The notes under the pieces: generated by a model | Databases searched by the model: none | What the model was told of the DNA's origin: nothing | What the model saw: only the letters and a program-made list of their open reading frames with translations | Made by a program: the position numbers and the translations under genes | In this document: piece by piece, positions 1 through 64,000 of the stretch | Layout of the letters: each line of letters begins with the position of its first letter | Numbering within the stretch: the stretch's first letter is position 1 | From: Burkholderiales bacterium | GTDB taxonomy: Bacteria; Pseudomonadota; Gammaproteobacteria; Burkholderiales; Burkholderiaceae_D | DNA length: 64,000 bases | Reading direction: 5' to 3' | Assembly: GCA_016200895.1 (NCBI GenBank) | Contig: JACQDX010000005.1 | Span: 1 to 64,000, forward strand

Positions 1-180
1 CGGGAACCCCGCAGGGGCGACGACGCCTGGGTCGCCTTTCTTTGAATACGTTCTTTGGCGACGCAAAGAAAGTATTTCGGCTGCCGGGCCGAGACCCGGC
101 CTGGTTCCACGAAGGGCAATCGCTTTAATAACGACCCAAGTGCATGACGAACGCCGCTGGGCTCCAGCCTACGCTGGAGC
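1..180. repeat. Intergenic repeat region with several stem-loops
   Basis: No gene covers this stretch; the nearest gene ends at 256. It holds several inverted repeats. CCCC-GCA-GGGG lies near 7-17. CTTTCTTTG at 36-44 and TTCTTTG at 51-57 can each pair with CAAAGAA(AG) at 64-72, so these two hairpins exclude each other. GCCGGG at 83-88 pairs with CCCGGC at 95-100. GCTCCAG at 161-167 pairs with CTGGAGC at 174-180. Similar hairpin-rich modules recur between genes in proteobacterial genomes, so this is probably a dispersed intergenic repeat that may act as a transcription end for the S9 peptidase gene reading leftward. The family name is not known to me. Confidence 0.5.
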
Positions 181-255
181 GACGAATCTAAGATTGCCGT
201 GTGTCTTTTGATTGCAGTGCTGGCAGTTAGCAAGAAGCCGCAAGAGGCTCCCCGA

Positions 256-3200
256 TTACTCAGCCTTCAAACCGACAGGCTTGAACTGCCCCAACACATC
301 CCTCTTACCCCGCTCCAGATAAGGCACAGGCTTGTCCATCCACTCAGGACGAGGGTTGCCCAGTAAATAATGATCAAAAAATTCAGCCATGTGCACGGTG
401 AAATACTTCATGTTGTCGCGTTCTTTAAGACCGTGTTTTTCACCGTTGAAATTGAACCAGTAGGCTTCCTTGCCCAGTTGGCGCAAGGCGGTGAAGAATT
501 CTATCGCCTGATACCAAGGGACCGCATCGTCATCGTCGTTGTGGATGGTCAGGTAAGGCGTCTGCACTTTATCTACAAAGAATATCGGTGAGTTTTCTAT
601 GTACTCTGCCGTCTTGTTCCAAGGTGCGCCACCAATACGGCTTTGTTGTTTTTCATACTGGAAGGCGCGGCTCATGCCTGTGCCCCAGCGTATGCCACCG
701 TAACCGCTGATCATGTTTGCCATGGATGCACCGGCTTCCACTGCGCGGAACATATTGGTTTGCGTGATCAGGTAATTAACTTGGTAAGCGCCCCAACTAT
801 GGCCCTGTATGCCTACGCGCTTCGGATCAACATAGCCTTGTGCCAGCACTTTTTGCACCGCCGGTACGACAGCGCTGTAGGCACTCTTACCAGGGTGCCC
901 GGTCTTATAGACGATGTCCGGGCGCAGCACGATATAGCCATTACTCAGGTAACGGGTGACATTGATGTTCTGGGCAGGTGCAGGCGCGACATAGCGATGC
1001 AGATTGTCTGACATGTTTTCATAGATGTAGACCATCATCGGATATTTTTTTGCCGGATCAAAATTCTCAGGCTTGGCCAGCAAGGCTTTGAGCTTCTTGC
1101 CATCCAGGCTAGTGTATTCAATTATTTCCTGCTTGCCCCAGTTGAATTGGGCTTGCTGGGGATTGGCGCTACTGATTTTTTGCGGGTTTTGCAAGGCCAG
1201 GTTACTACTCCACAAATCCGGGAATTCTGTAAAGCTTTGCTGGGTGAACAAAACCGTATCTGCCTTCTTGGCCTTGATCAGGCCAGCATACATTTTATCG
1301 CCATGTATCAGTTTGACCGGTTCGCCAGATTTTGGATTTTGCTGGTAATAACCGGTAGAGCGATTGCCTTCATTGGTCGCGGCCAGTATCCATGAATCTG
1401 TCGGCAAAGCCTTGGCCTCGGCCATTGGTGAAGGTTCGTCAGCAGGTGGTTTTTTCTCCATATCGACAGGAACATAACGCAATTCCAGGTTGTGCTTGCG
1501 ACCATAGCCTGCAGTCACATTGCGGCTGATTTGCGTCTGTGGATTGACTTCCCACAGATCGAACTGATCATACAAAACTACACTTGCATCATCTTCAGTC
1601 CAGCCCGCAAAACCATAGGCGTCCTTGACTTCTGGCGTATCGCGTTTGGTATCTTCAAAGCGTGCCTTGATTTTACCTGTCAGGTTGATCTTGCTGCCGT
1701 CGGCAGTAGACCAGCAATACCAGATACTGTTATTGGCATCAAAGGCCATGACATATTTGCCACCTGGCGACAGGCTGGGCACATAACGTAGTTTTTGCGC
1801 CAGCAGGCGAGCCTGGCCAGTTTGCAAATCTACCGCATAAGCATCGTGATACAGGGCATCCCATGATTGCTGCATCTTGTAAGGCACATCGTTGGCACCC
1901 ATGGCAAAACGCGGATTATCATTGATCAATACATTCGGGATGTTCTTGTTGGCAAGCTGGACAAAGCGTTGCTCAGCTATATGGAAAACCGCTTTATAGC
2001 TGCGCTGCTTTTCTTTCTCTGCCCTGGCCTTTTGCATGGATTGCAGCTCAGGATCTTTCCAATGCCAAAGATCCACCTTAAAGGGTTCTGGCGCATCTTT
2101 GGGATCAGCTTTCGCCAGTTCTGCCGTGCCAAGAAACAGGCGCTGACCATCCTTGCTAAAGCTCAGGCTGCCATGTTCACTAGGTAGCCAGCCTGCAGGT
2201 AAACCTGCGGTGTCGGAATTGACAACAGATTTAGCTTCGCTATCGCCTGCACGCCAGTAATACAGATTGAATGCAGTAATTTCTTTTTCAGCTTTGTCTG
2301 CTTTTTCCACTTTTTCAGATTTATCTGCATCGGCATTTTTCTTGCCAGACTTCTCTGCTTCGGCATGTTTCTTTGCAAGGTCATCACGATTGCTGACGAA
2401 TGCCAGTTGGCGGCCAGCTTCATCAAAATTCATGTGCTTGTAACTGCCCGCCCCTGCCATGACTGCACGTGGCGTCAGGTCTTGCGGGCTGATCAGGTAG
2501 ACGCCTTCACGTGCAGTATCTTTTTGTGCGTCTTTTTGCACATCTTTGGTGATGACATTGAAGGCCAGCAATTCACCATTTTTTGACCAGGTAAAATCAG
2601 CGACTTCCTTGAAACTGGTGCGTTTGGTATTGGCGACATCGATCAATAAAAACTCTGTGCCCGTGTCTTTTTTCTTGGCTGCAGCTGAGGCAGCAGCAGC
2701 TTGCTGATCTTCATCATCCTTGGCGGCAGGCTCGGCGTCTTTCTTCACATCTTTCTTTGCTTCCTTCGGCGCATCGAACAAGACTGCAAGAAAATTGCCA
2801 CCCTCTTCCGGCCAGGCAAAACGTTTTACCCTGTCCAGGCTTTCAATTTTTCCAGTAGCCAGATTCATAACGCCCAGGCCAGACTTGGGCAAGTCATCGC
2901 CCTTCTTCTTTTCTTTCTTGGCCTTGTCCAACTCGACTCTGGTTGGCGCAATCGCAAAAGCCAGGTAACGGCCATCCGCGCTAAATGCTGGCGTGGTGCC
3001 ACGGGGTGCACGCCATTCGCGGCCATCCTTCAAATTCCTGACAACGACTTCGCCATCCGACTCTTGCCCGACCAAGGCATAAGCTGCCCAGTTACCATCA
3101 CGGCTCAGAACATTGCCCTGTATGCTGCGCCAGTTTGCATAGACATCATGGCTGATGACTTTTTTTGCATTCACTGCGGCTGCTGCAGAGCTTTCTGCCA

Positions 3201-3348
3201 GCACCGGGGTAGCGTGGATAGCAGGAACAAAAGCGCCATAAGCCAGACATACCAGCAAGGCAGTAGCAGCTAACTTACGCAGATTACGCTGTTGGTAGTG
3301 GCTAAAGGAAGAAACAGAAGAAGGAGAGGAATAAGGCGTGCTAAACAC
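256..3348 (-). CDS. S9 family (prolyl oligopeptidase-like) exported serine peptidase
   Basis: The C-terminal third is an alpha/beta hydrolase of the S9 family. The nucleophile sits in GHSWGAY, the acidic residue in the NDDDDAVPW stretch and the histidine in GEKHG. The N-terminal two thirds should form the beta-propeller that restricts substrates to peptides. A hydrophobic segment (LAATALLVCLAYGAF) near the start suggests export to the periplasm. At about 1030 residues it is longer than the usual 650-850. Two Lys/Asp/Glu/Ala-rich low-complexity inserts, around residues 200-235 and 325-365, account for part of that. I chose the GTG at 3348 because AGAAAGG lies 8 nt upstream; an in-frame TTG at 3372 is the alternative. 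The exact substrate is unknown. Confidence 0.88.
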   Translation of the reverse strand: MFSTPYSSPSSVSSFSHYQQRNLRKLAATALLVCLAYGAFVPAIHATPVLAESSAAAAVNAKKVISHDVYANWRSIQGNVLSRDGNWAAYALVGQESDGEVVVRNLKDGREWRAPRGTTPAFSADGRYLAFAIAPTRVELDKAKKEKKKGDDLPKSGLGVMNLATGKIESLDRVKRFAWPEEGGNFLAVLFDAPKEAKKDVKKDAEPAAKDDEDQQAAAASAAAKKKDTGTEFLLIDVANTKRTSFKEVADFTWSKNGELLAFNVITKDVQKDAQKDTAREGVYLISPQDLTPRAVMAGAGSYKHMNFDEAGRQLAFVSNRDDLAKKHAEAEKSGKKNADADKSEKVEKADKAEKEITAFNLYYWRAGDSEAKSVVNSDTAGLPAGWLPSEHGSLSFSKDGQRLFLGTAELAKADPKDAPEPFKVDLWHWKDPELQSMQKARAEKEKQRSYKAVFHIAEQRFVQLANKNIPNVLINDNPRFAMGANDVPYKMQQSWDALYHDAYAVDLQTGQARLLAQKLRYVPSLSPGGKYVMAFDANNSIWYCWSTADGSKINLTGKIKARFEDTKRDTPEVKDAYGFAGWTEDDASVVLYDQFDLWEVNPQTQISRNVTAGYGRKHNLELRYVPVDMEKKPPADEPSPMAEAKALPTDSWILAATNEGNRSTGYYQQNPKSGEPVKLIHGDKMYAGLIKAKKADTVLFTQQSFTEFPDLWSSNLALQNPQKISSANPQQAQFNWGKQEIIEYTSLDGKKLKALLAKPENFDPAKKYPMMVYIYENMSDNLHRYVAPAPAQNINVTRYLSNGYIVLRPDIVYKTGHPGKSAYSAVVPAVQKVLAQGYVDPKRVGIQGHSWGAYQVNYLITQTNMFRAVEAGASMANMISGYGGIRWGTGMSRAFQYEKQQSRIGGAPWNKTAEYIENSPIFFVDKVQTPYLTIHNDDDDAVPWYQAIEFFTALRQLGKEAYWFNFNGEKHGLKERDNMKYFTVHMAEFFDHYLLGNPRPEWMDKPVPYLERGKRDVLGQFKPVGLKAE

Positions 3349-3464
3349 TGGAATTACCTTTCTGGAAGACAAGCTTTACATCACTGCATTGTAATGTCAA
3401 ACCAAAATAATTCGACAAAACAATTATGAATTATCGGTGTTGCGCTGCAGCAAGTGCAGGAATA

Positions 3465-4238
3465 TCAAGATTGCACTTGCAGGGTTTTAATTACGCGCAT
3501 CTCACCTTTTTCACCCGCTCCTGAACCGCTGTTCTTGCTTTCTTTCCTGGTGACGACCAGCCGGTCGCCGCTCACTCCATACACTAGCTCTTCTTCATTT
3601 TTTGTTTCAAAGCTGATGACGACAAATGCACGTCCGGAAATAGCCTGATGCATGCGACTGGCCAGCGGGATGCCATCTGGGCCTATCCAGACATCCAGGC
3701 TGCCTTCGAATTTCTTGACGTATTTGCGGTCTTTTTCGCTGAGTTTTTCAACAGGTATCTCAAAACTCAGCAAGCGTGCAGGCTTACCATTGTAAGTAGC
3801 ATCAGTCTTTTCACTTTTGAATATGGCCTTCTCAAGAATCCGGGAAAGATTGCCGACGGCAGAAACCAGGGGGCGCAATTCTGATGAATTGACTTCCCGG
3901 ATGGCAGCGATGGTGGGGGTCTTGGCTTTGGGATCTTTTTCCTTGGCGCGTTCTTCAGTTTCGAGGCGCGTCAATAAATCTTTGCTGTATAAAAGTTGCA
4001 AGCCACGTGGGCTGTCATCAATGCTGATGCTGGCTTGACCATTTTGCTCTTCAGCGTCCTTGCCTTCCCCCTGGCGGCTCCAGGTTTTGGCTTCAACGAC
4101 AGCTTTCATCGGTGTCTGCCCCGGCAAACGAGTCAGTGCAGCTTTTAAATCTGCCAGACCATCTGCCTGTGCAGTCTGGTTAAACACACTGAAACATGTA
4201 CCAGCAAGCAGTAAAAGCATTTTCTTTTTGACCAGCAT
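3465..4238 (-). CDS. Exported protein of unknown function
   Basis: About 257 residues, beginning MLVKKKMLLLLAGTCF, a clear Sec signal with probable cleavage after AQA. The mature part is Lys/Glu-rich and shows no catalytic motif that I recognise. The segment with DVWIGPDGIPLASR resembles proteins that describe a solute-binding or outer-membrane-linked beta fold, such as the LolA-like periplasmic lipid carriers, but the similarity is only in general style. An upstream in-frame start at 4271 would add 11 residues before the signal peptide and is less likely. The gene lies between the S9 peptidase and an exonuclease gene, all on the minus strand with gaps of 58-116 bp, and may or may not be cotranscribed with them. 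Confidence 0.6.
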   Translation of the reverse strand: MLVKKKMLLLLAGTCFSVFNQTAQADGLADLKAALTRLPGQTPMKAVVEAKTWSRQGEGKDAEEQNGQASISIDDSPRGLQLLYSKDLLTRLETEERAKEKDPKAKTPTIAAIREVNSSELRPLVSAVGNLSRILEKAIFKSEKTDATYNGKPARLLSFEIPVEKLSEKDRKYVKKFEGSLDVWIGPDGIPLASRMHQAISGRAFVVISFETKNEEELVYGVSGDRLVVTRKESKNSGSGAGEKGEMRVIKTLQVQS

Positions 4239-4295
4239 ACATTCCCTGTCATCTTGGCTATCGTGAGCCATCTGACCGTTGGGGTGTCTTAAAGT

Positions 4296-4877
4296 TCAGC
4301 TCTGCTTAAGTAACAGCCATTTTCTATAGACCAGCAATGCCACTTGTGCATCATTGGCGGCATACATGATTTGCCTTTCATTCAAGGCTGGCGTAGCCCA
4401 GTTCGATGTAGAGGTCTTCTTGGATTTTTGCAATTGCATGCCAAAAAATTTGGCGACCGCCGCTTTTGCGCCCATGTCGCGCTGTTTGCTCTCACGCATG
4501 GCACGGGCCAGGTCAAGTACATGTTGCGGCAAGATACCAAGTTTGATTTTCAGGCGTTTCATGTCATCGCTGAGCCCGAAACCAACCTTGAGTATCTCTT
4601 TTGATTCCAGCAAGGATTTCACGGCATCGGTGTTTTGCGTCCTGATCATGGGGAAAAGATAAGCCTTGCTATCGGTAGCCAGTTGTATCAGATGCGGGCC
4701 ATCAGATTGCTGGCCTTTGAAAAATACCGGTTTGGATTCGGTATCAAAACCCAAAATATCAGCTGCCAGCATCTCTGCATAGGCTTGCTCTGCGTCTGCT
4801 GGCGTCTGTACCAGCAATATGTCTTTTTCCTGGATACCAGGATAAGGGGGGAGGAGAACTACCTGATCTTCTGTCAT
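4296..4877 (-). CDS. 3'-5' exonuclease domain protein (RNase D/WRN-like)
   Basis: A single DnaQ-like (DEDDy) 3'-5' exonuclease domain of about 193 residues. Exo I is visible as GFDTESKPVF with its D-x-E pair, Exo II as GFGLSDDMKRL, and Exo III as YAANDAQVALLVY with the Y-x3-D spacing. No HRDC or polymerase domain follows, so it is a stand-alone nuclease rather than full RNase D. Substrate, DNA or structured RNA, cannot be told from sequence. The reading frame stays open to 4982, but the first 35 residues of that longer version are not conserved in style and the ATG at 4877 immediately precedes the domain, so I place the start there. Confidence 0.82.
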   Translation of the reverse strand: MTEDQVVLLPPYPGIQEKDILLVQTPADAEQAYAEMLAADILGFDTESKPVFFKGQQSDGPHLIQLATDSKAYLFPMIRTQNTDAVKSLLESKEILKVGFGLSDDMKRLKIKLGILPQHVLDLARAMRESKQRDMGAKAAVAKFFGMQLQKSKKTSTSNWATPALNERQIMYAANDAQVALLVYRKWLLLKQS

Positions 4878-5011
4878 GACAGCATGATAAGGGAAACAAG
4901 GTGGATATGTCAGGTGTTGACTTGCTACTATCGCTTGTGTGAGGACAAAAACAGTGGAAATATGCCACAAACTACAAGCCAACCCAACAAATAATATATT
5001 TTTAATATTAT

Positions 5012-5923
5012 TTAAGCCCTGAATTTATCTGCATGCGCTTCCATCAATTCCGTCAGCCATTTGACAAATACCCTGACCCTGGGCGACAACTGCCGGTGAT
5101 GCGGGTAGAGTATGGATACCGGCATGGGCGGTGGCCGCATCCCCGACAAGACTTCCTGCATACTGCCTGCGGCCAGTTGAGCAGCGACGTGGAAACGTGG
5201 CAGTTGTATCAGGCCATAACCGGCTTGGGCGCCTGCAACATAGGCATCAACATCATTGACTGCCAGCTGCCCTTTCAAAGCAAGTGTCTGTGTTTTGCCG
5301 TCAATGAAAAATTCAAAATCCATATTCCGCCCTGTCTGTGAAGAGAAATAATTCACTGCCAGATGTGCGGGCAAATCATCGAGCGTCGTGGGCACGCCAT
5401 GCTTTTGCAGGTAACTGCTGCTGGCACAGGTAATTTGCGTCATCAGCGCGACCCGTTTGGCAATCATGCTGGAATCGCGCAGTTCGCCGCCACGCAAAAC
5501 ACAATCAATGCCTTCCCGCACCAGATCAACCAGGCGGTCGCTCATGCCAACTTCGAGTTCTATCAAAGGATATTTGGCGCTAAAGCCTGGCAGGGCCGGG
5601 ACCACGAAATACTTGCCCAGCGAGCCTTGCAAATTAATCCTGAGCTTGCCACGCGGATTGACCAGGCTATGGCTGAATGCCGATTCAGTTTCTTCCAGGT
5701 CTGCCAGCAGGCGCACGCAACGTTGGTAATAGGCATCACCATCTGCCGTGGTATTGACCTGGCGCGTGGTTCTTTGCAAGAGGCGTGTGCCCAGATGGGT
5801 TTCCAGTTGCTTGATGCTGAGGGTCACGCTGGCTCTGGGCATTTGCAATTGCTCAGCAGCGCGGGTGAAGCTGCTTTGTTCGACCACAGCGATAAAGACC
5901 TGCATAGCCTGGAATTTATCCAT
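5012..5923 (-). CDS. LysR-family transcriptional regulator
   Basis: A standard LysR protein of about 303 residues. The N-terminal winged helix-turn-helix includes FIAVVEQSSFTRAAEQLQMP followed by a linker helix with LGTRLLQRTTR. The C-terminal part is a type 2 periplasmic-binding-fold effector domain. It belongs to the large group of LysR proteins whose neighbours are oxidoreductases. It is divergent from the aldo/keto reductase gene that starts at 6078, leaving about 150 bp between them. That arrangement predicts that it controls the reductase and its own transcription. The effector is unknown. ATG at 5923 gives the canonical MDKFQAMQVF start; 5941 would add six residues. Confidence 0.9.
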   Translation of the reverse strand: MDKFQAMQVFIAVVEQSSFTRAAEQLQMPRASVTLSIKQLETHLGTRLLQRTTRQVNTTADGDAYYQRCVRLLADLEETESAFSHSLVNPRGKLRINLQGSLGKYFVVPALPGFSAKYPLIELEVGMSDRLVDLVREGIDCVLRGGELRDSSMIAKRVALMTQITCASSSYLQKHGVPTTLDDLPAHLAVNYFSSQTGRNMDFEFFIDGKTQTLALKGQLAVNDVDAYVAGAQAGYGLIQLPRFHVAAQLAAGSMQEVLSGMRPPPMPVSILYPHHRQLSPRVRVFVKWLTELMEAHADKFRA

Positions 5924-6077
5924 TGTGTCAGTCTCATTCATTGTTTAGATTTTTTGCACAGTAATGGCAATTTTAACGTATTTATCTATCAATTTAGTCT
6001 AACTACAATAACCATATCTTCAGCAAACCCGCTGGAGCACAAATGAGCAATTCAACAAATAGACAGGGAGTTTCAAC

Positions 6078-7091
6078 ATGACACAGAACAAAATGGCAAC
6101 ACGCCAATTGGGCAAGCAAGGCCCGGCGGTTTCAGCACTGGGTTTGGGTTGCATGGGTATGTCGGATTTATATGGCCCGGCGGACCGCGGTGAGAGCATC
6201 ACCACTATCCATGCGGCACTGGATGCAGGCATGGATTTGCTTGATACAGGCGATTTTTATGGCATGGGCCATAATGAATTACTGATACAGGAAGCCCTGC
6301 AAAACCTGCCACGCGAAAAAGTCAAGATCAGCGTCAAATTCGGTGCACTGCGCGACCCTGCAGGCAACTGGATAGGCATGGATGGCAGGCCCGCAGCCGT
6401 CAAGAATGCCCTGGCTTATAGCCTGAAACGTCTGGGCACTGACCACATTGATGTTTACCGCCTGGCACGCATAGACCCGCAAGTGCCGGTGGAAGACACC
6501 ATAGGTGCGATTGCCGACATGGTGAAAGCCGGTTATGTGCGCCACATTGGCATGTCGGAAGCTGGTGCTGTCAGCCTGCGCCGAGCGGCAGCCGTGCATG
6601 CCATCAGTGACTTGCAGATAGAGTATTCGCTGTTTTCACGCGGTATAGAAGCTGAGATTTTGCCAGTCTGCCGCGAACTGGGCATAGGCATTACGGCCTA
6701 CGGTGTATTGTCGCGTGGTTTGCTCAGCGGCCATTGGACCCCGGAACGCAATGCGGGCACCAAGGATTTCCGCAGCATCAGCCCGCGCTTCCAGGATGGC
6801 AATCTGGAACGTAACCTGGCTCTGGTAGAAGCTTTGCGTGGCATCGCCAGCAGCAAGGGGATCAGCGTGGCGCAGGCAGCAATTGCCTGGGTACTTGCGC
6901 AAGGCGAAGATATCATTCCTTTGGTGGGCGCACGCCGTCGCGACCGTTTGACAGAAGCCCTGGGTGCACTCGATGTAAAGCTGGATGCCGCAGATTTACA
7001 GGCGATAGCGGATGCGGTTCCCAGCGATGCAGTAGCGGGTAATCGCTACAATGATCACGCCATGGCTTTGCTGGATAGCGAACATCGATGA
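6078..7091 (+). CDS. Aldo/keto reductase with an altered catalytic histidine position
   Basis: A 337-residue (alpha/beta)8-barrel NADP(H)-dependent oxidoreductase. The N-terminal RQLGKQGPAVSALGLGCMGM is typical of the AKR13-like group. The catalytic Asp and Tyr lie in LLDTGDFYG and the Lys in ISVKFG. The fourth residue of the tetrad normally comes from a Y-x-H-R-x-D-P stretch; here it reads VYRLARIDP, so the His appears replaced by Ala. The C-terminal part has the cofactor-binding region around IPLVGARRRDRL. It is divergent from a LysR regulator, which probably controls it. It likely reduces a small aldehyde or ketone, but the substrate is unknown. Confidence 0.88.
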   Translation: MTQNKMATRQLGKQGPAVSALGLGCMGMSDLYGPADRGESITTIHAALDAGMDLLDTGDFYGMGHNELLIQEALQNLPREKVKISVKFGALRDPAGNWIGMDGRPAAVKNALAYSLKRLGTDHIDVYRLARIDPQVPVEDTIGAIADMVKAGYVRHIGMSEAGAVSLRRAAAVHAISDLQIEYSLFSRGIEAEILPVCRELGIGITAYGVLSRGLLSGHWTPERNAGTKDFRSISPRFQDGNLERNLALVEALRGIASSKGISVAQAAIAWVLAQGEDIIPLVGARRRDRLTEALGALDVKLDAADLQAIADAVPSDAVAGNRYNDHAMALLDSEHR

Positions 7092-7103
7092 ACTAATTCA
7101 GCT

Positions 7104-7388
7104 CTAAATTCGGCTTTTTTTACCAGGCTCTGAAATCTGATCTGCCTGTTCTGTTTTAAGAGGATCAATACGTCGTCGACGTGGTCTTCCACTGGGCAAA
7201 GGCTCTATGATTAAAGCTTGACCATCGGGCAGGGAAATCGCCAGTTTTTCCTGCCCATCGTGCTTGAAATGATAGACTGTCACCGCGCCGACGGCGGCTG
7301 ATTTTTCCAGTGTTGCTGCCATCAGCAGTTCCGGGATTTCGCTTACTTTGCCAGTGCGCCAGATCAGCTTATTCATGAGTTTACTCAT
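7104..7388 (-). CDS. Small hypothetical protein overlapping the c-di-GMP enzyme gene
   Basis: About 94 residues from the ATG at 7388, or 90 from the ATG at 7376. The first start overlaps the 3' end of the GGDEF/EAL gene by 8 bp, in the pattern AATGAGTAA, which suggests translational coupling. The protein has a short beta-rich middle part (VTVYHFKHDGQEKLAIS) and a basic tail with GRPRRRR. I recognise no family. The overlap implies it is made together with the c-di-GMP enzyme and could be an accessory or regulator of it, but this is inference only. The reading frame stays open upstream to 7526 within the preceding gene; that part is very probably not translated. Confidence 0.55.
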   Translation of the reverse strand: MSKLMNKLIWRTGKVSEIPELLMAATLEKSAAVGAVTVYHFKHDGQEKLAISLPDGQALIIEPLPSGRPRRRRIDPLKTEQADQISEPGKKSRI

Positions 7389-9864
7389 TGATGTGCTCGC
7401 GATAGCGTGTGGCAAAGCCTGACGCATCCATGGGGCGGCCAAAATAATAACCCTGTACCTGGCTGCAGCCCATTTTGCGCAAAAGCTCAGCCTGTTCTTT
7501 CTTTTCCACTCCCTCGGCAACGACACTCAGGCTCAGGCTCAAAGCCATGGCAATGATGGCGCTGGCTATCGCCGCATCATCAGGATTTTCATGGATGTCA
7601 TTGATGAAGGATTTATCTATCTTCAGCTCATCAATAGGGAAACGCCGCAAGTAAGAAAGACTGGAGTAACCTGTACCAAAATCATCGAGTGATATCGATA
7701 CCCCCAGTTTTTTCAAGGCGCGCAATGCCACCAGGGTACTGTTGACATCTTGCATGACCATGCTCTCAGTGAGCTCCAGTGTGACATTGGATGGGTCAGC
7801 GCCCGCCTCGGTAAAAATGGCAGCAACCCTGTCCGATAAGTCCTCTTGCCGGAACTGGCGGGGAGACATATTGATGGCAATTTTTAAATCTGCCATGCCG
7901 GATTTTTTCCAGCTGACTTGCTGGCGGCAGGCCTCTGCCAGCACCCATTCCCCCAGTGGCAGGATGAGCCCGGTTTCTTCTGCCAGCGGGATGAATTCTA
8001 TGGGGTGTATCAAGCCTATCTGTGGGTGATGCCAGCGCACCAGTGCTTCTGCGCCGACAATATGGCCCGTAGCGAGTTCTATCTTGGGTTGGTAATGCAA
8101 GGTCAACTCGTGCCGCTCCAGCGCACGGCGCAATGCTCCTTCCATATTCAGGCGACTGATGGCGGTGACACCCATCTCAGGAATAAACTGACGCACACTA
8201 TTGCGTCCATGTTCCTTGACGCGGTACATGGCGATGTCGGCGTAGCGTAGCAAAATCTCACCATGATCACCGTCACGTGGATAAAGCGAAATACCGATGC
8301 TGGCGGTGACAAACACATCATGCCCATTGATTTCAAATGGACGTGACAATGCGGCAAGGATTTTTTCAGCGACGATATCAACATCGCCCGTCTCAGGCAA
8401 ATCCGTCAGGATGATGACGAACTCGTCACCGCCCAAACGTGCAACAGTATCAGTCTCGCGCACACAATGGCTGAGCCGGTTAGCCACCTGCTTTAGCATT
8501 TCATCCCCAGCACCATGACCGGAGGCATCATTGATGAGCTTGAAATGATCAAGATCGAGCAACATCAAACCCACCGACAAATCCTGGCGCTTAGCCCAGG
8601 CGATGGCCTGAGTGATACGATCATTGAGTAAATTACGATTGGCGAGACCGGTCAGGCTGTCATGAGTAGCCTGGTATTCCAGCTCCTTCTGGTAATTGAC
8701 ACGTTCACTGACGTCATTGATGACGCTGACAAAATGCGTGGTGGCAGCACCCGTCGCATCTTTGACAGGTGAGATATGCAATTCATTCCAGAATTGCGTA
8801 CCGTCTTTACGGTAGTTGCGAAGCAGGGCACAACCAGCTCTTTTTTCCCGCAATGCAGTGCGTATCTCTTCCAGGTCTGGTTGTGCCAGGTCTTCCCTGA
8901 CCAGGAAGCGCCCTTCGCGGCCTATGACTTCCTGCGCCGTATAGCCAGTGATACGCTCGAAAGCCGGGTTCACATAGACGATGGAATGATCACTGTCATC
9001 ACTGCGGGTAATCATGATGCCATTGCTGCTTGATACCAGTGCTTGCTCACGCAAGAGCAGGGCTTGTTCGACTTCCTTCAACTGGAACTTGCTGTCGGTA
9101 ATGTCCTGCTTGATTGCCACCAGATGGGTAATATGCCCATCTGCATTGCACAGCGGACTGACCATCTGCCTTTCCCAGTAGGCAGTGCCGTCCTTGCGGT
9201 GGCCGAGAACATCACCTTGCCAATGTTCGCCGATTTTCAATGCCTTGATAATGCGCATGACTTTTTCATCAGCAGGGTCACCAGAATTCCAGAACACATG
9301 CTTGCCAAGGACTTCATTTAATCCATAGCCCGAAATACGGCAAAAGCTGTCGTTGCCATATTCGAGTTCACCATCGGCATTGGTAATCACTACCGCAAAA
9401 GGGCTTTGCTGCACGGAGAGTGCCAGCATTTCCATATTGTCTTGCAGGTCATGGCGTTCATGAGTACTACTGAGGGAATCGATAGCTTGCGCAAGTTCAT
9501 TGGCAAAACGGCTCAGGATGTTGTAGGCATCACTATTTTCGCTGAGATCGAAGTCAGCACCAACACGTAATTGTGCCAGCACGTCGCCATAACGTTGCAA
9601 GGGGAGAGCCAGGTATTTTGTCTCTTTTCCAGCCTGCTGGTCCGCTCGAAAGCGGTAAATTTCTGATTTGTCACCCAAGTCCAGTTCCACCTCAGCACAC
9701 AGATAACCAGCGCGCTGCACCAGTATGCGGCAGAAGCCCCGCAACATCTCAGGCATTTCTGTCGTGTACCACAAACAATGAGAAAGCTCCCCCAGCAAGA
9801 GATACCACTCTTCCAGCCGTTGTGACTCGGCATCCAAGGTAAGATCAGGATCGACGATAGCCAT
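7381..9864 (-). CDS. PAS-PAS-GGDEF-EAL cyclic di-GMP turnover protein
   Basis: An 827-residue soluble signalling enzyme with no membrane segment. The order is a GAF-like N-terminal region (about 20-140), two PAS domains (about 145-265 and 275-390), GGDEF (about 405-560) and EAL (about 570-820). The GGDEF motif is intact (ARLGGDEFVI), with an RETD product-inhibition site five residues upstream. The EAL domain has GAEALVRWHH, ELTESMVM, DDFGTGYSSL, KIDKSFI and AEGVE, so both synthesis and breakdown of c-di-GMP look possible. Many such hybrids work mainly as phosphodiesterases with GGDEF as a GTP sensor. The PAS domains probably sense redox state or a ligand. A small gene overlaps its 3' end. Confidence 0.93.
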   Translation of the reverse strand: MAIVDPDLTLDAESQRLEEWYLLLGELSHCLWYTTEMPEMLRGFCRILVQRAGYLCAEVELDLGDKSEIYRFRADQQAGKETKYLALPLQRYGDVLAQLRVGADFDLSENSDAYNILSRFANELAQAIDSLSSTHERHDLQDNMEMLALSVQQSPFAVVITNADGELEYGNDSFCRISGYGLNEVLGKHVFWNSGDPADEKVMRIIKALKIGEHWQGDVLGHRKDGTAYWERQMVSPLCNADGHITHLVAIKQDITDSKFQLKEVEQALLLREQALVSSSNGIMITRSDDSDHSIVYVNPAFERITGYTAQEVIGREGRFLVREDLAQPDLEEIRTALREKRAGCALLRNYRKDGTQFWNELHISPVKDATGAATTHFVSVINDVSERVNYQKELEYQATHDSLTGLANRNLLNDRITQAIAWAKRQDLSVGLMLLDLDHFKLINDASGHGAGDEMLKQVANRLSHCVRETDTVARLGGDEFVIILTDLPETGDVDIVAEKILAALSRPFEINGHDVFVTASIGISLYPRDGDHGEILLRYADIAMYRVKEHGRNSVRQFIPEMGVTAISRLNMEGALRRALERHELTLHYQPKIELATGHIVGAEALVRWHHPQIGLIHPIEFIPLAEETGLILPLGEWVLAEACRQQVSWKKSGMADLKIAINMSPRQFRQEDLSDRVAAIFTEAGADPSNVTLELTESMVMQDVNSTLVALRALKKLGVSISLDDFGTGYSSLSYLRRFPIDELKIDKSFINDIHENPDDAAIASAIIAMALSLSLSVVAEGVEKKEQAELLRKMGCSQVQGYYFGRPMDASGFATRYREHINE

Positions 9865-10081
9865 TGCTCTGCGGTCTCCGGTTAAACTCGCTTTTTTTTG
9901 GCAGATGGATTTTTATACCTCGTAGCCCAACCAATTGCAACTAAAACCGCGATTGTGAAGCTGCCTATTCATGCTGCAATTGCGTCACCAAATTTCACGC
10001 GAAAATTTAATAAAATTACAAAAATCTCTTGTTTCCCTTCCTGAATTTCTCTGCGCCTCTGTGTCTCTGTGCTGAGAGGTC

Positions 10082-10110
10082 TTGAGTATTTGCACAAATT
10101 ACCCTATAAA
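10082..10110 (+). promoter_or_regulatory. Candidate sigma-70 promoter for glyQS
   Basis: TTGAGT at 10082-10087 and TATAAA at 10105-10110 are separated by 17 bp. This sits in the 361-bp gap between the c-di-GMP enzyme gene (9864, minus strand) and glyQ (10226), and would give a 5' leader of about 110 nt. Just upstream, around 10045-10080, is a CT-rich stretch with repeated CTCTG/TCTCTGTG units. I see no T-box or other riboswitch fold in the leader. Confidence 0.45.
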
Positions 10111-10225
10111 ATTAACAAAATAACATCAAGCAAATTAGCCTATCCAGCGCAAAAGCCGTTAAAATCTAAGGTTTGGCAAACTTTATTCATCGCTTCTTCA
10201 AGAAGTGACAAAGGCAGATAGCACG

Positions 10226-11182
10226 ATGCTCACATTTCAACAAATTATCCTGACATTACAAGATTACTGGGACAAGCAAGGCTGCGCCCTGTTGCAACCC
10301 TACGATATGGAAGTGGGCGCGGGTACTTCGCATACCGGCACTTTCTTGCGTGCCATCGGGCCTGAACCTTGGCGTGCGGCTTATGTACAACCATCACGCC
10401 GCCCCAAGGATGGCCGTTATGGTGAAAACCCTAACCGTCTGCAACACTACTACCAATATCAGGTGGTGTTGAAGCCTGCACCGGAAAATATCCTTGACCT
10501 CTATCTGGGCTCGCTGAAAGCCCTGGGTCTGGATTTGCAGCAAAACGATATACGCTTTGTTGAAGATGACTGGGAAAACCCTACTCTCGGTGCCTGGGGC
10601 CTGGGCTGGGAAGTCTGGCTGAACGGCATGGAAGTCACACAATTCACTTACTTCCAGCAAGTAGGTGGCATTGACTGCAAACCTATTCTGGGTGAAATTA
10701 CCTATGGCCTGGAGCGTCTGGCCATGTATCTGCAAGGTGTAGATAATATCTATGATCTGGTCTGGACTGAGCGTGAAGAAAACGGCAAGACCGTGCGCCT
10801 TTCATATGGTGACGTATTCCATCAAAATGAAGTTGAGCAATCAACCTTCAGTTTTGAATATTCAAACACCGATTTCCTGTTCTCTTTGTTCACCAATTAC
10901 GAAGCAGAAGCCAAGCGCCTGCTGGAAGTGACAGAAAAATCCCTGGCCCTGCCTGCTTATGAAATGATTTTGAAGGCTGCGCATACTTTCAACTTGCTGG
11001 ATGCACGTGGTGCCATCTCAGTGACTGAGCGCGCGGCCTACATAGGCCGCATACGCAATCTGTCGCGTGCCGTGGCTGCGGCTTACTATGCATCGCGTGA
11101 AGCGCTGGGTTTCCCCATGTGCGCTGCGGATGACAAGCATAAGCCTGCTTCCGCTGTTGTTACTGCTGCTACCTCAGCATAA
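10226..11182 (+). CDS. glyQ: Glycine--tRNA ligase alpha subunit
   Basis: The alpha subunit of the bacterial alpha2-beta2 glycyl-tRNA synthetase, which charges tRNA-Gly in the cytoplasm. It carries the class II aminoacylation core. The highly conserved start [15 protein letters not shown] is visible, followed by [30 protein letters not shown] and [15 protein letters not shown]. The conserved first residues fix the start at the ATG at 10226 rather than the in-frame GTG at 10205. It is followed after 93 bp by glyS on the same strand. The length of 318 residues is slightly above the usual 300-310; the last 20 residues, rich in Ala and Thr, are a variable tail. Confidence 0.98.
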
Positions 11183-11275
11183 GCACTGCATAAGCTTTGC
11201 ATAGGCTTTACGCATAGCCCACAAGAACATCATTAAACAGATTCTGGCACAACGCCGGAACGTAGGATAAGAAAC

Positions 11276-13360
11276 ATGAGCCAAACACTGTTAGTAGAAT
11301 TATTTACCGAAGAGCTGCCACCCAAGGCGCTGGCCAAACTGGGTGAAGCATTTAGCGCCGGTATCGTCGCTGGTTTGAAGTCACGCGATTTCCTTGAAGC
11401 AGAATCCGTTGCGACCAGCTATGCGTCGCCACGTCGCCTTGCTGTCAGCATCACTGGTGTACGCGCCACGTCCCCGGACAAGCTGATGCGAGAAAAAGTC
11501 TTGCCGGTATCCGTGGCACTGGATGCAGCTGGAAATGCCACGGCACCGCTGGGCAAGAAACTGGCGGCATTGGGCTTCCCGAATTTGCAGGTCAGTGACC
11601 TGGAACGTGCGGTTGATGGCAAGGCCGAGAGCTTTTTTTACAGCTATACAGCCGCAGGTACCGCCCTGGCACCGGCGGTGCAAACTGCGCTGGAAGAAAC
11701 CATAGGCAAACTGCCTATCCCTAAAGTCATGAGCTATCAGCGTCCAGATGGCGAGACTGTGCACTTTGTGCGCCCTGTGCACAAGATCATCGCCCTGCAC
11801 GGTGAAGATATCGTACCTCTGCACTTGCTGGGTCTGGATAGCAACCGCACCACTATGGGCCATCGCTTCCTGTCTGGCGGTGAAGTCAGTATTGCCAAGG
11901 CTGAAGACTATGCCGCCAACCTGAAAACCGAAGGCAAGGTCATTGCCAGTTTCAATGAACGTAAAGAACAGATACGCGCAGCCCTGTTGGGCAAAGCGGG
12001 TGCAGACCAGGTGTTGATGCCTGAATCCCTGCTGGATGAAGTGACAGCCCTGGTCGAATGGCCAGTGGTGTATGAATGCAATTTCGAGCAAGAATTTTTG
12101 GCTGTACCGCAAGAATGCCTGATCCTGACCATGCAAACCAATCAGAAATATTTTGCCCTCACGGATGCCACAGGCAAATTGCGTTCACGCTTTTTGATCG
12201 TCTCGAACCTGGAAACCAGCGACCCGCAATATATCATCCAGGGTAATGAGCGCGTGGTGCGCCCGCGTTTGTCGGATGCCAAATTCTTCTTTGAACAAGA
12301 CAAGAAAAAAACGCTGGAATCACGCCTGCCTTTGCTGGCGAATGTGGTCTATCACAATAAGCTGGGTAGCCAGGCAGAGCGCACACAACGTGTTAAAACC
12401 CTGGCAGGCCAGATTGCTGCCAGCCTGAATGGCGATGTTGCTCTGACAGAACGCGCCGCCTTGTTGGCCAAGACTGACTTGCTGACCGATATGGTGGGTG
12501 AATTCCCTGAGCTGCAGGGCATCATGGGGACTTACTATGCCCAGCATGATGGCGAGCATGCTGATGTTGCCGCTGCCGCGTCTGAACATTATCAGCCACG
12601 TTTTGCCGGTGATGCATTGCCAGCAACGCTGACAGGTACTGCCGTGGCATTGGCTGACAAGCTGGAAACCCTGGTTGGTATCTGGGGCATAGGTTTGCAA
12701 CCTACTGGTGACCGTGACCCGTTTGCCTTGCGCCGCCATGCCCTGGGCATCTTGCGTATGCTGGTGGAAAAACGCTTGCCGCTGTCACTGAATACCTTGC
12801 TGGCACAAGCGGTAGCACTATTTGCTGGCAATGCCAATTTCAAAGACCCGACAGCCGATGTGCTGAACTTCCTGTTTGACCGACTGCGTGGTCAGTTGCG
12901 CGATAAGGGCTTTTCACAAAATGAAGTCGAAGCTGTGGTTGCCCAGCAACCAGATACGCTCGATAACATCGTTGAACGCCTGCAAGCTGTACAAGCCTTT
13001 GCTGCCCTGCCAGAATCAGAAGCACTGGCTGCTGCCAACAAGCGTATTACCAATATCCTTAAAAAAGCCGAGGGTACGCCAGGTGCAGTCCAGCCAGCGC
13101 TATTGCAGGAAGCTGCTGAGCAGGCATTGGCCAAGGCCATGGCTAACGTCAAACCGGAAGTGGATGCTGCATTTGCCAAAGGTGATTTCGCCAGCGCATT
13201 GAAAACCCTGGCAGCCCTACGTGCAGCGGTGGACAGCTTCTTCAATGATGTCATGGTGAATGCAGAAGATCTGGCCTTGCGTAATAACCGCCTGGCCCTG
13301 CTGGCTAGCCTGCATGGCATGATGAACCAGGTTGCCGACATTTCCAAGCTAGCGGCCTGA
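11276..13360 (+). CDS. glyS: Glycine--tRNA ligase beta subunit
   Basis: The 694-residue beta subunit that binds and positions tRNA-Gly for the GlyQ catalytic subunit. The N-terminus [15 protein letters not shown] is diagnostic, as are [35 protein letters not shown] and KADFFFEQD-like segments around the middle. The C-terminal part has the anticodon-binding helical domain with [25 protein letters not shown]. Both subunits are needed for activity. It follows glyQ and precedes gmhB by 61 bp, so the four genes glyQ, glyS, gmhB and plsC probably form one transcription unit. Confidence 0.98.
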
Positions 13361-13421
13361 GGCAGTATTCAAATACCAGAAACACGATGGAACACATGAG
13401 TAACACTAACCAGGATTGCAG

Positions 13422-13985
13422 ATGAAACTCATCATCCTTGACCGCGATGGCGTTATCAACCAGGATTCGGACGACTTTATCAAGTCGCCCGAAGAATGGA
13501 AGCCGATACCGGGTTCACTGCAAGCCATCGCCCGCCTTAACCAGGCGGGCTATACGGTAGTGGTGGCGACCAACCAGTCTGGCATAGGGCGCAAGCTGTT
13601 TGATATGGCGACGCTGAATGCCATCCATCAAAAAATGCATACCAGCGCCCAACAAGTTGGTGCCACGATTGATGCGATTTTCTTTTGCCCGCATATGGCA
13701 GATGACAATTGCGACTGTCGTAAGCCCAAGCCTGGCATGCTTCAAGAAATTGCCCGGCGCTATGACACCAATCTCAAGGGCGTACATTGCGTTGGCGATT
13801 CCTTGCGCGATTTGCAGTCTGGCTTTGTGCTGGGTTGCAAACCCCATCTGGTATTGACAGGCAAAGGCACCCAGACCCAGGAAAAAGGTGGCTTGCCGCC
13901 TGGTACGCAAGTCTTTGCTGACCTGGCAGCCATGGTCGACAAACTGGTGGAAAACTCGCCTTCTGAATTTAATATCGCGATCTGA
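13422..13985 (+). CDS. gmhB: D-glycero-D-manno-heptose 1,7-bisphosphate 7-phosphatase
   Basis: A HAD-superfamily phosphatase that removes the 7-phosphate from heptose bisphosphate in the ADP-heptose pathway for the lipopolysaccharide inner core. Motif I is LDRDGVIN with the two catalytic Asp residues, motif II is TNQSG, and the zinc-binding cysteine/histidine loop is CPHMADDNCDCRKPKPGM, which is typical of GmhB. The C-terminal motif VGDSLRDLQSG binds magnesium. The 187-residue length is normal. Start chosen at the ATG at 13422; a TTG two codons upstream is in frame. It sits between glyS and plsC, an order commonly seen in Burkholderiales. Confidence 0.95.
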   Translation: MKLIILDRDGVINQDSDDFIKSPEEWKPIPGSLQAIARLNQAGYTVVVATNQSGIGRKLFDMATLNAIHQKMHTSAQQVGATIDAIFFCPHMADDNCDCRKPKPGMLQEIARRYDTNLKGVHCVGDSLRDLQSGFVLGCKPHLVLTGKGTQTQEKGGLPPGTQVFADLAAMVDKLVENSPSEFNIAI

Positions 13986-14039
13986 GTCCTGGAGCAACAT
14001 TGCGCACACTCAGCTCAGCATCGCTACAATGGAGACTAC

Positions 14040-14789
14040 ATGCTTAGCTTTACCCGCTTTATTCGTTCGCTGATTTTTATACTGGTGATGGCAATAGTCA
14101 CCATCGTCTGGGCACCCATTAGCATGCTGTTTGCATTTCTGCCGTATAACCAGCGCTATTACATTACCGCCCGCTGGAATGTGACCATCATCTGGGCAGC
14201 AAAAGTGATATGTGGCATACGCTACCAGACCAAGGGATTTGAAAACTTCCCTGATGGCCCGGCTATTCTGTTATGCAAACATCAGTCCGCCTGGGAAACC
14301 ATCTTCCTGTTGATGGCAACACCACGCCCGCTGGTCTTCGTCTTCAAAAAAGAAATTACCTATATCCCTTTCTTTGGCTGGGCAATCTCCATGCTGCGCA
14401 TGATCCCTATCGACCGCAGCAAGGGTAAGGATGCCTTTGCCCATGTCGTCACCCAGGGCCGCAAGCGCCTGGCTGATGGGCAATGGATCATTATGTTCCC
14501 TGAAGGTACGCGTATTGCTGTTGGCAAAAAAGGCCAATACAAAGGTGGTGGTGCCCGCCTGGCGGTAGAGACAAATACACCTGTCGTGCCTATCGCCTTG
14601 AACTCGGGCGAATGCTGGCCAAAAAACTCCTTCACCAAATTGCCAGGCACAATCACCGTGTCCGTTGGCAAACCGATACCTCCAAATGACATGAATGCGA
14701 TAGAACTGATGCAGGAAGTGGAAAAATGGATAGAAGCTGAAATGCGCGTGATTTCTCCACAGGTTTATCAGACCGAACAATCCAAATAA
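14040..14789 (+). CDS. plsC: 1-acyl-sn-glycerol-3-phosphate acyltransferase
   Basis: A 249-residue membrane-bound acyltransferase of the PlsC family, making phosphatidic acid from lysophosphatidic acid at the inner membrane. The N-terminus has a long hydrophobic segment (SLIFILVMAIVTIVWAPISM). The catalytic motif is CKHQSAWET (the usual NHxSxxD/E block in variant form), and the substrate motif is FPEGTR. GGARLAVETNTPVVPIALNSG follows as expected. It is the last gene of the glyQ-glyS-gmhB-plsC run, with a 54-bp gap after gmhB and a strong hairpin just behind its stop codon. Confidence 0.95.
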   Translation: MLSFTRFIRSLIFILVMAIVTIVWAPISMLFAFLPYNQRYYITARWNVTIIWAAKVICGIRYQTKGFENFPDGPAILLCKHQSAWETIFLLMATPRPLVFVFKKEITYIPFFGWAISMLRMIPIDRSKGKDAFAHVVTQGRKRLADGQWIIMFPEGTRIAVGKKGQYKGGGARLAVETNTPVVPIALNSGECWPKNSFTKLPGTITVSVGKPIPPNDMNAIELMQEVEKWIEAEMRVISPQVYQTEQSK

Positions 14790-14795
14790 ACTGTC

Positions 14796-14820
14796 GGGCT
14801 GATACTTGCTGTATCAGCCC
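14796..14820 (+). terminator. Hairpin behind plsC
   Basis: GGGCTGATAC at 14796-14805 pairs perfectly with GTATCAGCCC at 14811-14820 over a five-base loop. The bases that follow (ATTCTCTTCC) are only moderately T-rich, so this is a weak intrinsic terminator or an RNA-stabilising hairpin at the end of the plsC transcript. Confidence 0.6.
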
Positions 14821-14972
14821 ATTCTCTTCCCCGTTGTAAATTCCTCTGCAAATCTCCATTTTCAGCAGCAAAAACACGAAAGCCTGAAAATAGGTCAAAC
14901 TAGTGTCATGCCAGCTTAAAACAAGCTGAGCAGATGTCCACTTGCTATTGAATCAGGATTCCCCAAGCTTAA

Positions 14973-15899
14973 ATGAAACCCCGCATTCCATCGATTGGCA
15001 GGGCCATACAAATGGCTTTGCAACTGGATTTATTCAGTGATTTTCTGGTGCCGGACAAATTGCGTCCCACACCTGCCAAAACACCAGTGCCAGCACCAGT
15101 CCCGGTCAGTGACAAAACTCAGCGAGATGAAACACGGCCTGCCGCGCCACCACCATCGACCTTTGTTAACACCAGCAACAAACGGCGCATCCTGATACAG
15201 GACTACTTACTCGAATATGATTTGCAACGCTCGAAACGGCGCAGCATAGGCTTTTTGATCAACGAAGATGGCTTACGCATCACGGCACCGCGCTGGGTGA
15301 CGATTGCCGATATAGAAACGGCGATACAGGAAAAACAAGCCTGGATATTGCGCAAACTGACTGAGCGGCGTGAACGCACACAACGCAAGCTTGAACCCAG
15401 CATGACCTGGCAGGATGGGGCGAAATTACCTTATCTCGGTGGTGAAATTACTTTACGAATTGCTCCTGCCTCTGTCATCGGCACGCACTTCCAGAGTGCA
15501 CAGGCTGAGTTGATTATCAACCTGCCAGCGGATGCTGGTGAGCAGCAGTTGAAAGACCGGGTGCAAGCCTGGCTGCAGCAAGAAGCCAAGCGGGTTTTCA
15601 ATGAGCGCCTGCCAGTGTTTGCCGAAAAGCTCAATGTGCGCTATCAAAGCATGGCCTTATCGGCAGCGACAACGCGGTGGGGCTCTTGTACTTCACAAGG
15701 CAAGATACGCCTTAACTGGCGTCTGATCCATTTTTCACCAATGATTATTGATTATGTGATTGCGCACGAGCTTGCGCATTTGCGTGAGATGAACCACAGC
15801 CCGCGTTTCTGGGCGACCGTGCAGTCGGTATTTCCTGACTTTGAAGTCGCCCGTAACACCCTGCGTCAACATGCCAGTGCTGATTTGCCTGTTTTCTAA
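14973..15899 (+). CDS. YgjP-like zinc metallopeptidase (DUF45/M48 group)
   Basis: The C-terminal half is a WLM/SprT-like zinc metalloprotease domain. It shows ATTRWGSCTSQGKIRLNWRL followed by the HELAHLREMNHSPRFW zinc site, with the HExxH pair and the third His eight residues on. Proteins of this family (E. coli YgjP) are cytosolic and their substrate is largely unknown; a link to nucleotide or DNA maintenance has been proposed for relatives. The N-terminal 70 residues are Pro/Ala-rich and look disordered. An ATG at 15012 (MALQLDLF) is an equally good start and would drop 13 residues. A perfect hairpin follows the stop codon. Confidence 0.85.
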   Translation: MKPRIPSIGRAIQMALQLDLFSDFLVPDKLRPTPAKTPVPAPVPVSDKTQRDETRPAAPPPSTFVNTSNKRRILIQDYLLEYDLQRSKRRSIGFLINEDGLRITAPRWVTIADIETAIQEKQAWILRKLTERRERTQRKLEPSMTWQDGAKLPYLGGEITLRIAPASVIGTHFQSAQAELIINLPADAGEQQLKDRVQAWLQQEAKRVFNERLPVFAEKLNVRYQSMALSAATTRWGSCTSQGKIRLNWRLIHFSPMIIDYVIAHELAHLREMNHSPRFWATVQSVFPDFEVARNTLRQHASADLPVF

Positions 15900-15923
15900 A
15901 ATCAGCCACAGAATTTACATACA

Positions 15924-15956
15924 AAACAGGATTTGTCGCTACGGCAAATCCTGTTT
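15924..15956. terminator. Bidirectional terminator between the YgjP-like gene and fecR
   Basis: AAACAGGATTTG at 15924-15935 pairs perfectly with CAAATCCTGTTT at 15945-15956 over a nine-base loop. A T-run is present on both strands. It separates two convergent genes and can end both transcripts. Confidence 0.8.
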
Positions 15957-15965
15957 GCACATCAA

Positions 15966-16832
15966 CTACCTAACTTCGCAAATCAAACTGCCTGACTTGC
16001 TTTCATTATTGGTATTATCCTGATTCAGGCTTACCGGGAAGCTACCCGGTGGCGAGAATTGCATGCCAGGGTTGTTAGGCAAAAGGATAGGTGGTCTGCT
16101 AAAGCTGATGGAAAAACCAAATTGCCCGGCGGTGACATCCAGATTACCTGCACCATTCCGCAGGAAGACGGTGCCATCCAGAACTTGCACATACAGTCCA
16201 GGCGCGCGACCGGACCCAGGATTTTGCGTCTCATTTGCAGCGAGTTGCAAAGGCAATATCGCGGTAACTGGTACCTCAATATCACTGCGCACCGCATTGC
16301 CATCCTTCGCAGATGGTAACTGTAATGCCGCCGTGCTTGCCATATTGTAGGCAGCCAGATTCGCTTCTGGTGGGACATACTCGGCGACGAAAATCGTGCC
16401 GCGTATGCCTATCGATGCTGTCGGCGTATTCAGGCCAAACCTTTCTTTATTACGCTTGCCCAGCAAACCTGTGACAGCACGCAAGCCCCCTTTGATCAGG
16501 GTCATGGTGAAGCCATCATTATTGGGTTTGTCTTCTTCAAAGGAAAATTGATCTATCTTGATCTGGGTATTCGGGCGCAGGACGATTTCGCTATTGTCGG
16601 CAAACTTGATACGGGCATAGGTGTCTTTCTCGGCAATCAGGGTGTCACCCTGCTCTATGCCGGACTGCAGGGACAATATCTTTACCGTGCCATCAGCTTT
16701 CTTGGCAATCAATGGCCCACTCAGGTGGGTCACCGTGCCTGCAATCTGCGCGGCAAAACTCAGCGCGCAGCTCAGGCACAGTGCCGCAATAAAGAAAAAC
16801 TTAATTGCAGTAGAGTTTTTTATCTGTAGCAT
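15966..16832 (-). CDS. FecR-domain exported protein, third gene of the secretion operon
   Basis: A 288-residue protein with an N-terminal signal peptide (FFFIAALCLSCALSFAA) and no cytoplasmic or transmembrane anchor beyond it. The central FecR domain is seen in GDTLIAEKDTYARIKFADNSEIVLRPNTQIKIDQFSF and in TPTASIGIRGT. Stand-alone exported FecR proteins differ from the iron-signalling FecR, which has an inner-membrane anchor; they often sit next to large adhesins and may help cell-surface assembly. Its ATG lies inside the 3' end of the hemagglutinin gene, overlapping by 32 bp in another frame, so the two are translationally coupled. It is the last gene of fhaC-fhaB-fecR. The role with the adhesin is inferred. 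Confidence 0.85.
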   Translation of the reverse strand: MLQIKNSTAIKFFFIAALCLSCALSFAAQIAGTVTHLSGPLIAKKADGTVKILSLQSGIEQGDTLIAEKDTYARIKFADNSEIVLRPNTQIKIDQFSFEEDKPNNDGFTMTLIKGGLRAVTGLLGKRNKERFGLNTPTASIGIRGTIFVAEYVPPEANLAAYNMASTAALQLPSAKDGNAVRSDIEVPVTAILPLQLAANETQNPGSGRAPGLYVQVLDGTVFLRNGAGNLDVTAGQFGFSISFSRPPILLPNNPGMQFSPPGSFPVSLNQDNTNNESKSGSLICEVR

Positions 16833-19800
16833 TTTTTAATACTCCGTTATCCCTGGTGCCGCCCAAACTGCTTCTTTGCTCGAATCTGGTTTCCCTGCCG
16901 GAATCACTGCCACCACTGTCAAAGAAGCTATTCGGATTACTGATAGCATTAGTCATGAACAAGGTGGAGCTGACAAAGTTATTCAAGGCAAAATTAATTG
17001 AGTTATTCAGGATATTCCCTGTCCTGATGTCACCGATAGGCAAGACCAGCGTGCAGCCCAGCAAAGCTGGATTGACTGCGCACTGCCCTTGCGTTGGCAA
17101 GACAGCAGCACAACCTGGCAGACCCGGATTAGCCGCACAACTGGTCAGTGCGGGCAAAACAGCAGAACAACCTGGAGTCGCAGGATTAGAGGTGCATGCA
17201 GTCAGGCTAGGCAAAACCGCGCTGCAACCAACTGTAAGCGGTGATCCAACGCAAGTTGCCAAACTTGGCAGCACGACACTGCAACCAGGCAAGCCTGGAT
17301 TGGCGATACATGCATTCAAGCCAGGCAAGACGGCAGAACACCCTACAGTAGAAGGATTGGCAGTACATACAGCCAGCGTAGGCAACACGGCACTGCAACC
17401 GGCTTGTGTTGGATTGGCCGTACAACTTGCAAAACTTGGCAAAACAGCAGAACAACCGGGGGTTGCCGGGTTAGCAGTACATACCGTCAGGCTTGGCAAG
17501 ACGACGCTGCATCCTGGCAGGGCTGGCGCTGTAGTACAAGCCGCCAGCGTGGGCAGGACATTGCTGCAACCTGCCAGTGCAGGAGTGGCAATACAGGCAC
17601 TCAGACTAGGCAAGACTACACTGCAGCCCGGCAAGTTTGGCGTAGCCGTACATGCAGCAACAGATGGCAGAATGGATGAACAGCCAGCCAAACCAGGGTT
17701 GGCGATACAAGCAGTCAAGGTCGGCAGAACAGCGCTGCATCCTGGCAAGGATGGGCTGGCCAGGCAAGCTGCCAGGCCAGGCAGGATAGATGAACAACCT
17801 GCCAAGGCTGGATTAGCCGTGCACGCCGCCAGAGTTGGCAAGACCACGCTGCAACCGGCCAGGGAAGGGTTGGCGACACATGCTGTCAGCGTCGGCAACA
17901 CATTGCTGCAACCTGCCAGCGTCGGTGCGGCAATACAGGCACTCAGACTAGGCAAGACTGCGCTGCAACCTGGCAGGCTCGGGCTGGCAGTACAAGCCGC
18001 CAGTGTAGGTAATACAGCACTGCAACCAACCAGACTGCTATTAGCGATACAGGCAGACAAACTAGGCAAGACCGCGGAACAGCCAGGCAAAGTCGGGCTG
18101 GCCGTACAGGCTGAGACGGATGGCAAGACTGCCGAGCAACCAGCTATATTTGGCGACACCAGACAAGCTGCCAACGCAGGCAAGACCACGCTGCAACCTG
18201 GGGTACCCGGACTGGCAGTACATTGCGTCAGGCTAGGCAGAACAGCACTGCAACCAGACTGGCTGGGATTACTGATGCATGAATTCAGGCTAGGCAAAAT
18301 TGCACTGCAGCCTGATATGGAAGGATTGGCCAGGCAGGACGACAAACTAGGCAAGACCACACTGCAGCCAGCAATATTCGAGTTGGCCAGGCAACTGCTA
18401 AGGCTAGGCAAGACATTCGAGCAACCAAACAGCGAAGGATTGGCGATGCAAGAACTCAGGCTAGGCAACACTACACTGCAACCAGCCAGGCTAGGGTTGG
18501 CCTGACATGCTGCGACACTAGGCAAGACCGCGCTGCAGCCAGGCAAATTAGGATTGCTGACACAGACAGCCAGGCTAGGCAGAACTGAGCTGCAACCAGG
18601 CGTAGACGCGTTGGCAATACACTGTTCCAGAGTAGGCAGAGGCGCATTCTGGAAAGCTTGCTGGGTCACCGTACCGCCGCTGACAGTCCCGGAAATCAGG
18701 ATGGCATCACCAGCCTTGAGCAAAATATTGCCACTGGTGGTGACAGAACCCGTGCTACCTACAGTCAGCTTGTCAGCAATACTACCGCTGGCACCGGCTT
18801 CCAGAGTGATATTGCCGCCATTTGAACTGGCGACCGTACCATTCACGGTCAGAGGACTGTGCGCCACCAGGCTGATATTGCCTGCCTTGGTACGCACTGC
18901 ATCTGTGCTGTCCAGCGTGATGGCACCGATATTATCGATGAGGATATTGCCGGTGCTGCCAACCGAGCTTTGTTGCACATTACGGATACTCAGGGCACCG
19001 GTATTTTTGATGTTGATATCTGTATTTGCACCGGTGTTATTCGCCAGCAGGATAGGTACGCTGGTTTTCAAACCAGTGCTATGTCCTATACCACCGTTGG
19101 CGCTTGCATCCAGCGCCCCTGCACTGAGTATATTGCCGGTTATCTGGGTAATTGCCCCGTTGGCTGCAGCCAATGTGGTAGTGCCACTGCCGCTGTTGAC
19201 ATTTGCCCCCAATGCGATATTGCCTGAGTTGGCTGTCAGATATAAATTGCCGGTAGTAGCTATACCAGCGAGGCTATATGTGCTGGAGCCGTTACCGCCA
19301 CTTAAAGTAGTGACATTAATACCTTGGGTATTCACCAGGCTCAGACTGCCATTGCTTTTGGCAGCCAGATTGGTAATCACATTCGAGCCATTCAGCGTGA
19401 TGCTGTTACCGGCAACCAGGCCAAGATCCTGCACTGTAATAGGATTGACCTGAGTAATGTCGCCACCACTCAACAAACCTATGCGTGTCGTTGTCAGACG
19501 CTTGATATCGGTGATGGCGCTGGTATTGGTATCGGTAATACCAACGACCGAAATAGAGCCTGATGCATTGCCTGCGTCACCACCGCCAATTGCAATATTG
19601 GTGGCGCTGACCTTATACAAGTTGGTCACACTCAGGCAAGGTGCCGATGTGCATGTGCCAGAACCGACCGTGATGGCACGCCCTGTGGTAAATGGGCGTA
19701 TACCAACGTCACCGGCAGTGATACCCCCAGGCCCACCAAGTACCAGTTGATCAGCAATCAGGCCAACTTTGCCTGTGCCTGCATTGACATTGTCAGAAAC

Positions 19801-22800
19801 CGTCAATGTACCTATACCTGAACTGACAGTTACTGCCTGATTATTGGTCGTAATGCCAGTGATGGCAGCGAGATTGCTGATAGTCAGATTACCGGAATTA
19901 AAAACATTCAGGCTACCGCTACCCAGGCCACCAGGATTAAGGTCTGCGGCTAGTGAACTGAAACTATTACTGGTATTGCCCAAATTGACTGATCCCTTGG
20001 TTTGCAAGGCCAGGCCACTGCCTGTAATGGCATTGCCCGCTGCCTGACTGATACCGAAAGCGGAGTCGGACGTGAGCTTAATGGTGGACGGGCTGCTAAT
20101 ACCGCTATAGCCATCTACAGTAGAAATATTGATGGGATTGCTAGAACGGTACAAGAAACTGCCAGTGCTGGCCGAGCCCGATACAACACCAATAAAATTA
20201 GCTTCGCTCAGGTTGACGCTATAGCCACGTACTTGCACAGAACTGGCACCATCGATAGTGGCACCAGCCTGCTGAGAAATAGTATTGCCAGAATTCAGGG
20301 TGAGTGAGCTATTCACGTTCTGCAATGCACCACCGGCGCCAGAGCCCATGACACCTTTGATATCAATGCTGGCGCCACTCATATTGCCAATTTTAAGGCG
20401 TGTGGCAACGATATTATTCAGCTCTGCGGCAGAAAGCTCCAGTGTGCTTGTTAAGGCATTCGTCGCACCCGTGGCAAGGTGGATGGAACCGGCGGCATTG
20501 GAATCCAAAGTAACGGAACCACTACCAGCGTTCACTGTACCCAGTAAATCCATTTTGTCGGATTTGATGGAAATCGCAGCACCGGAACTATTGATTTGTG
20601 TGCCAGTTGCCGTGCTGCTCAGTGCATCAGCATCTGTCGCCAGCAAATTAATGCTGCCACCAGCACTATTGATATTGCCGCCCGCATTCAAGCTGATGCC
20701 ACCCTGACCATTAATGCTGAGCAAGCCATTATTGGTAAGAACAGGTGCGTTGATTTGCGTTGTAAAACCGGAAGGAGAACTAAGGTAAATCGCGCCACCC
20801 GAGGTTTGCTGTTTAACACCGTAGCCAGTTCCACCTACATCATTGATAACCAGGTTGGCAGCGTTGCTGGCGATACGAATATCACCACTACCGGTATTCA
20901 AGGCATTTAGTTTGGCAGCCTGCACACCCATGCTGTCAGTAGAAACATTCCCATGCAAGCCACTCACGGCACTCAGCTTCAAATCTTTGGCGTAGATGAT
21001 GCTGCCGTTTTGCTGCGTAATATCCGCACCTGTAGTAATCGTCACATTGCCATTGGGCGAAGAATTACCACGTGCATCAATACCACCAGTTCCGACATTG
21101 ATAAAGCCTGTGCTGTTGATCAGAACATCACCACCGATACCGACCGTACCAGGCTTCGTAGACAGAGTCTTGAAAGTAGTGTTACCACTCGCACTGGTAC
21201 TGATCTGGCCGCTGTTGGTAGTAAGGTTCGCGACCACGATATCGGCAGTTTGCGGCGATGCGCCAGTGCCAGTCTGTAGCGTGATCGTGCCCGTACCAAA
21301 GGCCTTAATTTCCAGATTTGGGTCCGCCGCCGTCAGGTTAATACCGCGGGTAGCACTGATATCGGTAGAAGCATTGCGGGTTCTCAAAGTCAGACTGGAA
21401 TTGCTGGGCAGAGATATCAGACTACTGGAAAAAATACCGCTGGTGTTAATGAAATTTGTTGCCTCCAGCACGATATTCGTGCCAGGAGTCAGGCCCTGAA
21501 GTTCTGACTGATAGACCGTGGTCGGGCTACCATCAGCAAAATTGATGGTGCCTATCGCCGAACCTTGAAATGTACCTGTGCCATCAGAGGCACCGTCACC
21601 AGTTCCCCCGGCGATAGTAATAGAGGCAGGGTCCAGTAATAAAGTACCGCCCTTGCCTTTTGCTGAACTGACATCGACTTTCGCATGAAAATCCAGGTTT
21701 TGTTTGCCCGACGTTTCTACAAAACCGCCATTCCCATTTTGAGCGCCGCCACGTGCGGAAATACTGCCATTCACCCGCGTGACTTCATCAGACCAGACGA
21801 TGACCTTGCCACCATCGCCAGTTTTCACAGCATCGGCACTGATTTTGGCATCAATGGAGACAAAGGCGCGCTTGGCATTCATGATGGCGGGATTATCCCC
21901 GTGATAATCACCACCCACCAGAACCTGACCACCACCAGTGTCACCACTGGCATCCACCTTGGCATTTCCAGCCAGCGCTACGCGTTGTCCGAGTACCTGT
22001 ATGTCACCGCCCTTGCCTTTGCCGGTTGCCGTGGTGGTGCTGCCAGCGTCGAGTATCGTATCCTGGCTGGCTTTGAAATAAATTTTGCCATTCTCGCCGA
22101 CAACGGCGCTATTGGCACTGACCAGACCACGCTGACTGATCAAACCACCATAAATCCCGATTTTTCCGCCCTGTGCAATCACCTGCCCCAGGTTGACTGC
22201 CTGATCAGCATCGGCACTGACGACTACATGCACATCGGGATTAGCCGAATCCACCAGTTTCACCGAGCGCCCAGCTGCCAGCAAGACCTCACCTTTGGGT
22301 GAAGTAATGATGCCGCTGTTTTCTACATCAGGCGCAATCAGGTATACATGGCCACCCGATGGCGTCGTGATTGCACCCTGGTTGCTGACTTTTCCAGCAA
22401 CTGTGCCTGCATTAAAATTCAGTTTGCCTGACTTGAAATCAGTATCGGTCATGCCCAGGCTGGATACAGTCAATCCATTCACATCGACTTGTGCCCCTTT
22501 GCCAAACAGGATGCCATTCGGGTTGATCAAAAACACTCGTCCATTGGACTGCAAGGCACCCAGAATCTGGGTCGGGTTCTGGCCTATGATGCGGTTCAAT
22601 ACCGTGCTGCTGGCGCTCTCTTGTATGAAGCGGGTAGTCTCTCCGGCATTGATAAAAAAATCCTGCCAGTTGATAATCGCACCCGGCGTATTGGTAATGG
22701 TGAAGACCTTGCCATCTTGATTGAAAATCACTTTACCATTGACGATTTGCGGACCAACCGGATTCGCATGAGCCAGGCTGGCAACAAGACCTGTACTAAA

Positions 22801-22905
22801 ACAAGCCGCCAGCAACACTGGCATAAGTTTGGGCAATAGGGTTTGCCTCAGGTTCGGTCTCAATACAGATTCAGATTGAGCGAACATATCGATTTCTTTT
22901 CTCAT
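16801..22905 (-). CDS. Filamentous hemagglutinin-like TpsA exoprotein with cysteine-repeat C-terminus
   Basis: About 2034 residues. A signal peptide is followed by the TPS secretion domain (about 50-270), which includes INWQDFFINAGETTRFIQ, RIIGQNPTQILG and FLINPNGILFGKGAQVDVNGL. A long Asn/Gly/Ser/Thr-rich right-handed beta-helix fills about 300-1420. Then come 28 tandem 19-residue repeats (about 1423-1954), each with Cys at positions 7 and 16, and an 80-residue tail ending KKLYCN. It should be exported through the FhaC-like pore encoded just upstream and act at the cell surface, probably in adhesion or biofilm. ATG at 22905 is preferred for its AGGAAG ribosome site; 22917 is possible. The repeats are odd for a TpsA, because this class usually has very few cysteines. 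Confidence 0.93.
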   Translation of the reverse strand: MRKEIDMFAQSESVLRPNLRQTLLPKLMPVLLAACFSTGLVASLAHANPVGPQIVNGKVIFNQDGKVFTITNTPGAIINWQDFFINAGETTRFIQESASSTVLNRIIGQNPTQILGALQSNGRVFLINPNGILFGKGAQVDVNGLTVSSLGMTDTDFKSGKLNFNAGTVAGKVSNQGAITTPSGGHVYLIAPDVENSGIITSPKGEVLLAAGRSVKLVDSANPDVHVVVSADADQAVNLGQVIAQGGKIGIYGGLISQRGLVSANSAVVGENGKIYFKASQDTILDAGSTTTATGKGKGGDIQVLGQRVALAGNAKVDASGDTGGGQVLVGGDYHGDNPAIMNAKRAFVSIDAKISADAVKTGDGGKVIVWSDEVTRVNGSISARGGAQNGNGGFVETSGKQNLDFHAKVDVSSAKGKGGTLLLDPASITIAGGTGDGASDGTGTFQGSAIGTINFADGSPTTVYQSELQGLTPGTNIVLEATNFINTSGIFSSSLISLPSNSSLTLRTRNASTDISATRGINLTAADPNLEIKAFGTGTITLQTGTGASPQTADIVVANLTTNSGQISTSASGNTTFKTLSTKPGTVGIGGDVLINSTGFINVGTGGIDARGNSSPNGNVTITTGADITQQNGSIIYAKDLKLSAVSGLHGNVSTDSMGVQAAKLNALNTGSGDIRIASNAANLVINDVGGTGYGVKQQTSGGAIYLSSPSGFTTQINAPVLTNNGLLSINGQGGISLNAGGNINSAGGSINLLATDADALSSTATGTQINSSGAAISIKSDKMDLLGTVNAGSGSVTLDSNAAGSIHLATGATNALTSTLELSAAELNNIVATRLKIGNMSGASIDIKGVMGSGAGGALQNVNSSLTLNSGNTISQQAGATIDGASSVQVRGYSVNLSEANFIGVVSGSASTGSFLYRSSNPINISTVDGYSGISSPSTIKLTSDSAFGISQAAGNAITGSGLALQTKGSVNLGNTSNSFSSLAADLNPGGLGSGSLNVFNSGNLTISNLAAITGITTNNQAVTVSSGIGTLTVSDNVNAGTGKVGLIADQLVLGGPGGITAGDVGIRPFTTGRAITVGSGTCTSAPCLSVTNLYKVSATNIAIGGGDAGNASGSISVVGITDTNTSAITDIKRLTTTRIGLLSGGDITQVNPITVQDLGLVAGNSITLNGSNVITNLAAKSNGSLSLVNTQGINVTTLSGGNGSSTYSLAGIATTGNLYLTANSGNIALGANVNSGSGTTTLAAANGAITQITGNILSAGALDASANGGIGHSTGLKTSVPILLANNTGANTDINIKNTGALSIRNVQQSSVGSTGNILIDNIGAITLDSTDAVRTKAGNISLVAHSPLTVNGTVASSNGGNITLEAGASGSIADKLTVGSTGSVTTSGNILLKAGDAILISGTVSGGTVTQQAFQNAPLPTLEQCIANASTPGCSSVLPSLAVCVSNPNLPGCSAVLPSVAACQANPSLAGCSVVLPSLSSCIANPSLFGCSNVLPSLSSCLANSNIAGCSVVLPSLSSCLANPSISGCSAILPSLNSCISNPSQSGCSAVLPSLTQCTASPGTPGCSVVLPALAACLVSPNIAGCSAVLPSVSACTASPTLPGCSAVLPSLSACIANSSLVGCSAVLPTLAACTASPSLPGCSAVLPSLSACIAAPTLAGCSNVLPTLTACVANPSLAGCSVVLPTLAACTANPALAGCSSILPGLAACLASPSLPGCSAVLPTLTACIANPGLAGCSSILPSVAACTATPNLPGCSVVLPSLSACIATPALAGCSNVLPTLAACTTAPALPGCSVVLPSLTVCTANPATPGCSAVLPSFASCTANPTQAGCSAVLPTLAVCTANPSTVGCSAVLPGLNACIANPGLPGCSVVLPSLATCVGSPLTVGCSAVLPSLTACTSNPATPGCSAVLPALTSCAANPGLPGCAAVLPTQGQCAVNPALLGCTLVLPIGDIRTGNILNNSINFALNNFVSSTLFMTNAISNPNSFFDSGGSDSGRETRFEQRSSLGGTRDNGVLKNATDKKLYCN
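17044..18639 (-). repeat. 28 x 57-bp tandem repeat coding 19-residue two-cysteine units
   Basis: Read on the minus strand, the array codes 28 uninterrupted units of consensus LPSLxxCxANPxLxGCSxV. Each unit is exactly 19 residues (57 bp), 1596 bp in total, with no insertion or deletion anywhere. LP, both Cys and the Gly before the second Cys are invariant or almost so; positions 3, 5, 6, 8-10, 12-14 and 18 vary. The DNA of the units is diverged, so the array is old rather than a recent expansion. The first unit begins LPTLEQC and the last LPTQGQC, after which the motif stops with LPIGD. Confidence 0.95.
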
Positions 22906-22923
22906 GCTCTTCCTCATCCATCA

Positions 22924-24537
22924 TTAATAGTTGACGCCTAGCCTGACATGCAAACGCCTGTCATCTTTGCTCAATTCATCCGGTGCATGCAGTGACTTGC
23001 CGTAGTCCATCTGCAGCGACATCATGCGCGACATGGCCAGTCTGATACCTATACCTATGCTGGAAATGGACGCTGAACTTTGCTCCCCAGGCAACGCCTT
23101 ATTGCGCGATAAATGGGCGGCATCATAAAAACCAAGTAACTGACATTGGGTAAGACTGGTACTAAAACCCGCACACAAGTTGGGCGTATAAATTTCTGCA
23201 CTTACCAGGGTGCCATAATCGTTGGCAAGTGCACGCTCGGTAAAGCCACGCACGCTGCTGGCACCACCGGCACCGAACTGCTCACCGGGTATCAGGCTAT
23301 CTCTGGTGTATTGTCCACTAAGCATAAGCTTCAATTGCCAGGCTGCTGGCAAGACCTTGCTATAACCAAAGCCATAGCGCAGGATGCTGTATCCAGCCGT
23401 CGCGCCACTGCGCACTCTCTGGAAATCTTCAGTCTTGCCCTTTTCGCCGCCGGGCAGGTTGTGCACTGCAGTCACATAGGCATTGGCATCACCCGCCGTT
23501 GAATTCAAAGTAGCGGCATAGCTGATACTGATGGGATGGACGGTGACATCATTACCCAACTGTATACCCTGCAAGGCGACGTTATTCTTGAAAGCCTTAT
23601 AGTCCCAGCCAAAGCTCAGGCGAGAATCAAAATCTTCACTGCGACCGAGATTAAAGTTATAGCGCCCACCGACCACAGAACCACGACCACTGACATTCAG
23701 GTCAAAGATACCTGCAGCGACTGAGCCGGAATCAACATTTGAATAACTCGCATACAAATCCAAACTGTCACCGAGTTGATACAGCGGTAGATGATAGCCA
23801 ACACCGAACACCGCATACTTACTGGGCTTTTGCAGCGTGGTTGTATATTGCAGACTGAGCACATCATCACGCCCGCTGACATTAGCATGCTGGAACAACA
23901 AACCCAGATGTGACTTGCCGGTATTGCTGTCACCGGCATTATCAAGATTAGCCCCTACTACCCAGGGTTTGCTGTCAACAACGTTCAGGACGGCATTGAC
24001 TTCGCCTTCCTTGCTTGCCGTTTCAAACTGCAAACTGGTTTTCTTGGCCGGGTTTTCGTTCGCAGTCTTTAAACTTTCAGACAGCTTTTTAATATTGGGC
24101 GTATCACCTATGCGCAATTGCGGCAGGCTGCGTTTAATATTGTCGCTGTCAAAATGACGATTACCCTTGACGCTGACACTGGCAATGCGCGCCTGTATGA
24201 CAATGAACTTGACGACGCCCTGGTTCAACTCCTGTTCAGGCAAGACCACTTGCACCAGGCTATAGCCTTTTTGGTGATAGGCTTTTTCCAGAGCTTCCAG
24301 CGCCCTTTGTACATCGGCAAAACTGCGGCCCTTGCCTGTATACGGTGCCAGCAAGCTATCCAGGGCAGTGGCGGTCAGTAAATTATTACCCTTGACATCA
24401 TAACGACTGATATCAAAACGCCCAATGACGCTATCGGTATCTTGCGCCGCCAATGGCTGGCTAAGTCCAAATGCCATGGCGAGCAGCAGGCTGAGGGTAA
24501 GACGGGATTTGACGTGCTTGTTCATCAACGGTCTCAT
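22924..24537 (-). CDS. ShlB/FhaC/HecB-type TpsB outer-membrane transporter
   Basis: A 537-residue outer-membrane pore of the two-partner secretion (Omp85) superfamily. A signal peptide ending near LAAQ is followed by POTRA domains (about 35-190): FDISRYDVKGNNLLTATALDSLLAPYTGKGRSFADVQRALEAL, then IASVSVKGNRHFDSDNIKRSLP. The C-terminal barrel contains the conserved loop-6 region with SSVRGFTERALANDYG, which carries the VRGF/Y motif used for secretion. It would export the FhaB-like protein encoded 18 bp downstream. The start could be the ATG at 24537 or the ATG at 24525 (MNKHVKSRL), which gives the more typical signal peptide. It is the first gene of the operon. Confidence 0.95.
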   Translation of the reverse strand: MRPLMNKHVKSRLTLSLLLAMAFGLSQPLAAQDTDSVIGRFDISRYDVKGNNLLTATALDSLLAPYTGKGRSFADVQRALEALEKAYHQKGYSLVQVVLPEQELNQGVVKFIVIQARIASVSVKGNRHFDSDNIKRSLPQLRIGDTPNIKKLSESLKTANENPAKKTSLQFETASKEGEVNAVLNVVDSKPWVVGANLDNAGDSNTGKSHLGLLFQHANVSGRDDVLSLQYTTTLQKPSKYAVFGVGYHLPLYQLGDSLDLYASYSNVDSGSVAAGIFDLNVSGRGSVVGGRYNFNLGRSEDFDSRLSFGWDYKAFKNNVALQGIQLGNDVTVHPISISYAATLNSTAGDANAYVTAVHNLPGGEKGKTEDFQRVRSGATAGYSILRYGFGYSKVLPAAWQLKLMLSGQYTRDSLIPGEQFGAGGASSVRGFTERALANDYGTLVSAEIYTPNLCAGFSTSLTQCQLLGFYDAAHLSRNKALPGEQSSASISSIGIGIRLAMSRMMSLQMDYGKSLHAPDELSKDDRRLHVRLGVNY

Positions 24538-24697
24538 ACTAAGATTTCCCAGTTACTGAGTCGTGCTATACCAAGTTTTTCTGTGTGCGGAGCGATGTTG
24601 GCCTCCTCCATCATGCTGATTTGTGCTGATATTGCCGATCGACTTCTATTTTCGTATCGAATTCTGTGCTGAAGATGCGCGCAAAAAACTGCGGCTG

Positions 24698-24725
24698 AAA
24701 TGTCTGCTTACAAATGTCTGCTTAC
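24698..24725. repeat. Perfect 14-bp tandem duplication
   Basis: AAATGTCTGCTTAC occurs twice back to back, at 24698-24711 and 24712-24725. It lies in the 413-bp stretch without a gene upstream of the fhaC-like gene. Other than this and the 15-bp array at 24873-24947, I see no gene in 24538-24950. Confidence 0.85.
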
Positions 24726-24872
24726 AAGTATCCTGCAATCCAATACGCACTACAAGCAATATGTTGTTAAATCAGACATGGTGTCTTATTTTGCATTCAG
24801 GAAATTTAAAACTGATGACTTAAAAGCCAAGTTAAAGCTGAGAAATGTGAATGTGAGGTGTTTTGAGCGCGA

Positions 24873-24947
24873 GAAATTTAAATGTGTGATATTTGAACTT
24901 GCGAAATTTAAACTTGTGAAATTTAAGTTTGTGGAATTTAAGTTTGT
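24873..24947. repeat. 15-bp AT-rich tandem array
   Basis: Five units of a GAAATTTAAGTTTGT-like sequence lie end to end at 24873, 24888, 24903, 24918 and 24933. More degenerate units may continue to the left. Because the period is a multiple of three, the frame is open on both strands through the array. On the minus strand it reads as a five-residue repeat (TNLNS, TNLNF, TSLNF, ASSNI, THLNF) in the same frame as, and directly after, the stop codon of the gene ending at 24951. Confidence 0.8.
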
Positions 24948-24950
24948 AAT

Positions 24951-25541
24951 TCAGGGACGGGTAATACGGCGCTTCAGCTTTCCGTCTTTGCTTTCAACAA
25001 TATGGTCGAATTCATCAACACTAAAGCTACGGGTAATCGTCAATGAAGGACAACACATGGCGTCGCGGGAAGCCATTTCCTTGCCTTTCAGGGTCACTGC
25101 ACCTTGTTTGATGCTCGCACTATTAAAATCAAAGGAGCGCCAGCCGCGCTCACCCAGTTTAGTGACTGCTACAAGTAAATATGGTCGGTTACGCTTGCCC
25201 GCCACGTCGAATTGCTCCAGTTCGGTAAAAAAGGCGATAAATTCCGCATGATGGTTACCGCCACCATATCCCTCCAGGTTAAACAAGACTACGGCATCGT
25301 TCTTATGGTCGTCGAAGAAATTTCCATAGACGATACGGGCGGGGTTTTCGCTATAGGTTTCGGCAATGCCATCGCCAAACTGCTCTATCAACCTGGTCAA
25401 TTCATGCTGCATTGCCGCTTGTTGTGCTGCCGACGCGGTAATAGCAGCCTCCGCTTGTGGCGATGCCGCCTGGACAGCAGTTGCAACTCCTGTTGCAGCT
25501 AAAGCAAGGCAACACAATAACGATATCAAAAAGTGCTTCAT
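24951..25541 (-). CDS. Exported protein of unknown function
   Basis: About 196 residues from the ATG at 25541, which begins a clear signal peptide (MKHFLISLLCCLALAATGVAT). The mature part starts with an Ala/Gln-rich helix (AEAAITASAAQQAAMQHELTRLIEQFG) and continues with ARIVYGNFFDDHKNDAVVLFN and GGGNHHAEFIAFFTELEQF. It looks like the periplasmic proteins with an FG-GAP-like 'activity monitor' style, but I recognise no named family. A longer reading frame opens at 25634 yet lacks a reason to be used. The 7-bp spacing to the frameshifted DUF6404 gene upstream suggests that the two were one transcription unit. Reading on past its stop gives 54 further codons in frame. Confidence 0.65.
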   Translation of the reverse strand: MKHFLISLLCCLALAATGVATAVQAASPQAEAAITASAAQQAAMQHELTRLIEQFGDGIAETYSENPARIVYGNFFDDHKNDAVVLFNLEGYGGGNHHAEFIAFFTELEQFDVAGKRNRPYLLVAVTKLGERGWRSFDFNSASIKQGAVTLKGKEMASRDAMCCPSLTITRSFSVDEFDHIVESKDGKLKRRITRP

Positions 25542-25548
25542 GATCAGA

Positions 25549-25937
25549 CTACCGTACCGGTTTGAATTCTTGCCAGGATGGCAGCCCATGCTTGCGTTTA
25601 CCATAGGAGTAATAACTGGCCAGTGCCAAGCCAAACAAAATACCGGCTATCAAAGCCGAATTCAGCATGGCGGTAGCCGACATGGCCGTTTTGGACCAGA
25701 TAAAAAAATACATCAACGCACCCCAGGCGATTGCGTAAAAAGAGCCAGTGAACAATGCGTTTTGCCAGAATTGGGCGAAGTGCGGCGGCGGAATATCAAA
25801 ACCCATGCGCCACAGCAGGCGCAAATAAGGTGGTGCATAATTACTACGCATGATGCCGGTCTTTTCCACAGCTTTAATGCCTCCTGGCGTTTGTGGTCAC
25901 GGCTGTCTTCACGATTGTTTGATTCAGTGGTATTCAT
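25549..25937 (-). pseudogene. DUF6404-like small membrane protein, broken by a one-base frameshift
   Basis: The intact protein would start at the ATG at 25937 and read MNTTESNNREDSRDHKRQEALK, then continue in a second frame with AVEKTGIMRSNYAPP, LRLLWRMGFDIPPPHF and two hydrophobic segments, ending GLPSWQEFKPVR at 25549. The two halves fit one domain of the DUF6404 type, which I recall as beginning just this way. The switch falls at the AAA at 25873-25875; one extra A would join GCATTAAA to GCTGTGGAA in frame. A GTG at 25869 could start the second half alone, giving about 106 residues. Either a true lesion or a homopolymer sequencing error fits. Confidence 0.65.
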
Positions 25938-26076
25938 CTGTCTGCTTATCAAGAAAAAATATTCAAGTGAGAATCTGAATGCTTGATTTGCAAACAGGCA
26001 TTCAAGAAAACAGTATTTCAATAATAGATTATATGCAACTTAACCACTGCTTAGAACTTTCTCAGCAGAGATAAAC

Positions 26077-26257
26077 AGGACTTACGCAAAATTGCCCCAG
26101 CAAGGCTATCGCTTCAAGAAGCATCCTTGCAAGGGATGCTGGTTACGTCGGCAGGCAACATGTTGCCTGCAATCCCGACTATACCGTCAGCGACGAAGAC
26201 AGTACTTTAGTACGGCGAGGAGCTGCAACGCAGCTGGGGCGGTTTTGCATAAGTCCT
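26077..26257. mobile_element. MITE-like element, copy 1 (181 bp)
   Basis: The ends are 25-bp inverted repeats with 22 matches: AGGACTTACGCAAAA at 26077 faces its complement ending at 26257. The flanks are GATAAAC on the left and AATAAAC on the right, which match at 6 of 7 bases and look like a 7-bp target duplication. The interior shares about 40 bp (from CAGCGACGAAGACAGTACTT) with copy 2 at 58114-58224, and also has a 70-bp insert absent there. That insert has a GCATCC/GGATGC hairpin at 26121-26139 and a perfect 20-bp palindrome at 26151-26170. No transposase is encoded, so it must be moved in trans, if at all. Confidence 0.75.
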
Positions 26258-26488
26258 AATAAACTACAAAAGAAGAAATACCTTCAAGCCCAGTCATCAA
26301 GCACTCTGTTAAAAATATTGATTTACAGAAAGAAAACCAAAAGTATGATCAAGAAAGGATAACCTGGGCTTATATCTGATGAACAAAAAGTCAATCGCAG
26401 TAAACTGGTATTAGTGTCTATGATGTACCTAATCCTTCTTTCCTCGTTGGATTACTCTCATGACTCCCCCAAGACGAACGAGATTTTC

Positions 26489-26513
26489 AAGGGCGCGCAA
26501 GCGCCCTTTTTTT
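26489..26513 (+). terminator. Strong intrinsic terminator 21 bp before the nagX start
   Basis: AAGGGCGC at 26489-26496 and GCGCCCTT at 26501-26508 form a perfect stem over a GCAA tetraloop, followed by seven T residues. No plus-strand gene lies upstream to need it; the gap from 25938 to 26533 holds only the MITE. It may therefore end a short leader or small RNA, or act as an attenuator for the gene that starts at 26534. Confidence 0.75.
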
Positions 26514-26533
26514 CAGCCTATCTTGTCAGCGCG

Positions 26534-27682
26534 ATGAATAAATCAAGATTACTGTCACTCGATGCTTTTCGCGGGTTCACCATTGCCAGCATGTTTCTGG
26601 TGAATAATCCGGGTGACTGGGCGCACCTGTACCCACCGCTTGAACATGCGGTCTGGTCAGGATGGACTTTTACTGACTGTATTTTCCCGTTCTTCCTGTT
26701 CATCGTTGGCGTCTCCTTACATTTATCGCTGCATCAAAAACTCATGGCTGGCTATGTCCAGGGACAGTTACTCAGGCAAACGGCCAAACGGGCTTTGTGG
26801 ATATTCCTGATCGGCCTGATGCTGAATCTCATTCCCAGCTTTGATTTTCAAACTGTGCGTATACCCGGTGTTTTGCAGCGTATCGCCCTGTGTACTTTAT
26901 TGGCAGCCCCCATATTGATTTATTGTGACTGGAAATGGCAGTTGATCTGGAGTGGCACCCTCATCGCCCTGTATTCCATACTCATGCTGTCCGTGTCTGT
27001 ACCAGATGCAGACGGAGTCTGGGTCAGGGCGGCGCTGGAACCCGGGCGCGACGCTGGTGCCTGGCTGGACAGGCTCTTGCTGGACGGGCATTTATGGAAA
27101 CGCGCAAAAATCTGGGACCCTGAGGGCGTGTTGAGCAGCCTGCCCGCTGTCTGTAGTGTGATTTTTGGAGCATGGGCAGGGCGCTGGCTCAGCAGCAGGC
27201 AGGATGCCGCCACAAAAACCGCCTGGTTCTTTGTCGCAGGCTTGAGTTGCCTGGCAATTGGCCTGGTGCTGGATACCTTGTTCATGCCCATCAATAAAAG
27301 CCTGTGGACACCTTCTTACAGCATCTTCATGACAGGCTGGGCGCTCATCAGCTTTGCCTGTTTTTACTGGCTGCTGGATGGTAATCCATCCACCATGCTC
27401 AAGAAATCCATGGCAAAACTCTCCCATCCTTTCGTCATGTATGGCATGAATGCACTGTTCCTGTTCACCCTGTCTGGCGTGATTGCCAAAATGCTGGGAT
27501 TTATCCATGTAAATCAGCTTGATGGCAGCAAACCCAGCCTGCATGCGATTATCTATGCACCGCTCCAGGCTTTACCCATCAATGCACTGAACGCTTCCCT
27601 GCTGTATGCAATGCTGTTTAATCTGTTGATGTTGCTGATTGCCTGGGCGATGTGGAAGAAACGCTGGTTTGTCAAAGTGTAA
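26534..27682 (+). CDS. NagX-like membrane protein (DUF5009/HGSNAT-type acyltransferase family)
   Basis: About 382 residues with around ten membrane helices. The start RLLSLDAFRGFTIASMFLVNNPGDW is the hallmark of the family that includes heparan-alpha-glucosaminide N-acetyltransferase. The His in PPLEHAVWSGWTFTDCIFPFFLF corresponds to the acetyl-carrying region of that family. In Shewanella and Xanthomonas such NagX proteins occur in N-acetylglucosamine utilisation loci, where an inner-membrane role in amino-sugar uptake or acetylation has been proposed. It opens the plus-strand group nagX, DigH-like, TonB receptor. The start lacks a good ribosome site and sits right behind a terminator. The frame is open to a GTG at 26414, through the hairpin. 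Confidence 0.85.
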   Translation: MNKSRLLSLDAFRGFTIASMFLVNNPGDWAHLYPPLEHAVWSGWTFTDCIFPFFLFIVGVSLHLSLHQKLMAGYVQGQLLRQTAKRALWIFLIGLMLNLIPSFDFQTVRIPGVLQRIALCTLLAAPILIYCDWKWQLIWSGTLIALYSILMLSVSVPDADGVWVRAALEPGRDAGAWLDRLLLDGHLWKRAKIWDPEGVLSSLPAVCSVIFGAWAGRWLSSRQDAATKTAWFFVAGLSCLAIGLVLDTLFMPINKSLWTPSYSIFMTGWALISFACFYWLLDGNPSTMLKKSMAKLSHPFVMYGMNALFLFTLSGVIAKMLGFIHVNQLDGSKPSLHAIIYAPLQALPINALNASLLYAMLFNLLMLLIAWAMWKKRWFVKV

Positions 27683-27738
27683 TGCAGTAGCATCTCAGGT
27701 CTTTCGCCCTTAATTGCTTTATTAGTTTTGGTTTATCC

Positions 27739-29382
27739 ATGTTTTCGCTTCCACCCTCGTCACGACCTGCTTTTACTTTGTCTACTTTAAAAACTTATCT
27801 TCAGCAGCTCAAGTTGCCTGCGCTGATGGCATCAGCGTGTGCACTCATGCTTGCCTGCACTACCGCAACACCGCCAGAAAAGCCCCTGCCAGTCAAACCG
27901 GCAATAACAAATCTGACCATCATCCCGCAAAATGCCTTGGTGAATTACCCGGTGCAAGTCAAAGATGCGCCGCCATTGCCGCGTGAATTTCGCGCTGCCT
28001 GGGTGTCAACTGTGGCCAATATAGACTGGCCTTCGCGCCGTGACTTGAGCACAGAAAAACAAAAGAACGAAGTCCTCACCATACTCGACAATGCAGTGCA
28101 GTTGAAACTCAATGCCATTGTCTTGCAGGTGCGCCCGGCCGCAGATGCCATCTACCCTTCCATGATAGAACCGTGGTCAGAATTTTTGACGGGCGAGCAA
28201 GGAAAGCCACCTTCCCCTTACTATGACCCACTGCAATTCTGGGTAGAACAGGCGCATGCACGTGGCCTGGAATTGCATGCCTGGTTCAACCCCTTTCGTT
28301 CCCGTACTGCGCAATCCAGGATGGCGCTGGCGACCAACCATATCAGCAAGCTGGCACCACAGGTCGTAAAAACTTATGGCGACCTGCAATGGATGGACCC
28401 GGGCGAGCCTCTGGCAATGCAGCAGACCCTGAATGTCATCAGCGACGTAGTGCGCCGTTACGATGTCGATGGCATCCATATTGATGATTATTTTTATCCT
28501 TACCCGGTCAAAGGCAGCAATGGTGCAGAGCAGGATTTCCCGGATGACCCGTCCTGGGTTGCCTATCTCCAGTCGGGCGGCAAACTGGCACGTGCGGACT
28601 GGCGCCGTGACAATGTCAACCGTCTGGTTGAAGCAGTCAACCAGCGCGTACACCTGGAAAAGCCTTGGGTGAAATTCGGCATCAGCCCTTTTGGTATAGG
28701 CAGGCCAGACCGCTTGCCACCCGGCATTGCTGGCTTCAGCCAATATGACAAGCTGTATGCAGATGTCGAACTCTGGCTGGCCAAAGGCTGGCTCGATTAT
28801 CTCGCTCCCCAGCTTTACTGGCCCATCAATCAGGGGCCACAGGCCTTCAAGGTCTTGCATGATTACTGGCTTACCCAAAACACTAGCGGCAAGCATATCT
28901 GGCCTGGCTTGTATACCAGCCGCATAGACAATACTGATAAATCCTGGTCTGCCGATGAAATTTTGAACCAGGTAGATGCCATGCGTGAAAAAGCGGGCAA
29001 TGGTCACGTACATTTCAGCATGGCAGCGCTGAACCAGAATCGCAAAGACATACGCAAACGCCTGGCGAGCGAGAAATACACCTCCCAGGCGCTGATCCCT
29101 GCCAGCCCCTGGCTAGACAATAGCCTGCCTGCCAGCCCGGTGTTGGAAGCCACCCCGGACAAGAAATCATTACGCCTGCAACTCAGCTATACCAGCAATA
29201 CCCGCCTGCTGGCCATCTGGAAGCGCACTGACCAGCAATGGCTGTTTTCTGTAGTACCTGCCCAGAACATGAGCATAGACATCAGCGATGATCCCCAGCT
29301 AGGTGTTATCAGGCAAGTGACTGTGTCAGCCATCAGCCGCACCGGTGTAGAGGGTTTGCGTGCAAGTTATAGCTTGCCCTGA
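27739..29382 (+). CDS. GHL10-family lipoprotein, DigH (YddW)-like glycan-strand hydrolase
   Basis: A 547-residue lipoprotein; the lipobox is LMLAC near residue 40. The GHL10 (DUF187) TIM barrel runs from about 90 to 440: REFRAAWVSTVANIDWPS, KLNAIVLQVRPAADAIYPS, HARGLELHAWFNPFR and VDGIHIDDYFYPYP, where the acidic residues are likely catalytic. E. coli YddW, now DigH, cuts peptidoglycan glycan strands lacking stem peptides. The C-terminal 110 residues look like a small beta-sandwich. It would release saccharides at the outer membrane or in the periplasm, matching the AmiD-like amidase, MurQ and the sugar kinase of this locus. It follows nagX by 56 bp and ends in front of a strong terminator. 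Confidence 0.87.
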   Translation: MFSLPPSSRPAFTLSTLKTYLQQLKLPALMASACALMLACTTATPPEKPLPVKPAITNLTIIPQNALVNYPVQVKDAPPLPREFRAAWVSTVANIDWPSRRDLSTEKQKNEVLTILDNAVQLKLNAIVLQVRPAADAIYPSMIEPWSEFLTGEQGKPPSPYYDPLQFWVEQAHARGLELHAWFNPFRSRTAQSRMALATNHISKLAPQVVKTYGDLQWMDPGEPLAMQQTLNVISDVVRRYDVDGIHIDDYFYPYPVKGSNGAEQDFPDDPSWVAYLQSGGKLARADWRRDNVNRLVEAVNQRVHLEKPWVKFGISPFGIGRPDRLPPGIAGFSQYDKLYADVELWLAKGWLDYLAPQLYWPINQGPQAFKVLHDYWLTQNTSGKHIWPGLYTSRIDNTDKSWSADEILNQVDAMREKAGNGHVHFSMAALNQNRKDIRKRLASEKYTSQALIPASPWLDNSLPASPVLEATPDKKSLRLQLSYTSNTRLLAIWKRTDQQWLFSVVPAQNMSIDISDDPQLGVIRQVTVSAISRTGVEGLRASYSLP

Positions 29383-29436
29383 AGCAAGCCCTAAAACAAG
29401 GCTGGCATAGATCAAGTAAGCAAGTGTGGTTTTTAG

Positions 29437-29471
29437 ATACGTATGGGCTGGCTGATCCATACGTATTTTTC
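29437..29471 (+). terminator. Intrinsic terminator behind the GHL10 gene
   Basis: ATACGTATGG at 29437-29446 pairs perfectly with CCATACGTAT at 29457-29466 over a ten-base loop, and TTTTTC follows. It lies in the 323-bp gap between the GHL10 gene and the TonB receptor gene. The rest of the gap shows no gene. Confidence 0.8.
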
Positions 29472-29705
29472 TTTGCTGTTTTCCCGGTTTCCTCTCTGAA
29501 ATCAGCGTCTTCACTGGCTGGTACACCAGTCCAGGCAAACCCCATATCTTTTGGTTATCGCCCGTCATGATATTTTCATTTGTCACCCTTAATAGCAAAA
29601 CCCTAGTCTGGCATATACAAAAAATTTATATCAATTGCGGCTAAGGCCGATAGTTGAAAGTAAAACCGCTCACACATCAACGTCGTACGACCCAAGGAGA
29701 GACCA

Positions 29706-32546
29706 GTGAAGTTAAAGACCATAGCCAGGTGCATCGCCCTGATAGGCATTTCTACCGGTACCAGCGGGTGGGTACAGGCACAGGAACTGCCTGCTCCGCC
29801 ACCGCAAAGAGTAGAAATTACCGGTAGTAGCATCAAACGTATTGCCTCCGAAGGTGCTTTGCCGATAGAAGTCATTACCCGCAAGCAACTGGAAGCTGCG
29901 GGCATCGTCACCGCCGAACAATTCATCGCCAACCTGAATATTAATGGCAATGGCTCTGACAACCTGGCCAGTAATGCTGACGTCACCTCCGGTGCCCAGC
30001 GCGGCAATAATGGCGCATCTTCCGCCAACCTGCGTGGTCAGGGTGCTGATAGCACACTGGTGTTATTGAATGGCCGCCGTGTTGCCACCCATGGCATGAA
30101 GGGTTCGGCAGTTGACTTGAATTCCATCCCCATGGCGGCGGTGGAGAGAATTGAAGTCCTGAAAGACGGCGCTTCTGCCATCTACGGTACCGATGCGATT
30201 GGTGGTGTCATCAACTTCATCCTGCGCAAGAATTACAATGGACTGGAAGCACAGGCCTTCACTGATATTTCCCAGCAAGGTGGCGGCAATATCAAGCGTG
30301 TGTCCGTGGTTGGTGGCTTTGGTGATCTGGAAAATGACCACTACAACGTTCTGCTCACAGCGACGCATAGCGAGAACGATGCACTGCGGGGTGACCAGCG
30401 TGATTTCGTGAATACCTTCCAGCCCAACCGTGGTTTGTCGGTAGATACCCGTGGCACACCGAATGCAACGGTATTTGCAACCTCACTGGCGAATACCATA
30501 CTCAGCAACAAGAGCAATAATGGCCCTGTCTTCCCTGGTACTACTCAGGTCATGAATGCCATCAACGTATTGAATTTACCGGGTGGCGCGGGCTGTAGCG
30601 CTGTCGATGGCATGGCGGCTTATGATGCCAAGCTATGGGATGTGGCTTCCTCCAAATATGCCTGTGCATGGGATACTGGCCGTGCTGCAGTGCTGCAACA
30701 ACCAGTCAAGAACGATAACTTTGTCGCACGTGCCACGTTCAAGATAGGCACACATCAATTGTTTGCCGAAGCAGTTGGCTCCCAGGTTGAAGTGTCCAAA
30801 CGCTTTTCACCCAACCAGGTTTCCCCTGGCACCAACTTCCCTGCGTCTTCATTTTATCCAAGCACAGGTTCTGCCTATAATGATGTATTCAATGCTATCG
30901 TCGCAGTATTTCCCAGCATAGAAGCCAATCGCGGCGCACCTATCGCCTACCGCTGGCGCTGTATGGAATGCGGTAATCGTGAAATCTCTACCCGCACAGA
31001 AGCTGGCCGCCTGCAATTGGGTGCTGATGGCCAGATAGGCAAATGGGATTACCGCGTCGGCCTGTCGCGTGCCTATAGTGAATCTGAATCCAAACTGGGT
31101 GCTGGCTACAACTACACCGTTGCACTGGCAAATGCTCTGGGTACCGGCATCATCAATCCTTTCCTGAAACCTGGTGAAAAGCAATCACAAGCTGCGCTTG
31201 ACCTGATCAACAGCACCTCCGCAGCTGGCGTCACATTATATGGTGGCAAAACCACGCTGACGCAGGCAGATGCTGCCCTGTCCGGCGAAATCTGGCAATT
31301 GCCTGCTGGTGCCGTCATGGCTGCCGTGGGTACGGACTTGCGCAAGGAAGAATACACTTTCAACGGCGATGCAAGAGCATCCAGCGTGCGCCCTGCCATC
31401 TTGAATGCGCCATTTGATGACAGCAATGCCTTGCCTAAAGTCAGCCGAGATATACGTGCTGTGTATGCAGAGGTTTTGGTACCTGTGCTCAAGTCACTGG
31501 AAGTCACCGTTGCTGGTCGTCAGGATCATTACTCAGGCTTTGGCAGTACTTTTAATCCAAAAGTAAGTTTCCGTTATACACCGACAGATACGCTGTTGTT
31601 CCGTGGTTCGTACAACACGGGTTTCCGTGCACCTTCATTCAACCAGTTGTTTAACGGCATTACCGATTCACCTTATGCCGGTAAAGACCTGGCCGATCCT
31701 GCCACCTGCCCGACTTTAAAGGTTGATAGCAGCAAGCCTGGTTGTGCCGCCATTACACCAAATATTCTGACAGGCGGTAAAACCACACTGGGCCCTGAAA
31801 AAGCCAAGCAAGGCACCGTAGGCGTGGTCTGGGCACCAAGCAGCAACTTCAGCGCAAATGCTGATATCTGGGAAATCCGCAAGGAAAATTCCATCACTTC
31901 CATAGACCTGACTACCATGCTGCAAAACTATGATCTTTTCAGGGATCAGTTTTTGCGCGACAGCACAGGTGCGTTGATCTTTGTTGACCAGCGTTGGGTC
32001 AATGCCGGTTCGAGTATTACTCGTGGTGTGGAAGTTGGTGCAAAAGCGAATGGTGAAATCCTGAATGGCAAATGGGCTGCTGGTCTGGATGGCTCATACC
32101 TGCTGGAGAAAAAATCCCGCCCTATGGCGAATGCACCGTATGGCGCGAGCGAAGTCGGCCGCTTTACCTTTACTGGCGACCTCGGCCTGAGATGGAAGCA
32201 CACTGCTTTTGTCAACTACACCCAGGGCGACTGGACGGGCACCTTCACGCAAATTTACCGTGCTGGCTACAAGGATCAGGTCTTGCCTGGCGTACAGAGT
32301 GGCCTGGTCATGCCATCCAACTACAATCCTAACGTCAAAGCCTATATCATCTACAACATGAGCGTGACGTATAGCGGCATCAAGAACCTGACGCTGACTG
32401 CCGGTTTGAAAAACCTCTTCAATACCGACCCACCATTTGCCATCACTTATGACAGCAATACTGGTGCAGGCAGCTCCTGGGAACCACGCGTAGCAGATCC
32501 ACGCGGCCGTTCATTTACTTTGCTGGCGAATTACAAGTTCAAGTAG
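29706..32546 (+). CDS. TonB-dependent outer-membrane receptor (oligosaccharide-type)
   Basis: A 946-residue receptor with a signal peptide, a TonB-box-like start (RVEITGSSIKRI), a plug domain (about 40-190) with DSTLVLLNGRR, VERIEVLKDGASAIYGTDAIGGVINFILRK, and a 22-strand barrel ending GRSFTLLANYKFK with a C-terminal aromatic-rich strand. This style matches the large receptors that import sugars or peptides in Proteobacteria rather than siderophore receptors. Placed between the GHL10 enzyme and murQ, it is the best candidate to bring peptidoglycan fragments across the outer membrane. Start is a GTG at 29706, preceded by the strong site AAGGAGAG. A bidirectional terminator follows. Confidence 0.92.
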   Translation: MKLKTIARCIALIGISTGTSGWVQAQELPAPPPQRVEITGSSIKRIASEGALPIEVITRKQLEAAGIVTAEQFIANLNINGNGSDNLASNADVTSGAQRGNNGASSANLRGQGADSTLVLLNGRRVATHGMKGSAVDLNSIPMAAVERIEVLKDGASAIYGTDAIGGVINFILRKNYNGLEAQAFTDISQQGGGNIKRVSVVGGFGDLENDHYNVLLTATHSENDALRGDQRDFVNTFQPNRGLSVDTRGTPNATVFATSLANTILSNKSNNGPVFPGTTQVMNAINVLNLPGGAGCSAVDGMAAYDAKLWDVASSKYACAWDTGRAAVLQQPVKNDNFVARATFKIGTHQLFAEAVGSQVEVSKRFSPNQVSPGTNFPASSFYPSTGSAYNDVFNAIVAVFPSIEANRGAPIAYRWRCMECGNREISTRTEAGRLQLGADGQIGKWDYRVGLSRAYSESESKLGAGYNYTVALANALGTGIINPFLKPGEKQSQAALDLINSTSAAGVTLYGGKTTLTQADAALSGEIWQLPAGAVMAAVGTDLRKEEYTFNGDARASSVRPAILNAPFDDSNALPKVSRDIRAVYAEVLVPVLKSLEVTVAGRQDHYSGFGSTFNPKVSFRYTPTDTLLFRGSYNTGFRAPSFNQLFNGITDSPYAGKDLADPATCPTLKVDSSKPGCAAITPNILTGGKTTLGPEKAKQGTVGVVWAPSSNFSANADIWEIRKENSITSIDLTTMLQNYDLFRDQFLRDSTGALIFVDQRWVNAGSSITRGVEVGAKANGEILNGKWAAGLDGSYLLEKKSRPMANAPYGASEVGRFTFTGDLGLRWKHTAFVNYTQGDWTGTFTQIYRAGYKDQVLPGVQSGLVMPSNYNPNVKAYIIYNMSVTYSGIKNLTLTAGLKNLFNTDPPFAITYDSNTGAGSSWEPRVADPRGRSFTLLANYKFK

Positions 32547-32572
32547 AACGAACAAGTAACAAGCTAAAACAA

Positions 32573-32610
32573 AAATCCCTTGGCATCAATCAATGCCAAG
32601 GGATTTTTTT
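32573..32610. terminator. Bidirectional terminator between the TonB receptor and the serpin gene
   Basis: AAATCCCTTGGCAT at 32573-32586 pairs perfectly with ATGCCAAGGGATTT at 32593-32606; a run of seven T follows on the plus strand and a shorter run occurs on the minus strand. It ends both convergent genes. Confidence 0.88.
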
Positions 32611-32633
32611 ATCCGCTAAAAATCCTCAGTCGT

Positions 32634-33953
32634 TTAACTTGCAGGACTCATGAGCTTACCCATGAAGATGATGAGGCCAGTTTGCCTGTCCCTGATCATG
32701 AACAGGAAAGGGCGATCCAGCGTCAGCTTCAGCGGTTGAGTCACATTGACACTGGTGGCACTGATCAATACACCAGTTGCGGCGGCTGCCTCGGTTCCCT
32801 TTTCATCGACGTTGATGAAGGCTTTGTGCACGACGCCAGAAATCGATAACTCGCGGTTACCGCTTATCCCGGAAAAATCAGCCTTGGCTGCATCAAAGGC
32901 CATGCCCATGCCCAGCGTACTCAAACTGGAATTCATCGCAGGGCTGGCACTGAAGTTAAACTTGGGCATGCTCAAGGCAATGTAATTGTCTTTCAAGCCT
33001 GTCGTGATGTCGCTGATAGTAGTGCTGCTCAGGCCCTGGATAAAACTGTCAAACTTGCCGGTGTCAGGCACGACGACCAGCATGGCCAGTTTGTTATCGA
33101 TGTAAGGCAGTTCCACCGCCTGATAGCTCTTGCCCTGCACATAAGGGAAATTGCTGGTCAGATTCATGAAGGGTAGATTTTTCACACCGCCTTTACGGTC
33201 AGTGAAATCCTGGTTTCTCGTCGCTTCCTTGGTAAATGGCTGCGCCCAGTCTGACTTGAACCAGATGGCATTTGTCAGTACCACACGTGTCATTGGTGAA
33301 ACACCACCGGCAGGTATCAGGTCCTTGATTTTTTGCTGGGTCTGGTCCGCCACCCAGTTATTAATTGTCAGGCGTGAAGGTTCAGCAGCGCTGACAAAAT
33401 CCTGCAAGTTAACAGCAGCGCCAAAATTCACACTGAGGGCATCCAGATAACTGCTTTGCAAGCTGTAACCTTGCTGTGCCCACAAGGCATTGGCGATATT
33501 CAGATTGGGTAATTGGGCGTTCGGTTTGGCTGCTGTCGAGGTTTTATCTGCCAGCAATAAATCAAGGCGATTCAGGGCCGGTTGCAAACGGCTTTGCTGT
33601 AACTGGAAAGCCAGTGCCTTTTCCATACCACTGAGGGTATCGCCCTTGGCACCAGCTGCTGCCATTTCCAGCGCCAGTGTCAGGCTATACGGTGAATACA
33701 CCAGATTGCTGTCGCCTTGCGTATCCAGCAATGGCAAAATTTTCAAGGCAAATTCGGTATTTCCGGCGACTGCCGCTGCCAGATCGGCATCGCTGGCTTG
33801 TGGGGTAACATTGCGTGCCAGCGAGGATTTGACTGTACTGACAGCCTGGGGCTTACTTGTATCTGAATTGGTGGCTGTAGCTGCAGTGCCGGCACCGCCG
33901 CAGGCAGAAACCAGAGCAAGTAGCAAGCTTGAGCATATGAGTGTAGGACGCAT
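32634..33953 (-). CDS. Serpin-family protease inhibitor, lipoprotein
   Basis: A 439-residue serpin, a class rare in bacteria. A lipoprotein signal (LLLALVSAC) is followed by a Thr/Ser/Ala linker (to about 50) and the serpin fold. The hinge of the reactive loop is EKGTEAAAATG, which has the small-residue pattern of inhibitory serpins. The loop continues with VLISATSVNV, so the P1 residue should be Thr, Ser or Ala. The C-terminal signature is DRPFLFMIRDRQTGLIIFMGK. It probably protects the envelope from serine proteases of elastase-like specificity, perhaps released by preyed-on, host or grazing cells. It lies between the TonB receptor and the L,D-transpeptidase genes but on its own transcript. 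The biological target is unknown. Confidence 0.92.
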   Translation of the reverse strand: MRPTLICSSLLLALVSACGGAGTAATATNSDTSKPQAVSTVKSSLARNVTPQASDADLAAAVAGNTEFALKILPLLDTQGDSNLVYSPYSLTLALEMAAAGAKGDTLSGMEKALAFQLQQSRLQPALNRLDLLLADKTSTAAKPNAQLPNLNIANALWAQQGYSLQSSYLDALSVNFGAAVNLQDFVSAAEPSRLTINNWVADQTQQKIKDLIPAGGVSPMTRVVLTNAIWFKSDWAQPFTKEATRNQDFTDRKGGVKNLPFMNLTSNFPYVQGKSYQAVELPYIDNKLAMLVVVPDTGKFDSFIQGLSSTTISDITTGLKDNYIALSMPKFNFSASPAMNSSLSTLGMGMAFDAAKADFSGISGNRELSISGVVHKAFINVDEKGTEAAAATGVLISATSVNVTQPLKLTLDRPFLFMIRDRQTGLIIFMGKLMSPAS

Positions 33954-34098
33954 TTTGAGCTTTCAATTGAACTGTCAGAATAGAAACACTTGGCCATGAT
34001 ACGCCTGCCACTCTGTTGAATCAGTTCAAAAATGTACTCAAATTGTCATCAAATTGTAAATCCTGAAAGATATTTCCAAATAGACAATCAAGATATTG

Positions 34099-34659
34099 CT
34101 ATATATCCACGGGCTTTTCAACTACGTCGACCACTGCTCCTACTCCCACGCGCTCAAACAATTCAGCAATATCCACAGAGCGCATACGTATGCAACCATA
34201 GCTGGCAGGCGTGCCCAGCAGGCTTTCCTGCGGCGTACCGTGGATATAGATAAAGCGCGGGTAGGCATTGCGGTTGCGCTGCTCCGTACCTCGCAACCAC
34301 AGTATGCGTGTCACCACAGGATCACGCCCTGGCGCATCCGCTGCCACAATTTCACCGGTAGGCTTGCGGTCCTTAAATACTGAACCCAGCGGTACACCAG
34401 CACCGACTTTCTCGGCGATCTGCATGCGGCCACCCGGCGTCATATAACTGTCAGGCATATCACCTATGCCACGTTTGGCCGTGGAAATCGCGTAAGTCGC
34501 CACTGGCTTGCCGTCTTCCAGTAAAACCATTTTTTGCTCAGGGACTGAAATGATCAATTGATGACGGGTATCGCCGCCTTGCAGCCAACCCCATTGGCAA
34601 GCGGATAGCAGCAAGCTGGCGGCCAGTATCAATACCAGGTGACGGCGAAGAATTTGCAT
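34099..34659 (-). CDS. L,D-transpeptidase (YkuD-domain) lipoprotein
   Basis: A 186-residue protein with a lipobox (LLLSAC) and a YkuD domain: HQLIISVPEQKMVLLEDGKPVATYAIST begins it, and the catalytic block is YIHGTPQESLLGTPASYGCIRM, with the nucleophilic Cys, the first His (HGT) and the Arg of the CIRM motif. YkuD enzymes form or reverse 3-3 crosslinks in peptidoglycan or attach lipoproteins to it. It is small, with a catalytic domain only and no LysM or PG_binding domain. Its place between the serpin and murQ suggests a role in processing cell-wall fragments, although a general cell-wall function is equally plausible. murQ is divergent, with 165 bp between. Confidence 0.9.
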   Translation of the reverse strand: MQILRRHLVLILAASLLLSACQWGWLQGGDTRHQLIISVPEQKMVLLEDGKPVATYAISTAKRGIGDMPDSYMTPGGRMQIAEKVGAGVPLGSVFKDRKPTGEIVAADAPGRDPVVTRILWLRGTEQRNRNAYPRFIYIHGTPQESLLGTPASYGCIRMRSVDIAELFERVGVGAVVDVVEKPVDI

Positions 34660-34824
34660 TGTTTATCTGTGCTTTAACGGTAAGTCAGCATAAGCTGATC
34701 AACAGGTATCTGCAAATAATTCCTGCTGCCGCATGCATTACCTGAAGTTATGGACCGGGTATCAGCTTTCATTTGTGCTCTGCCTGCCGAGGGCATAAGG
34801 TAATGAGAGAAAAGGAATCAAGCC

Positions 34825-35712
34825 ATGCTGAATACCGAAGCACCTAGCATTAGCCATACCGAACTGGATTTATACCCGACCACGCAACTGGTCAACGTGC
34901 TCATTGATGACCAGTTGAATGCCATACGCGCAGTCAGCCTGGCTGCAGCACAAATCGCGGCAGCCGTCGATGCCGCAGCGCCGCGCATACTGGCAGGTGG
35001 CCGCCTGGTGTATGTGGGTGCAGGCACATCTGGCCGCCTGGGTGTGCTGGATGGTGTCGAATTATTGCCGACCTTCTCATGGCCAAATGAACGTGCCCTG
35101 TCCTTGCTGGCAGGCGGCAAGCAAGCCATGTTTGTGGCTGTTGAAGGTGCAGAAGATGATATTGAACAAGGAGCAAAAGAAATTCAGGAACTGGCTTTGA
35201 CAGCAAATGATGTGGTGATACTGATTGCAGCATCCGGTGCCACACCCTATGTACTGGGCGCCTTGCAGGCGGCGCGTCAGGCTGGTGCGCTAACCATAGG
35301 CTTTGCCAATAATCCAGATGCACCTCTCACTTCGCACGCCGAGATAGGCATCACGCTGGATACTGGCAGCGAAGTCATCTCCGGCAGCACCCGCCTGAAA
35401 GCAGGCACTTCGCAAAAAATCGCCCTGAACAGCTTTTCCAGCGCCCTGATGGTCAGACTGCACAAGGTCTACGGTAACCTCATGGTGGATGTCAAACCGA
35501 CCAATATCAAACTGCTCAGGCGCACTATCAGCCTGACCATGCATGCAACTGGCCGGGACGAAACACATTGCCGCCGCATACTGGAAGAATGTGATTTCCA
35601 TGTCAAGACAGCGATACTCGCCATCCTGAACAATATCAGCGTTAGCGCGGCCCATCAAAAACTGCTGGCCTGTGGCGATGACCTGCGCCTTGCGTTGCAT
35701 AGCAGGCCATAA
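34825..35712 (+). CDS. murQ: N-acetylmuramic acid 6-phosphate etherase
   Basis: A 295-residue SIS-domain lyase that cleaves the lactyl ether of MurNAc-6-phosphate to GlcNAc-6-phosphate and D-lactate. It is a cytosolic step of peptidoglycan recycling. The family motifs are visible: RLVYVGAGTSGRLGVLDGVE (about 60-79) with the likely catalytic Glu at 79, ASGATPYVLGAL, GFANNPDAPL, and TRLKAGTSQKIALN with the substrate-binding Lys/Ser run. The C-terminal NLMVDVKPTNIKLLRRT is typical. In proteobacteria MurQ is usually fed by a PTS (MurP) or by AnmK; here no PTS is seen and a BadF-family kinase sits at 43137. A LysR regulator follows 94 bp downstream. Confidence 0.97.
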   Translation: MLNTEAPSISHTELDLYPTTQLVNVLIDDQLNAIRAVSLAAAQIAAAVDAAAPRILAGGRLVYVGAGTSGRLGVLDGVELLPTFSWPNERALSLLAGGKQAMFVAVEGAEDDIEQGAKEIQELALTANDVVILIAASGATPYVLGALQAARQAGALTIGFANNPDAPLTSHAEIGITLDTGSEVISGSTRLKAGTSQKIALNSFSSALMVRLHKVYGNLMVDVKPTNIKLLRRTISLTMHATGRDETHCRRILEECDFHVKTAILAILNNISVSAAHQKLLACGDDLRLALHSRP

Positions 35713-35806
35713 CCCCCATATGCCGCAGTTGCAGCGATAAGCTGCGACAATATTCCTCGCCAGGCGTTACAATCAAGCTCGATTTTTTGCTGAATGGACT
35801 TTCACC

Positions 35807-36709
35807 ATGCGTTTGCGTCATATCGAAGTTTTTCATGCCATCATGCAGGCAGGCACGATCAGTGGTGCTGCGCAATTGCTGAATATTTCACAGCCTGCGG
35901 CCACCAAGGTCTTGCAGCATTGTGAAATACAACTGGGCCTGAAACTGTTCGAACGCATCAAGGGCAAACTGCATCCGACTCCCGAAGCGCATAAGCTGTT
36001 TGCTGAAGTTGACAAGCTCAATCGCGATTTGCAATCTGTACGCAGGCTGGCCAGCAATCTGAAAAACCATCCTGACGAAGCGGTCAGACTGGCATCAACA
36101 CCCACCTTGTCGATTACTGTAGTCCCCACTGCACTGGCAGCCTGGCGCAAGAAATTTGCCCACGTGCATTGCACGCTGGCGACCCATCACACCAGCGAGA
36201 TTGTGAATGCCCTGTTGCTCGGCGACGTGGATTTTGCGTTGTCTCTGTATGACCCTTGCCACCCGAATATCGCGTCTGAACCCTTGATACGCGGCAGCAT
36301 GACCGCTATCGCCCCGTTGGGTAGCTGGGCAAAGAACCTGGACAATACTGCCCTGCCAGTTGCCGACCTGCCCAAGAACCTGATTGCACTGGACCTGGAT
36401 GACCATCTCGTCAGCCGCGTCATGGATGCCTGCGAAGAACAGGGCTTGAGCTTTACTTCTTACACCGTGGTGCAGACTTATTTGCTAGCCAGGACGCTGG
36501 TGGAACTTGGCGCAGGCGCAGCCGTCATCGACCCCTTTACTGCTGCCACATCTGATCATAGCAAAGTGCAATGCCGCCCGCTATCGCCGAATGTGCCTGT
36601 GGATTTGTATTTACTGACCGCAAAATCAACACCGCTGTCACGCTCTGCGCGCGCTTTTGTAGAATGTATCAAGGAAGCTGGTGCTGAATTTATTGCCCGC
36701 ACCAGCTAG
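35807..36709 (+). CDS. LysR-family regulator of the muropeptide locus
   Basis: A 300-residue LysR protein. The helix-turn-helix is in the first 60 residues (RLRHIEVFHAIMQAGTISGAAQLLNISQPAATKVLQ), followed by an effector domain. It is codirectional with murQ and ends 4 bp into the convergent serine-hydrolase gene. AmpR-type LysR regulators in other bacteria respond to muropeptides, which makes a ligand from the cell wall attractive here, but the protein is not an AmpR orthologue by any mark I can see. It may control murQ, the divergent L,D-transpeptidase gene, or the whole locus. Nearby RpiR-type MurR is absent. Confidence 0.9.
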   Translation: MRLRHIEVFHAIMQAGTISGAAQLLNISQPAATKVLQHCEIQLGLKLFERIKGKLHPTPEAHKLFAEVDKLNRDLQSVRRLASNLKNHPDEAVRLASTPTLSITVVPTALAAWRKKFAHVHCTLATHHTSEIVNALLLGDVDFALSLYDPCHPNIASEPLIRGSMTAIAPLGSWAKNLDNTALPVADLPKNLIALDLDDHLVSRVMDACEEQGLSFTSYTVVQTYLLARTLVELGAGAAVIDPFTAATSDHSKVQCRPLSPNVPVDLYLLTAKSTPLSRSARAFVECIKEAGAEFIARTS

Positions 36710-38058
36710 AACAATTTATAAGTCGCGGTGAGTATCTGCTCTTCCCAGATACTCAGACTGGAATAGGCTCCCGGATTTTTATCAGGGTCAGCAGCGACAC
36801 CGCCTATGACATAGATAATGCCATTACATGTTGCCGGATCAAACAGGAAGGCTGATTGCAAGCCATAGGCAAAACCCAGATGACCAACTGGCTTGAAGGC
36901 AGGCAGAGCCTGCACCAGCTTGTCACCATAATGCGCGGCACTGCTATCGCTAAAGCGCTGGAAACCCAGGCCCCAGGATAAAAACAGGCCACGGTAATCA
37001 TCGCCATTATGTGCCGTCTTATCGTATTGCCATTGCTCCGCTGTCAAAGCCCTGACACTGGTGGGTTTTAACAGGCGTACACCATCAAGCTCGCCTTCGT
37101 TCATCAGCATCAACATGATGCGACTCAGGCCTTGCACGCTGATGCGCAAGCCACCTTGTGGGCTGGACAAGGTCGCATTCGTGCCAGGCCGGTAGTTTTC
37201 CAGTTGTCTCTTGACCAGCGGCTTATTGCGAAAATCATCTGTCTGCGCCACCCACGGGATTTGCGCATCCCAGATGTCATTTGCCTGCTTGCGGTACAAG
37301 ACAGCCAGCCGCGACAAGGCATCTGTCGACAAGAGTTCAGGATGATAAGCGCCTTCTACCTGCAAGGGCTGCAACACCAGTTTGTGCATGAGCAGATCAA
37401 AACGCTGGCCGCTGACAGCTTCCATCACGCTACCGAGCACTCCCCAGTTCAAATTCACATAATGGAAATAAAGACCAGGAGCAAAGTTCTCTCCCGCTTT
37501 GGCGTTTGCCGGATCAGCCCATTGCAGGCCCTGAGCATAATTCTTGCCACCAGTCTGCAAGAAACCCTGCATACTGACATCTGCCGGGAAGTTATAGCCA
37601 CCGTCATCCCGCAGGGATGAGGTATGGCTGAGCAGCATGCGGGTAGTAATGACTACATCTGGATAATGCGGGTTCCTGAGTTTGAAACCCAGGTAGTTGC
37701 TGATATCTGTATCCAGATCCAGCTTGCCTTGCTCAACCAGACACATGGCACCGATAGCTGCCACCATCTTGGAGACTGAGGCAACACGAAACAACGTTTG
37801 ATTGTCAACTGGCAAGCTATTGGTGGGATTTTGCTGGTCGATATAAGCTTGGCCAAACTGCTGCTGGTAAACGACTTTACCAGACTTGATTGCCAGTACG
37901 GACAAGCTGGCGAGCGCTCTGTCAGGCTGCGCTACAATCGCAGCCAGTTGCTGCGTCACCTGCTTTTGCCGGTCAGTTTCAGAAATGACTTGCGCCATAA
38001 CCGGATCTACCAGTAAGGACATGAGTACAAGCAGGCAGCGGGTCGAAAAACACATCAT
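36706..38058 (-). CDS. Serine beta-lactamase-fold hydrolase (AmpC/EstB/PBP4-like), exported
   Basis: A 450-residue protein of the penicillin-binding/class C beta-lactamase fold. The signal peptide ends near VMA-Q. The nucleophile block is ASVSK (SxxK, residues 94-97), and the second motif YVN occurs in FHYVNLNWG near residue 210. Such proteins are D-aminopeptidases, esterases, DD-endopeptidases or beta-lactamases; family alone does not say which. It is the last gene of the minus-strand group MFS-M14-SBP-VanX-hydrolase, only 2 bp after the VanX-like gene, so a role in splitting D-amino-acid peptides from peptidoglycan is likely. ATG at 38058 or 38055; the AAGG site fits the second better. Confidence 0.9.
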   Translation of the reverse strand: MMCFSTRCLLVLMSLLVDPVMAQVISETDRQKQVTQQLAAIVAQPDRALASLSVLAIKSGKVVYQQQFGQAYIDQQNPTNSLPVDNQTLFRVASVSKMVAAIGAMCLVEQGKLDLDTDISNYLGFKLRNPHYPDVVITTRMLLSHTSSLRDDGGYNFPADVSMQGFLQTGGKNYAQGLQWADPANAKAGENFAPGLYFHYVNLNWGVLGSVMEAVSGQRFDLLMHKLVLQPLQVEGAYHPELLSTDALSRLAVLYRKQANDIWDAQIPWVAQTDDFRNKPLVKRQLENYRPGTNATLSSPQGGLRISVQGLSRIMLMLMNEGELDGVRLLKPTSVRALTAEQWQYDKTAHNGDDYRGLFLSWGLGFQRFSDSSAAHYGDKLVQALPAFKPVGHLGFAYGLQSAFLFDPATCNGIIYVIGGVAADPDKNPGAYSSLSIWEEQILTATYKLF

Positions 38059-38060
38059 CC

Positions 38061-38675
38061 TTAATCAATACGCAAATAGGTTTCACGCACGACCACCGGG
38101 TCGCCACAATTGAAATGCCACCATTCGCTATTGATGCCACGGAACCCACCGTGTGCCATTGCAGCCCGCAATATGCCACGCTGGTCTAGCTGGTGCTGGG
38201 TGAGCTGGCCTTCGGCCAGCATTCTTTGTTCCAGCGCTGGGTGGGATTTTTCTTCGAGGGCATCAAAGCCGCTGCCCATGTCCAGCTCCTTGCCGTCGGC
38301 ATCAATGAGGGTGACATCCACCGCCATGCCAAAGGAGTGGATGGAACCACGGGCCGGGTCGGCCACGTACATACGCAAAGGTGTGCCATCCAGGTGCTGC
38401 CATAGCATTTCCTGTACACGGTGCGGGCGCAGAGCATCCAGCACCAGTATGCGCAAGTCAGGGTGATGTTCGTGCAGCCAGTTGACTGCAGCCTGCAGGG
38501 CAGCCACAGCTTCGTGGTGCAACCAACTACAGTCAAGATCACCGTATAACTCACGACCAACAAAATTGTCGGCACCGACATAACGTAAATCGATAACTAT
38601 GCCGCTGACGGTGTCGAGCCGGCAAAAATCAGGATGATCCGCAATCAATTCACAACGCACACATTCTCCACACAA
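38061..38675 (-). CDS. D-alanyl-D-alanine dipeptidase (VanX/DdpX-like, M15)
   Basis: A 204-residue zinc peptidase of the M15D group. The metal site is SIHSFGMAVDVTL (H and D ligands) and the catalytic/binding EWWHF motif appears near the end (NSEWWHFNCGDP). No signal peptide is seen, as in E. coli DdpX and VanX, which work in the cytosol. It cuts D-Ala-D-Ala, released from pentapeptide stems, to feed D-Ala or reduce it to a nutrient. It is followed at 2 bp by the serine hydrolase gene. The start has no ATG: TTG at 38675 is the longest choice, GTG at 38660 an alternative. Resistance to vancomycin is not implied, because vanA and vanH are absent. Confidence 0.9.
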   Translation of the reverse strand: MCGECVRCELIADHPDFCRLDTVSGIVIDLRYVGADNFVGRELYGDLDCSWLHHEAVAALQAAVNWLHEHHPDLRILVLDALRPHRVQEMLWQHLDGTPLRMYVADPARGSIHSFGMAVDVTLIDADGKELDMGSGFDALEEKSHPALEQRMLAEGQLTQHQLDQRGILRAAMAHGGFRGINSEWWHFNCGDPVVVRETYLRID

Positions 38676-38797
38676 CAGAGTTTTTCATAATCGCAGCATA
38701 GGGTGAGTCATCTGCACCTGCCAATGAAAACTTACCGATGACATATAACCAGATGGAATGATCAGGCTCTGAACTTCCATCTGGCGATCAATACAAT

Positions 38798-40594
38798 TTA
38801 TTTTAATACTTTATTACGGGCAATAACATCGACATCCACGTAGCGCCAGTTTGTGAAATCCACCGGATGTCTATAGTAGTTTTGCAACCAGGATTGGGAT
38901 AGATCTGCCGTCACAGGATGTATGCGCGGCACCCAGGGGGTATAGCCATGCATGAGTTGCGCCATCTGGCGGTAAATTGCCGTTCTCTCGGGGCTATCGC
39001 TCAGGCGCATCGCGTCTTCATACAGCTTGTTAAAGGCTGGAAGGTTAAAGCGCGAATAGTTGGCGCGACCAGCATTGGGGCCGTACAAAAGCTGGTAAAA
39101 ATTTTCGGCATCGGGGAAGTCAGCTATCCAGTTGGCCTCAGTCATCTGTACCTTGCCCAGGCGGGCAGCACGCAAAATTTCTGAATGTTTATCGGTCTTG
39201 AAGCTGACGTGGATGCCAATAGCTTCCAGGTTCTTGCGCCAGACTTCATCATGCAAGCGGCCAGTAGTACTCGCAAGACTATGCATTTGCAAATGCAGGA
39301 GCTGACCATCAGGTAAGTTACGATAACCATCAGTGCCGCGCCTATAGCCAAATTTGTCGAGCAAGGCATTGGCCAGCTTTACATCATATTGCACAGGGGT
39401 TTTATAGCTTGGGTCATAACCCAGCACATTCGGCGGCAAAGGCGATTGCGCCTGTATTGCCAGGCCTTTTTCCATCAGGGCGATGTCTTCCTTGCTGTCG
39501 TAGCTAAGGGCAATGGCACGGCGTAAGGCGATCTTCTCCAGGGTATAACCGCCAACTACCGGGTCTTCCATATTCATCCACATGTAATAGGTTTGCAGTG
39601 GCGTGAACAGGGACAGGCGCACGCCCTGCTGCTGCAATGCAGGCTTGAGCTTGCCATCATCCAGCACCATATTCGACAGCGGTGCCGGCACTTGTTCCAG
39701 ATAGTCAAATTCATGGTTCAGGAAACCCAGTACGCGCGACTGCTGTTCTTCCATGATCTTGATTTCTACCTTGCTGACACGTGGCAAAGTCTGCCCTGCC
39801 AGGCTGGCAGCGATTTTTCTGGTGGCGTCATCGCTACCCTGGTCATTGAACACGACTTTGCGGTACTGCGGATTCGCCAGTAACTCTATGCGAAAGCTGC
39901 GCTGCCACTGGCCAAGTATGAAAGGACCAGTCCCTATAGGGTGATTACCGACCTGGTTGCCATAAGCCTCCACCACTTCCCTGGCCACTGCACCTGTAGC
40001 GGTAGTTGCGAGGATGAACAGGAAATTACTATCAGGCGCGTTCAGGCGTATGCGCAGCGTGTATTTATCCACGGCTTGCAAACCGGGTATGCTGGTTTGC
40101 AGATTGAAGTCCTGGCTTTTGCCATCTTTGGCTGGCCTGAGTTTTTCATCACCCAGTAACTTGCCTTCAAACATGAACAGCCAGGGTGATTTGACCGTAG
40201 GATCATAGATGCGCTTGATGCTGTAGATATAATCTTCTGCCGTCAATTCCCTGGGCTTGCCCTTGAATGCTGGGTCAGGTGTAAACATGATGCCTGGTTG
40301 CAGATGCAGGACATAGGTTTTGCCCTGGTCCAAGATTTCTGGCATGCTTTTCAGGGTGTTGGGCTTGAGCTTCACAGGCCGCGCCAGATAGTCATAGCGC
40401 AGCATGGGTTCAAAAATATTTTCATTGATGCTGACCGAAGGTACGTCAGATGCCACTGCCGGGTCCAGACTGCTCTCCGGCGTCGTCACCAGTACCCGCA
40501 AGACTTTTTCAGTACTGGCTGCCGCATGTGCGGGCAAAACCTTGATCACGGCCGAAACACCCAACAATGCGACAAATAAAAAACGCAAACTCAT
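38798..40594 (-). CDS. Peptide ABC transporter substrate-binding protein (SBP_bac_5)
   Basis: A 598-residue periplasmic binding protein of the OppA/DppA/MppA type with a signal peptide (FVALLGVSAVIKVLPAHAAA). The conserved solute-binding pattern runs from ESSLDPAVASDVPSVSINENIFEPML to the C-terminal PHSEIL/SRFNLPAFNKLYEDAM region. In E. coli the related MppA delivers murein tripeptide to the Opp channel. Permease and ATPase genes are not in the window, so the partner must be encoded elsewhere. Its ATG overlaps the stop of the M14-type hydrolase gene by 4 bp (ATGA-type coupling) and it lies in the operon with the AmpG-like permease, which supports a stem-peptide role. Confidence 0.88.
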   Translation of the reverse strand: MSLRFLFVALLGVSAVIKVLPAHAAASTEKVLRVLVTTPESSLDPAVASDVPSVSINENIFEPMLRYDYLARPVKLKPNTLKSMPEILDQGKTYVLHLQPGIMFTPDPAFKGKPRELTAEDYIYSIKRIYDPTVKSPWLFMFEGKLLGDEKLRPAKDGKSQDFNLQTSIPGLQAVDKYTLRIRLNAPDSNFLFILATTATGAVAREVVEAYGNQVGNHPIGTGPFILGQWQRSFRIELLANPQYRKVVFNDQGSDDATRKIAASLAGQTLPRVSKVEIKIMEEQQSRVLGFLNHEFDYLEQVPAPLSNMVLDDGKLKPALQQQGVRLSLFTPLQTYYMWMNMEDPVVGGYTLEKIALRRAIALSYDSKEDIALMEKGLAIQAQSPLPPNVLGYDPSYKTPVQYDVKLANALLDKFGYRRGTDGYRNLPDGQLLHLQMHSLASTTGRLHDEVWRKNLEAIGIHVSFKTDKHSEILRAARLGKVQMTEANWIADFPDAENFYQLLYGPNAGRANYSRFNLPAFNKLYEDAMRLSDSPERTAIYRQMAQLMHGYTPWVPRIHPVTADLSQSWLQNYYRHPVDFTNWRYVDVDVIARNKVLK

Positions 40595-41592
40595 GCTTTG
40601 GCCTTTCCAAATTCGGCCAAACGAGGGTTAGGTTTTGTTAAGTAAAACCACTCTTCACCAGCGCTGGCACCTGCATCCGGGAAAATGATGCGGCCATCCT
40701 GATCTGCCCTGACTTCAGTACCATCGGCACGTGTGCCTATCAGTTCCCCCAGCGTCACTTCATCAAAGCTGCGCCATTCACGCACGAAACTGTCACCGTC
40801 ATGCAATTTGTCGATAACATCATAAATGCGCAAGGCTTCCATCTCTGTTACAGGCGCGGGTGCTTCGCCAGCAATCACACCCAGATGACGCAGGCTGTTG
40901 ACGATGGCAGCATAGGCCACCGATGGTGCTTGCGGGTCAAGATGCTGGCCACATTCCAGCGTCATGGCATAACCGCCGACCGAGCGCATGTATTCTGTCG
41001 TACCTACACCAAACTGTGTATTTGCATTTGCTACGGTTTTGGCATCGGCATCGTGAGCAAGCCGTTCCTGACGGCGTTGGACGCCACGCGCATAAGTGCC
41101 AAGCCAGCCATCAACCAGCCGGTGCACACCCAGGCGCATGGCCATGGCTAGTTCCTGCTGTTCATGGCTGAATGATTCTATGGGGCCGCGATTATTTTCT
41201 GGCCCTATCAGGACAAAAGGCTCGCCCTCACTACGGAAAGAATGCAGATCGAGCAAGACATCGTGCTGAGCCATGAGAGGACATAACCAGTTTGCCACAT
41301 GATCTTCAAATTCCTGCACATCAGTTGTCGGTATCAGGCGGCGATTCAGGTTGCGTTCACCTTCCCTTTGCCCCAGTTTATAGGCCAGCGGATTGCATAC
41401 CGGCACCAGCGTCAGACGGCCACTCAGCAATTGCAGGCTGCCCTCTTCGAGTTCAGCAATGACGCGGCGTATCGCTTGGGTGCCGCAGGTTTCATTGCCA
41501 TGTACGGCACCAGTGATAATGACACTGCTGCCTGGCTGTGGAGAACTGTAGCTGGTACTTTGAAAATGATAGGGGTAAGCAGTTTTGTTCAT
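40591..41592 (-). CDS. AstE/AspA/MpaA-like zinc carboxypeptidase or amidase
   Basis: A 333-residue enzyme of the M14 superfamily succinylglutamate desuccinylase/aspartoacylase branch. Zinc ligands are H31 and E34 (AVHGNE) and H117 (LLDLHSF); the glutamate of the catalytic step is expected further on in MTLECGQHLDP. The nearby HGNET and NPLAYKLGQREGERNLNRRL block is typical. MpaA, a relative, removes L-Ala from murein tripeptides; this protein may do something similar, but the family also holds arginine-catabolism enzymes, so the substrate is inferred from position. It is cytosolic, with no signal peptide, and lies 14 bp after the AmpG-like gene and 4 bp over the binding-protein gene. Confidence 0.82.
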   Translation of the reverse strand: MNKTAYPYHFQSTSYSSPQPGSSVIITGAVHGNETCGTQAIRRVIAELEEGSLQLLSGRLTLVPVCNPLAYKLGQREGERNLNRRLIPTTDVQEFEDHVANWLCPLMAQHDVLLDLHSFRSEGEPFVLIGPENNRGPIESFSHEQQELAMAMRLGVHRLVDGWLGTYARGVQRRQERLAHDADAKTVANANTQFGVGTTEYMRSVGGYAMTLECGQHLDPQAPSVAYAAIVNSLRHLGVIAGEAPAPVTEMEALRIYDVIDKLHDGDSFVREWRSFDEVTLGELIGTRADGTEVRADQDGRIIFPDAGASAGEEWFYLTKPNPRLAEFGKAKA

Positions 41593-41606
41593 ATTTTATT
41601 CAGCCT

Positions 41607-42908
41607 CTATTCAGCTTTTTTGCCAAAAGCCGGGTCCACTTTAATGAGAGCGGTGACAACAAAGGTAGGCACGGCAGCAATACATATCCAGACAAAGAAA
41701 TGGGCATAACCCAGATGCTCCTGCAAACGGCCACTGAACATCCCCGGCAACATCATGCTCAGCGCCATGAAGCCTGTACAAATCGCATAATGCGCGGTCT
41801 TGTGTTCGCCATCAGCAATCATGATCATATACAGCACATAGGCTGTAAAGCCAAAGCCATAACCCATTTGCTCTACGGCCACAGCAGCACCAATCAGATA
41901 GATATTTTGTGGCTGCACAAAGGCCAGGTACACATACACCAGATGCGGCAGATTAATGGCCAGCGCCATCGGCCAAAGCATGCGCTTCAAGCCAAAACGC
42001 GAGATCAGGGCACCACCTGCCAGGCCACCTATGGTCAGGGCAATCATGCCCATGGTGCCATATACAATACCAACCGCCTGCGTGGACAGGCCCAGACCGC
42101 CCTTATCTACACCATCGAGCAAAAATGGCGGCGCCATCTTCACTAATTGCGCTTCGCCAAAACGATACAGCAAGAGGAAAGCAATCGTCAGCAAGATATT
42201 TTTCTTTTTGATGAACTTGCCAAAAATCGTGAAGAATGTCGCTACTACCTGATTTGGGTCACCATGCGCACGATCACTGGCCGGGCGTGGCAAGGCCCAT
42301 TTATGATAGGCCGACAAGCTGATGAACATCACAGCTAGCACACAAAAAACGACGATCCAGCCAAACCTGGCATCGCCCGTCATGTCGCGCAGTGTGCCTG
42401 CCAGATAAACCAGAGCCCCCTGTCCAGTCAGCATGGACATCCTGAAAAACATGCTGCGCACACCAACGAAAGCGGCCTGTTGATACTGTTCCAGCGCCAG
42501 CATATAAAAGCCGTCAGAACTGATGTCATGCGTCGCAGCACTGAAAGCAAGTAACCAGAAAACCAGCAGGGTCGCCTGGAAAAAAGCTGGCATGGGTATG
42601 GTCAGGGCCACCAACCCGAACATGGCACCAATCACCAGTTCCAGCGTAACAATCCAGAAACGCTTGGTTTTGAACATGTCCACAAAAGGTGACCAGAAAG
42701 GCTTGATCACAAAGGGCAGATATAACCAACTTGTATATAAGGCAATATCAGAATTGGAAATATCGAGATTTTTGTACATAATGACGGAAAGTGTCATTAC
42801 CACGACGTATGGAATCCCCTGGCTGAAATACAATGACGGTATCCAGCGCCAGACCCCGCCAGCAGGAACTTCAGGATTTTTGACCGCAGTAACTGTCTCG
42901 CTTGTCAT
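41607..42908 (-). CDS. MFS permease, AmpG-like (muropeptide importer)
   Basis: A 433-residue major facilitator with about 12 membrane helices. The N-terminus RWIPSLYFSQGIPYVVVMTLSVIMYKNL and the segment AALLAFSAATHDISSDGFYMLALE resemble AmpG, which imports GlcNAc-anhMurNAc muropeptides in Enterobacteria; the match is to the broad AmpG/PAT group, not to E. coli AmpG itself. It heads the minus-strand operon MFS, M14-type, SBP, VanX, serine hydrolase, and is divergent to the sugar kinase, amidase, carboxypeptidase group. The 228-bp intergenic region should carry promoters for both; the -35/-10 pair TTGCTG-18-TTATAA at 42975-43004 faces right. Confidence 0.85.
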   Translation of the reverse strand: MTSETVTAVKNPEVPAGGVWRWIPSLYFSQGIPYVVVMTLSVIMYKNLDISNSDIALYTSWLYLPFVIKPFWSPFVDMFKTKRFWIVTLELVIGAMFGLVALTIPMPAFFQATLLVFWLLAFSAATHDISSDGFYMLALEQYQQAAFVGVRSMFFRMSMLTGQGALVYLAGTLRDMTGDARFGWIVVFCVLAVMFISLSAYHKWALPRPASDRAHGDPNQVVATFFTIFGKFIKKKNILLTIAFLLLYRFGEAQLVKMAPPFLLDGVDKGGLGLSTQAVGIVYGTMGMIALTIGGLAGGALISRFGLKRMLWPMALAINLPHLVYVYLAFVQPQNIYLIGAAVAVEQMGYGFGFTAYVLYMIMIADGEHKTAHYAICTGFMALSMMLPGMFSGRLQEHLGYAHFFVWICIAAVPTFVVTALIKVDPAFGKKAE

Positions 42909-43136
42909 CTTGATCTTTTTCTTAAGTGGTAGGGCTCATCTTCCCAGTAAAATACCGGGATTGCGATTGAAATTTTGCTGCTGCTTCATAGCAAAAAGTT
43001 ATAAGCCGGATGCATCTTTTCATTCGCTGCCAGTGCCAGAAGCGCCCTATGATAAACGAACAACTGCCAGTTATTGCGATTCAGCTCCACGATGTTTCAT
43101 CAAATTCCCCAAAAATCAGCACACCAAGCTACATTT

Positions 43137-44081
43137 ATGTCATCAGACCAGCAAACGCCCTTGTCACAGCAAACGACCTACATTGCGCTGGGTATAGATG
43201 CGGGCGGCACGCAAACCCGCTGGGCATTGGCGACTAAAGATGAACAAATCCTTGCCAGTGGTACCGCCGCCGGTCTTACCGCTCTACAAACCGATAATGC
43301 AGAAGGTGTACAAGCAGTGCACCAGGTATTTGCTGGCCTGGCCGCCGCCACGCGCAGCCATGGCCAGGTAAGCAGCATACGCGCAGGCATTACCGGTTTT
43401 GGTGGCGATGCCCATACCCTGCCAGATATGCTGGCCGACTGCTTTGATCTGGAAAAACAGCACATCCTTGTCAGCAATGACATAGAAATAGCCTACCTCG
43501 ATATTTTCAAACCGGGCACGGGTTACCTGATTTATGCTGGCACCGGTTCCATCGCTGCCTACATAGATGCAAATGGTGAGTTTCATCGCGCCGGTGGCCG
43601 TGGTTATTTGCTGGATGATGCTGGTGGCGGCTTCTGGATAGCGCGCGAAGCCATGCGCAAGCTCTGGCGCGCCGAAGATGAACATCCCGATCACTGGAAA
43701 AATTCAGAAATGGCGAAACGCCTGTTCAAGCTCATCGGTGGCAATGACTGGAACATATCACGTGATTTTATTTATCACCGCAGTCGTGGCGACATCGGCA
43801 AGCTGGCTATGGCCGTTGCTGCCGCAGCCGACAGCGACCCGGTCGCCATGGTCATATTACAAAGCGCGGGCAAGGAACTGGCACGCCTGGGCATGGCCAT
43901 GTGCACCCGTTTTGGTAATAAACCCATTGCACTCAGTGGCAGGGTGCAGGAATTGCATCCTGCCATCGTAGAATCCCTGCGCCTGCATCTGCCACCAGAA
44001 ATCAGCCTGCGCCAGAGCACTTGCGAAGCGCATTTTTCCGCAGCGCGACTCGCTGCCCGACAACTCAAAAAACAATCATGA
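43137..44081 (+). CDS. BadF/BadG-family sugar kinase, MurK-like
   Basis: About 314 residues with the ASKHA actin-like fold. The phosphate-1 motif is GIDAGGTQTRWAL, followed by GTGSIAAYIDANG and GRGYLLDDAGGGFWIAREAM, the same layout as N-acetylglucosamine kinase and Clostridium MurK, which phosphorylates both MurNAc and GlcNAc. With MurQ in the same locus this closes the path MurNAc to MurNAc-6P to GlcNAc-6P. Clear AnmK motifs and PTS genes are not seen. ATG at 43137 begins MSSDQQTP; upstream starts at 43092 or 43074 are possible. It overlaps the amidase gene by 4 bp at ATGA. Confidence 0.88.
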   Translation: MSSDQQTPLSQQTTYIALGIDAGGTQTRWALATKDEQILASGTAAGLTALQTDNAEGVQAVHQVFAGLAAATRSHGQVSSIRAGITGFGGDAHTLPDMLADCFDLEKQHILVSNDIEIAYLDIFKPGTGYLIYAGTGSIAAYIDANGEFHRAGGRGYLLDDAGGGFWIAREAMRKLWRAEDEHPDHWKNSEMAKRLFKLIGGNDWNISRDFIYHRSRGDIGKLAMAVAAAADSDPVAMVILQSAGKELARLGMAMCTRFGNKPIALSGRVQELHPAIVESLRLHLPPEISLRQSTCEAHFSAARLAARQLKKQS

Positions 44082-44887
44082 ATAAAATCAGTCTATATAG
44101 CATATTTGCTGCTGTCAGTATCTTCATCAGCGGCTGTGCCACGGTTGGCCCCATGGGCAAACTCGATGCCAGTATTTCTGCCAAAAGCCAGGAAGAACGT
44201 GTGCAATTCATCATCCTGCATTACACCGCCCTGGATCAGCCCACTTCATTGCGGGTACTCAGCCAGCAGGCAGTCAGCGCCAATTACCTGGTCGGTGATG
44301 AAGACCCCATCAAGGTCTGGCAACTGGTGCCAGAAAATCACATGGCTTATCACGCTGGCCTCAGCGAATGGAAAGGCTATAGCCGCCTGAACGCCAGTTC
44401 CATAGGCATAGAAATCGTCAATCTCGGTTTCAAGGATACGCCGGAAGGCCGCATTTATTTCCCCTTCCCGCAAGCCCAGATAGACCGCGTAATTGCCCTG
44501 GTCAAGGATATCTCACTGCGTTACCAGATACGCCCTGAATACATACTCGGCCATTCCGACATCGCCCCTTTACGCAAATCCGATCCCGGCCCACTCTTCC
44601 CATGGAAGCAACTGGCCGATGCCGGCCTGATCCCCTGGCCCAAGGCAGATGAAGTCGCGCAACGCATGACAGCCTATGAATTGCAATTACCAGAGATCAA
44701 ATGGTTCCAGCAAAAACTCGCACAATATGGTTACGGTATTCCGCAAACCGGCCTGCTTGATGAAGCTACCCGCAGCGTGCTGGTGGCATTCCAGACCAAG
44801 TACAGGCCAGCAAAATTTGACGGCATGCCAGACGCAGAAACCGCCGCCATGCTTGATACCCTGATCGCCAACCTGAAAGCAAAATAA
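44078..44887 (+). CDS. AmiD-like N-acetylmuramoyl-L-alanine amidase, lipoprotein
   Basis: A 269-residue lipoprotein (lipobox ISGC at about residue 17-20) with an Amidase_2 domain (about 45-190) and a C-terminal PG_binding_1 domain (about 200-268). The zinc site includes H48 (IILHYTALD) and the His of ILGHSDIAPLRKSDPG. E. coli AmiD cleaves the bond between MurNAc and L-Ala and works on both intact and anhydro muropeptides in the outer membrane. This is the first reaction of stem peptide removal and yields the free sugar used by the kinase just upstream, whose stop it overlaps by 4 bp. The frame is open to 44021, but the signal peptide starts at 44078. Confidence 0.94.
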   Translation: MNKISLYSIFAAVSIFISGCATVGPMGKLDASISAKSQEERVQFIILHYTALDQPTSLRVLSQQAVSANYLVGDEDPIKVWQLVPENHMAYHAGLSEWKGYSRLNASSIGIEIVNLGFKDTPEGRIYFPFPQAQIDRVIALVKDISLRYQIRPEYILGHSDIAPLRKSDPGPLFPWKQLADAGLIPWPKADEVAQRMTAYELQLPEIKWFQQKLAQYGYGIPQTGLLDEATRSVLVAFQTKYRPAKFDGMPDAETAAMLDTLIANLKAK

Positions 44888-44889
44888 AC

Positions 44890-45396
44890 ATGGCAGTTAG
44901 TCACGCTGCAAACTTCACCATCCCGCCGCAACTGCTGGAACAGCGTGGCCTGCTACTGCAGCAAGAAGCCACAGACTTGGTACTGGCAGAAACCGGCGAA
45001 GATGGCAGGCTATACCTGCTGACACCTGCCACCAAACTAGCCTGGCAAGCGATGAAGGAAGCTGCCAGCCAGGACGGCATAGCACTACTGATGATTTCGG
45101 CCTTCCGCAGCATCGCCAGGCAAACCGAGATCATCAGCGACAAGCTGGCTGAGGGTCAGCAACTGGAAGACATATTACTGGTCTGCGCCCCACCGGGTTA
45201 CAGCGAACATCACACCGGCCGCGCCATCGACATTGCCACGCCAGAAGACCCGGAGCTGGAAATTTCTTTCGACACCACGACGGCATTTGTGTGGTTACAA
45301 AACAATGCCAGGCGCTTTGGTTTTCAGATGTCTTACCCGCCGGGGAATAGCAGCGGATTTCAGTATGAACCGTGGCATTGGTGTTTCCAATCTTAA
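44890..45396 (+). CDS. D-alanyl-D-alanine carboxypeptidase (VanY-type, M15B)
   Basis: A 168-residue zinc peptidase. The metal and catalytic motifs are SAFRSIARQTE, SEHHTGRAIDIAT (His 107/108 and Asp 114) and EPWHWC near residue 163. Family members trim the terminal D-Ala from pentapeptide stems. No signal peptide is visible, so it probably works in the cytosol on imported peptides. It follows the amidase gene by 2 bp, closing the kinase, amidase, carboxypeptidase operon, and its stop codon overlaps that of the convergent ABC-2 permease gene by 4 bp. E. coli lacks a chromosomal VanY of this kind in such a neighbourhood. Confidence 0.92.
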   Translation: MAVSHAANFTIPPQLLEQRGLLLQQEATDLVLAETGEDGRLYLLTPATKLAWQAMKEAASQDGIALLMISAFRSIARQTEIISDKLAEGQQLEDILLVCAPPGYSEHHTGRAIDIATPEDPELEISFDTTTAFVWLQNNARRFGFQMSYPPGNSSGFQYEPWHWCFQS

Positions 45397-46526
45397 TCCA
45401 ACGTCTGCCTATACCTCTTCAAAGCCACAAACCCCGCCAACAGCAAAAACACCAGCATGGGCCAGAGTTCCGGCAAGAGTTGGCCTGCGGTATTTCCTTT
45501 CAATAAAATACCCCGCACGATGCGCAGGAAGTGTGTCAGGGGCAAAACTTCGCCTATGACTTGCGCCCATTCTGGCATGGCGCGGAAGGGGAACATGAAG
45601 CCGGACAGGAGCATGGATGGCAGGAAGAAAAAGAAGGTCATCTGCATGGCTTGCAACTGGTTCTTGGCGATTGTGGAAAACGTGAAACCAACAGCCAGGT
45701 TAGCCAGAATGAAGACACCTATCATGCTCATCAGCAGACTGAAGCTGCCCATCATGGGTACTTCAAATAACAGGAAGGCAGCACTGATGATGACACCCAG
45801 TTGTATGTAGCCCATCAGTACATATGGCAGGATTTTACCGACCATGACTTCTGCCGGGCGTACTGGTGTTGCCAGCAGGTTTTCCATGGTGCCGCGTTCA
45901 CGTTCCCTTGTCATGGCCAGTGAAGTCAGCATGACCATGGTCATGGTGAGTATGGTGCCGATCAGACCGGGGACGATGTTGTAGCGTGACAAACCCTCTG
46001 GATTATAACGGCGGTGCACGCGCACTTCATAAGCGGGCGTGGCAGTTTGCAGATATTGCAAAGACCCTTTCAAGTCATGATGCAGGGCCTGGGTGGCGAT
46101 GACATTCAATGCGGCGATGGCATTGCCTGACGCCGAAGGGTCAGTCGCATCGACAGAGATTAGCAAGGCCGGTTTTTCACCGCGCACCAGTTGCTGGGTG
46201 AATTGTGGTGGTATCACCAGCATGAACTGTATTTTGCCATTCTCCAGCAAGCGCTCTGCCTCTTGCTCACTCTGGCCGACTGAATCGATACGGAAGTAAC
46301 CTGTGTTCTGCATGGCAACGACAAAGCTGCGTGCCATGGGGCTGTTGTCAGTGCTGACCACGGCGGTTGGCAAACCCTTGGGGTCGGTATTGATGGCATA
46401 GCCAAACAGGATGAGTTGCAAAATCGGGATGCCGACTGCCATGGCAAAGGTCAGGCGATCGCGCATCATCTGCTGGAATTCCTTGATGAAAATGGCGAAC
46501 ATGCGTGCCAGCGAAAATTTTTTCAT
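45393..46526 (-). CDS. ABC-2 type transporter permease (YbhS/YbhR/YhhJ-like)
   Basis: A 377-residue ABC-2 permease. An N-terminal helix is followed by a large periplasmic region (about 40-170) and a five-to-six-helix C-terminal bundle containing ERERGTMENLLATPVRPAEVMVGKILPYVLMGYIQ, the family signature. These exporters, E. coli YbhFSR and YhhJ, move drugs or ions across the inner membrane together with an HlyD-type adaptor. It is the last gene of the operon TetR, HlyD, ATPase, permease; each pair overlaps by 4 to 8 bp. Only one permease gene is present, so it probably forms a homodimer. The substrate is unknown. Confidence 0.92.
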   Translation of the reverse strand: MKKFSLARMFAIFIKEFQQMMRDRLTFAMAVGIPILQLILFGYAINTDPKGLPTAVVSTDNSPMARSFVVAMQNTGYFRIDSVGQSEQEAERLLENGKIQFMLVIPPQFTQQLVRGEKPALLISVDATDPSASGNAIAALNVIATQALHHDLKGSLQYLQTATPAYEVRVHRRYNPEGLSRYNIVPGLIGTILTMTMVMLTSLAMTRERERGTMENLLATPVRPAEVMVGKILPYVLMGYIQLGVIISAAFLLFEVPMMGSFSLLMSMIGVFILANLAVGFTFSTIAKNQLQAMQMTFFFFLPSMLLSGFMFPFRAMPEWAQVIGEVLPLTHFLRIVRGILLKGNTAGQLLPELWPMLVFLLLAGFVALKRYRQTLD

Positions 46527-47503
46527 GCTGCTGCCTTTTGCTGTTTTTGTCGCAGGTCATCCTTGGAAAAATTATCAGGTGCACTGGCTATCAGGCTGAT
46601 GAAGACATCTTCCAGATTGGCGGCACTGGGCGTGATTTGGATATTGGCCTGATGCCTGATGGTATCCAGCGCCTGCAAGACCAGCACCTCATCCAGCCCT
46701 GCTACGTGGACGGCATTGCCAAAGGCAGCAACGCTCAATACACCGGGTGCAGACTTCAAGGGCTCCAGTAAAGCACCCAGTTGCTCACCTTGCAGCGTCC
46801 AGACCTTGAGTTTGGAGTCACGTATGATTTCTGCCTCGGTGCCACGTGCCAGTATTTTGCCGTAGGCGATATAGCAGAGTTCATGACAGCGTTCTGCTTC
46901 ATCCATATAATGGGTAGACACCAGCACCGTGATGCCCTGGTCCGCCAGCAAATGGATCTGGTCCCAAAAATCACGGCGTGCCTTGGGGTCCACGCCAGCA
47001 GTCGGTTCGTCCAACAAGAGCAGACGTGGTTCATGGATGAGGCAGGCTGCCAGTGCCAGCATCTGCTTCCAGCCGCCTGACAATGACCCTGCCAGTTGAT
47101 GCTGGCGGGCTGTCAGGCCCAGTCTTTCCAGCGATTGGTCAACGGCGTTTTTCCTGGAAGGCAGCTCAAACAGGCGCGCAACAAAATCCAGGTTCTGGCG
47201 TATCGATAAATCATCATATAGTCCGAATTTTTGCGTCATGTAGCCGACCTGGCGCTTGATCTGTTCTGCCTGTTTGATAATGTCCAGACCCAGGCAGGAG
47301 CCAGTGCCAGCATCTGGCGTCAACAAGCCGCATAGCATGCGTATGGTAGTAGTCTTGCCGCTGCCGTTAGGCCCCAGAAAGCCGCAGATGCGGCCTTTGG
47401 CGACTTGCAGTTCTACCTTGTCAACCACGGCGCGGCCACCATAGGATTTGCTCAGACCATGGACATCTATGGCAAGATTGCCCATATCGACGCTGGTATT
47501 CAC
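46523..47503 (-). CDS. ABC transporter ATP-binding protein of the efflux operon
   Basis: A 326-residue ATPase with one nucleotide-binding domain. The Walker A is GPNGSGKTT, the signature is LSGGWKQ, and the Walker B is LLLLDEPTAGVDP; the C-terminal 80 residues (VLSVAAFGNAVHVAG) form the accessory domain typical of drug-export ATPases. Unlike E. coli YbhF, which has two ATPase domains in one chain, it has one. It overlaps both neighbours by 4 bp and works with the permease at 45393 and the HlyD-type adaptor at 47500. Confidence 0.93.
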   Translation of the reverse strand: MNTSVDMGNLAIDVHGLSKSYGGRAVVDKVELQVAKGRICGFLGPNGSGKTTTIRMLCGLLTPDAGTGSCLGLDIIKQAEQIKRQVGYMTQKFGLYDDLSIRQNLDFVARLFELPSRKNAVDQSLERLGLTARQHQLAGSLSGGWKQMLALAACLIHEPRLLLLDEPTAGVDPKARRDFWDQIHLLADQGITVLVSTHYMDEAERCHELCYIAYGKILARGTEAEIIRDSKLKVWTLQGEQLGALLEPLKSAPGVLSVAAFGNAVHVAGLDEVLVLQALDTIRHQANIQITPSAANLEDVFISLIASAPDNFSKDDLRQKQQKAAA

Positions 47504-48495
47504 TGTGCTTTTCCTGCAGTTGCTACAGCCAGGAGTGATACATCCAGAGGCTGCCCAGGATGCAGCAAAAGTTTGCCGGGCTGGTCAGGTTTGGCCTCGA
47601 CCATGAACACCAGTTTGGCTCTTTGTGCATTTGAATAAATCACGGGTGGCGTGTATTCAGCCTGGCTGGCGATGCGGGAAATGTGCGCGGGGATAGCTGC
47701 TGCGCAGCCATCGCAATGCAGACTGACGGCCTGGCCGACGGCGATCTTACCCAGCTCACCTTCAGGCACAAAGAACCTGGCTTTGCGGTTCTCTGGCGGC
47801 AGCAGTGACAACACAGGCTGGCCAGACTGCACATATTCACCCTGGCGGAAAAACACTTCTGCCACCAGTGCATTCGCAGGTGCGTTTTGTGATTTTTGCC
47901 CTGAGCGCCAGGTAGTCTGGCGCAATGCTTCTTTTGCTGCGTCAGCACCGGCCTGGGCGGCGGCGCGTTCATCTACGCGTGCTGGCAGCTTCGCGACACT
48001 CAGTGCCGCATTCAATTCTGCCACCCGGGCTTCGCTGAGTTTGACATTGGTTTGTGCATCGTCGATGCGGGATTTGGAAACAAATCCCTGCCCCACCAAT
48101 TGCTGCTGGCGTGCCAGTTCTTGCCTCGCCAGTGCTGCTTGTGCCTGGGCACTCGTCAGTTGCGCCTGGCTGACGGCAATCTCTTCTGCGCGCCTGCCTT
48201 TTTCTGTATTGCTGGCTTGTGCCTGCGCGCTCGTGAGGCGGGCACTGGCTTCATCATGGGCAGCATTTTCAGCTTCGGCATCAAGGGCAAACAGCAAACT
48301 GTCTTTGGTAACTTGCTGCCCTGCCTGGACCTTGATGCTGTCGAGTTTGCCACCCAGCGGCGCAGAAATATACACGTACTCCCCCTCCGCATAGCCTGAC
48401 CAGTTTGTTGATGGCTTTTCATTGCAGGCGACCAGCATGACAGACATGGCGAGAACCAAGGTAAATGTCATCGCGGGTTTGAATTTTTTATACAC
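47500..48495 (-). CDS. HlyD-family periplasmic adaptor lipoprotein
   Basis: About 331 residues from the GTG at 48495. A Lys-rich n-region, a hydrophobic stretch and the lipobox LVAC indicate an inner-membrane-anchored lipoprotein. Two beta-barrel/lipoyl halves (about 35-80 and 200-290) flank a long coiled coil of Ala, Gln and Glu (about 75-170), the hairpin that contacts an outer-membrane channel. It links the ABC-2 permease to a TolC-type channel encoded elsewhere. The GTG overlaps the TetR gene's stop by 8 bp; a longer frame up to 48564 runs through the regulator gene and is less likely. Confidence 0.88.
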   Translation of the reverse strand: MYKKFKPAMTFTLVLAMSVMLVACNEKPSTNWSGYAEGEYVYISAPLGGKLDSIKVQAGQQVTKDSLLFALDAEAENAAHDEASARLTSAQAQASNTEKGRRAEEIAVSQAQLTSAQAQAALARQELARQQQLVGQGFVSKSRIDDAQTNVKLSEARVAELNAALSVAKLPARVDERAAAQAGADAAKEALRQTTWRSGQKSQNAPANALVAEVFFRQGEYVQSGQPVLSLLPPENRKARFFVPEGELGKIAVGQAVSLHCDGCAAAIPAHISRIASQAEYTPPVIYSNAQRAKLVFMVEAKPDQPGKLLLHPGQPLDVSLLAVATAGKAQ

Positions 48496-49132
48496 GGTGT
48501 AACTCCTCATTCGTTGCGGCCAAGGCATACAAGGCGCGGTTGACGCGGTCGGCAATTGCGGCATCGCTTAATACCTGACTCAATGGTTCTTGCAGCATCG
48601 CTGGGACAAAACCCATATCCAATGCACGTGGGACGATGACCATGGGGGCAGCGACGCTGCCCATCAAAAATGACAGCGCATGAGCAGGCTGCATCATGGC
48701 TATCTCACCAGCCTGCATGGCTTGCATCAGCAAACCTGTGATCAGCAAGACATGGCGAGCACCATTCTTTTCAAGAAACTGCCTGGCGACTTTTTCACCC
48801 AGGGCTGCATCTGCCCAGACCCGCCCTATCCAGCTGCCGTGTTCGCGCAATAAGCGCCCTAACAAGCACAGAGCTTCGCGCAGGCGCTGTACTGGCGAGC
48901 CTTCATGATTAACTTCGGCCTGCAGTTGCGCAAACACTTCCTCGTACATGGTTTGCAGCAGTTGAGTCAGGAAATTGTCTTTGTTTTTGAAGTGGTAATG
49001 GAACATGCCGACATTCACATCAGCATGCTCGGCCAGCATGCGCAGTGACAAACCACCACAGCCATGTTGCGCAAACAAGGCGCGGCCGCTTTGCAATAAA
49101 ACTTCATCGAGTTGTTGAGAAGGGCGTGCCAT
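48488..49132 (-). CDS. TetR-family repressor of the efflux operon
   Basis: A 214-residue TetR protein. The helix-turn-helix is in the first 60 residues (LLQSGRALFAQHGCGGLSLRMLAEHADVNVGMFHYHFKNKDNFL), followed by an all-helical ligand domain. It is the first gene of the efflux operon, in the layout of E. coli cecR-ybhGFSR, so it most likely represses its own operon and releases on binding a drug-like ligand. The ATG at 49132 gives MARPSQQLDEV; 49147 would add five residues. An inverted repeat lies 13 bp upstream of the start. Confidence 0.9.
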   Translation of the reverse strand: MARPSQQLDEVLLQSGRALFAQHGCGGLSLRMLAEHADVNVGMFHYHFKNKDNFLTQLLQTMYEEVFAQLQAEVNHEGSPVQRLREALCLLGRLLREHGSWIGRVWADAALGEKVARQFLEKNGARHVLLITGLLMQAMQAGEIAMMQPAHALSFLMGSVAAPMVIVPRALDMGFVPAMLQEPLSQVLSDAAIADRVNRALYALAATNEELHRV

Positions 49133-49144
49133 TTCTTTAATTAA

Positions 49145-49172
49145 CAATTACTATGCAGTTGACTAATAATTG
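49145..49172. promoter_or_regulatory. Candidate TetR operator
   Basis: CAATTA at 49145-49150 is matched by its reverse complement TAATTG at 49167-49172, with 16 bp between. The block covers -13 to -40 relative to the TetR start codon, where an autoregulatory operator would be expected. No other sign supports it. Confidence 0.35.
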
Positions 49173-49347
49173 AAGTTTGCGAGCTTTGACTGCCGCTGTC
49201 AAGGATTTCTTTGTCTGACCTATCCAGGAAAAACCTGTCGCTAAAAAACACAGCAGATGAATTTTGTTTATAAAACATTCAAATTAGATATTGGTTTGTA
49301 CTATGCTGACATCTACCACTCTATGCAATTCACTCTGGGAGACTGGC

Positions 49348-50111
49348 ATGTACCACATGTGGATACGCAAGCTCTTGTTCATCGCCCTCCTCTTGTTTGC
49401 TACAGATTCCTATGCGGAAAAACTGGTGATTTTTGGTGACGAAGCTTATGCGCCTTTGATTTATCAAGCCCAGAGAAAACCACAGTTGACATCATTCCCA
49501 GCATCTTTGCGGCTCTTTCCAAAGATACTGGCGATCAATATGAATTGGTCCTGCTGTCTTGGAAGCGCGCCATGCATGAAGCCATGGCCGGACATGGCGG
49601 CATAACAAATATTTCACGCAATGCTGAAAGAGAAAAAGTCTTTGATTTCTCAGGAACGGTCTACAACGACGATCTGCAAAAGGTAGTGTTGAAGGGAAAG
49701 GAACTCCCTTTCAATGAACTCAAGGACTTGAAAGGCAAATCCTTAGACGACGACGGCCAGTTATGGTGATGATATCGATGCTGCAGTGGCAAACGGTATC
49801 TTCAGCATAGAGAGAGACCCTAACCAGCAAACCCGTTTGCTAAAATGATGTATGGACGCATGGATGCCGCCATCATAGGCAATGGCATGACCGGCTATGA
49901 AAGGCTGATTGCAGCTTCACCTGAACTGATCAGCAACCGCGATAAATTTGTCATCTTGCCACGTCCGCTGGTCAGCGATCCGCTGCACCTGACTTTCCTC
50001 GAAAGCATGAATATGACTGTGGCGATGGAACGTTTCAACAAGGCTTTGTTGCAATTAAAAAAGTCCGCTGGACACAGGAAATTGCTGGAGAAAGAAGCAG
50101 CAATCAAGTAG
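49348..50111 (+). pseudogene. Decayed transporter substrate-binding protein (SBP_bac_3-like)
   Basis: Three pieces in three frames make one protein. The first begins MYHMWIRKLLFIALLLFATDS, a signal peptide, then KLVIFGDEAYAPLIYQAQ. The second gives LSWKRAMHEAMAGHGGITNISRNAEREKVFDFSG, the typical amino-acid-binding middle part, and KELPFNELKDLKGKSL. The third, MYGRMDAAIIGNGMTGYERL onward, ends at 50111. Frame changes are needed near 49480, near 49760 and near 49850. Three lesions speak for real decay rather than sequencing errors. In function it was probably a periplasmic amino acid or similar solute-binding protein. Confidence 0.75.
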
Positions 50112-50268
50112 CGCATAAGTGCCTGTGCCACCGCAATTAGATCCCTCAATTCATCCGCCCCAAACGCATTCCGATACTAGGAAATTGCACTTCGTCGCTT
50201 GCTGCTGGCGGCCTGCATGACGGCGATCTACAGTGCAATCACTCCCACCCGAATTGAAAGGAAATATC

Positions 50269-50358
50269 ATGAACATCACAGCAAACATGGACGGCGTTGT
50301 TATCGCTACTATCGCTCTGGTTATCCTGAGCAGCTTGTTACACGTCATCATCGCTTAA
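50269..50358 (+). CDS. 29-residue single-helix membrane protein
   Basis: ATG at 50269 with GAAAGGAA seven bases upstream, and a stop at 50356-50358. The sequence has a short hydrophilic start (MNITANMDG) and one hydrophobic helix to the C-terminus (VVIATIALVILSSLLHVIIA). It is followed 7 bp later by the 65-residue hydrophobic protein, and both would share a transcript ending at 50580. Small hydrophobic proteins often modify membrane complexes, but its role is unknown. It is too short for ordinary gene callers. Confidence 0.6.
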   Translation: MNITANMDGVVIATIALVILSSLLHVIIA

Positions 50359-50365
50359 GGAAAAA

Positions 50366-50563
50366 ATGATGCTAGGCTTTTTGATCTGGATTATCTTGTT
50401 TGTACTCTGCTGGCCTTTAGCCATACTGGCCCTGGTGCTGTACCCACTGGTGTGGCTATTGCTGCTACCCTTCCGTATACTGGGCATAGCGGTGACTGGC
50501 GTGTTTGAATTATTGCGGGCTATCTTCATGTTGCCTGCCAATTTGTTAAAAAGCCGTCCATGA
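50366..50563 (+). CDS. 65-residue double-helix membrane protein
   Basis: ATG at 50366 (or the adjacent ATG at 50369), with AAGGAAAAA before it. Two hydrophobic stretches are visible: LIWIILFVLCWPLAILALVLYP and VWLLLLPFRILGIAVTGVF, separated by a short turn, and a basic end (NLLKSRP). It forms a tandem pair with the 29-residue protein 7 bp upstream. The stop codon lies inside the following terminator hairpin. Family and role not recognised. Confidence 0.6.
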   Translation: MMLGFLIWIILFVLCWPLAILALVLYPLVWLLLLPFRILGIAVTGVFELLRAIFMLPANLLKSRP

Positions 50564-50580
50564 TACTGGACGGCTCTTTA
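50553..50580 (+). terminator. Intrinsic terminator of the small membrane protein pair
   Basis: GCCGTCCA at 50553-50560 pairs perfectly with TGGACGGC at 50567-50574 over a six-base loop, followed by TCTTTA. The stop codon of the 65-residue protein is in the loop. Confidence 0.75.
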
Positions 50581-50609
50581 GAGAATTGCGGTCAGCAGCA
50601 AGAATAAGC

Positions 50610-51476
50610 TCAGTGCACGTGATTGAGTAATTCATGTAGTTCGTCAAATCTGTCGTCCACTTCATCGGCAGACAGACCCAAAAATTCACAGGCAGCTTCG
50701 CCCCCTTTTTCCCATTCGCAAGAATACTCCTGACCATGGTATTTTTGTATTCCATACTCAGCCAATAAAGCCAGCGCGATCAGGCTCTTGACCGCATCTT
50801 CGGTATTCGGATCATGCAACACGCTATAGTCGTGATGCAACAATATCGCCAGTGAAACTGTTTCAGGCAAACCCCAGGTGCGTGCCATCAGGGAGCCTAT
50901 GGCAGTATGCGAAGTATTGTGACGCTGCTCCTCCACCGCGCTAAAGGTCTCTTGAGCTTCCTCATGGGCCAGTTCCAGAGTCTCGCCATAATCAGGGAAG
51001 CGTTCCAGCAACAAGGGTATGCCTATGTCGCAAAACAAACCAAACGTATGCGCCATGTCAGCCGGACATACACGCATGCGCCTTGCCAGTTGTGTCATGG
51101 CCTGGGCGCGCTTGGTAGAAAAATCCCAAAACTTGACCAGTGATATTTTTTCTACCTGTATGCTTTGCCTGGCAATAATCCCTGTCAATAAATTGCCGCA
51201 TTGGGTAATGCCTAATAAATTGACAGCATGCTCGACTGATTTGGCTTTCAGACGCAAACCAAAGAAAGAAGAGTTTGCCAGCTTTAATAAAGATGCGGAC
51301 ATAGCCACGTCGTTGGCAATAATGCCAGTCAGTCTGCGCGGGTCTGGGTCATCGGCTGCAAGCTCGGCCTGTACGTCTGCCAGCAAACTGGGACGCGGCG
51401 GTATGCGTATCGTCTTGACGAGCGCATCAACAGATTGTTCAGTGGTCAGCCTGGGGGCTGCAGCAGGGCTTGTCAT
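50610..51476 (-). CDS. HDOD-domain signalling protein
   Basis: A 288-residue protein made mostly of the HDOD domain (about 25-220), an HD-related output domain that lacks the metal-binding HD residues. LLADVQAELAADDPDPRRLTGIIANDVAMSASLLKLANSSFFGL and SVEHAVNLLGITQCGNLL are typical. HDOD proteins act in c-di-GMP and stress signalling, often bound to other proteins. No partner domain (EAL, REC) is fused. It stands alone on the minus strand with a terminator on its 3' side coming from the small-protein pair. No ligand or target can be deduced. Confidence 0.88.
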   Translation of the reverse strand: MTSPAAAPRLTTEQSVDALVKTIRIPPRPSLLADVQAELAADDPDPRRLTGIIANDVAMSASLLKLANSSFFGLRLKAKSVEHAVNLLGITQCGNLLTGIIARQSIQVEKISLVKFWDFSTKRAQAMTQLARRMRVCPADMAHTFGLFCDIGIPLLLERFPDYGETLELAHEEAQETFSAVEEQRHNTSHTAIGSLMARTWGLPETVSLAILLHHDYSVLHDPNTEDAVKSLIALALLAEYGIQKYHGQEYSCEWEKGGEAACEFLGLSADEVDDRFDELHELLNHVH

Positions 51477-51633
51477 ATTCGTACAGTTGATACGCTAGGG
51501 AAGGCTTACGCTTACAGTCTGGTATTGTAAGCGTAATTCATTGCTGGGTAGAAAAACCCAAACATTTTTTACATATCAGACCCTGCCTGATTCCAGCTTC
51601 CTTCTCGCTGGATTCCGGCTCACTTCCGGCTCG

Positions 51634-52122
51634 CTATTTGACAGGTATGGGCATACTACGATCAACCGCAACTGCAGTAACACTATTCTTGGGTGAACCA
51701 TCAATCAGTTTGTCGGAATAAGTCAGATAGATTAGAGCGTTGCGTTTTTGATCTACCATGCGCACGATGCGCAGTTTCTTGAACAGGATGGACAAGCTTT
51801 GATTAAAGACTTCATCCTGTTGCTTGAGTGACCCTGTGAAACTGATAGGGCCAACCTGGCGGCAAGCGATGGAAGCTTCAGACTTGTCTTCTGCCAGACC
51901 CAGGCCACCAGAGATGCCACCCGTCTTGGCACGTGATATATAACAGGTAACGCCATTCACTTTGGGATCATCATAGGCTTCCACCACCACTTTATGGTCA
52001 GGGCCTATGAGTTTGAAGGCTGTGTCTACACTACCTATGTTTTCTGCCGACGCAATAGAGGTGAATGCAGAGAATGCTGTAGAGATAACAATAGCGGCAA
52101 AACTTATTGATGGCAGTTTCAT
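51634..52122 (-). CDS. CreA family periplasmic protein
   Basis: About 162 residues; the signal peptide (MKLPSISFAAIVISTAFSAFTSIASA) starts at the ATG at 52122. The CreA core is plain: IGSVDTAFKLIGPDHKVVVEAYDDPKVNGVTCYISRAKTGG, ASIACRQVGPISF and RMVDQKRNALIYLTYSDKLIDGSPKNS. The role of CreA is not settled in any species; in E. coli it is encoded beside the CreBC two-component system but here the neighbour is an amino acid permease gene, 55 bp away. A longer start at 52152 is possible. Confidence 0.92.
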   Translation of the reverse strand: MKLPSISFAAIVISTAFSAFTSIASAENIGSVDTAFKLIGPDHKVVVEAYDDPKVNGVTCYISRAKTGGISGGLGLAEDKSEASIACRQVGPISFTGSLKQQDEVFNQSLSILFKKLRIVRMVDQKRNALIYLTYSDKLIDGSPKNSVTAVAVDRSMPIPVK

Positions 52123-52177
52123 AATCTCGCTCTTTTCCTGAAGACGCCACAAACCGGGCGCTTCAGGAATATCAGGC

Positions 52178-53647
52178 TTATTGCTGTTTATTCAAGTGTG
52201 AATGGGCTCTGCTATACAGGAAATAAATCACGATCGCGACTGCCATCCAGATAAAGAAGACATGGTAAGTGGTGGCCGACAAATCTTTCAGGATATACAG
52301 GCAGGCCAGTATGCTCATGCCTGGTATCAGGTAAGGGCCGAAAGGCACGCGAAAACCACCAGCACCCTCACCCAGTTTTTGCCTGCGTATGACAGGCACG
52401 GCAACCGACACCACCATGAAAGCGACCAGGGTACCCATGCTGACCATATCCCACAGGAAGGTAGAATCAACCAGACCAGCGACTATACCCACGAGCACGC
52501 AAACCATGATGGTATTACTGACAGGGGTACGTGTGCGGGCATGCACACGCTGGAAAGAACTTGGGATCAAACCGTCTTTACTGATAGCAAACAAAATCCG
52601 GCTTTGTCCATAAATAGTCACCAGAGTCACGCTGAATACCGAGATCACAGCTCCCGCAGACAGGATCAATGCAGGCCAGGCTTTACCTGTGACGTTTTGC
52701 AAGATCACAGCCAGACCGGCTTCCTGGCCTTCAAACATCTTGGCAGGCTGGGCACCAACTGCTGCAACGGCTACCAGCAAATAAAATACAGTCACGACAA
52801 TCAGCGCTGCCATGATGCCCAGAGGCACATTGCGTTTGGGGTCTTTGACTTCAGCACCCGCCGTTGCCACTGTATCCAGGCCAATGAAGGAAAAGAAGAC
52901 TGTGCCAGCAGCTGCGGTTACGCCAGCCATACCGGCCAGGCCCTTGCTGTTGTCGGTATTAAAGAAAGGGGTGAAATGCTCGGCATTGAAACCGGAGAAT
53001 GCCACAATGGCAAAGAAAGTCAGGATCACCAGCTTGATCATGACCATGACTGCATTCACAGTGGCGGATTCCTTGGCACCGCGCAAAAGCAGTATGCAAC
53101 ATATCGCTACCAACACCATGGGTGGTAGATTGAACTGGCCAGCATGAAACTCTACCCCGTTGGCACCTGCCACTATCATGGGTGAGCGCAGCATTTCCGG
53201 TATTTGCCAACCCAGGGCATTGGTCAGGAAATTATTCAGGTAGGCTGACCAGCCTATCGCCGTGGCGCTGGCAGCCAGACCATATTCCAGCAACAGACAA
53301 GCCGCAACGATGAAGGCCCCAAATTCGCCCACAGTGGCATAGGCATAAGAATAAGAAGAACCGGATGCCGGGATACGGGAAGACAACTCGGAATAGCACA
53401 ATGCCGTCAAACCAGCCGTAATCGCGGCGATGATGAAGGACAGGATAACTGAAGGCCCGGCCTTGGGTACTGCTTCCACCATGGTAAAGAAAATACCTGT
53501 ACCAATAGTAGAACCCACGCCTATCATGGTCAGGGAAAACAATCCCAATGAGCGGTGCAGGGCATGGCCCTGATCATCGGTCACCTGTTCGCTATGGTCT
53601 ATGGGTTTGGTGCGGGTCAGTTGTTGACCCAGGCTAACTTGTCTCAA
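52178..53647 (-). CDS. APC-superfamily amino acid permease
   Basis: A 489-residue inner-membrane transporter with 12-13 predicted helices. The first helix has the GSTIGTGIFF motif for substrate binding, preceded by LGLFSLTMIGVG. FSFIGLDTVATAGAEVKDPKRNVPLGI is typical of the cationic amino acid transporter (CAT/YfnA) branch. It imports amino acids by proton symport or exchange; the exact substrate is not clear. It ends 55 bp before the start of creA (same strand) and starts 249 bp from the divergent DUF2946 gene. Confidence 0.93.
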   Translation of the reverse strand: MRQVSLGQQLTRTKPIDHSEQVTDDQGHALHRSLGLFSLTMIGVGSTIGTGIFFTMVEAVPKAGPSVILSFIIAAITAGLTALCYSELSSRIPASGSSYSYAYATVGEFGAFIVAACLLLEYGLAASATAIGWSAYLNNFLTNALGWQIPEMLRSPMIVAGANGVEFHAGQFNLPPMVLVAICCILLLRGAKESATVNAVMVMIKLVILTFFAIVAFSGFNAEHFTPFFNTDNSKGLAGMAGVTAAAGTVFFSFIGLDTVATAGAEVKDPKRNVPLGIMAALIVVTVFYLLVAVAAVGAQPAKMFEGQEAGLAVILQNVTGKAWPALILSAGAVISVFSVTLVTIYGQSRILFAISKDGLIPSSFQRVHARTRTPVSNTIMVCVLVGIVAGLVDSTFLWDMVSMGTLVAFMVVSVAVPVIRRQKLGEGAGGFRVPFGPYLIPGMSILACLYILKDLSATTYHVFFIWMAVAIVIYFLYSRAHSHLNKQQ

Positions 53648-53860
53648 GATCTATCCTTCTGCTTATGCCAAATACCTGTTGAGTAAAGGAGGCTAATGCC
53701 TGACATTGATACAGACACTAATCTGGACATTTAGGTCCAGAAATTGCTGGCGGCCATTGTGTGGTCCCGGCCAGGCTTGCCCCGAAAATCGCCATGATAG
53801 CCCCAAAATTGCCTGCTTTGATGTCAGTTCGCTTATTTTTCCTGACTTCCAACAGCAGAT

Positions 53861-53888
53861 TTGTAGCAGTACAGAACGATGGTACAAT
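53861..53888 (+). promoter_or_regulatory. Sigma-70 promoter predicting a leaderless DUF2946 mRNA
   Basis: TTGTAG at 53861-53866 and TACAAT at 53883-53888 are 16 bp apart. The expected transcription start near 53895 is within two or three bases of the ATG at 53897, and no ribosome binding site precedes that ATG. A leaderless transcript is therefore predicted. Confidence 0.5.
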
Positions 53889-53896
53889 GCCGCCCT

Positions 53897-54277
53897 ATGT
53901 CCGCCCAAGGTTTTTCCCTGTCGTGTTTTCGCCAACTGGTGCGCGCAGTACTGCTTATGTATGTACTGACACTTGGTGTCGCCATGGCATCGTCTGTCGT
54001 GAAAGCTGGCGAGCAGGGCATGAATTTGATCTGTACCAGCACCGGCTATAAATTCATCAAAGCTGATGGCAGTGGCGTCAAAGAAGCTGGCAAGAGCATG
54101 ACGCACTTGCTGGATTGCTCTATGTGTCTGGCGGCGACGTTGCCCGCCAGCTTCCCGCAAACCACGGTTTTTGCAGCACCACACGCCTTATCCTACGCCA
54201 CCCGCTCCATCCCGGCAGCACGCCTGGCGTCGATAGTTGCTGCGCCTCTCCCTGCGCGCGGACCACCTTCCATCTAA
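53897..54277 (+). CDS. DUF2946 family protein
   Basis: About 126 residues from the ATG at 53897. One hydrophobic stretch (FRQLVRAVLLMYVLTLGVAMASSVV) near the start may be a signal or anchor, then a short polar part with TLLDCSMCLAATLPASFP, where a Cys-x2-Cys pair stands out. DUF2946 proteins are typically placed beside TonB receptors or copper genes in proteobacteria, and a TonB receptor follows here after 92 bp. A link to copper or another metal is suggested by context only. The gene appears to be read from a leaderless transcript. Confidence 0.75.
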   Translation: MSAQGFSLSCFRQLVRAVLLMYVLTLGVAMASSVVKAGEQGMNLICTSTGYKFIKADGSGVKEAGKSMTHLLDCSMCLAATLPASFPQTTVFAAPHALSYATRSIPAARLASIVAAPLPARGPPSI

Positions 54278-54369
54278 AAAATCGGTTTAGTTCGAACCTG
54301 CCTTGCTACGCGCATCCACAGGTTTGTTTGCGCATTTGCATGCGCCTTCCAAATTTTTAGATTACTTAT

Positions 54370-56673
54370 ATGCCGTATTCTTTACGCCCTTTGCGCTTGC
54401 GTGCATTGGCAATAGCACTGGCTGCCGCCTTCCCTTTGTTACCAGCGACTGTCTTCGCTACTGAAGCAACAGAAAATGCCACCCAGGCCGAGCGTGTCAT
54501 CATCAATGGCGACAGACCCTCTTCCCTGCCCAAGGAAATACCGACCACCATAGAAGGCATCACCGCCAAGACCATGGAACAGACCATCAATGCCATTGAT
54601 GCAGAAGATGCCCTGAAATACCTGCCCAGCCTGCTGGTGCGCAAACGCTATGTCGGCGATTACAATCATGCTGTGCTGGCGACACGGGCATCGGGCACAG
54701 GTAACAGTGCGCGCTCCATGGTGTATGCCGATGGCATCTTGCTGTCTAACCTGCTGGGTAATGGTGCCAGCTTCACGCCGCGCTGGGGTCTGGTAACTCC
54801 GGAAGAAATCGAGAGAGTGGATGTACTGTATGGCCCCTTTTCTGCTGCCTATGCTGGCAATTCTGCCGGTGCCGTGGTCGACTATGTAACGCGTATGCCC
54901 AAGCAGTTTGAAGCCCATGCCAAACTGGTAGGTTTTAGCGAAAACTTCCAGCAATATGGCACAGACAAGAGCTATAGCGGCAAACAGCTAAGCGCCAGCC
55001 TGGGTGATAAACAGGGTGCGTTTTCCTGGTGGCTGAATGTGAATCAACTTGATAGCGATGGCCACCCTATCGCCTTTGCCAACAAGCTGGCCTCCACTGG
55101 CATCAGCAGCAGCGCAGGCACCGCAGTGACAGGTGCCATTGCCGACAAGAACCCACAAGGACTGGACTGGTGGATACTTGGTGCGACAGGTCAATACCAT
55201 ACCACGCAAGACCATGCCAAGATCAAACTGGCATATGACTATAGCCCGACTTTGCGCGCCAGCTATACCTTTGGCTACTGGCACAATAATATGGACAGCG
55301 GCGTCGAAAGTTATTTGCGTGATGCTGCGGGCAATGCGGTATATAGAGGCGACATCAATATCGCCGGCAAAAAATACACCCTGGCTCCTACCGATATATC
55401 GAACAGCAAAAACCAGCTTGAACATATCACCCATGGCCTTAACCTGAAGAGCAATACCAGGGGCGAGTTTGACTGGGAAGTGGCCGCCAGCCTGTATGAC
55501 TACAGCAAGGATATTGCCCGTGCGCCGACTGTGGCAATCCCGCAGGCAAACGGCGGCGGTAATGGCCGCATTACGGATGGAGTTGGCACAGGCTGGAACA
55601 CGCTGGCATTGAAAGGCATCTGGCGACCAACTGCAGAGCATACGGCAGAATTTGGTTACCAGCGCGAGGCTTATCAGATGCGTACCCTGGTGTCTGATAC
55701 TGATGACTGGATCAACGGCGGCGCGCTCAAGCGCTACTCTGCTTTCCAGGGCAATACCCAATTGCAAAGCCTGTATGCACAAGATGCCTGGCGCATTAAT
55801 CCTCAGTTGAAAGCCATCATCGGTGGCCGCTTTGAGCAATGGCAGGCAGATTGTGGCGCCATCTCAAATGCAAATTCCACTATGCCTTTTGCTGAGCGCA
55901 AGGAAAATTATTTCTCACCCAAAGCAGCAATCGCCTTCAAGGCTAATGATGACTGGACCTTGAAGGCATCAGCAGGACGTGCGGTGCGTATGCCCACGGT
56001 GTCCGAGTTGTACCAGGGTAGTATTTCCACCACTGCCATCGTCAACAATGACCCCAGCCTGAAACCAGAAAAATCCTGGACTATGGAATGGACGGCAGAA
56101 CGGGTACTGAACGACGGCAAAGGCTTTTTGCGCAGCACCCTGTTCCATGAAAGAACCAAAGACGCCCTGTATTCACAAGTGAATACTTTGGTGACACCGA
56201 ATGTGACAAACATCCAGAACATCGATGAAATCCATACGACAGGTCTGGAACTCGCCTATCAGGCCAATGATGTATTTACAAGAGGATTGGACCTGATCGC
56301 CAGCCTGACTTATGCCGACTCTGTTATTAACAGGAACGACAAATTCCCGGCCAGCGTCGGCAAATGGCAGCCGCGTGTCCCTGCCTGGCGCGCCAATTTT
56401 GTGATCAGCTACCGCCCGGATGACAAGCTCAGTACCAGCGTGGGTTTGCGTTACAGCGGCAAGCAATATGGCTCACTCGATAACAGTGACAGCAATGCCT
56501 TTACTTATCAGGGATTTTCCAGCTTTGTGGTCGCTGATGTACGCGTGCGTTATCAATTGGCCAGACAATGGGCGACCTCTGTCGGTATAGATAATCTGAA
56601 CAATAAAAAATACTGGGCCTTTCACCCCTACACACAACGCAGTGTAGTAGGTGAATTGAAGTTTGATTTTTAA
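54370..56673 (+). CDS. TonB-dependent metal- or siderophore-type receptor
   Basis: A 767-residue receptor with signal peptide (LRALAIALAAAFPLLPATVFA), a TonB-box-like stretch (RVIINGDRPS) and plug domain (about 40-175) with ARSMVYADGILL and IERVDVLYGPFSAAYAGNSAGAVVDYVT. The barrel ends NKKYWAFHPYTQRSVVGELKFDF with the C-terminal aromatic. The plug and barrel sizes fit siderophore, heme or metal-chelate uptake. The DUF2946 gene upstream supports a metal, perhaps copper. It ends near the convergent CHMI gene, with GCGCATT/AATGCGCC (56690 and 56719) as a possible shared hairpin. Confidence 0.9.
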   Translation: MPYSLRPLRLRALAIALAAAFPLLPATVFATEATENATQAERVIINGDRPSSLPKEIPTTIEGITAKTMEQTINAIDAEDALKYLPSLLVRKRYVGDYNHAVLATRASGTGNSARSMVYADGILLSNLLGNGASFTPRWGLVTPEEIERVDVLYGPFSAAYAGNSAGAVVDYVTRMPKQFEAHAKLVGFSENFQQYGTDKSYSGKQLSASLGDKQGAFSWWLNVNQLDSDGHPIAFANKLASTGISSSAGTAVTGAIADKNPQGLDWWILGATGQYHTTQDHAKIKLAYDYSPTLRASYTFGYWHNNMDSGVESYLRDAAGNAVYRGDINIAGKKYTLAPTDISNSKNQLEHITHGLNLKSNTRGEFDWEVAASLYDYSKDIARAPTVAIPQANGGGNGRITDGVGTGWNTLALKGIWRPTAEHTAEFGYQREAYQMRTLVSDTDDWINGGALKRYSAFQGNTQLQSLYAQDAWRINPQLKAIIGGRFEQWQADCGAISNANSTMPFAERKENYFSPKAAIAFKANDDWTLKASAGRAVRMPTVSELYQGSISTTAIVNNDPSLKPEKSWTMEWTAERVLNDGKGFLRSTLFHERTKDALYSQVNTLVTPNVTNIQNIDEIHTTGLELAYQANDVFTRGLDLIASLTYADSVINRNDKFPASVGKWQPRVPAWRANFVISYRPDDKLSTSVGLRYSGKQYGSLDNSDSNAFTYQGFSSFVVADVRVRYQLARQWATSVGIDNLNNKKYWAFHPYTQRSVVGELKFDF

Positions 56674-56707
56674 CCTGAGTTAAACAAACAGGCGCATTCT
56701 GGTTTTT

Positions 56708-57067
56708 TCAATTCACCAAATGCGCCTTTGCATAAGTTTCCTTATCGATTTCCAGTACCTCAACACAAAGCTGCACATCCAGCCCTTGCGGCCGGGCGTG
56801 TGCAGCCTGAATGACAGCCAGCACACGTTCTGACAATTCACGCTTTACTTCAGTACTGCGCCCTTTCAATATCACCAGCTTGGCATGCAAAAAAGCACGC
56901 TCAGCAGGTGCTGTACCAATGACGACGTCATCAAAGCAGATTGCCCGGCTCTTGATATCGATTTCCTTGAAATGATTCGTCTCCGCTAAGGAAGTATTAA
57001 TCTGCAAGAGCAATTCTTTGGCTTGCAGGGGCAAATTACTGGAATATTCGACGGTCAGATGAGGCAT
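56708..57067 (-). CDS. 5-carboxymethyl-2-hydroxymuconate isomerase (HpaF-like)
   Basis: A 119-residue protein of the tautomerase superfamily. PHLTVEYSSNL at the start puts the catalytic Pro at position 2; KSRAICFDDVVIGTAPAERAFLHAKLVILKGR and GRSTEVKRELSERVLAVIQ follow. HpaF isomerises CHM to OPET in the homoprotocatechuate pathway. No other hpa gene is in the window, so either it is scattered or it has another tautomerase role. Length and spacing match the family. It stands alone on the minus strand. Confidence 0.88.
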   Translation of the reverse strand: MPHLTVEYSSNLPLQAKELLLQINTSLAETNHFKEIDIKSRAICFDDVVIGTAPAERAFLHAKLVILKGRSTEVKRELSERVLAVIQAAHARPQGLDVQLCVEVLEIDKETYAKAHLVN

Positions 57068-57106
57068 GTTTTTCTTTCAGATTATTTGAGGAAGTGTTGC
57101 TGAATT

Positions 57107-57560
57107 TTATAACTTGACCTGCATGAGCAGATAAGAATTCCTGATGTCAGTTTGCACAAAGCCACAAGATGCATACATGCCTGCCGCTGGGTACGGTAAG
57201 AGAAACTTGTTCAATGCTGCGCTGACGTGCCACATCCAGCGCAGCAAGCATCATAGCCTTGCCGTAGCCTTTGTGCTGATAAGTAGGTAGGAGCGCGATA
57301 CCCAGTTGTGGTGTCTGCTCATCGATATAGTCCAGCCCCAGGCCATCTGGCACCAGGCGCATCCAGCAGGCACCTATGGGATTTTTTTCACCCTCAATGC
57401 TGGCGCGCCCCCAGTTTTCGGCATAGATGCGTACTGCTGGCAGTTGTAGGGTTTCCACCGGGCGCAAGCCTGCGGGCGGCGGGTCCCACAAAGCAATATG
57501 CAGAAAATTCCAGAGCAAGTCCTGATGCTCAGGAAGTAATGGGGAAAAACCTATACTCAT
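57107..57560 (-). pseudogene. GNAT N-acetyltransferase with a frameshifted C-terminus
   Basis: The first 120 residues are a GNAT acetyltransferase. The N-terminus FSPLLPEHQDLLWNFLHIALWDPP fits the family, and YQHKGYGKAMMLAAL is the acetyl-CoA-binding Q/RxxGxG/A loop. After SLTV the frame goes to PSGRHVCILWLCAN and stops at 57147. In another frame AAGMYASCGFVQTDIRNSYLL continues to a stop at 57107, exactly as in the usual MYxxCGF tail. A loss of a base number that is not a multiple of three near 57187 joins the two. As read, it lacks the last beta strand and is probably inactive; a sequencing error is possible. Confidence 0.65.
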
Positions 57561-57661
57561 GGCGGAATAGCAAATTCATTAAGCGAATGCACCATTCTAA
57601 GCAAATACTGGAATTAGTGCATTGCATTGACTTCTGCATGCATTCAGAGATAAATCTGGAG

Positions 57662-58090
57662 TTATGATTTGGATGCAGCTACCACGGCGGAGCTACCGGC
57701 TTTCTTTAATTCTTCTTCAACATTGCAGCCGCCCACATTTTCAGTGTCGAAAATTCTGGGCTCCCATTTGCGTTCCATGAGGGATTCTTTTTTAGCAGTA
57801 ATGTAGTACCGGGTACATGGCTGCACATCCAGCGCCAGGGTCTTCTGGGTTGGTACATGAGAAGTGGAGTGGCTAAGTTGAACCGTAACCAGGTGTTTGC
57901 CTGGTGTTACCTGCACAGGTCCGGTCAGGTAATATGCCTGATCTACTGCAACTATACGCACTGGATATTCATGATTAAGCAAGGGACGATCAGGATTACC
58001 ATTCAAATAAGAAAGCGGAGCCATCTGGCATGCCACAAGCAAAGTCAGGCTCAAGGCTGAAAGTGCAACAACTTTGCTCAAAGACTTCAT
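57662..58090 (-). CDS. Lipoprotein of unknown function
   Basis: A 142-residue lipoprotein; lipobox LLVAC at residues 17-21 after a hydrophobic signal (VVALSALSLTLLVAC). The mature part has NHEYPVRIVAVDQAYYLTGPVQVTPGKHLVTVQLSHS, then LDVQPCTRYYITAKKESLM and a Glu/Lys-rich tail. It resembles small PEGA-like beta domains, in which GKHxV and a Cys-containing strand occur, that sit on the outer-membrane side. Not placed in a named family. A MITE-like element lies 24 bp upstream of its start, which may shape its promoter. Confidence 0.65.
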   Translation of the reverse strand: MKSLSKVVALSALSLTLLVACQMAPLSYLNGNPDRPLLNHEYPVRIVAVDQAYYLTGPVQVTPGKHLVTVQLSHSTSHVPTQKTLALDVQPCTRYYITAKKESLMERKWEPRIFDTENVGGCNVEEELKKAGSSAVVAASKS

Positions 58091-58113
58091 ACCATCCTCA
58101 GTTTTGATTAGTT

Positions 58114-58224
58114 AGGACTTACACAAAATTGTCCCAACAAGGCGCAGCGACGAAGACAGTACTTTAGTACGCGGCTCCTAGGAGAGGAGCTGCAACGCAG
58201 TTGGGGCGGTTTTGCGTAAGTCCT
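58114..58224. mobile_element. MITE-like element, copy 2 (111 bp)
   Basis: Ends match those of copy 1: AGGACTTACACAAAA at 58114 faces its complement ending at 58224. The target duplication is exact, ATTAGTT immediately left (58107-58113) and right (58225-58231). The inner CAGCGACGAAGACAGTACTT block is shared with copy 1, as is GAGCTGCAACGCAG near the right end. The 70-bp insert of copy 1 is missing; a CTCCTAGGAG palindrome occupies its place. No protein is coded. It lies between the lipoprotein gene and marC, filling the only long gap here. Confidence 0.8.
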
Positions 58225-58376
58225 ATTAGTTTCTTAAACGACAAATTAATTGTATATCATGCCTGGACAACCGCCTACCCGTTGAAAGTATCATTTTGTA
58301 GTTGAAACCCTGTACTGGCAGTCGCAGCGACTGAATTTCTGATGCATAATCATTAGCCCATATTCAAGGAGTATTT

Positions 58377-59057
58377 ATGAGCATCACGATGATCATTTTT
58401 TTCAAGGCCCTGATTGTAGTACCAATCACCTTGCTGCCCATTTTGAACCCCATCGCCATTGCTCCAATATTCTTGTCCATGACAGGGCCGATAGAGCCGT
58501 CGCTGGCCAACCGGCTGGCTAAACGCATCGCCCTGAATTGCTTCTTCCTGCTCATGGGTGCCATCTTCATAGGCTCTTATGTGCTGGATTTTTTTGGTAT
58601 TTCCCTGCCCATCGTGCGGGTTGCCGGTGGCATCGTGGTTGCCATGGCAGGCTGGAAATTATTGAATGACCAGGGCCAGGATAGTTTGCGCAACTCTGTG
58701 GCAGCGTCCCATGGTGGCAGCTGGACCAAGGAAGAATTGCGTAGACGCAGTTTTTACCCCTTCAGTTTCCCCCTGACCGTGGGCCCAGGTACTATCGCTG
58801 CCTCGGTCACGCTGGGTACGCAGATGCCGCACAAACCTGTGGACTGGATCATTACCGGTATTGCTTCTTTGGTAGGTGTACTGCTAACCAGTCTGGTGAT
58901 TTATCTGTGTTATCGCTTTGCCCGCAATATGGAAAGAATACTGGGTGATGTCGGTGCGATAGTCTTGCTGCGCTTGTCTGCCTTTATTTTGTTATGCATA
59001 GGCATAGAAATTGGCTGGGCGGGGATTTCTGATTTGCTCGGGGATTTGAAGCACTAG
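58377..59057 (+). CDS. MarC family integral membrane protein
   Basis: A 226-residue protein with six membrane helices, as in the MarC/UPF0056 family: FKALIVVPITLLPILNPIAIAPIFLSMT, LNCFFLLMGAIFIGSYVLDFFGISLPIVRVAGGIVVAMAGWKLL and PFSFPLTVGPGTIAASVTLGT. Despite the name (multiple antibiotic resistance), MarC has no proved resistance role; family members may transport amino acids or other small solutes. It is a single gene with a MITE copy some 150 bp upstream. Start at the ATG at 58377, preceded by AAGGAG. Confidence 0.92.
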   Translation: MSITMIIFFKALIVVPITLLPILNPIAIAPIFLSMTGPIEPSLANRLAKRIALNCFFLLMGAIFIGSYVLDFFGISLPIVRVAGGIVVAMAGWKLLNDQGQDSLRNSVAASHGGSWTKEELRRRSFYPFSFPLTVGPGTIAASVTLGTQMPHKPVDWIITGIASLVGVLLTSLVIYLCYRFARNMERILGDVGAIVLLRLSAFILLCIGIEIGWAGISDLLGDLKH

Positions 59058-59183
59058 GCAATAAAACTCAATACGATTTATGCGCATGACAGGCATAAGC
59101 CTGACCATGTGCTGTTCCAGGAGAGTGGGGATTGATAGCCAGGGATGAAGCAGATCCATCCCTGTGCAGGAACATTCAGCTAC

Positions 59184-59489
59184 TTATTCAGCGTTGGAAA
59201 CCGGCTCATTGAGCATCAGGGCATGTTCGACGATTTCAGTTTCATCGCCAATACGGCTATTCCAGGCGCGCACGAAATATCCCTTCTCAGTCGCTGTCGG
59301 TGCATCGTACCAGATGACCATCAGGGTACCCTTGTGATCATGTATCTTGGCCAATTTGGTAATACATGCGGTATTGCCATCAATATCTGCCAAGCCCATT
59401 GCGTAACCATACACACGGCTCAGTCGCTCTATGCGGTCTGGTTCGGTTTCGCTATTGGTAGCAGAAATTTTTGGGTGGTCCAGATACAT
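59184..59489 (-). CDS. Small hypothetical protein
   Basis: A 101-residue soluble protein without signal peptide or hydrophobic segment. It begins MYLDHPKISATNSETEPDRIERL and has YGYAMGLADIDGNTACITKLAKIHDHKGTLMVIW; the rest is mixed charged residues. I see no known motif. It lies alone on the minus strand between the MarC gene and the spoVR-type gene, with 99 bp to the latter's 3' end. It may be a real single gene, but homology alone could settle it. Confidence 0.5.
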   Translation of the reverse strand: MYLDHPKISATNSETEPDRIERLSRVYGYAMGLADIDGNTACITKLAKIHDHKGTLMVIWYDAPTATEKGYFVRAWNSRIGDETEIVEHALMLNEPVSNAE

Positions 59490-59588
59490 GGTGCGTCTCC
59501 GTCTTCTGATGATCGTTTTTCATTCTAACTGATAGACAGCACAGTCGCTATCGGGATTTAGCCGCACTACTCCAGTAGCTTGAAAAAC

Positions 59589-61130
59589 TCAGGGCCTGTT
59601 GCGTTTTTCCCATTTGCACTCCTGCTTCGCCAACACTTTTGATTCAGGATCGACCGTTTCCAGATAAACATCAAAGCCCCATAATCGCGCCACATGCTTG
59701 AGCATTTCCCCAGTCTGAGGGTTCAAGGGACGGCGCAGGTACTGGGTATGACGCAGAGTCAAAGCCCTGTCACCCTGCATGTCTACTGACCATACCTGAA
59801 TATTGGGCTCGCGGTTGCCAAGATTGTACTGCCCTGCCAGTTGCTCGCGCAGATAGCGATAGCCATGTTCATCATGAATAGCAGAAATCAACAACTTGTC
59901 CTTGCTGTCGTCATCCAATATGGAAAAGAAGTGAAAGTCGCGCATGAGTTTGGGTGACAGGTACTGCGCAATAAAGCTCTCATCCTTGAAATTACGCATG
60001 GCGAATTGCAAAGTCTTTTGCCAGTCAGCACCAGCAAAGTCAGGAAACCATTCGCGGTCTTCTGGCGTCGGGTCTTCACAGATACGACGGATATCGCGCA
60101 TCATGGCAAAGCCCAGGGCATAAGGGTTGATGCCATTGAAATAACGGCTCCCTACTGGCGGCTGATATACAACATTGGTATGGCTTTGTAAAAATTCTAT
60201 CATAAAACCATCGCCCACCACGCCTTCTTCATATAGCTGATGCAAGATGGTGTAATGCCAGAACGTTGCCCAGCCTTCATTCATGACCTGGGTCTGGCGT
60301 TGCGGATAAAAATACTGCGACACCTTGCGGATGATGCGCACGATTTCACGCTGCCAGGGTTCCAGCAAGGGTGAATATTTTTCGATGAAATACAAGAGAT
60401 TTTCTTGCGGCTCTGCCGGGAAACGTTGTTTGGCCAGATTCTCTGGAGCTTCATTGCGGCGCGGAATAGTACGCCACAAGTCATTGACCTGGGACTGCAT
60501 GTACTTTTCCCGTTCTTCCTGCCGCTCCCGTTCTTCAGCAAGGGAAATTCGGGCTGGGCGCTTATACCTGTCCACGCCATAATTTTGCAAAGCATGGCAG
60601 GAATCAATAATCAACTCCACCGCCTCCATGCCATGACGCTGCTCACAATCAGCAATATAATTTTTGGCAAACAGCATGTAATCAATGATGGCTTCGGCAT
60701 CAGTCCAGGTACGGAACAGGTAGTTCCCCTTGAAAAAGGAATTATGTCCGTAGGCCGCATGCGCTATCACAAGAGCCTGCATTGTCAGGCTGTTTTCTTC
60801 CATGAGGTAAGAAATGCAGGGATTGGAATTAATGACTATCTCATAGGCCAGGCCCATTTGCCCGCGTTTATAACTTTTTTCGGTAGATAAAAAATGTTTG
60901 CCGAAAGACCAGTGGTTATAGGATACCGGCATACCTACCGAAGCGTAGGCATCCATCATCTGCTCAGCGGTAATGATCTCCAGCTGATTTGGGTAGGTAT
61001 CGAGGCCAAATTGTTCTGCTACCCGGCGTATTTCTTCATGGGCTTGTTCGATCAGTTCGAAAGTCCATTCCGATTGTTCGGGCAAGGCGCGCTTGTGTTT
61101 TTTCCTGGGGCTGACATGGTCGTTTTCCAT
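59589..61130 (-). CDS. SpoVR family protein
   Basis: A 513-residue cytosolic protein of the SpoVR family (E. coli YcgB). The family signatures are YNHWSFGKHF near the start (about 85-95), CISYLMEENSLTMQALVIAHAAYGHNSFFKGN with its conserved His, and MNEGWATFWHYTILHQLYEEG further on. The function is unknown; it is expressed in stationary phase, and in many proteobacteria it follows prkA and yeaH. The same order and strand appear here, with 8 bp to the DUF444 gene, so the three make one stress-regulated operon. Confidence 0.95.
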   Translation of the reverse strand: MENDHVSPRKKHKRALPEQSEWTFELIEQAHEEIRRVAEQFGLDTYPNQLEIITAEQMMDAYASVGMPVSYNHWSFGKHFLSTEKSYKRGQMGLAYEIVINSNPCISYLMEENSLTMQALVIAHAAYGHNSFFKGNYLFRTWTDAEAIIDYMLFAKNYIADCEQRHGMEAVELIIDSCHALQNYGVDRYKRPARISLAEERERQEEREKYMQSQVNDLWRTIPRRNEAPENLAKQRFPAEPQENLLYFIEKYSPLLEPWQREIVRIIRKVSQYFYPQRQTQVMNEGWATFWHYTILHQLYEEGVVGDGFMIEFLQSHTNVVYQPPVGSRYFNGINPYALGFAMMRDIRRICEDPTPEDREWFPDFAGADWQKTLQFAMRNFKDESFIAQYLSPKLMRDFHFFSILDDDSKDKLLISAIHDEHGYRYLREQLAGQYNLGNREPNIQVWSVDMQGDRALTLRHTQYLRRPLNPQTGEMLKHVARLWGFDVYLETVDPESKVLAKQECKWEKRNRP

Positions 61131-61138
61131 GGATTACC

Positions 61139-62410
61139 TCATTTCGGCTGCTTCTTGAACAGTTCCCGAAAAACCGGATAAATATCCGCCGGTGTTTCTA
61201 TTTTTTGCATCGCAAAGTGGGTTTGGTGCTCGGCGACTTTTTCATATTCCAGCCACAGATTTTGCGGCTGTCCATCGGTAATTTCTACATAGGCATAATA
61301 CTGCACCAGGGGCATGATGTTATTGATCAGCAACTGCTTGCAGGTGACAGAATCATTGTCCCAGTTATCGCCATCCGACGCCTGTGCCACATATACATTC
61401 CAGTCAGATGCTGCATAACGCTCACGAACGATTTGCGCCAACAGATTCAAAGCAGAAGAAACGATAGTGCCACCGGATTCGCGCGAATGGAAAAAAGCCT
61501 CTTCATCAACTTCCAGTGCAGTCGTGTGATGACGTATGAAGACCACTTCTATTTTTTCATAGGCGCGTGTCAAGAACAGGTACAGCAGGATAAAGAAGCG
61601 TTTCGCCGTATCTTTTTTTTGCTCATCCATGGAACCCGACACATCCAGCAAGCAAAACATCACGCACTGACTGGCTGGCTTGGGCACTTTGACACGATTA
61701 CTATAGCGCAGATCAAAAGGATCAAGGAAGGGAATGGCCAGCAGACGCATGCGCAGATGATGTATTTCCTCCTTCAGGGCGACAAAGTAGGGATCTTTGG
61801 GATCCATCCCCACTTCCAGCAAGACTGTCATTTCAGCTTCAGCATCTTTCAATCTACGCGCAGATTTTCCACCCACTGCAATCCGTCTGCCCATGGCACC
61901 GCGCAAGGAGCGCAGTACATGCAGGCTCGATGCAGTCCCTGAAGTTTTATAACCCGCTCGTTGGCTTTTGAAATCAGTAGTCGAGGTCAATTGCGTCTTG
62001 ACCATATTCGGCAATTCCAGGTCTTCGAAAAAATAATTCATGAATTCTTCGCGAGATAATTGAAAAACGAAATCGTCTTCGCTAGGATCCTCACTATTAC
62101 CGCCCTGACCTTTGCCTGATCCCCCGCCACCACCTTTTGGTCTGGCTACCTGATCACCGCGCTGGTATTGCTCATTACCTGGCTGCACACCTTCCCATAC
62201 ACCGCCATGGGCATGGCCAAAGCTTGGTTCGCTGACATCCTTGACAGGAATGGAAATACGCTCGCCACTTTCTATGTTAGTAATCGAACGACCTTTGACT
62301 GCTCTGGCAACAGCATCTTTAATCTGCCCTTTATAGCGACGCAAAAAGCGTTCGCGATTCGGGGCAGATTTATTTTTACCCTGGACACGCCGGTCAATCA
62401 GATGAACCAA
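61139..62410 (-). CDS. YeaH/YhbH family protein (DUF444, VWA-like)
   Basis: A 423-residue protein. The N-terminus (MVHLIDRRVQGKNKSAPNRERFLRRYKGQIK) is typical, followed by a Gly-rich linker with KGGGGGSGKGQGG (about 90-105) and a C-terminal von Willebrand A-like domain with a MIDAS-style motif (CLLDVSGSMDE). E. coli YeaH is cotranscribed with the PrkA kinase YeaG and takes part in the nitrogen-starvation response. It lies between prkA and spoVR on the minus strand, with 8 bp to spoVR and 56 bp to prkA. No catalytic activity is known. Confidence 0.95.
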   Translation of the reverse strand: MVHLIDRRVQGKNKSAPNRERFLRRYKGQIKDAVARAVKGRSITNIESGERISIPVKDVSEPSFGHAHGGVWEGVQPGNEQYQRGDQVARPKGGGGGSGKGQGGNSEDPSEDDFVFQLSREEFMNYFFEDLELPNMVKTQLTSTTDFKSQRAGYKTSGTASSLHVLRSLRGAMGRRIAVGGKSARRLKDAEAEMTVLLEVGMDPKDPYFVALKEEIHHLRMRLLAIPFLDPFDLRYSNRVKVPKPASQCVMFCLLDVSGSMDEQKKDTAKRFFILLYLFLTRAYEKIEVVFIRHHTTALEVDEEAFFHSRESGGTIVSSALNLLAQIVRERYAASDWNVYVAQASDGDNWDNDSVTCKQLLINNIMPLVQYYAYVEITDGQPQNLWLEYEKVAEHQTHFAMQKIETPADIYPVFRELFKKQPK

Positions 62411-62466
62411 AATGCTCTCCCGTTTGTCCTGAAATTTCCTACTCTGCTCTTAATTCAATTCTTCAA

Positions 62467-64000
62467 TTATGAAGATTTCCTTACACGCAAATACCATTCA
62501 CACAACAGGCGTACCTGCTTGGCGGTATAGCCTTTGGCGACCATACGTTCAACAAATTCCTGGTGCTTGTTAGAGTCATCTGCACTGGCTTTGGCATTAA
62601 ATGAAATGACAGGCAATAATTCTTCAGTATTCGAGAACATTTTTTTCTCGATCACCGTACGCAATTTTTCATAACTGGTCCAGGCCGGATTTTTACCAGC
62701 ATTCTGCGCCCTGGCCCTCAGCACGAAATTGACGATCTCGTTGCGGAAGTCTTTAGGGTTGGAAATACCTGCTGGTTTTTCTATTTTTTCCAATTCGTTA
62801 TTCAACGCATCACGGTCAAAACTTTCGCCGGTGTCAGGATCACGGAATTCCTGGTCTTGTATCCAGAAATCAGCAAAGGTGACATAGCGATCGAAAATAT
62901 TCTGACCGTATTCTGAATAGCTTTCCAGATAGGCCGTCTGAATCTCTTTGCCAATGAATTCAGCATAACGTTGCGCCATGTATTCCTTGATGAAGGAAAC
63001 ATATTTTTGCTCGATTTCTGGAGCAAACTGTTCGCGCTCTATCTGCTGTTCCAGTACATACAGCAAATGCACAGGATTGGCTGCCACTTCAGTATTATCA
63101 AAGTTAAATACTTTGGACAAAATCTTGAAGGCAAAGCGGGTAGACAAACCATTCATGCCCTCATCAACACCGGCATAATCAGCATATTCCTGACGTGACT
63201 TGGCCTTGGGATCCGTGTCCTTGAGGTTTTCCCCATCGTACACTTGCATCTTGCTAAAGATGCTGGAATTCTCTGGTTCTTTCAGGCGTGACAGCACTGC
63301 AAATTGCGCCATCATTTTCAATGTGCCGGGGGCACATGGCGCGGCCGCCAGAGAAGAAGTGCGTACCAGTTTTTCGTAAATTTTTATTTCATCACTGACG
63401 CGCAGGCAATACGGTACTTTGACGATATAAATACGGTCAAGGAAGGCTTCGTTGTTCTTATTGTTTTTAAAGGTTTTCCATTCAGACTCATTGGAGTGAG
63501 CCAGTATGATGCCTTCAAAAGGTATTGCACCAAAACCTTCAGTACCCTTGAAATTACCTTCCTGCGTGGCTGTCAACAAGGGGTGCAAGACCTTGATGGG
63601 GGCCTTGAACATTTCGACGAATTCCATCAGCCCCTGATTTGCCAGGCACAAGCCACCTGAATAGCTATAGGCGTCAGGATCGTCCTGCGCGTACTCTTCG
63701 AGCTTGCGGATATCAACCTTACCTACCAGTGAAGAAATATCCTGGTTATTCTCATCCCCTGGTTCAGTTTTGGAAACAGCAATCTGTTTCAATACCGAGG
63801 GATACCTTCGTACCACGCGGAACTGATTGATGTCGCCATTGAATTCATGCAGGCGCTTGACGGCCCAGGGACTGGGTATGTTTTTAAGATAACGACGCGG
63901 GATACCGAAATCTTCTTCCAGTAAAACCCCGTCCTCATCTTCGTTGAACAAACCTAGAGGCGATTCATTGATGGGTGAACCCTTGATGCAATAAAAAGGG
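62467..64000 (-). CDS. prkA: PrkA family serine protein kinase, 5' end beyond the window
   Basis: The window holds about 510 residues of a protein normally near 640. The part present begins FYCIKGSPINESPL, at residue 130 or so of the family, and includes LLEEDFGIPRRYLKNIPSPWA, GLCLANQGLMEFVEMFKAPIKVLHPLLTATQEG and IILAHSNESEWKTFKNN, which belong to the AAA+-like part, then the C-terminal kinase region with VRTSSLAAAPCAPGTLKMMA and YVTFADFWIQDQEFRDPDTGE. PrkA phosphorylates a 60-kDa substrate in Bacillus and in enterics acts in nitrogen stress. It opens the prkA-yeaH-spoVR operon. The Walker A lies in the missing part. Confidence 0.95.
   Translation of the reverse strand, partial: PFYCIKGSPINESPLGLFNEDEDGVLLEEDFGIPRRYLKNIPSPWAVKRLHEFNGDINQFRVVRRYPSVLKQIAVSKTEPGDENNQDISSLVGKVDIRKLEEYAQDDPDAYSYSGGLCLANQGLMEFVEMFKAPIKVLHPLLTATQEGNFKGTEGFGAIPFEGIILAHSNESEWKTFKNNKNNEAFLDRIYIVKVPYCLRVSDEIKIYEKLVRTSSLAAAPCAPGTLKMMAQFAVLSRLKEPENSSIFSKMQVYDGENLKDTDPKAKSRQEYADYAGVDEGMNGLSTRFAFKILSKVFNFDNTEVAANPVHLLYVLEQQIEREQFAPEIEQKYVSFIKEYMAQRYAEFIGKEIQTAYLESYSEYGQNIFDRYVTFADFWIQDQEFRDPDTGESFDRDALNNELEKIEKPAGISNPKDFRNEIVNFVLRARAQNAGKNPAWTSYEKLRTVIEKKMFSNTEELLPVISFNAKASADDSNKHQEFVERMVAKGYTAKQVRLLCEWYLRVRKSS

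Follow-up and report, generated by a model that had tools for sequence, protein, structure and literature searches.

Does a cluster of cell-wall genes within about 19 kb of an Undibacterium-like genome form one system, and does it serve recycling of the cell's own wall or feeding on the walls of others? An earlier note on this DNA had described the cell-wall-linked gene set in these 19 kb, and Pfam and NCBIfam scans of the window (the whole stretch analysed, i.e., 64,000 nt of contig JACQDX010000005.1) found every listed family there, each in its place. The locus is very probably a LysR-controlled system for the uptake and catabolism of peptidoglycan fragments, a reading based on its gene content and conservation, on a shared site, on the co-occurrence of this site with the LysR gene, and on the distribution of AmpG types. 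Of the earlier interpretation, the single functional unit and the route to GlcNAc-6P stand, the choice between recycling and feeding is changed, and the name MurK is weakened.

Gene content of the locus

The first gene, an optional part, encodes a NagX/HGSNAT-like membrane protein (26534..27682, + strand; PF07786, E 7.1e-14; a longer GTG frame begins at 26414), which has the domain expected of the "NagX-type" protein first proposed but falls short of the NCBIfam NagX model (148 bits, cut-off 480). It is followed by a predicted glycan-cleaving GHL10 enzyme (27739..29382, +; PF02638, E 1.3e-60), a probable lipoprotein from its N-terminus as read by eye, which among solved structures matches Cwp19 alone in sequence (5oq2, E 3e-71), a lytic transglycosylase according to excerpts of the reports on it (PMC6016235, PMC12288456). 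Beyond the TonB-dependent outer-membrane receptor (29706..32546, +; PF00593 and PF07715) lies a serpin, a probable lipoprotein (32634..33953, −; PF00079, E 3.1e-102) that was absent from the earlier gene list; it was ruled out as a core part, being confined to the nearest relatives (4/11 genus loci with visible flank).

The YkuD-domain protein (34099..34659, −; PF03734, E 1e-19) is a probable lipoprotein and either an L,D-carboxypeptidase or a transpeptidase. Its domain agrees with the L,D-transpeptidase first suggested, while its best NCBIfam model is instead the L,D-carboxypeptidase ElsL, at 120 bits under a cut-off of 270. ElsL is described as a leaderless cytoplasmic enzyme in an excerpt of PMC8649774; the locus protein was rejected as ElsL since it scores below that cut-off and, as read by eye, begins with a lipoprotein-like leader containing LSAC. 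ElsL standing in for LdcA was also ruled out: 35 of 36 genus genomes have a member of the LdcA family, whether they carry the locus or not, against just 6 of 24 from other families.

The S12-type, beta-lactamase-fold hydrolase BlaC (36706..38058, −; PF00144, E 2e-39) is probably secreted, again as read by eye. In a related locus, L184, a domain scan showed a single frame with MFS followed by beta-lactamase domains, which ruled out the GH3 fusion suspected from its length. The neighbouring D-Ala-D-Ala dipeptidase-like gene (38061..38675, −; PF01427, E 9.8e-28) encodes the M15 domain of the "VanX-type" enzyme previously named, at a score below the cut-off of the DdpX model (145 versus 176 bits). 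The periplasmic peptide-binding protein (SBP_bac_5, hereafter SBP5; 38798..40594, −; PF00496, E 1.6e-63) belongs to the Opp/Dpp/MppA family, with no permease gene adjoining it in the locus. Next comes a predicted zinc amidase or carboxypeptidase of the AstE/AspA fold, M14-like (40591..41592, −; PF24827, E 7e-16), in which the HGNE and DLHS motifs, which we take to be the metal site, are invariant in alignment A2. No signal peptide was seen on the M15 or the M14-like protein. At the far end, the predicted N-acetylmuramoyl-L-alanine amidase (44021..44887, +; Amidase_2 and PG_binding_1) is a probable lipoprotein with a peptidoglycan-binding domain; the earlier call of an amidase holds, with AmpDh2 (4bpa, E 5e-96) closer than AmiD (2bh7, E 6.4e-55). 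Its frame overlaps the end of the kinase gene at 44081, and its true start is probably near that position. A VanY/LdcB-type carboxypeptidase gene (44890..45396, +; PF02557, E 3.4e-38) completes the set.

Conservation of the neighbourhood

The neighbourhood search proposed in the earlier note was run from the BadF kinase. The locus set comprises the best 80 of 366 kinase relatives; 71 loci of at least 15 kb were counted, the 9 shorter ones being left out of the gene and LysR-site counts. Among these 71, the amidase is present in 71, AmpG in 69, MurQ in 65, M15 in 61, GHL10 in 59, SBP5 in 55, LysR in 43, BlaC in 40 and the NagX-like gene in 25. Since the same families recur across genera while gene order is reshuffled, their grouping goes beyond chance. 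Within the genus the loci are syntenic. The theme is kept even where parts are swapped, as in L041 (G010), which has a binding protein with two permeases and two ATPases, and in L043 (G022), where a different TonB receptor is in place. This conservation across Oxalobacteraceae, together with a 27-bp site that ties the receptor, murQ, the kinase operon and M15, bears out the idea of one functional unit.

The M14 gene was tried as a locus marker and rejected: of 38 stretches around M14 homologues, from 37 genomes outside the genus, 29 had no other locus family. At least one was found in 8 (L088, L089, L093, L094, L106, L109, L114 and L116), VanY being the sole one in L106, and L084 had a single weak BlaC match.

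MurQ, the kinase and amino-sugar catabolism

The MurNAc-6P etherase MurQ (34825..35712, +) scores above the cut-offs of NF003915 (358 versus 168 bits) and NF009222 (311 versus 255) and just under that of TIGR00274 (292.6 versus 302). The route to GlcNAc-6P drawn earlier is upheld by this gene and, on contig C52, by NagA (L207; 270 bits, cut-off 226) and a NagB-II-like gene (276 bits, under the cut-off of 430). Within the genus MurQ is accessory, occurring in 13 of 36 genomes.

The BadF/BcrAD-type sugar kinase (43074..44081, +; PF01869, E 3.5e-16; aligned part from 43137) is predicted to act on MurNAc and/or GlcNAc. It is kept without MurQ in seven genus genomes and may therefore act on GlcNAc too; "MurK-like" fits its domain and its homology to the MurNAc/GlcNAc kinase 8zo3 and may be too narrow a name. 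An AlphaFold model made with 8 sequences averaged pLDDT 66.8, with values under 50 at residues 112-152, and was not used. There is a real possibility, although we lean away from it, that the protein is a GlcNAc kinase and that AnmK, acting on anhydro-MurNAc, supplies the MurNAc-6P for MurQ. Retention in the seven MurQ-less genomes would fit this, as would its best NCBIfam model, NagK_SO3507 (73 bits, under the cut-off of 370), the presence of AnmK in genus genomes, and the anhydro ends that the GHL10 relative Cwp19 yields according to excerpts of PMC6016235 and PMC12288456. The separate NagK-like gene end on contig C52 argues against it, as does the rank of 8zo3 (E 1.6e-18), second among solved structures behind hexokinase 2e2n.

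AmpG and recycling of the cell's own wall

The AmpG-family MFS permease (41607..42908, −) is of the family previously named, in a divergent lineage: it is the best of three in its genome against canonical TIGR00901, at 180 bits under a cut-off of 350. Canonical or 265-bit-type AmpG is found in 2 of 20 kinase-bearing versus 14 of 16 kinase-less genus genomes. Genus genomes with the locus thus mostly lack other AmpG types, so that self-recycling probably also passes through the locus AmpG. Locus and canonical types coexist in G026, as a canonical AmpG does in 5 of 18 hand-picked Massilia-type genomes, and the AmpG-family matches of kinase-less G024 and G029 (160-166 bits) come near the locus type (166-191 bits).

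The locus might be nothing but the family's ordinary AmpG recycling, its receptor and hydrolases recapturing the cell's own turnover products. This seems rather unlikely to us, even though 18 of 20 kinase-bearing genus genomes have neither of these other AmpG types and most of the enzymes look periplasmic or cytosolic by eye. Genes for anabolic recycling occur in nearly all genus genomes tested, whether or not these have the locus (AnmK 23/23, MurU 22/23), so that MurQ and the D-amino-acid dehydrogenase DadA, which would burn MurNAc and D-Ala and belong to the putative regulon, point to nutrition. What the earlier note had left as self-recycling or feeding becomes probably both, with MurQ and DadA speaking for nutrition and the AmpG pattern for recycling.

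A shared site, the TonB receptor and the LysR regulator

The 64-kb window has four copies of a 27-bp site, GTTAT-N16-TTCATT, where 0.03 are expected, and none of 100 shuffles has four. The site precedes the TonB receptor (29554..29580, +), murQ (34747..34773, +), the kinase operon in the region divergent from ampG (42998..43024, +) and the M15/BlaC genes (38723..38749, −). The pattern was derived from three window sites and then led to the fourth (M15) and to the Massilia-type ones; with one mismatch allowed, the window gives the same four versus 1.05 expected, and two shuffles have at least four. The site is directional, and its 16-nt spacing is constant in 48 instances (window plus 12 genus loci); looser matches of 23 bp (G028) and an overlapping 20 bp (G004) were discarded for spacing. 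The 107 instances in the 80 loci lie before DadA (30), BlaC (27), the TonB receptor (13), MurQ (10), M15 (10), BadF (9) or unassigned genes (8), those before DadA being a feature of Massilia-type loci. The M15 site overlaps the start of a promoter-like TTGGCA-N18-TATGCT; scans of the locus for promoter-like (16 versus 17.7 in shuffles) and terminator-like sequences (25 versus 20.2) stayed near shuffle level.

The receptor has the same site as murQ in 11 of 13 window-plus-genus loci, the exceptions being G022 and G018, a 5-kb contig without a receptor. In Massilia-type loci the receptor has the site despite a different gene order, and follows SBP5 in 10 of 16 with visible flank. Both its linkage to the peptidoglycan catabolic genes and the upstream site shared with them are therefore conserved, G022 excepted. 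Among solved structures it matches, mainly through the plug, receptors for iron, B12, haem and colicin, which is uninformative on its substrate. Since this substrate cannot be read from the sequence, and the G022 receptor is of a different type with no site upstream, the receptor could be a mere neighbour serving something else (e.g., chitin oligosaccharides, peptides or iron); we consider this unlikely in view of the site it shares with murQ in these genus and Massilia-type loci, and of the lack of any exact site in the GlcNAc cluster of contig C52, as far as this was fetched.

The candidate binder of the site is the LysR-type regulator encoded next to murQ (35807..36709, +; PF00126 and PF03466). 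LysR and site are both present in 42 of the 71 loci and both absent from 28, with one LysR only and no site only; the 56 loci outside the genus give 32, 23, 1 and 0, all genomes being related, so that p-values overstate independence, and site counts of the 80-locus and genus sets are not independent as they share genomes (e.g., L118 and G019). Of the nine shorter loci, four have the site, one of these with a LysR match in view, and L154 has LysR and no site. LysR matches without an exact site also occur in MurQ-less G003 (L216), in L195, and in L116, from another family and with MurQ. Both locus LysR and site are missing from 22 of the 65 MurQ-bearing loci, and no exact site was found in six MurQ-less kinase-bearing genus genomes examined; much of the gene set can therefore exist outside the regulon.

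LysR sites typically carry a T-N11-A dyad. An AT at −10/−9, unused in the search, is kept in 48/48 genus and 75/76 other instances and gives this form; the dyad is partly kept, its outer C in 35/48 and 54/76 and its outer G in 16/48 and 62/76, respectively. These data suggest that one LysR regulon unites the receptor with the catabolism of MurNAc and D-Ala; that a special sigma factor instead uses the site as its promoter, as the site's directionality, constant spacing and imperfect dyad might hint, is very improbable given the T-N11-A form and how closely the site tracks the locus LysR.

Proposed working of the system

From the above we infer the substrates, compartments and activities of the locus proteins and the direction of regulation. 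Cell-wall fragments would cross the outer membrane via the TonB receptor. In the periplasm, the GHL10 enzyme would cut glycan strands, and stem peptides would be removed by the AmpDh2-like amidase and trimmed by the S12 and YkuD enzymes. AmpG would move sugars or sugar-peptides inwards, probably including those from the cell's own wall turnover, while free peptides would be passed by the binding protein to an Opp/Dpp-type permease encoded elsewhere. Inside the cell, the M14-like, M15 and VanY enzymes would dismantle the peptides; the BadF kinase would phosphorylate MurNAc, and probably GlcNAc too; MurQ would convert MurNAc-6P to GlcNAc-6P and D-lactate; and NagA and NagB-II would channel GlcNAc-6P to central metabolism. 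Through one type of site, LysR would activate transcription of murQ and of the receptor, kinase and M15 genes.

Comparison with known systems

The AmpG-AnmK-MurQ recycling of E. coli uses scattered genes and PTS import of MurNAc, with a different regulator and no TonB receptor. The MupP-AmgK-MurU recycling of Pseudomonas, whose MurU, like AnmK, occurs in genus genomes, is anabolic and without MurQ. DigH is, like Cwp19 and the locus enzyme, of the GHL10 family. Excerpts of PMC6016235 and PMC12288456 ascribe to DigH and Cwp19 roles in autolysis and cell separation rather than in feeding. In E. coli, MurQ leads the MurNAc branch to GlcNAc-6P, as in the locus (excerpt of PMC13046382). The same excerpt describes for Caulobacter crescentus a TonB receptor whose gene lies in a cluster with those for amino sugars, as well as AmpG recycling in the same cell; however, that receptor is reported as GlcNAc-specific, the genes named in the receptor clusters are PTS, NagA and NagB rather than AmpG, and recycling runs through AmpG-AmiR-NagZ-MurU without MurQ (PMC13046382). 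The ampG-murT-murK-murQ operon of Tannerella forsythia (Tanf_08345-08385) resembles the locus in its AmpG-type permease, PF01869 MurNAc kinase and MurQ, and in scavenging wall material from outside. This organism is a MurNAc auxotroph, and its operon has MurT and is regulated by a hybrid two-component protein, GppX; the genes listed for it in the excerpts include neither a TonB receptor nor a LysR or binding protein (PMC5388701, PMC7670621, PMC5790795). Among the matches listed for open-licence PMC papers, none reports a MurNAc catabolic set combined with a TonB receptor that carries peptidoglycan fragments.

Meaning for the family

TonB receptors are already known for sugars and siderophores. 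The locus is common to many members of one family, from soil and fresh water. We tentatively propose, with about an even chance of being right, an Oxalobacteraceae regulon in which LysR induces a muropeptide receptor with MurNAc and D-alanine catabolism, and whose AmpG also recycles the cell's own wall. If true, the reading of the locus as an uptake and catabolism system gives a named regulator and a 27-bp site for testing, offers a case of housekeeping wall recycling passed to a nutritional permease, and explains how soil and freshwater members of the family could use the walls of dead neighbours; if the regulon holds as well, eating the walls of others and recycling one's own would share a single regulated gate.

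Gene content of the locus

Pfam and NCBIfam scans bore out every gene that an earlier note, made from the sequence alone, had named in a putative peptidoglycan-scavenging locus (window 26534-45396), and added one absent from its list, a serpin (32634-33953). The latter has a lipoprotein-like N-terminus and is confined, as a part of the locus, to the nearest relatives; its hinge region resembles the consensus of inhibitory serpins. Comparison with the sequences of solved structures gave Cwp19 as a relative of the GHL10 protein and the MurNAc/GlcNAc kinase 8zo3 as the second-best match of the BadF kinase (43074-44081). For the amidase, solved relatives favour AmpDh2 over AmiD. The receptor's role and every enzyme activity are predictions from sequence.

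The window covers bases 1-64000 of contig C140 in a 5.9 Mb genome; its GC is 0.51. A set of genes on another contig of this genome, C52, is predicted to complete GlcNAc-6P use. It comprises a NagA that clears its cut-off, a NagB-II-like deaminase that falls short of its own, a GntR regulator, a NagZ-like hexosaminidase (207.7 for a cut-off of 207) and a NagK-like gene truncated where the contig stops. On the same contig, a NagX-like gene forms two adjacent frames (L206:7874-8989) next to another AmpG-family gene. Within the window, a two-partner secretion pair (15966-24537; a 2038-aa TPS-domain exoprotein and a ShlB/FhaC-type transporter) adjoins a FecR-domain protein. Immediately beyond VanY (45393-49147) come genes for an ABC-2 permease, its ATPase, an HlyD adaptor and a TetR regulator, with high-identity copies in only four of 11 genus loci.

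Conservation within and beyond the genus

A scan of genome contigs with the kinase alignment yielded 477 candidate stretches, of which 366 contain relatives. The 80 best were kept as named loci and belong for the most part to Undibacterium, Massilia, Duganella, Pseudoduganella, Rugamonas and Telluria; Undibacterium umbellatum and U. pigrum have the nearest named relatives of the window's kinase (89% each). This conserved-neighbourhood search across Oxalobacteraceae upheld the proposed grouping: in the 71 named loci that reach 15 kb or more, the kinase (71/71) recurs with the amidase (71), AmpG (69), MurQ (65), M15 (61), GHL10 (59), SBP5 (55), LysR (43), BlaC (40) and NagX-like (25) genes, and more rarely with M14 (16), VanY (9), YkuD (7) and the serpin (3). 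The TonB receptor was counted in 19, often falling past the locus end; a receptor of this kind follows SBP5 in 10 of the 16 Massilia-type loci with at least 1.2 kb visible beyond that gene. Because gene order in the named loci differs from that of the window, the linkage goes beyond the inheritance of a single arrangement. In two Massilia-/Rugamonas-type loci, M15 and SBP5 are separated by genes for an S13 carboxypeptidase and a Gate-domain membrane protein (L194:13389-16124, L162:16042-18776); a Tli4_C domain (immunity to secreted lipase) adjoins the former locus (L194:176-910).

Within Undibacterium, 13 of 36 genomes have MurQ, and MurQ, LysR and BlaC occur together in all 12 further MurQ-bearing genomes; in one, G027 (L046-L047), murQ and lysR are each broken into two frames, by sequencing error or decay. 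Eleven of these loci have sufficient flanking sequence: all 11 keep M15, M14, BadF and the amidase in position, and nine keep VanY, as nine do SBP5 and AmpG. In genomes G010 and G022 the SBP5/AmpG slot is taken by a member of the ornithine cyclodeaminase/mu-crystallin family, which includes alanine dehydrogenases; the archaeal alanine dehydrogenase model matched it below cut-off. The G010 locus has a full Opp-type importer, and that of G022 a different TonB receptor and a C39 peptidase. The locus-type AmpG has relatives in both genomes, at a distance of about 20 kb in G010 and on a different contig in G022. In the latter genome, a separate piece (L221, contig C43) carries GHL10, NagX-like, YkuD and AmpG relatives and, at 8644 (-), one exact match to the 27-bp site described below.

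A shared site linked to the LysR regulator

Alignment of intergenic regions from the genus loci revealed a common element, GTTAT-N16-TTCATT (27 bp), upstream of the receptor (29554, +), murQ (34747, +) and the kinase operon (42998, +). A search with this pattern found another copy at M15 (38723, -), making four in the window where 0.03 are expected. As the first three gave the pattern, a fairer test comes from the M15 site and those of other genera. The M15 site overlaps a promoter-like TTGGCA-N18-TATGCT, the promoter scan overall being at chance level. At this spacing, the window and 12 genus loci together contain 48 instances. An AT at -10/-9, unused in the search, is present in all 48 and in 75 of 76 other instances, and forms with the A of GTTAT the T-N11-A arrangement that is typical of LysR regulators. 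A fuller dyad, CATAAC-N5-GTTATG, is kept only in part (C in 35/48 and 54/76, G in 16/48 and 62/76).

Across the 71 loci, LysR and site are both present in 42 and both absent in 28, with LysR alone in one (L195) and the site alone in none; in the 56 loci outside the genus, not used in deriving the pattern, the respective figures are 32, 23, one and none. The LysR class is well separated, since counted matches score 369-667 bits and the other LysR-family gene of L162 scores 21. The 80 named loci contain 107 sites, and for 99 of them the gene that follows is DadA (30), BlaC (27), the receptor (13), MurQ (10), M15 (10) or BadF (9); two more, judged by matching coordinates, precede a cyclodeaminase-family gene (L136, L145) and six lie less than 400 bp from a locus end. 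DadA was assigned by the NCBIfam D-amino acid dehydrogenase model at L194:1291-2532 (423, cut-off 383) and elsewhere by phmmer similarity to that gene.

The C52 stretches L206 and L207 contain no exact site, nor do the 38 stretches that surround homologues of M14 (728 kb in all); one of these 38, L116, has MurQ and a 455-bit LysR match, which speaks against a universal LysR-site rule. Other cases tell against the simplest reading. Among the 65 named loci with MurQ, 22, most of them in Duganella and Rugamonas, lack both this LysR and the site, and no site precedes the different receptor of G022. Seven genus genomes have the kinase without MurQ, and there it may serve GlcNAc; in the six covered (L215-L220) the exact site is absent, and a LysR match occurs in one of them, L216.

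Known systems and likely role

The nearest described system found in the open-licence literature is the ampG-murTKQ operon of Tannerella, whose gene list is without a TonB receptor (PMC5388701, PMC7670621, PMC5790795). In Caulobacter, which lacks MurQ, a TonB receptor is joined to GlcNAc genes (PMC13046382). The predicted peptidoglycan utilisation locus is real, conserved and apparently co-regulated.

The earlier note had left both feeding and self-recycling as possible roles. MurQ and DadA, by their predicted activities, argue for catabolism. Anabolic recycling needs no such locus, since AnmK (37/37 sampled genomes, 23 of them from the genus), MurU (above cut-off in 36/37; 22/23 in the genus, the G017 match being short) and the LdcA-type S66 family (35/36 genus genomes) are near-universal. 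Canonical AmpG (>350 bits) occurs in 23 of 24 sampled genomes from other families of the order. Among the 20 kinase-bearing genus genomes, it is found in one (G026) and a 264-bit type in one more (G010), whereas the 16 kinase-less ones comprise ten with the canonical form, four with the 264-bit type and two with neither (73 and 83% complete); the contrast (Fisher 3.8e-6) ignores kinship between genomes. Displacement is partial outside the genus, with both the locus type and the canonical form in five of 18 Massilia-type genomes, hand-picked from the named loci. Alongside its predicted catabolic role, the locus AmpG thus seems to double as the gate for recycling of the cell's own wall.
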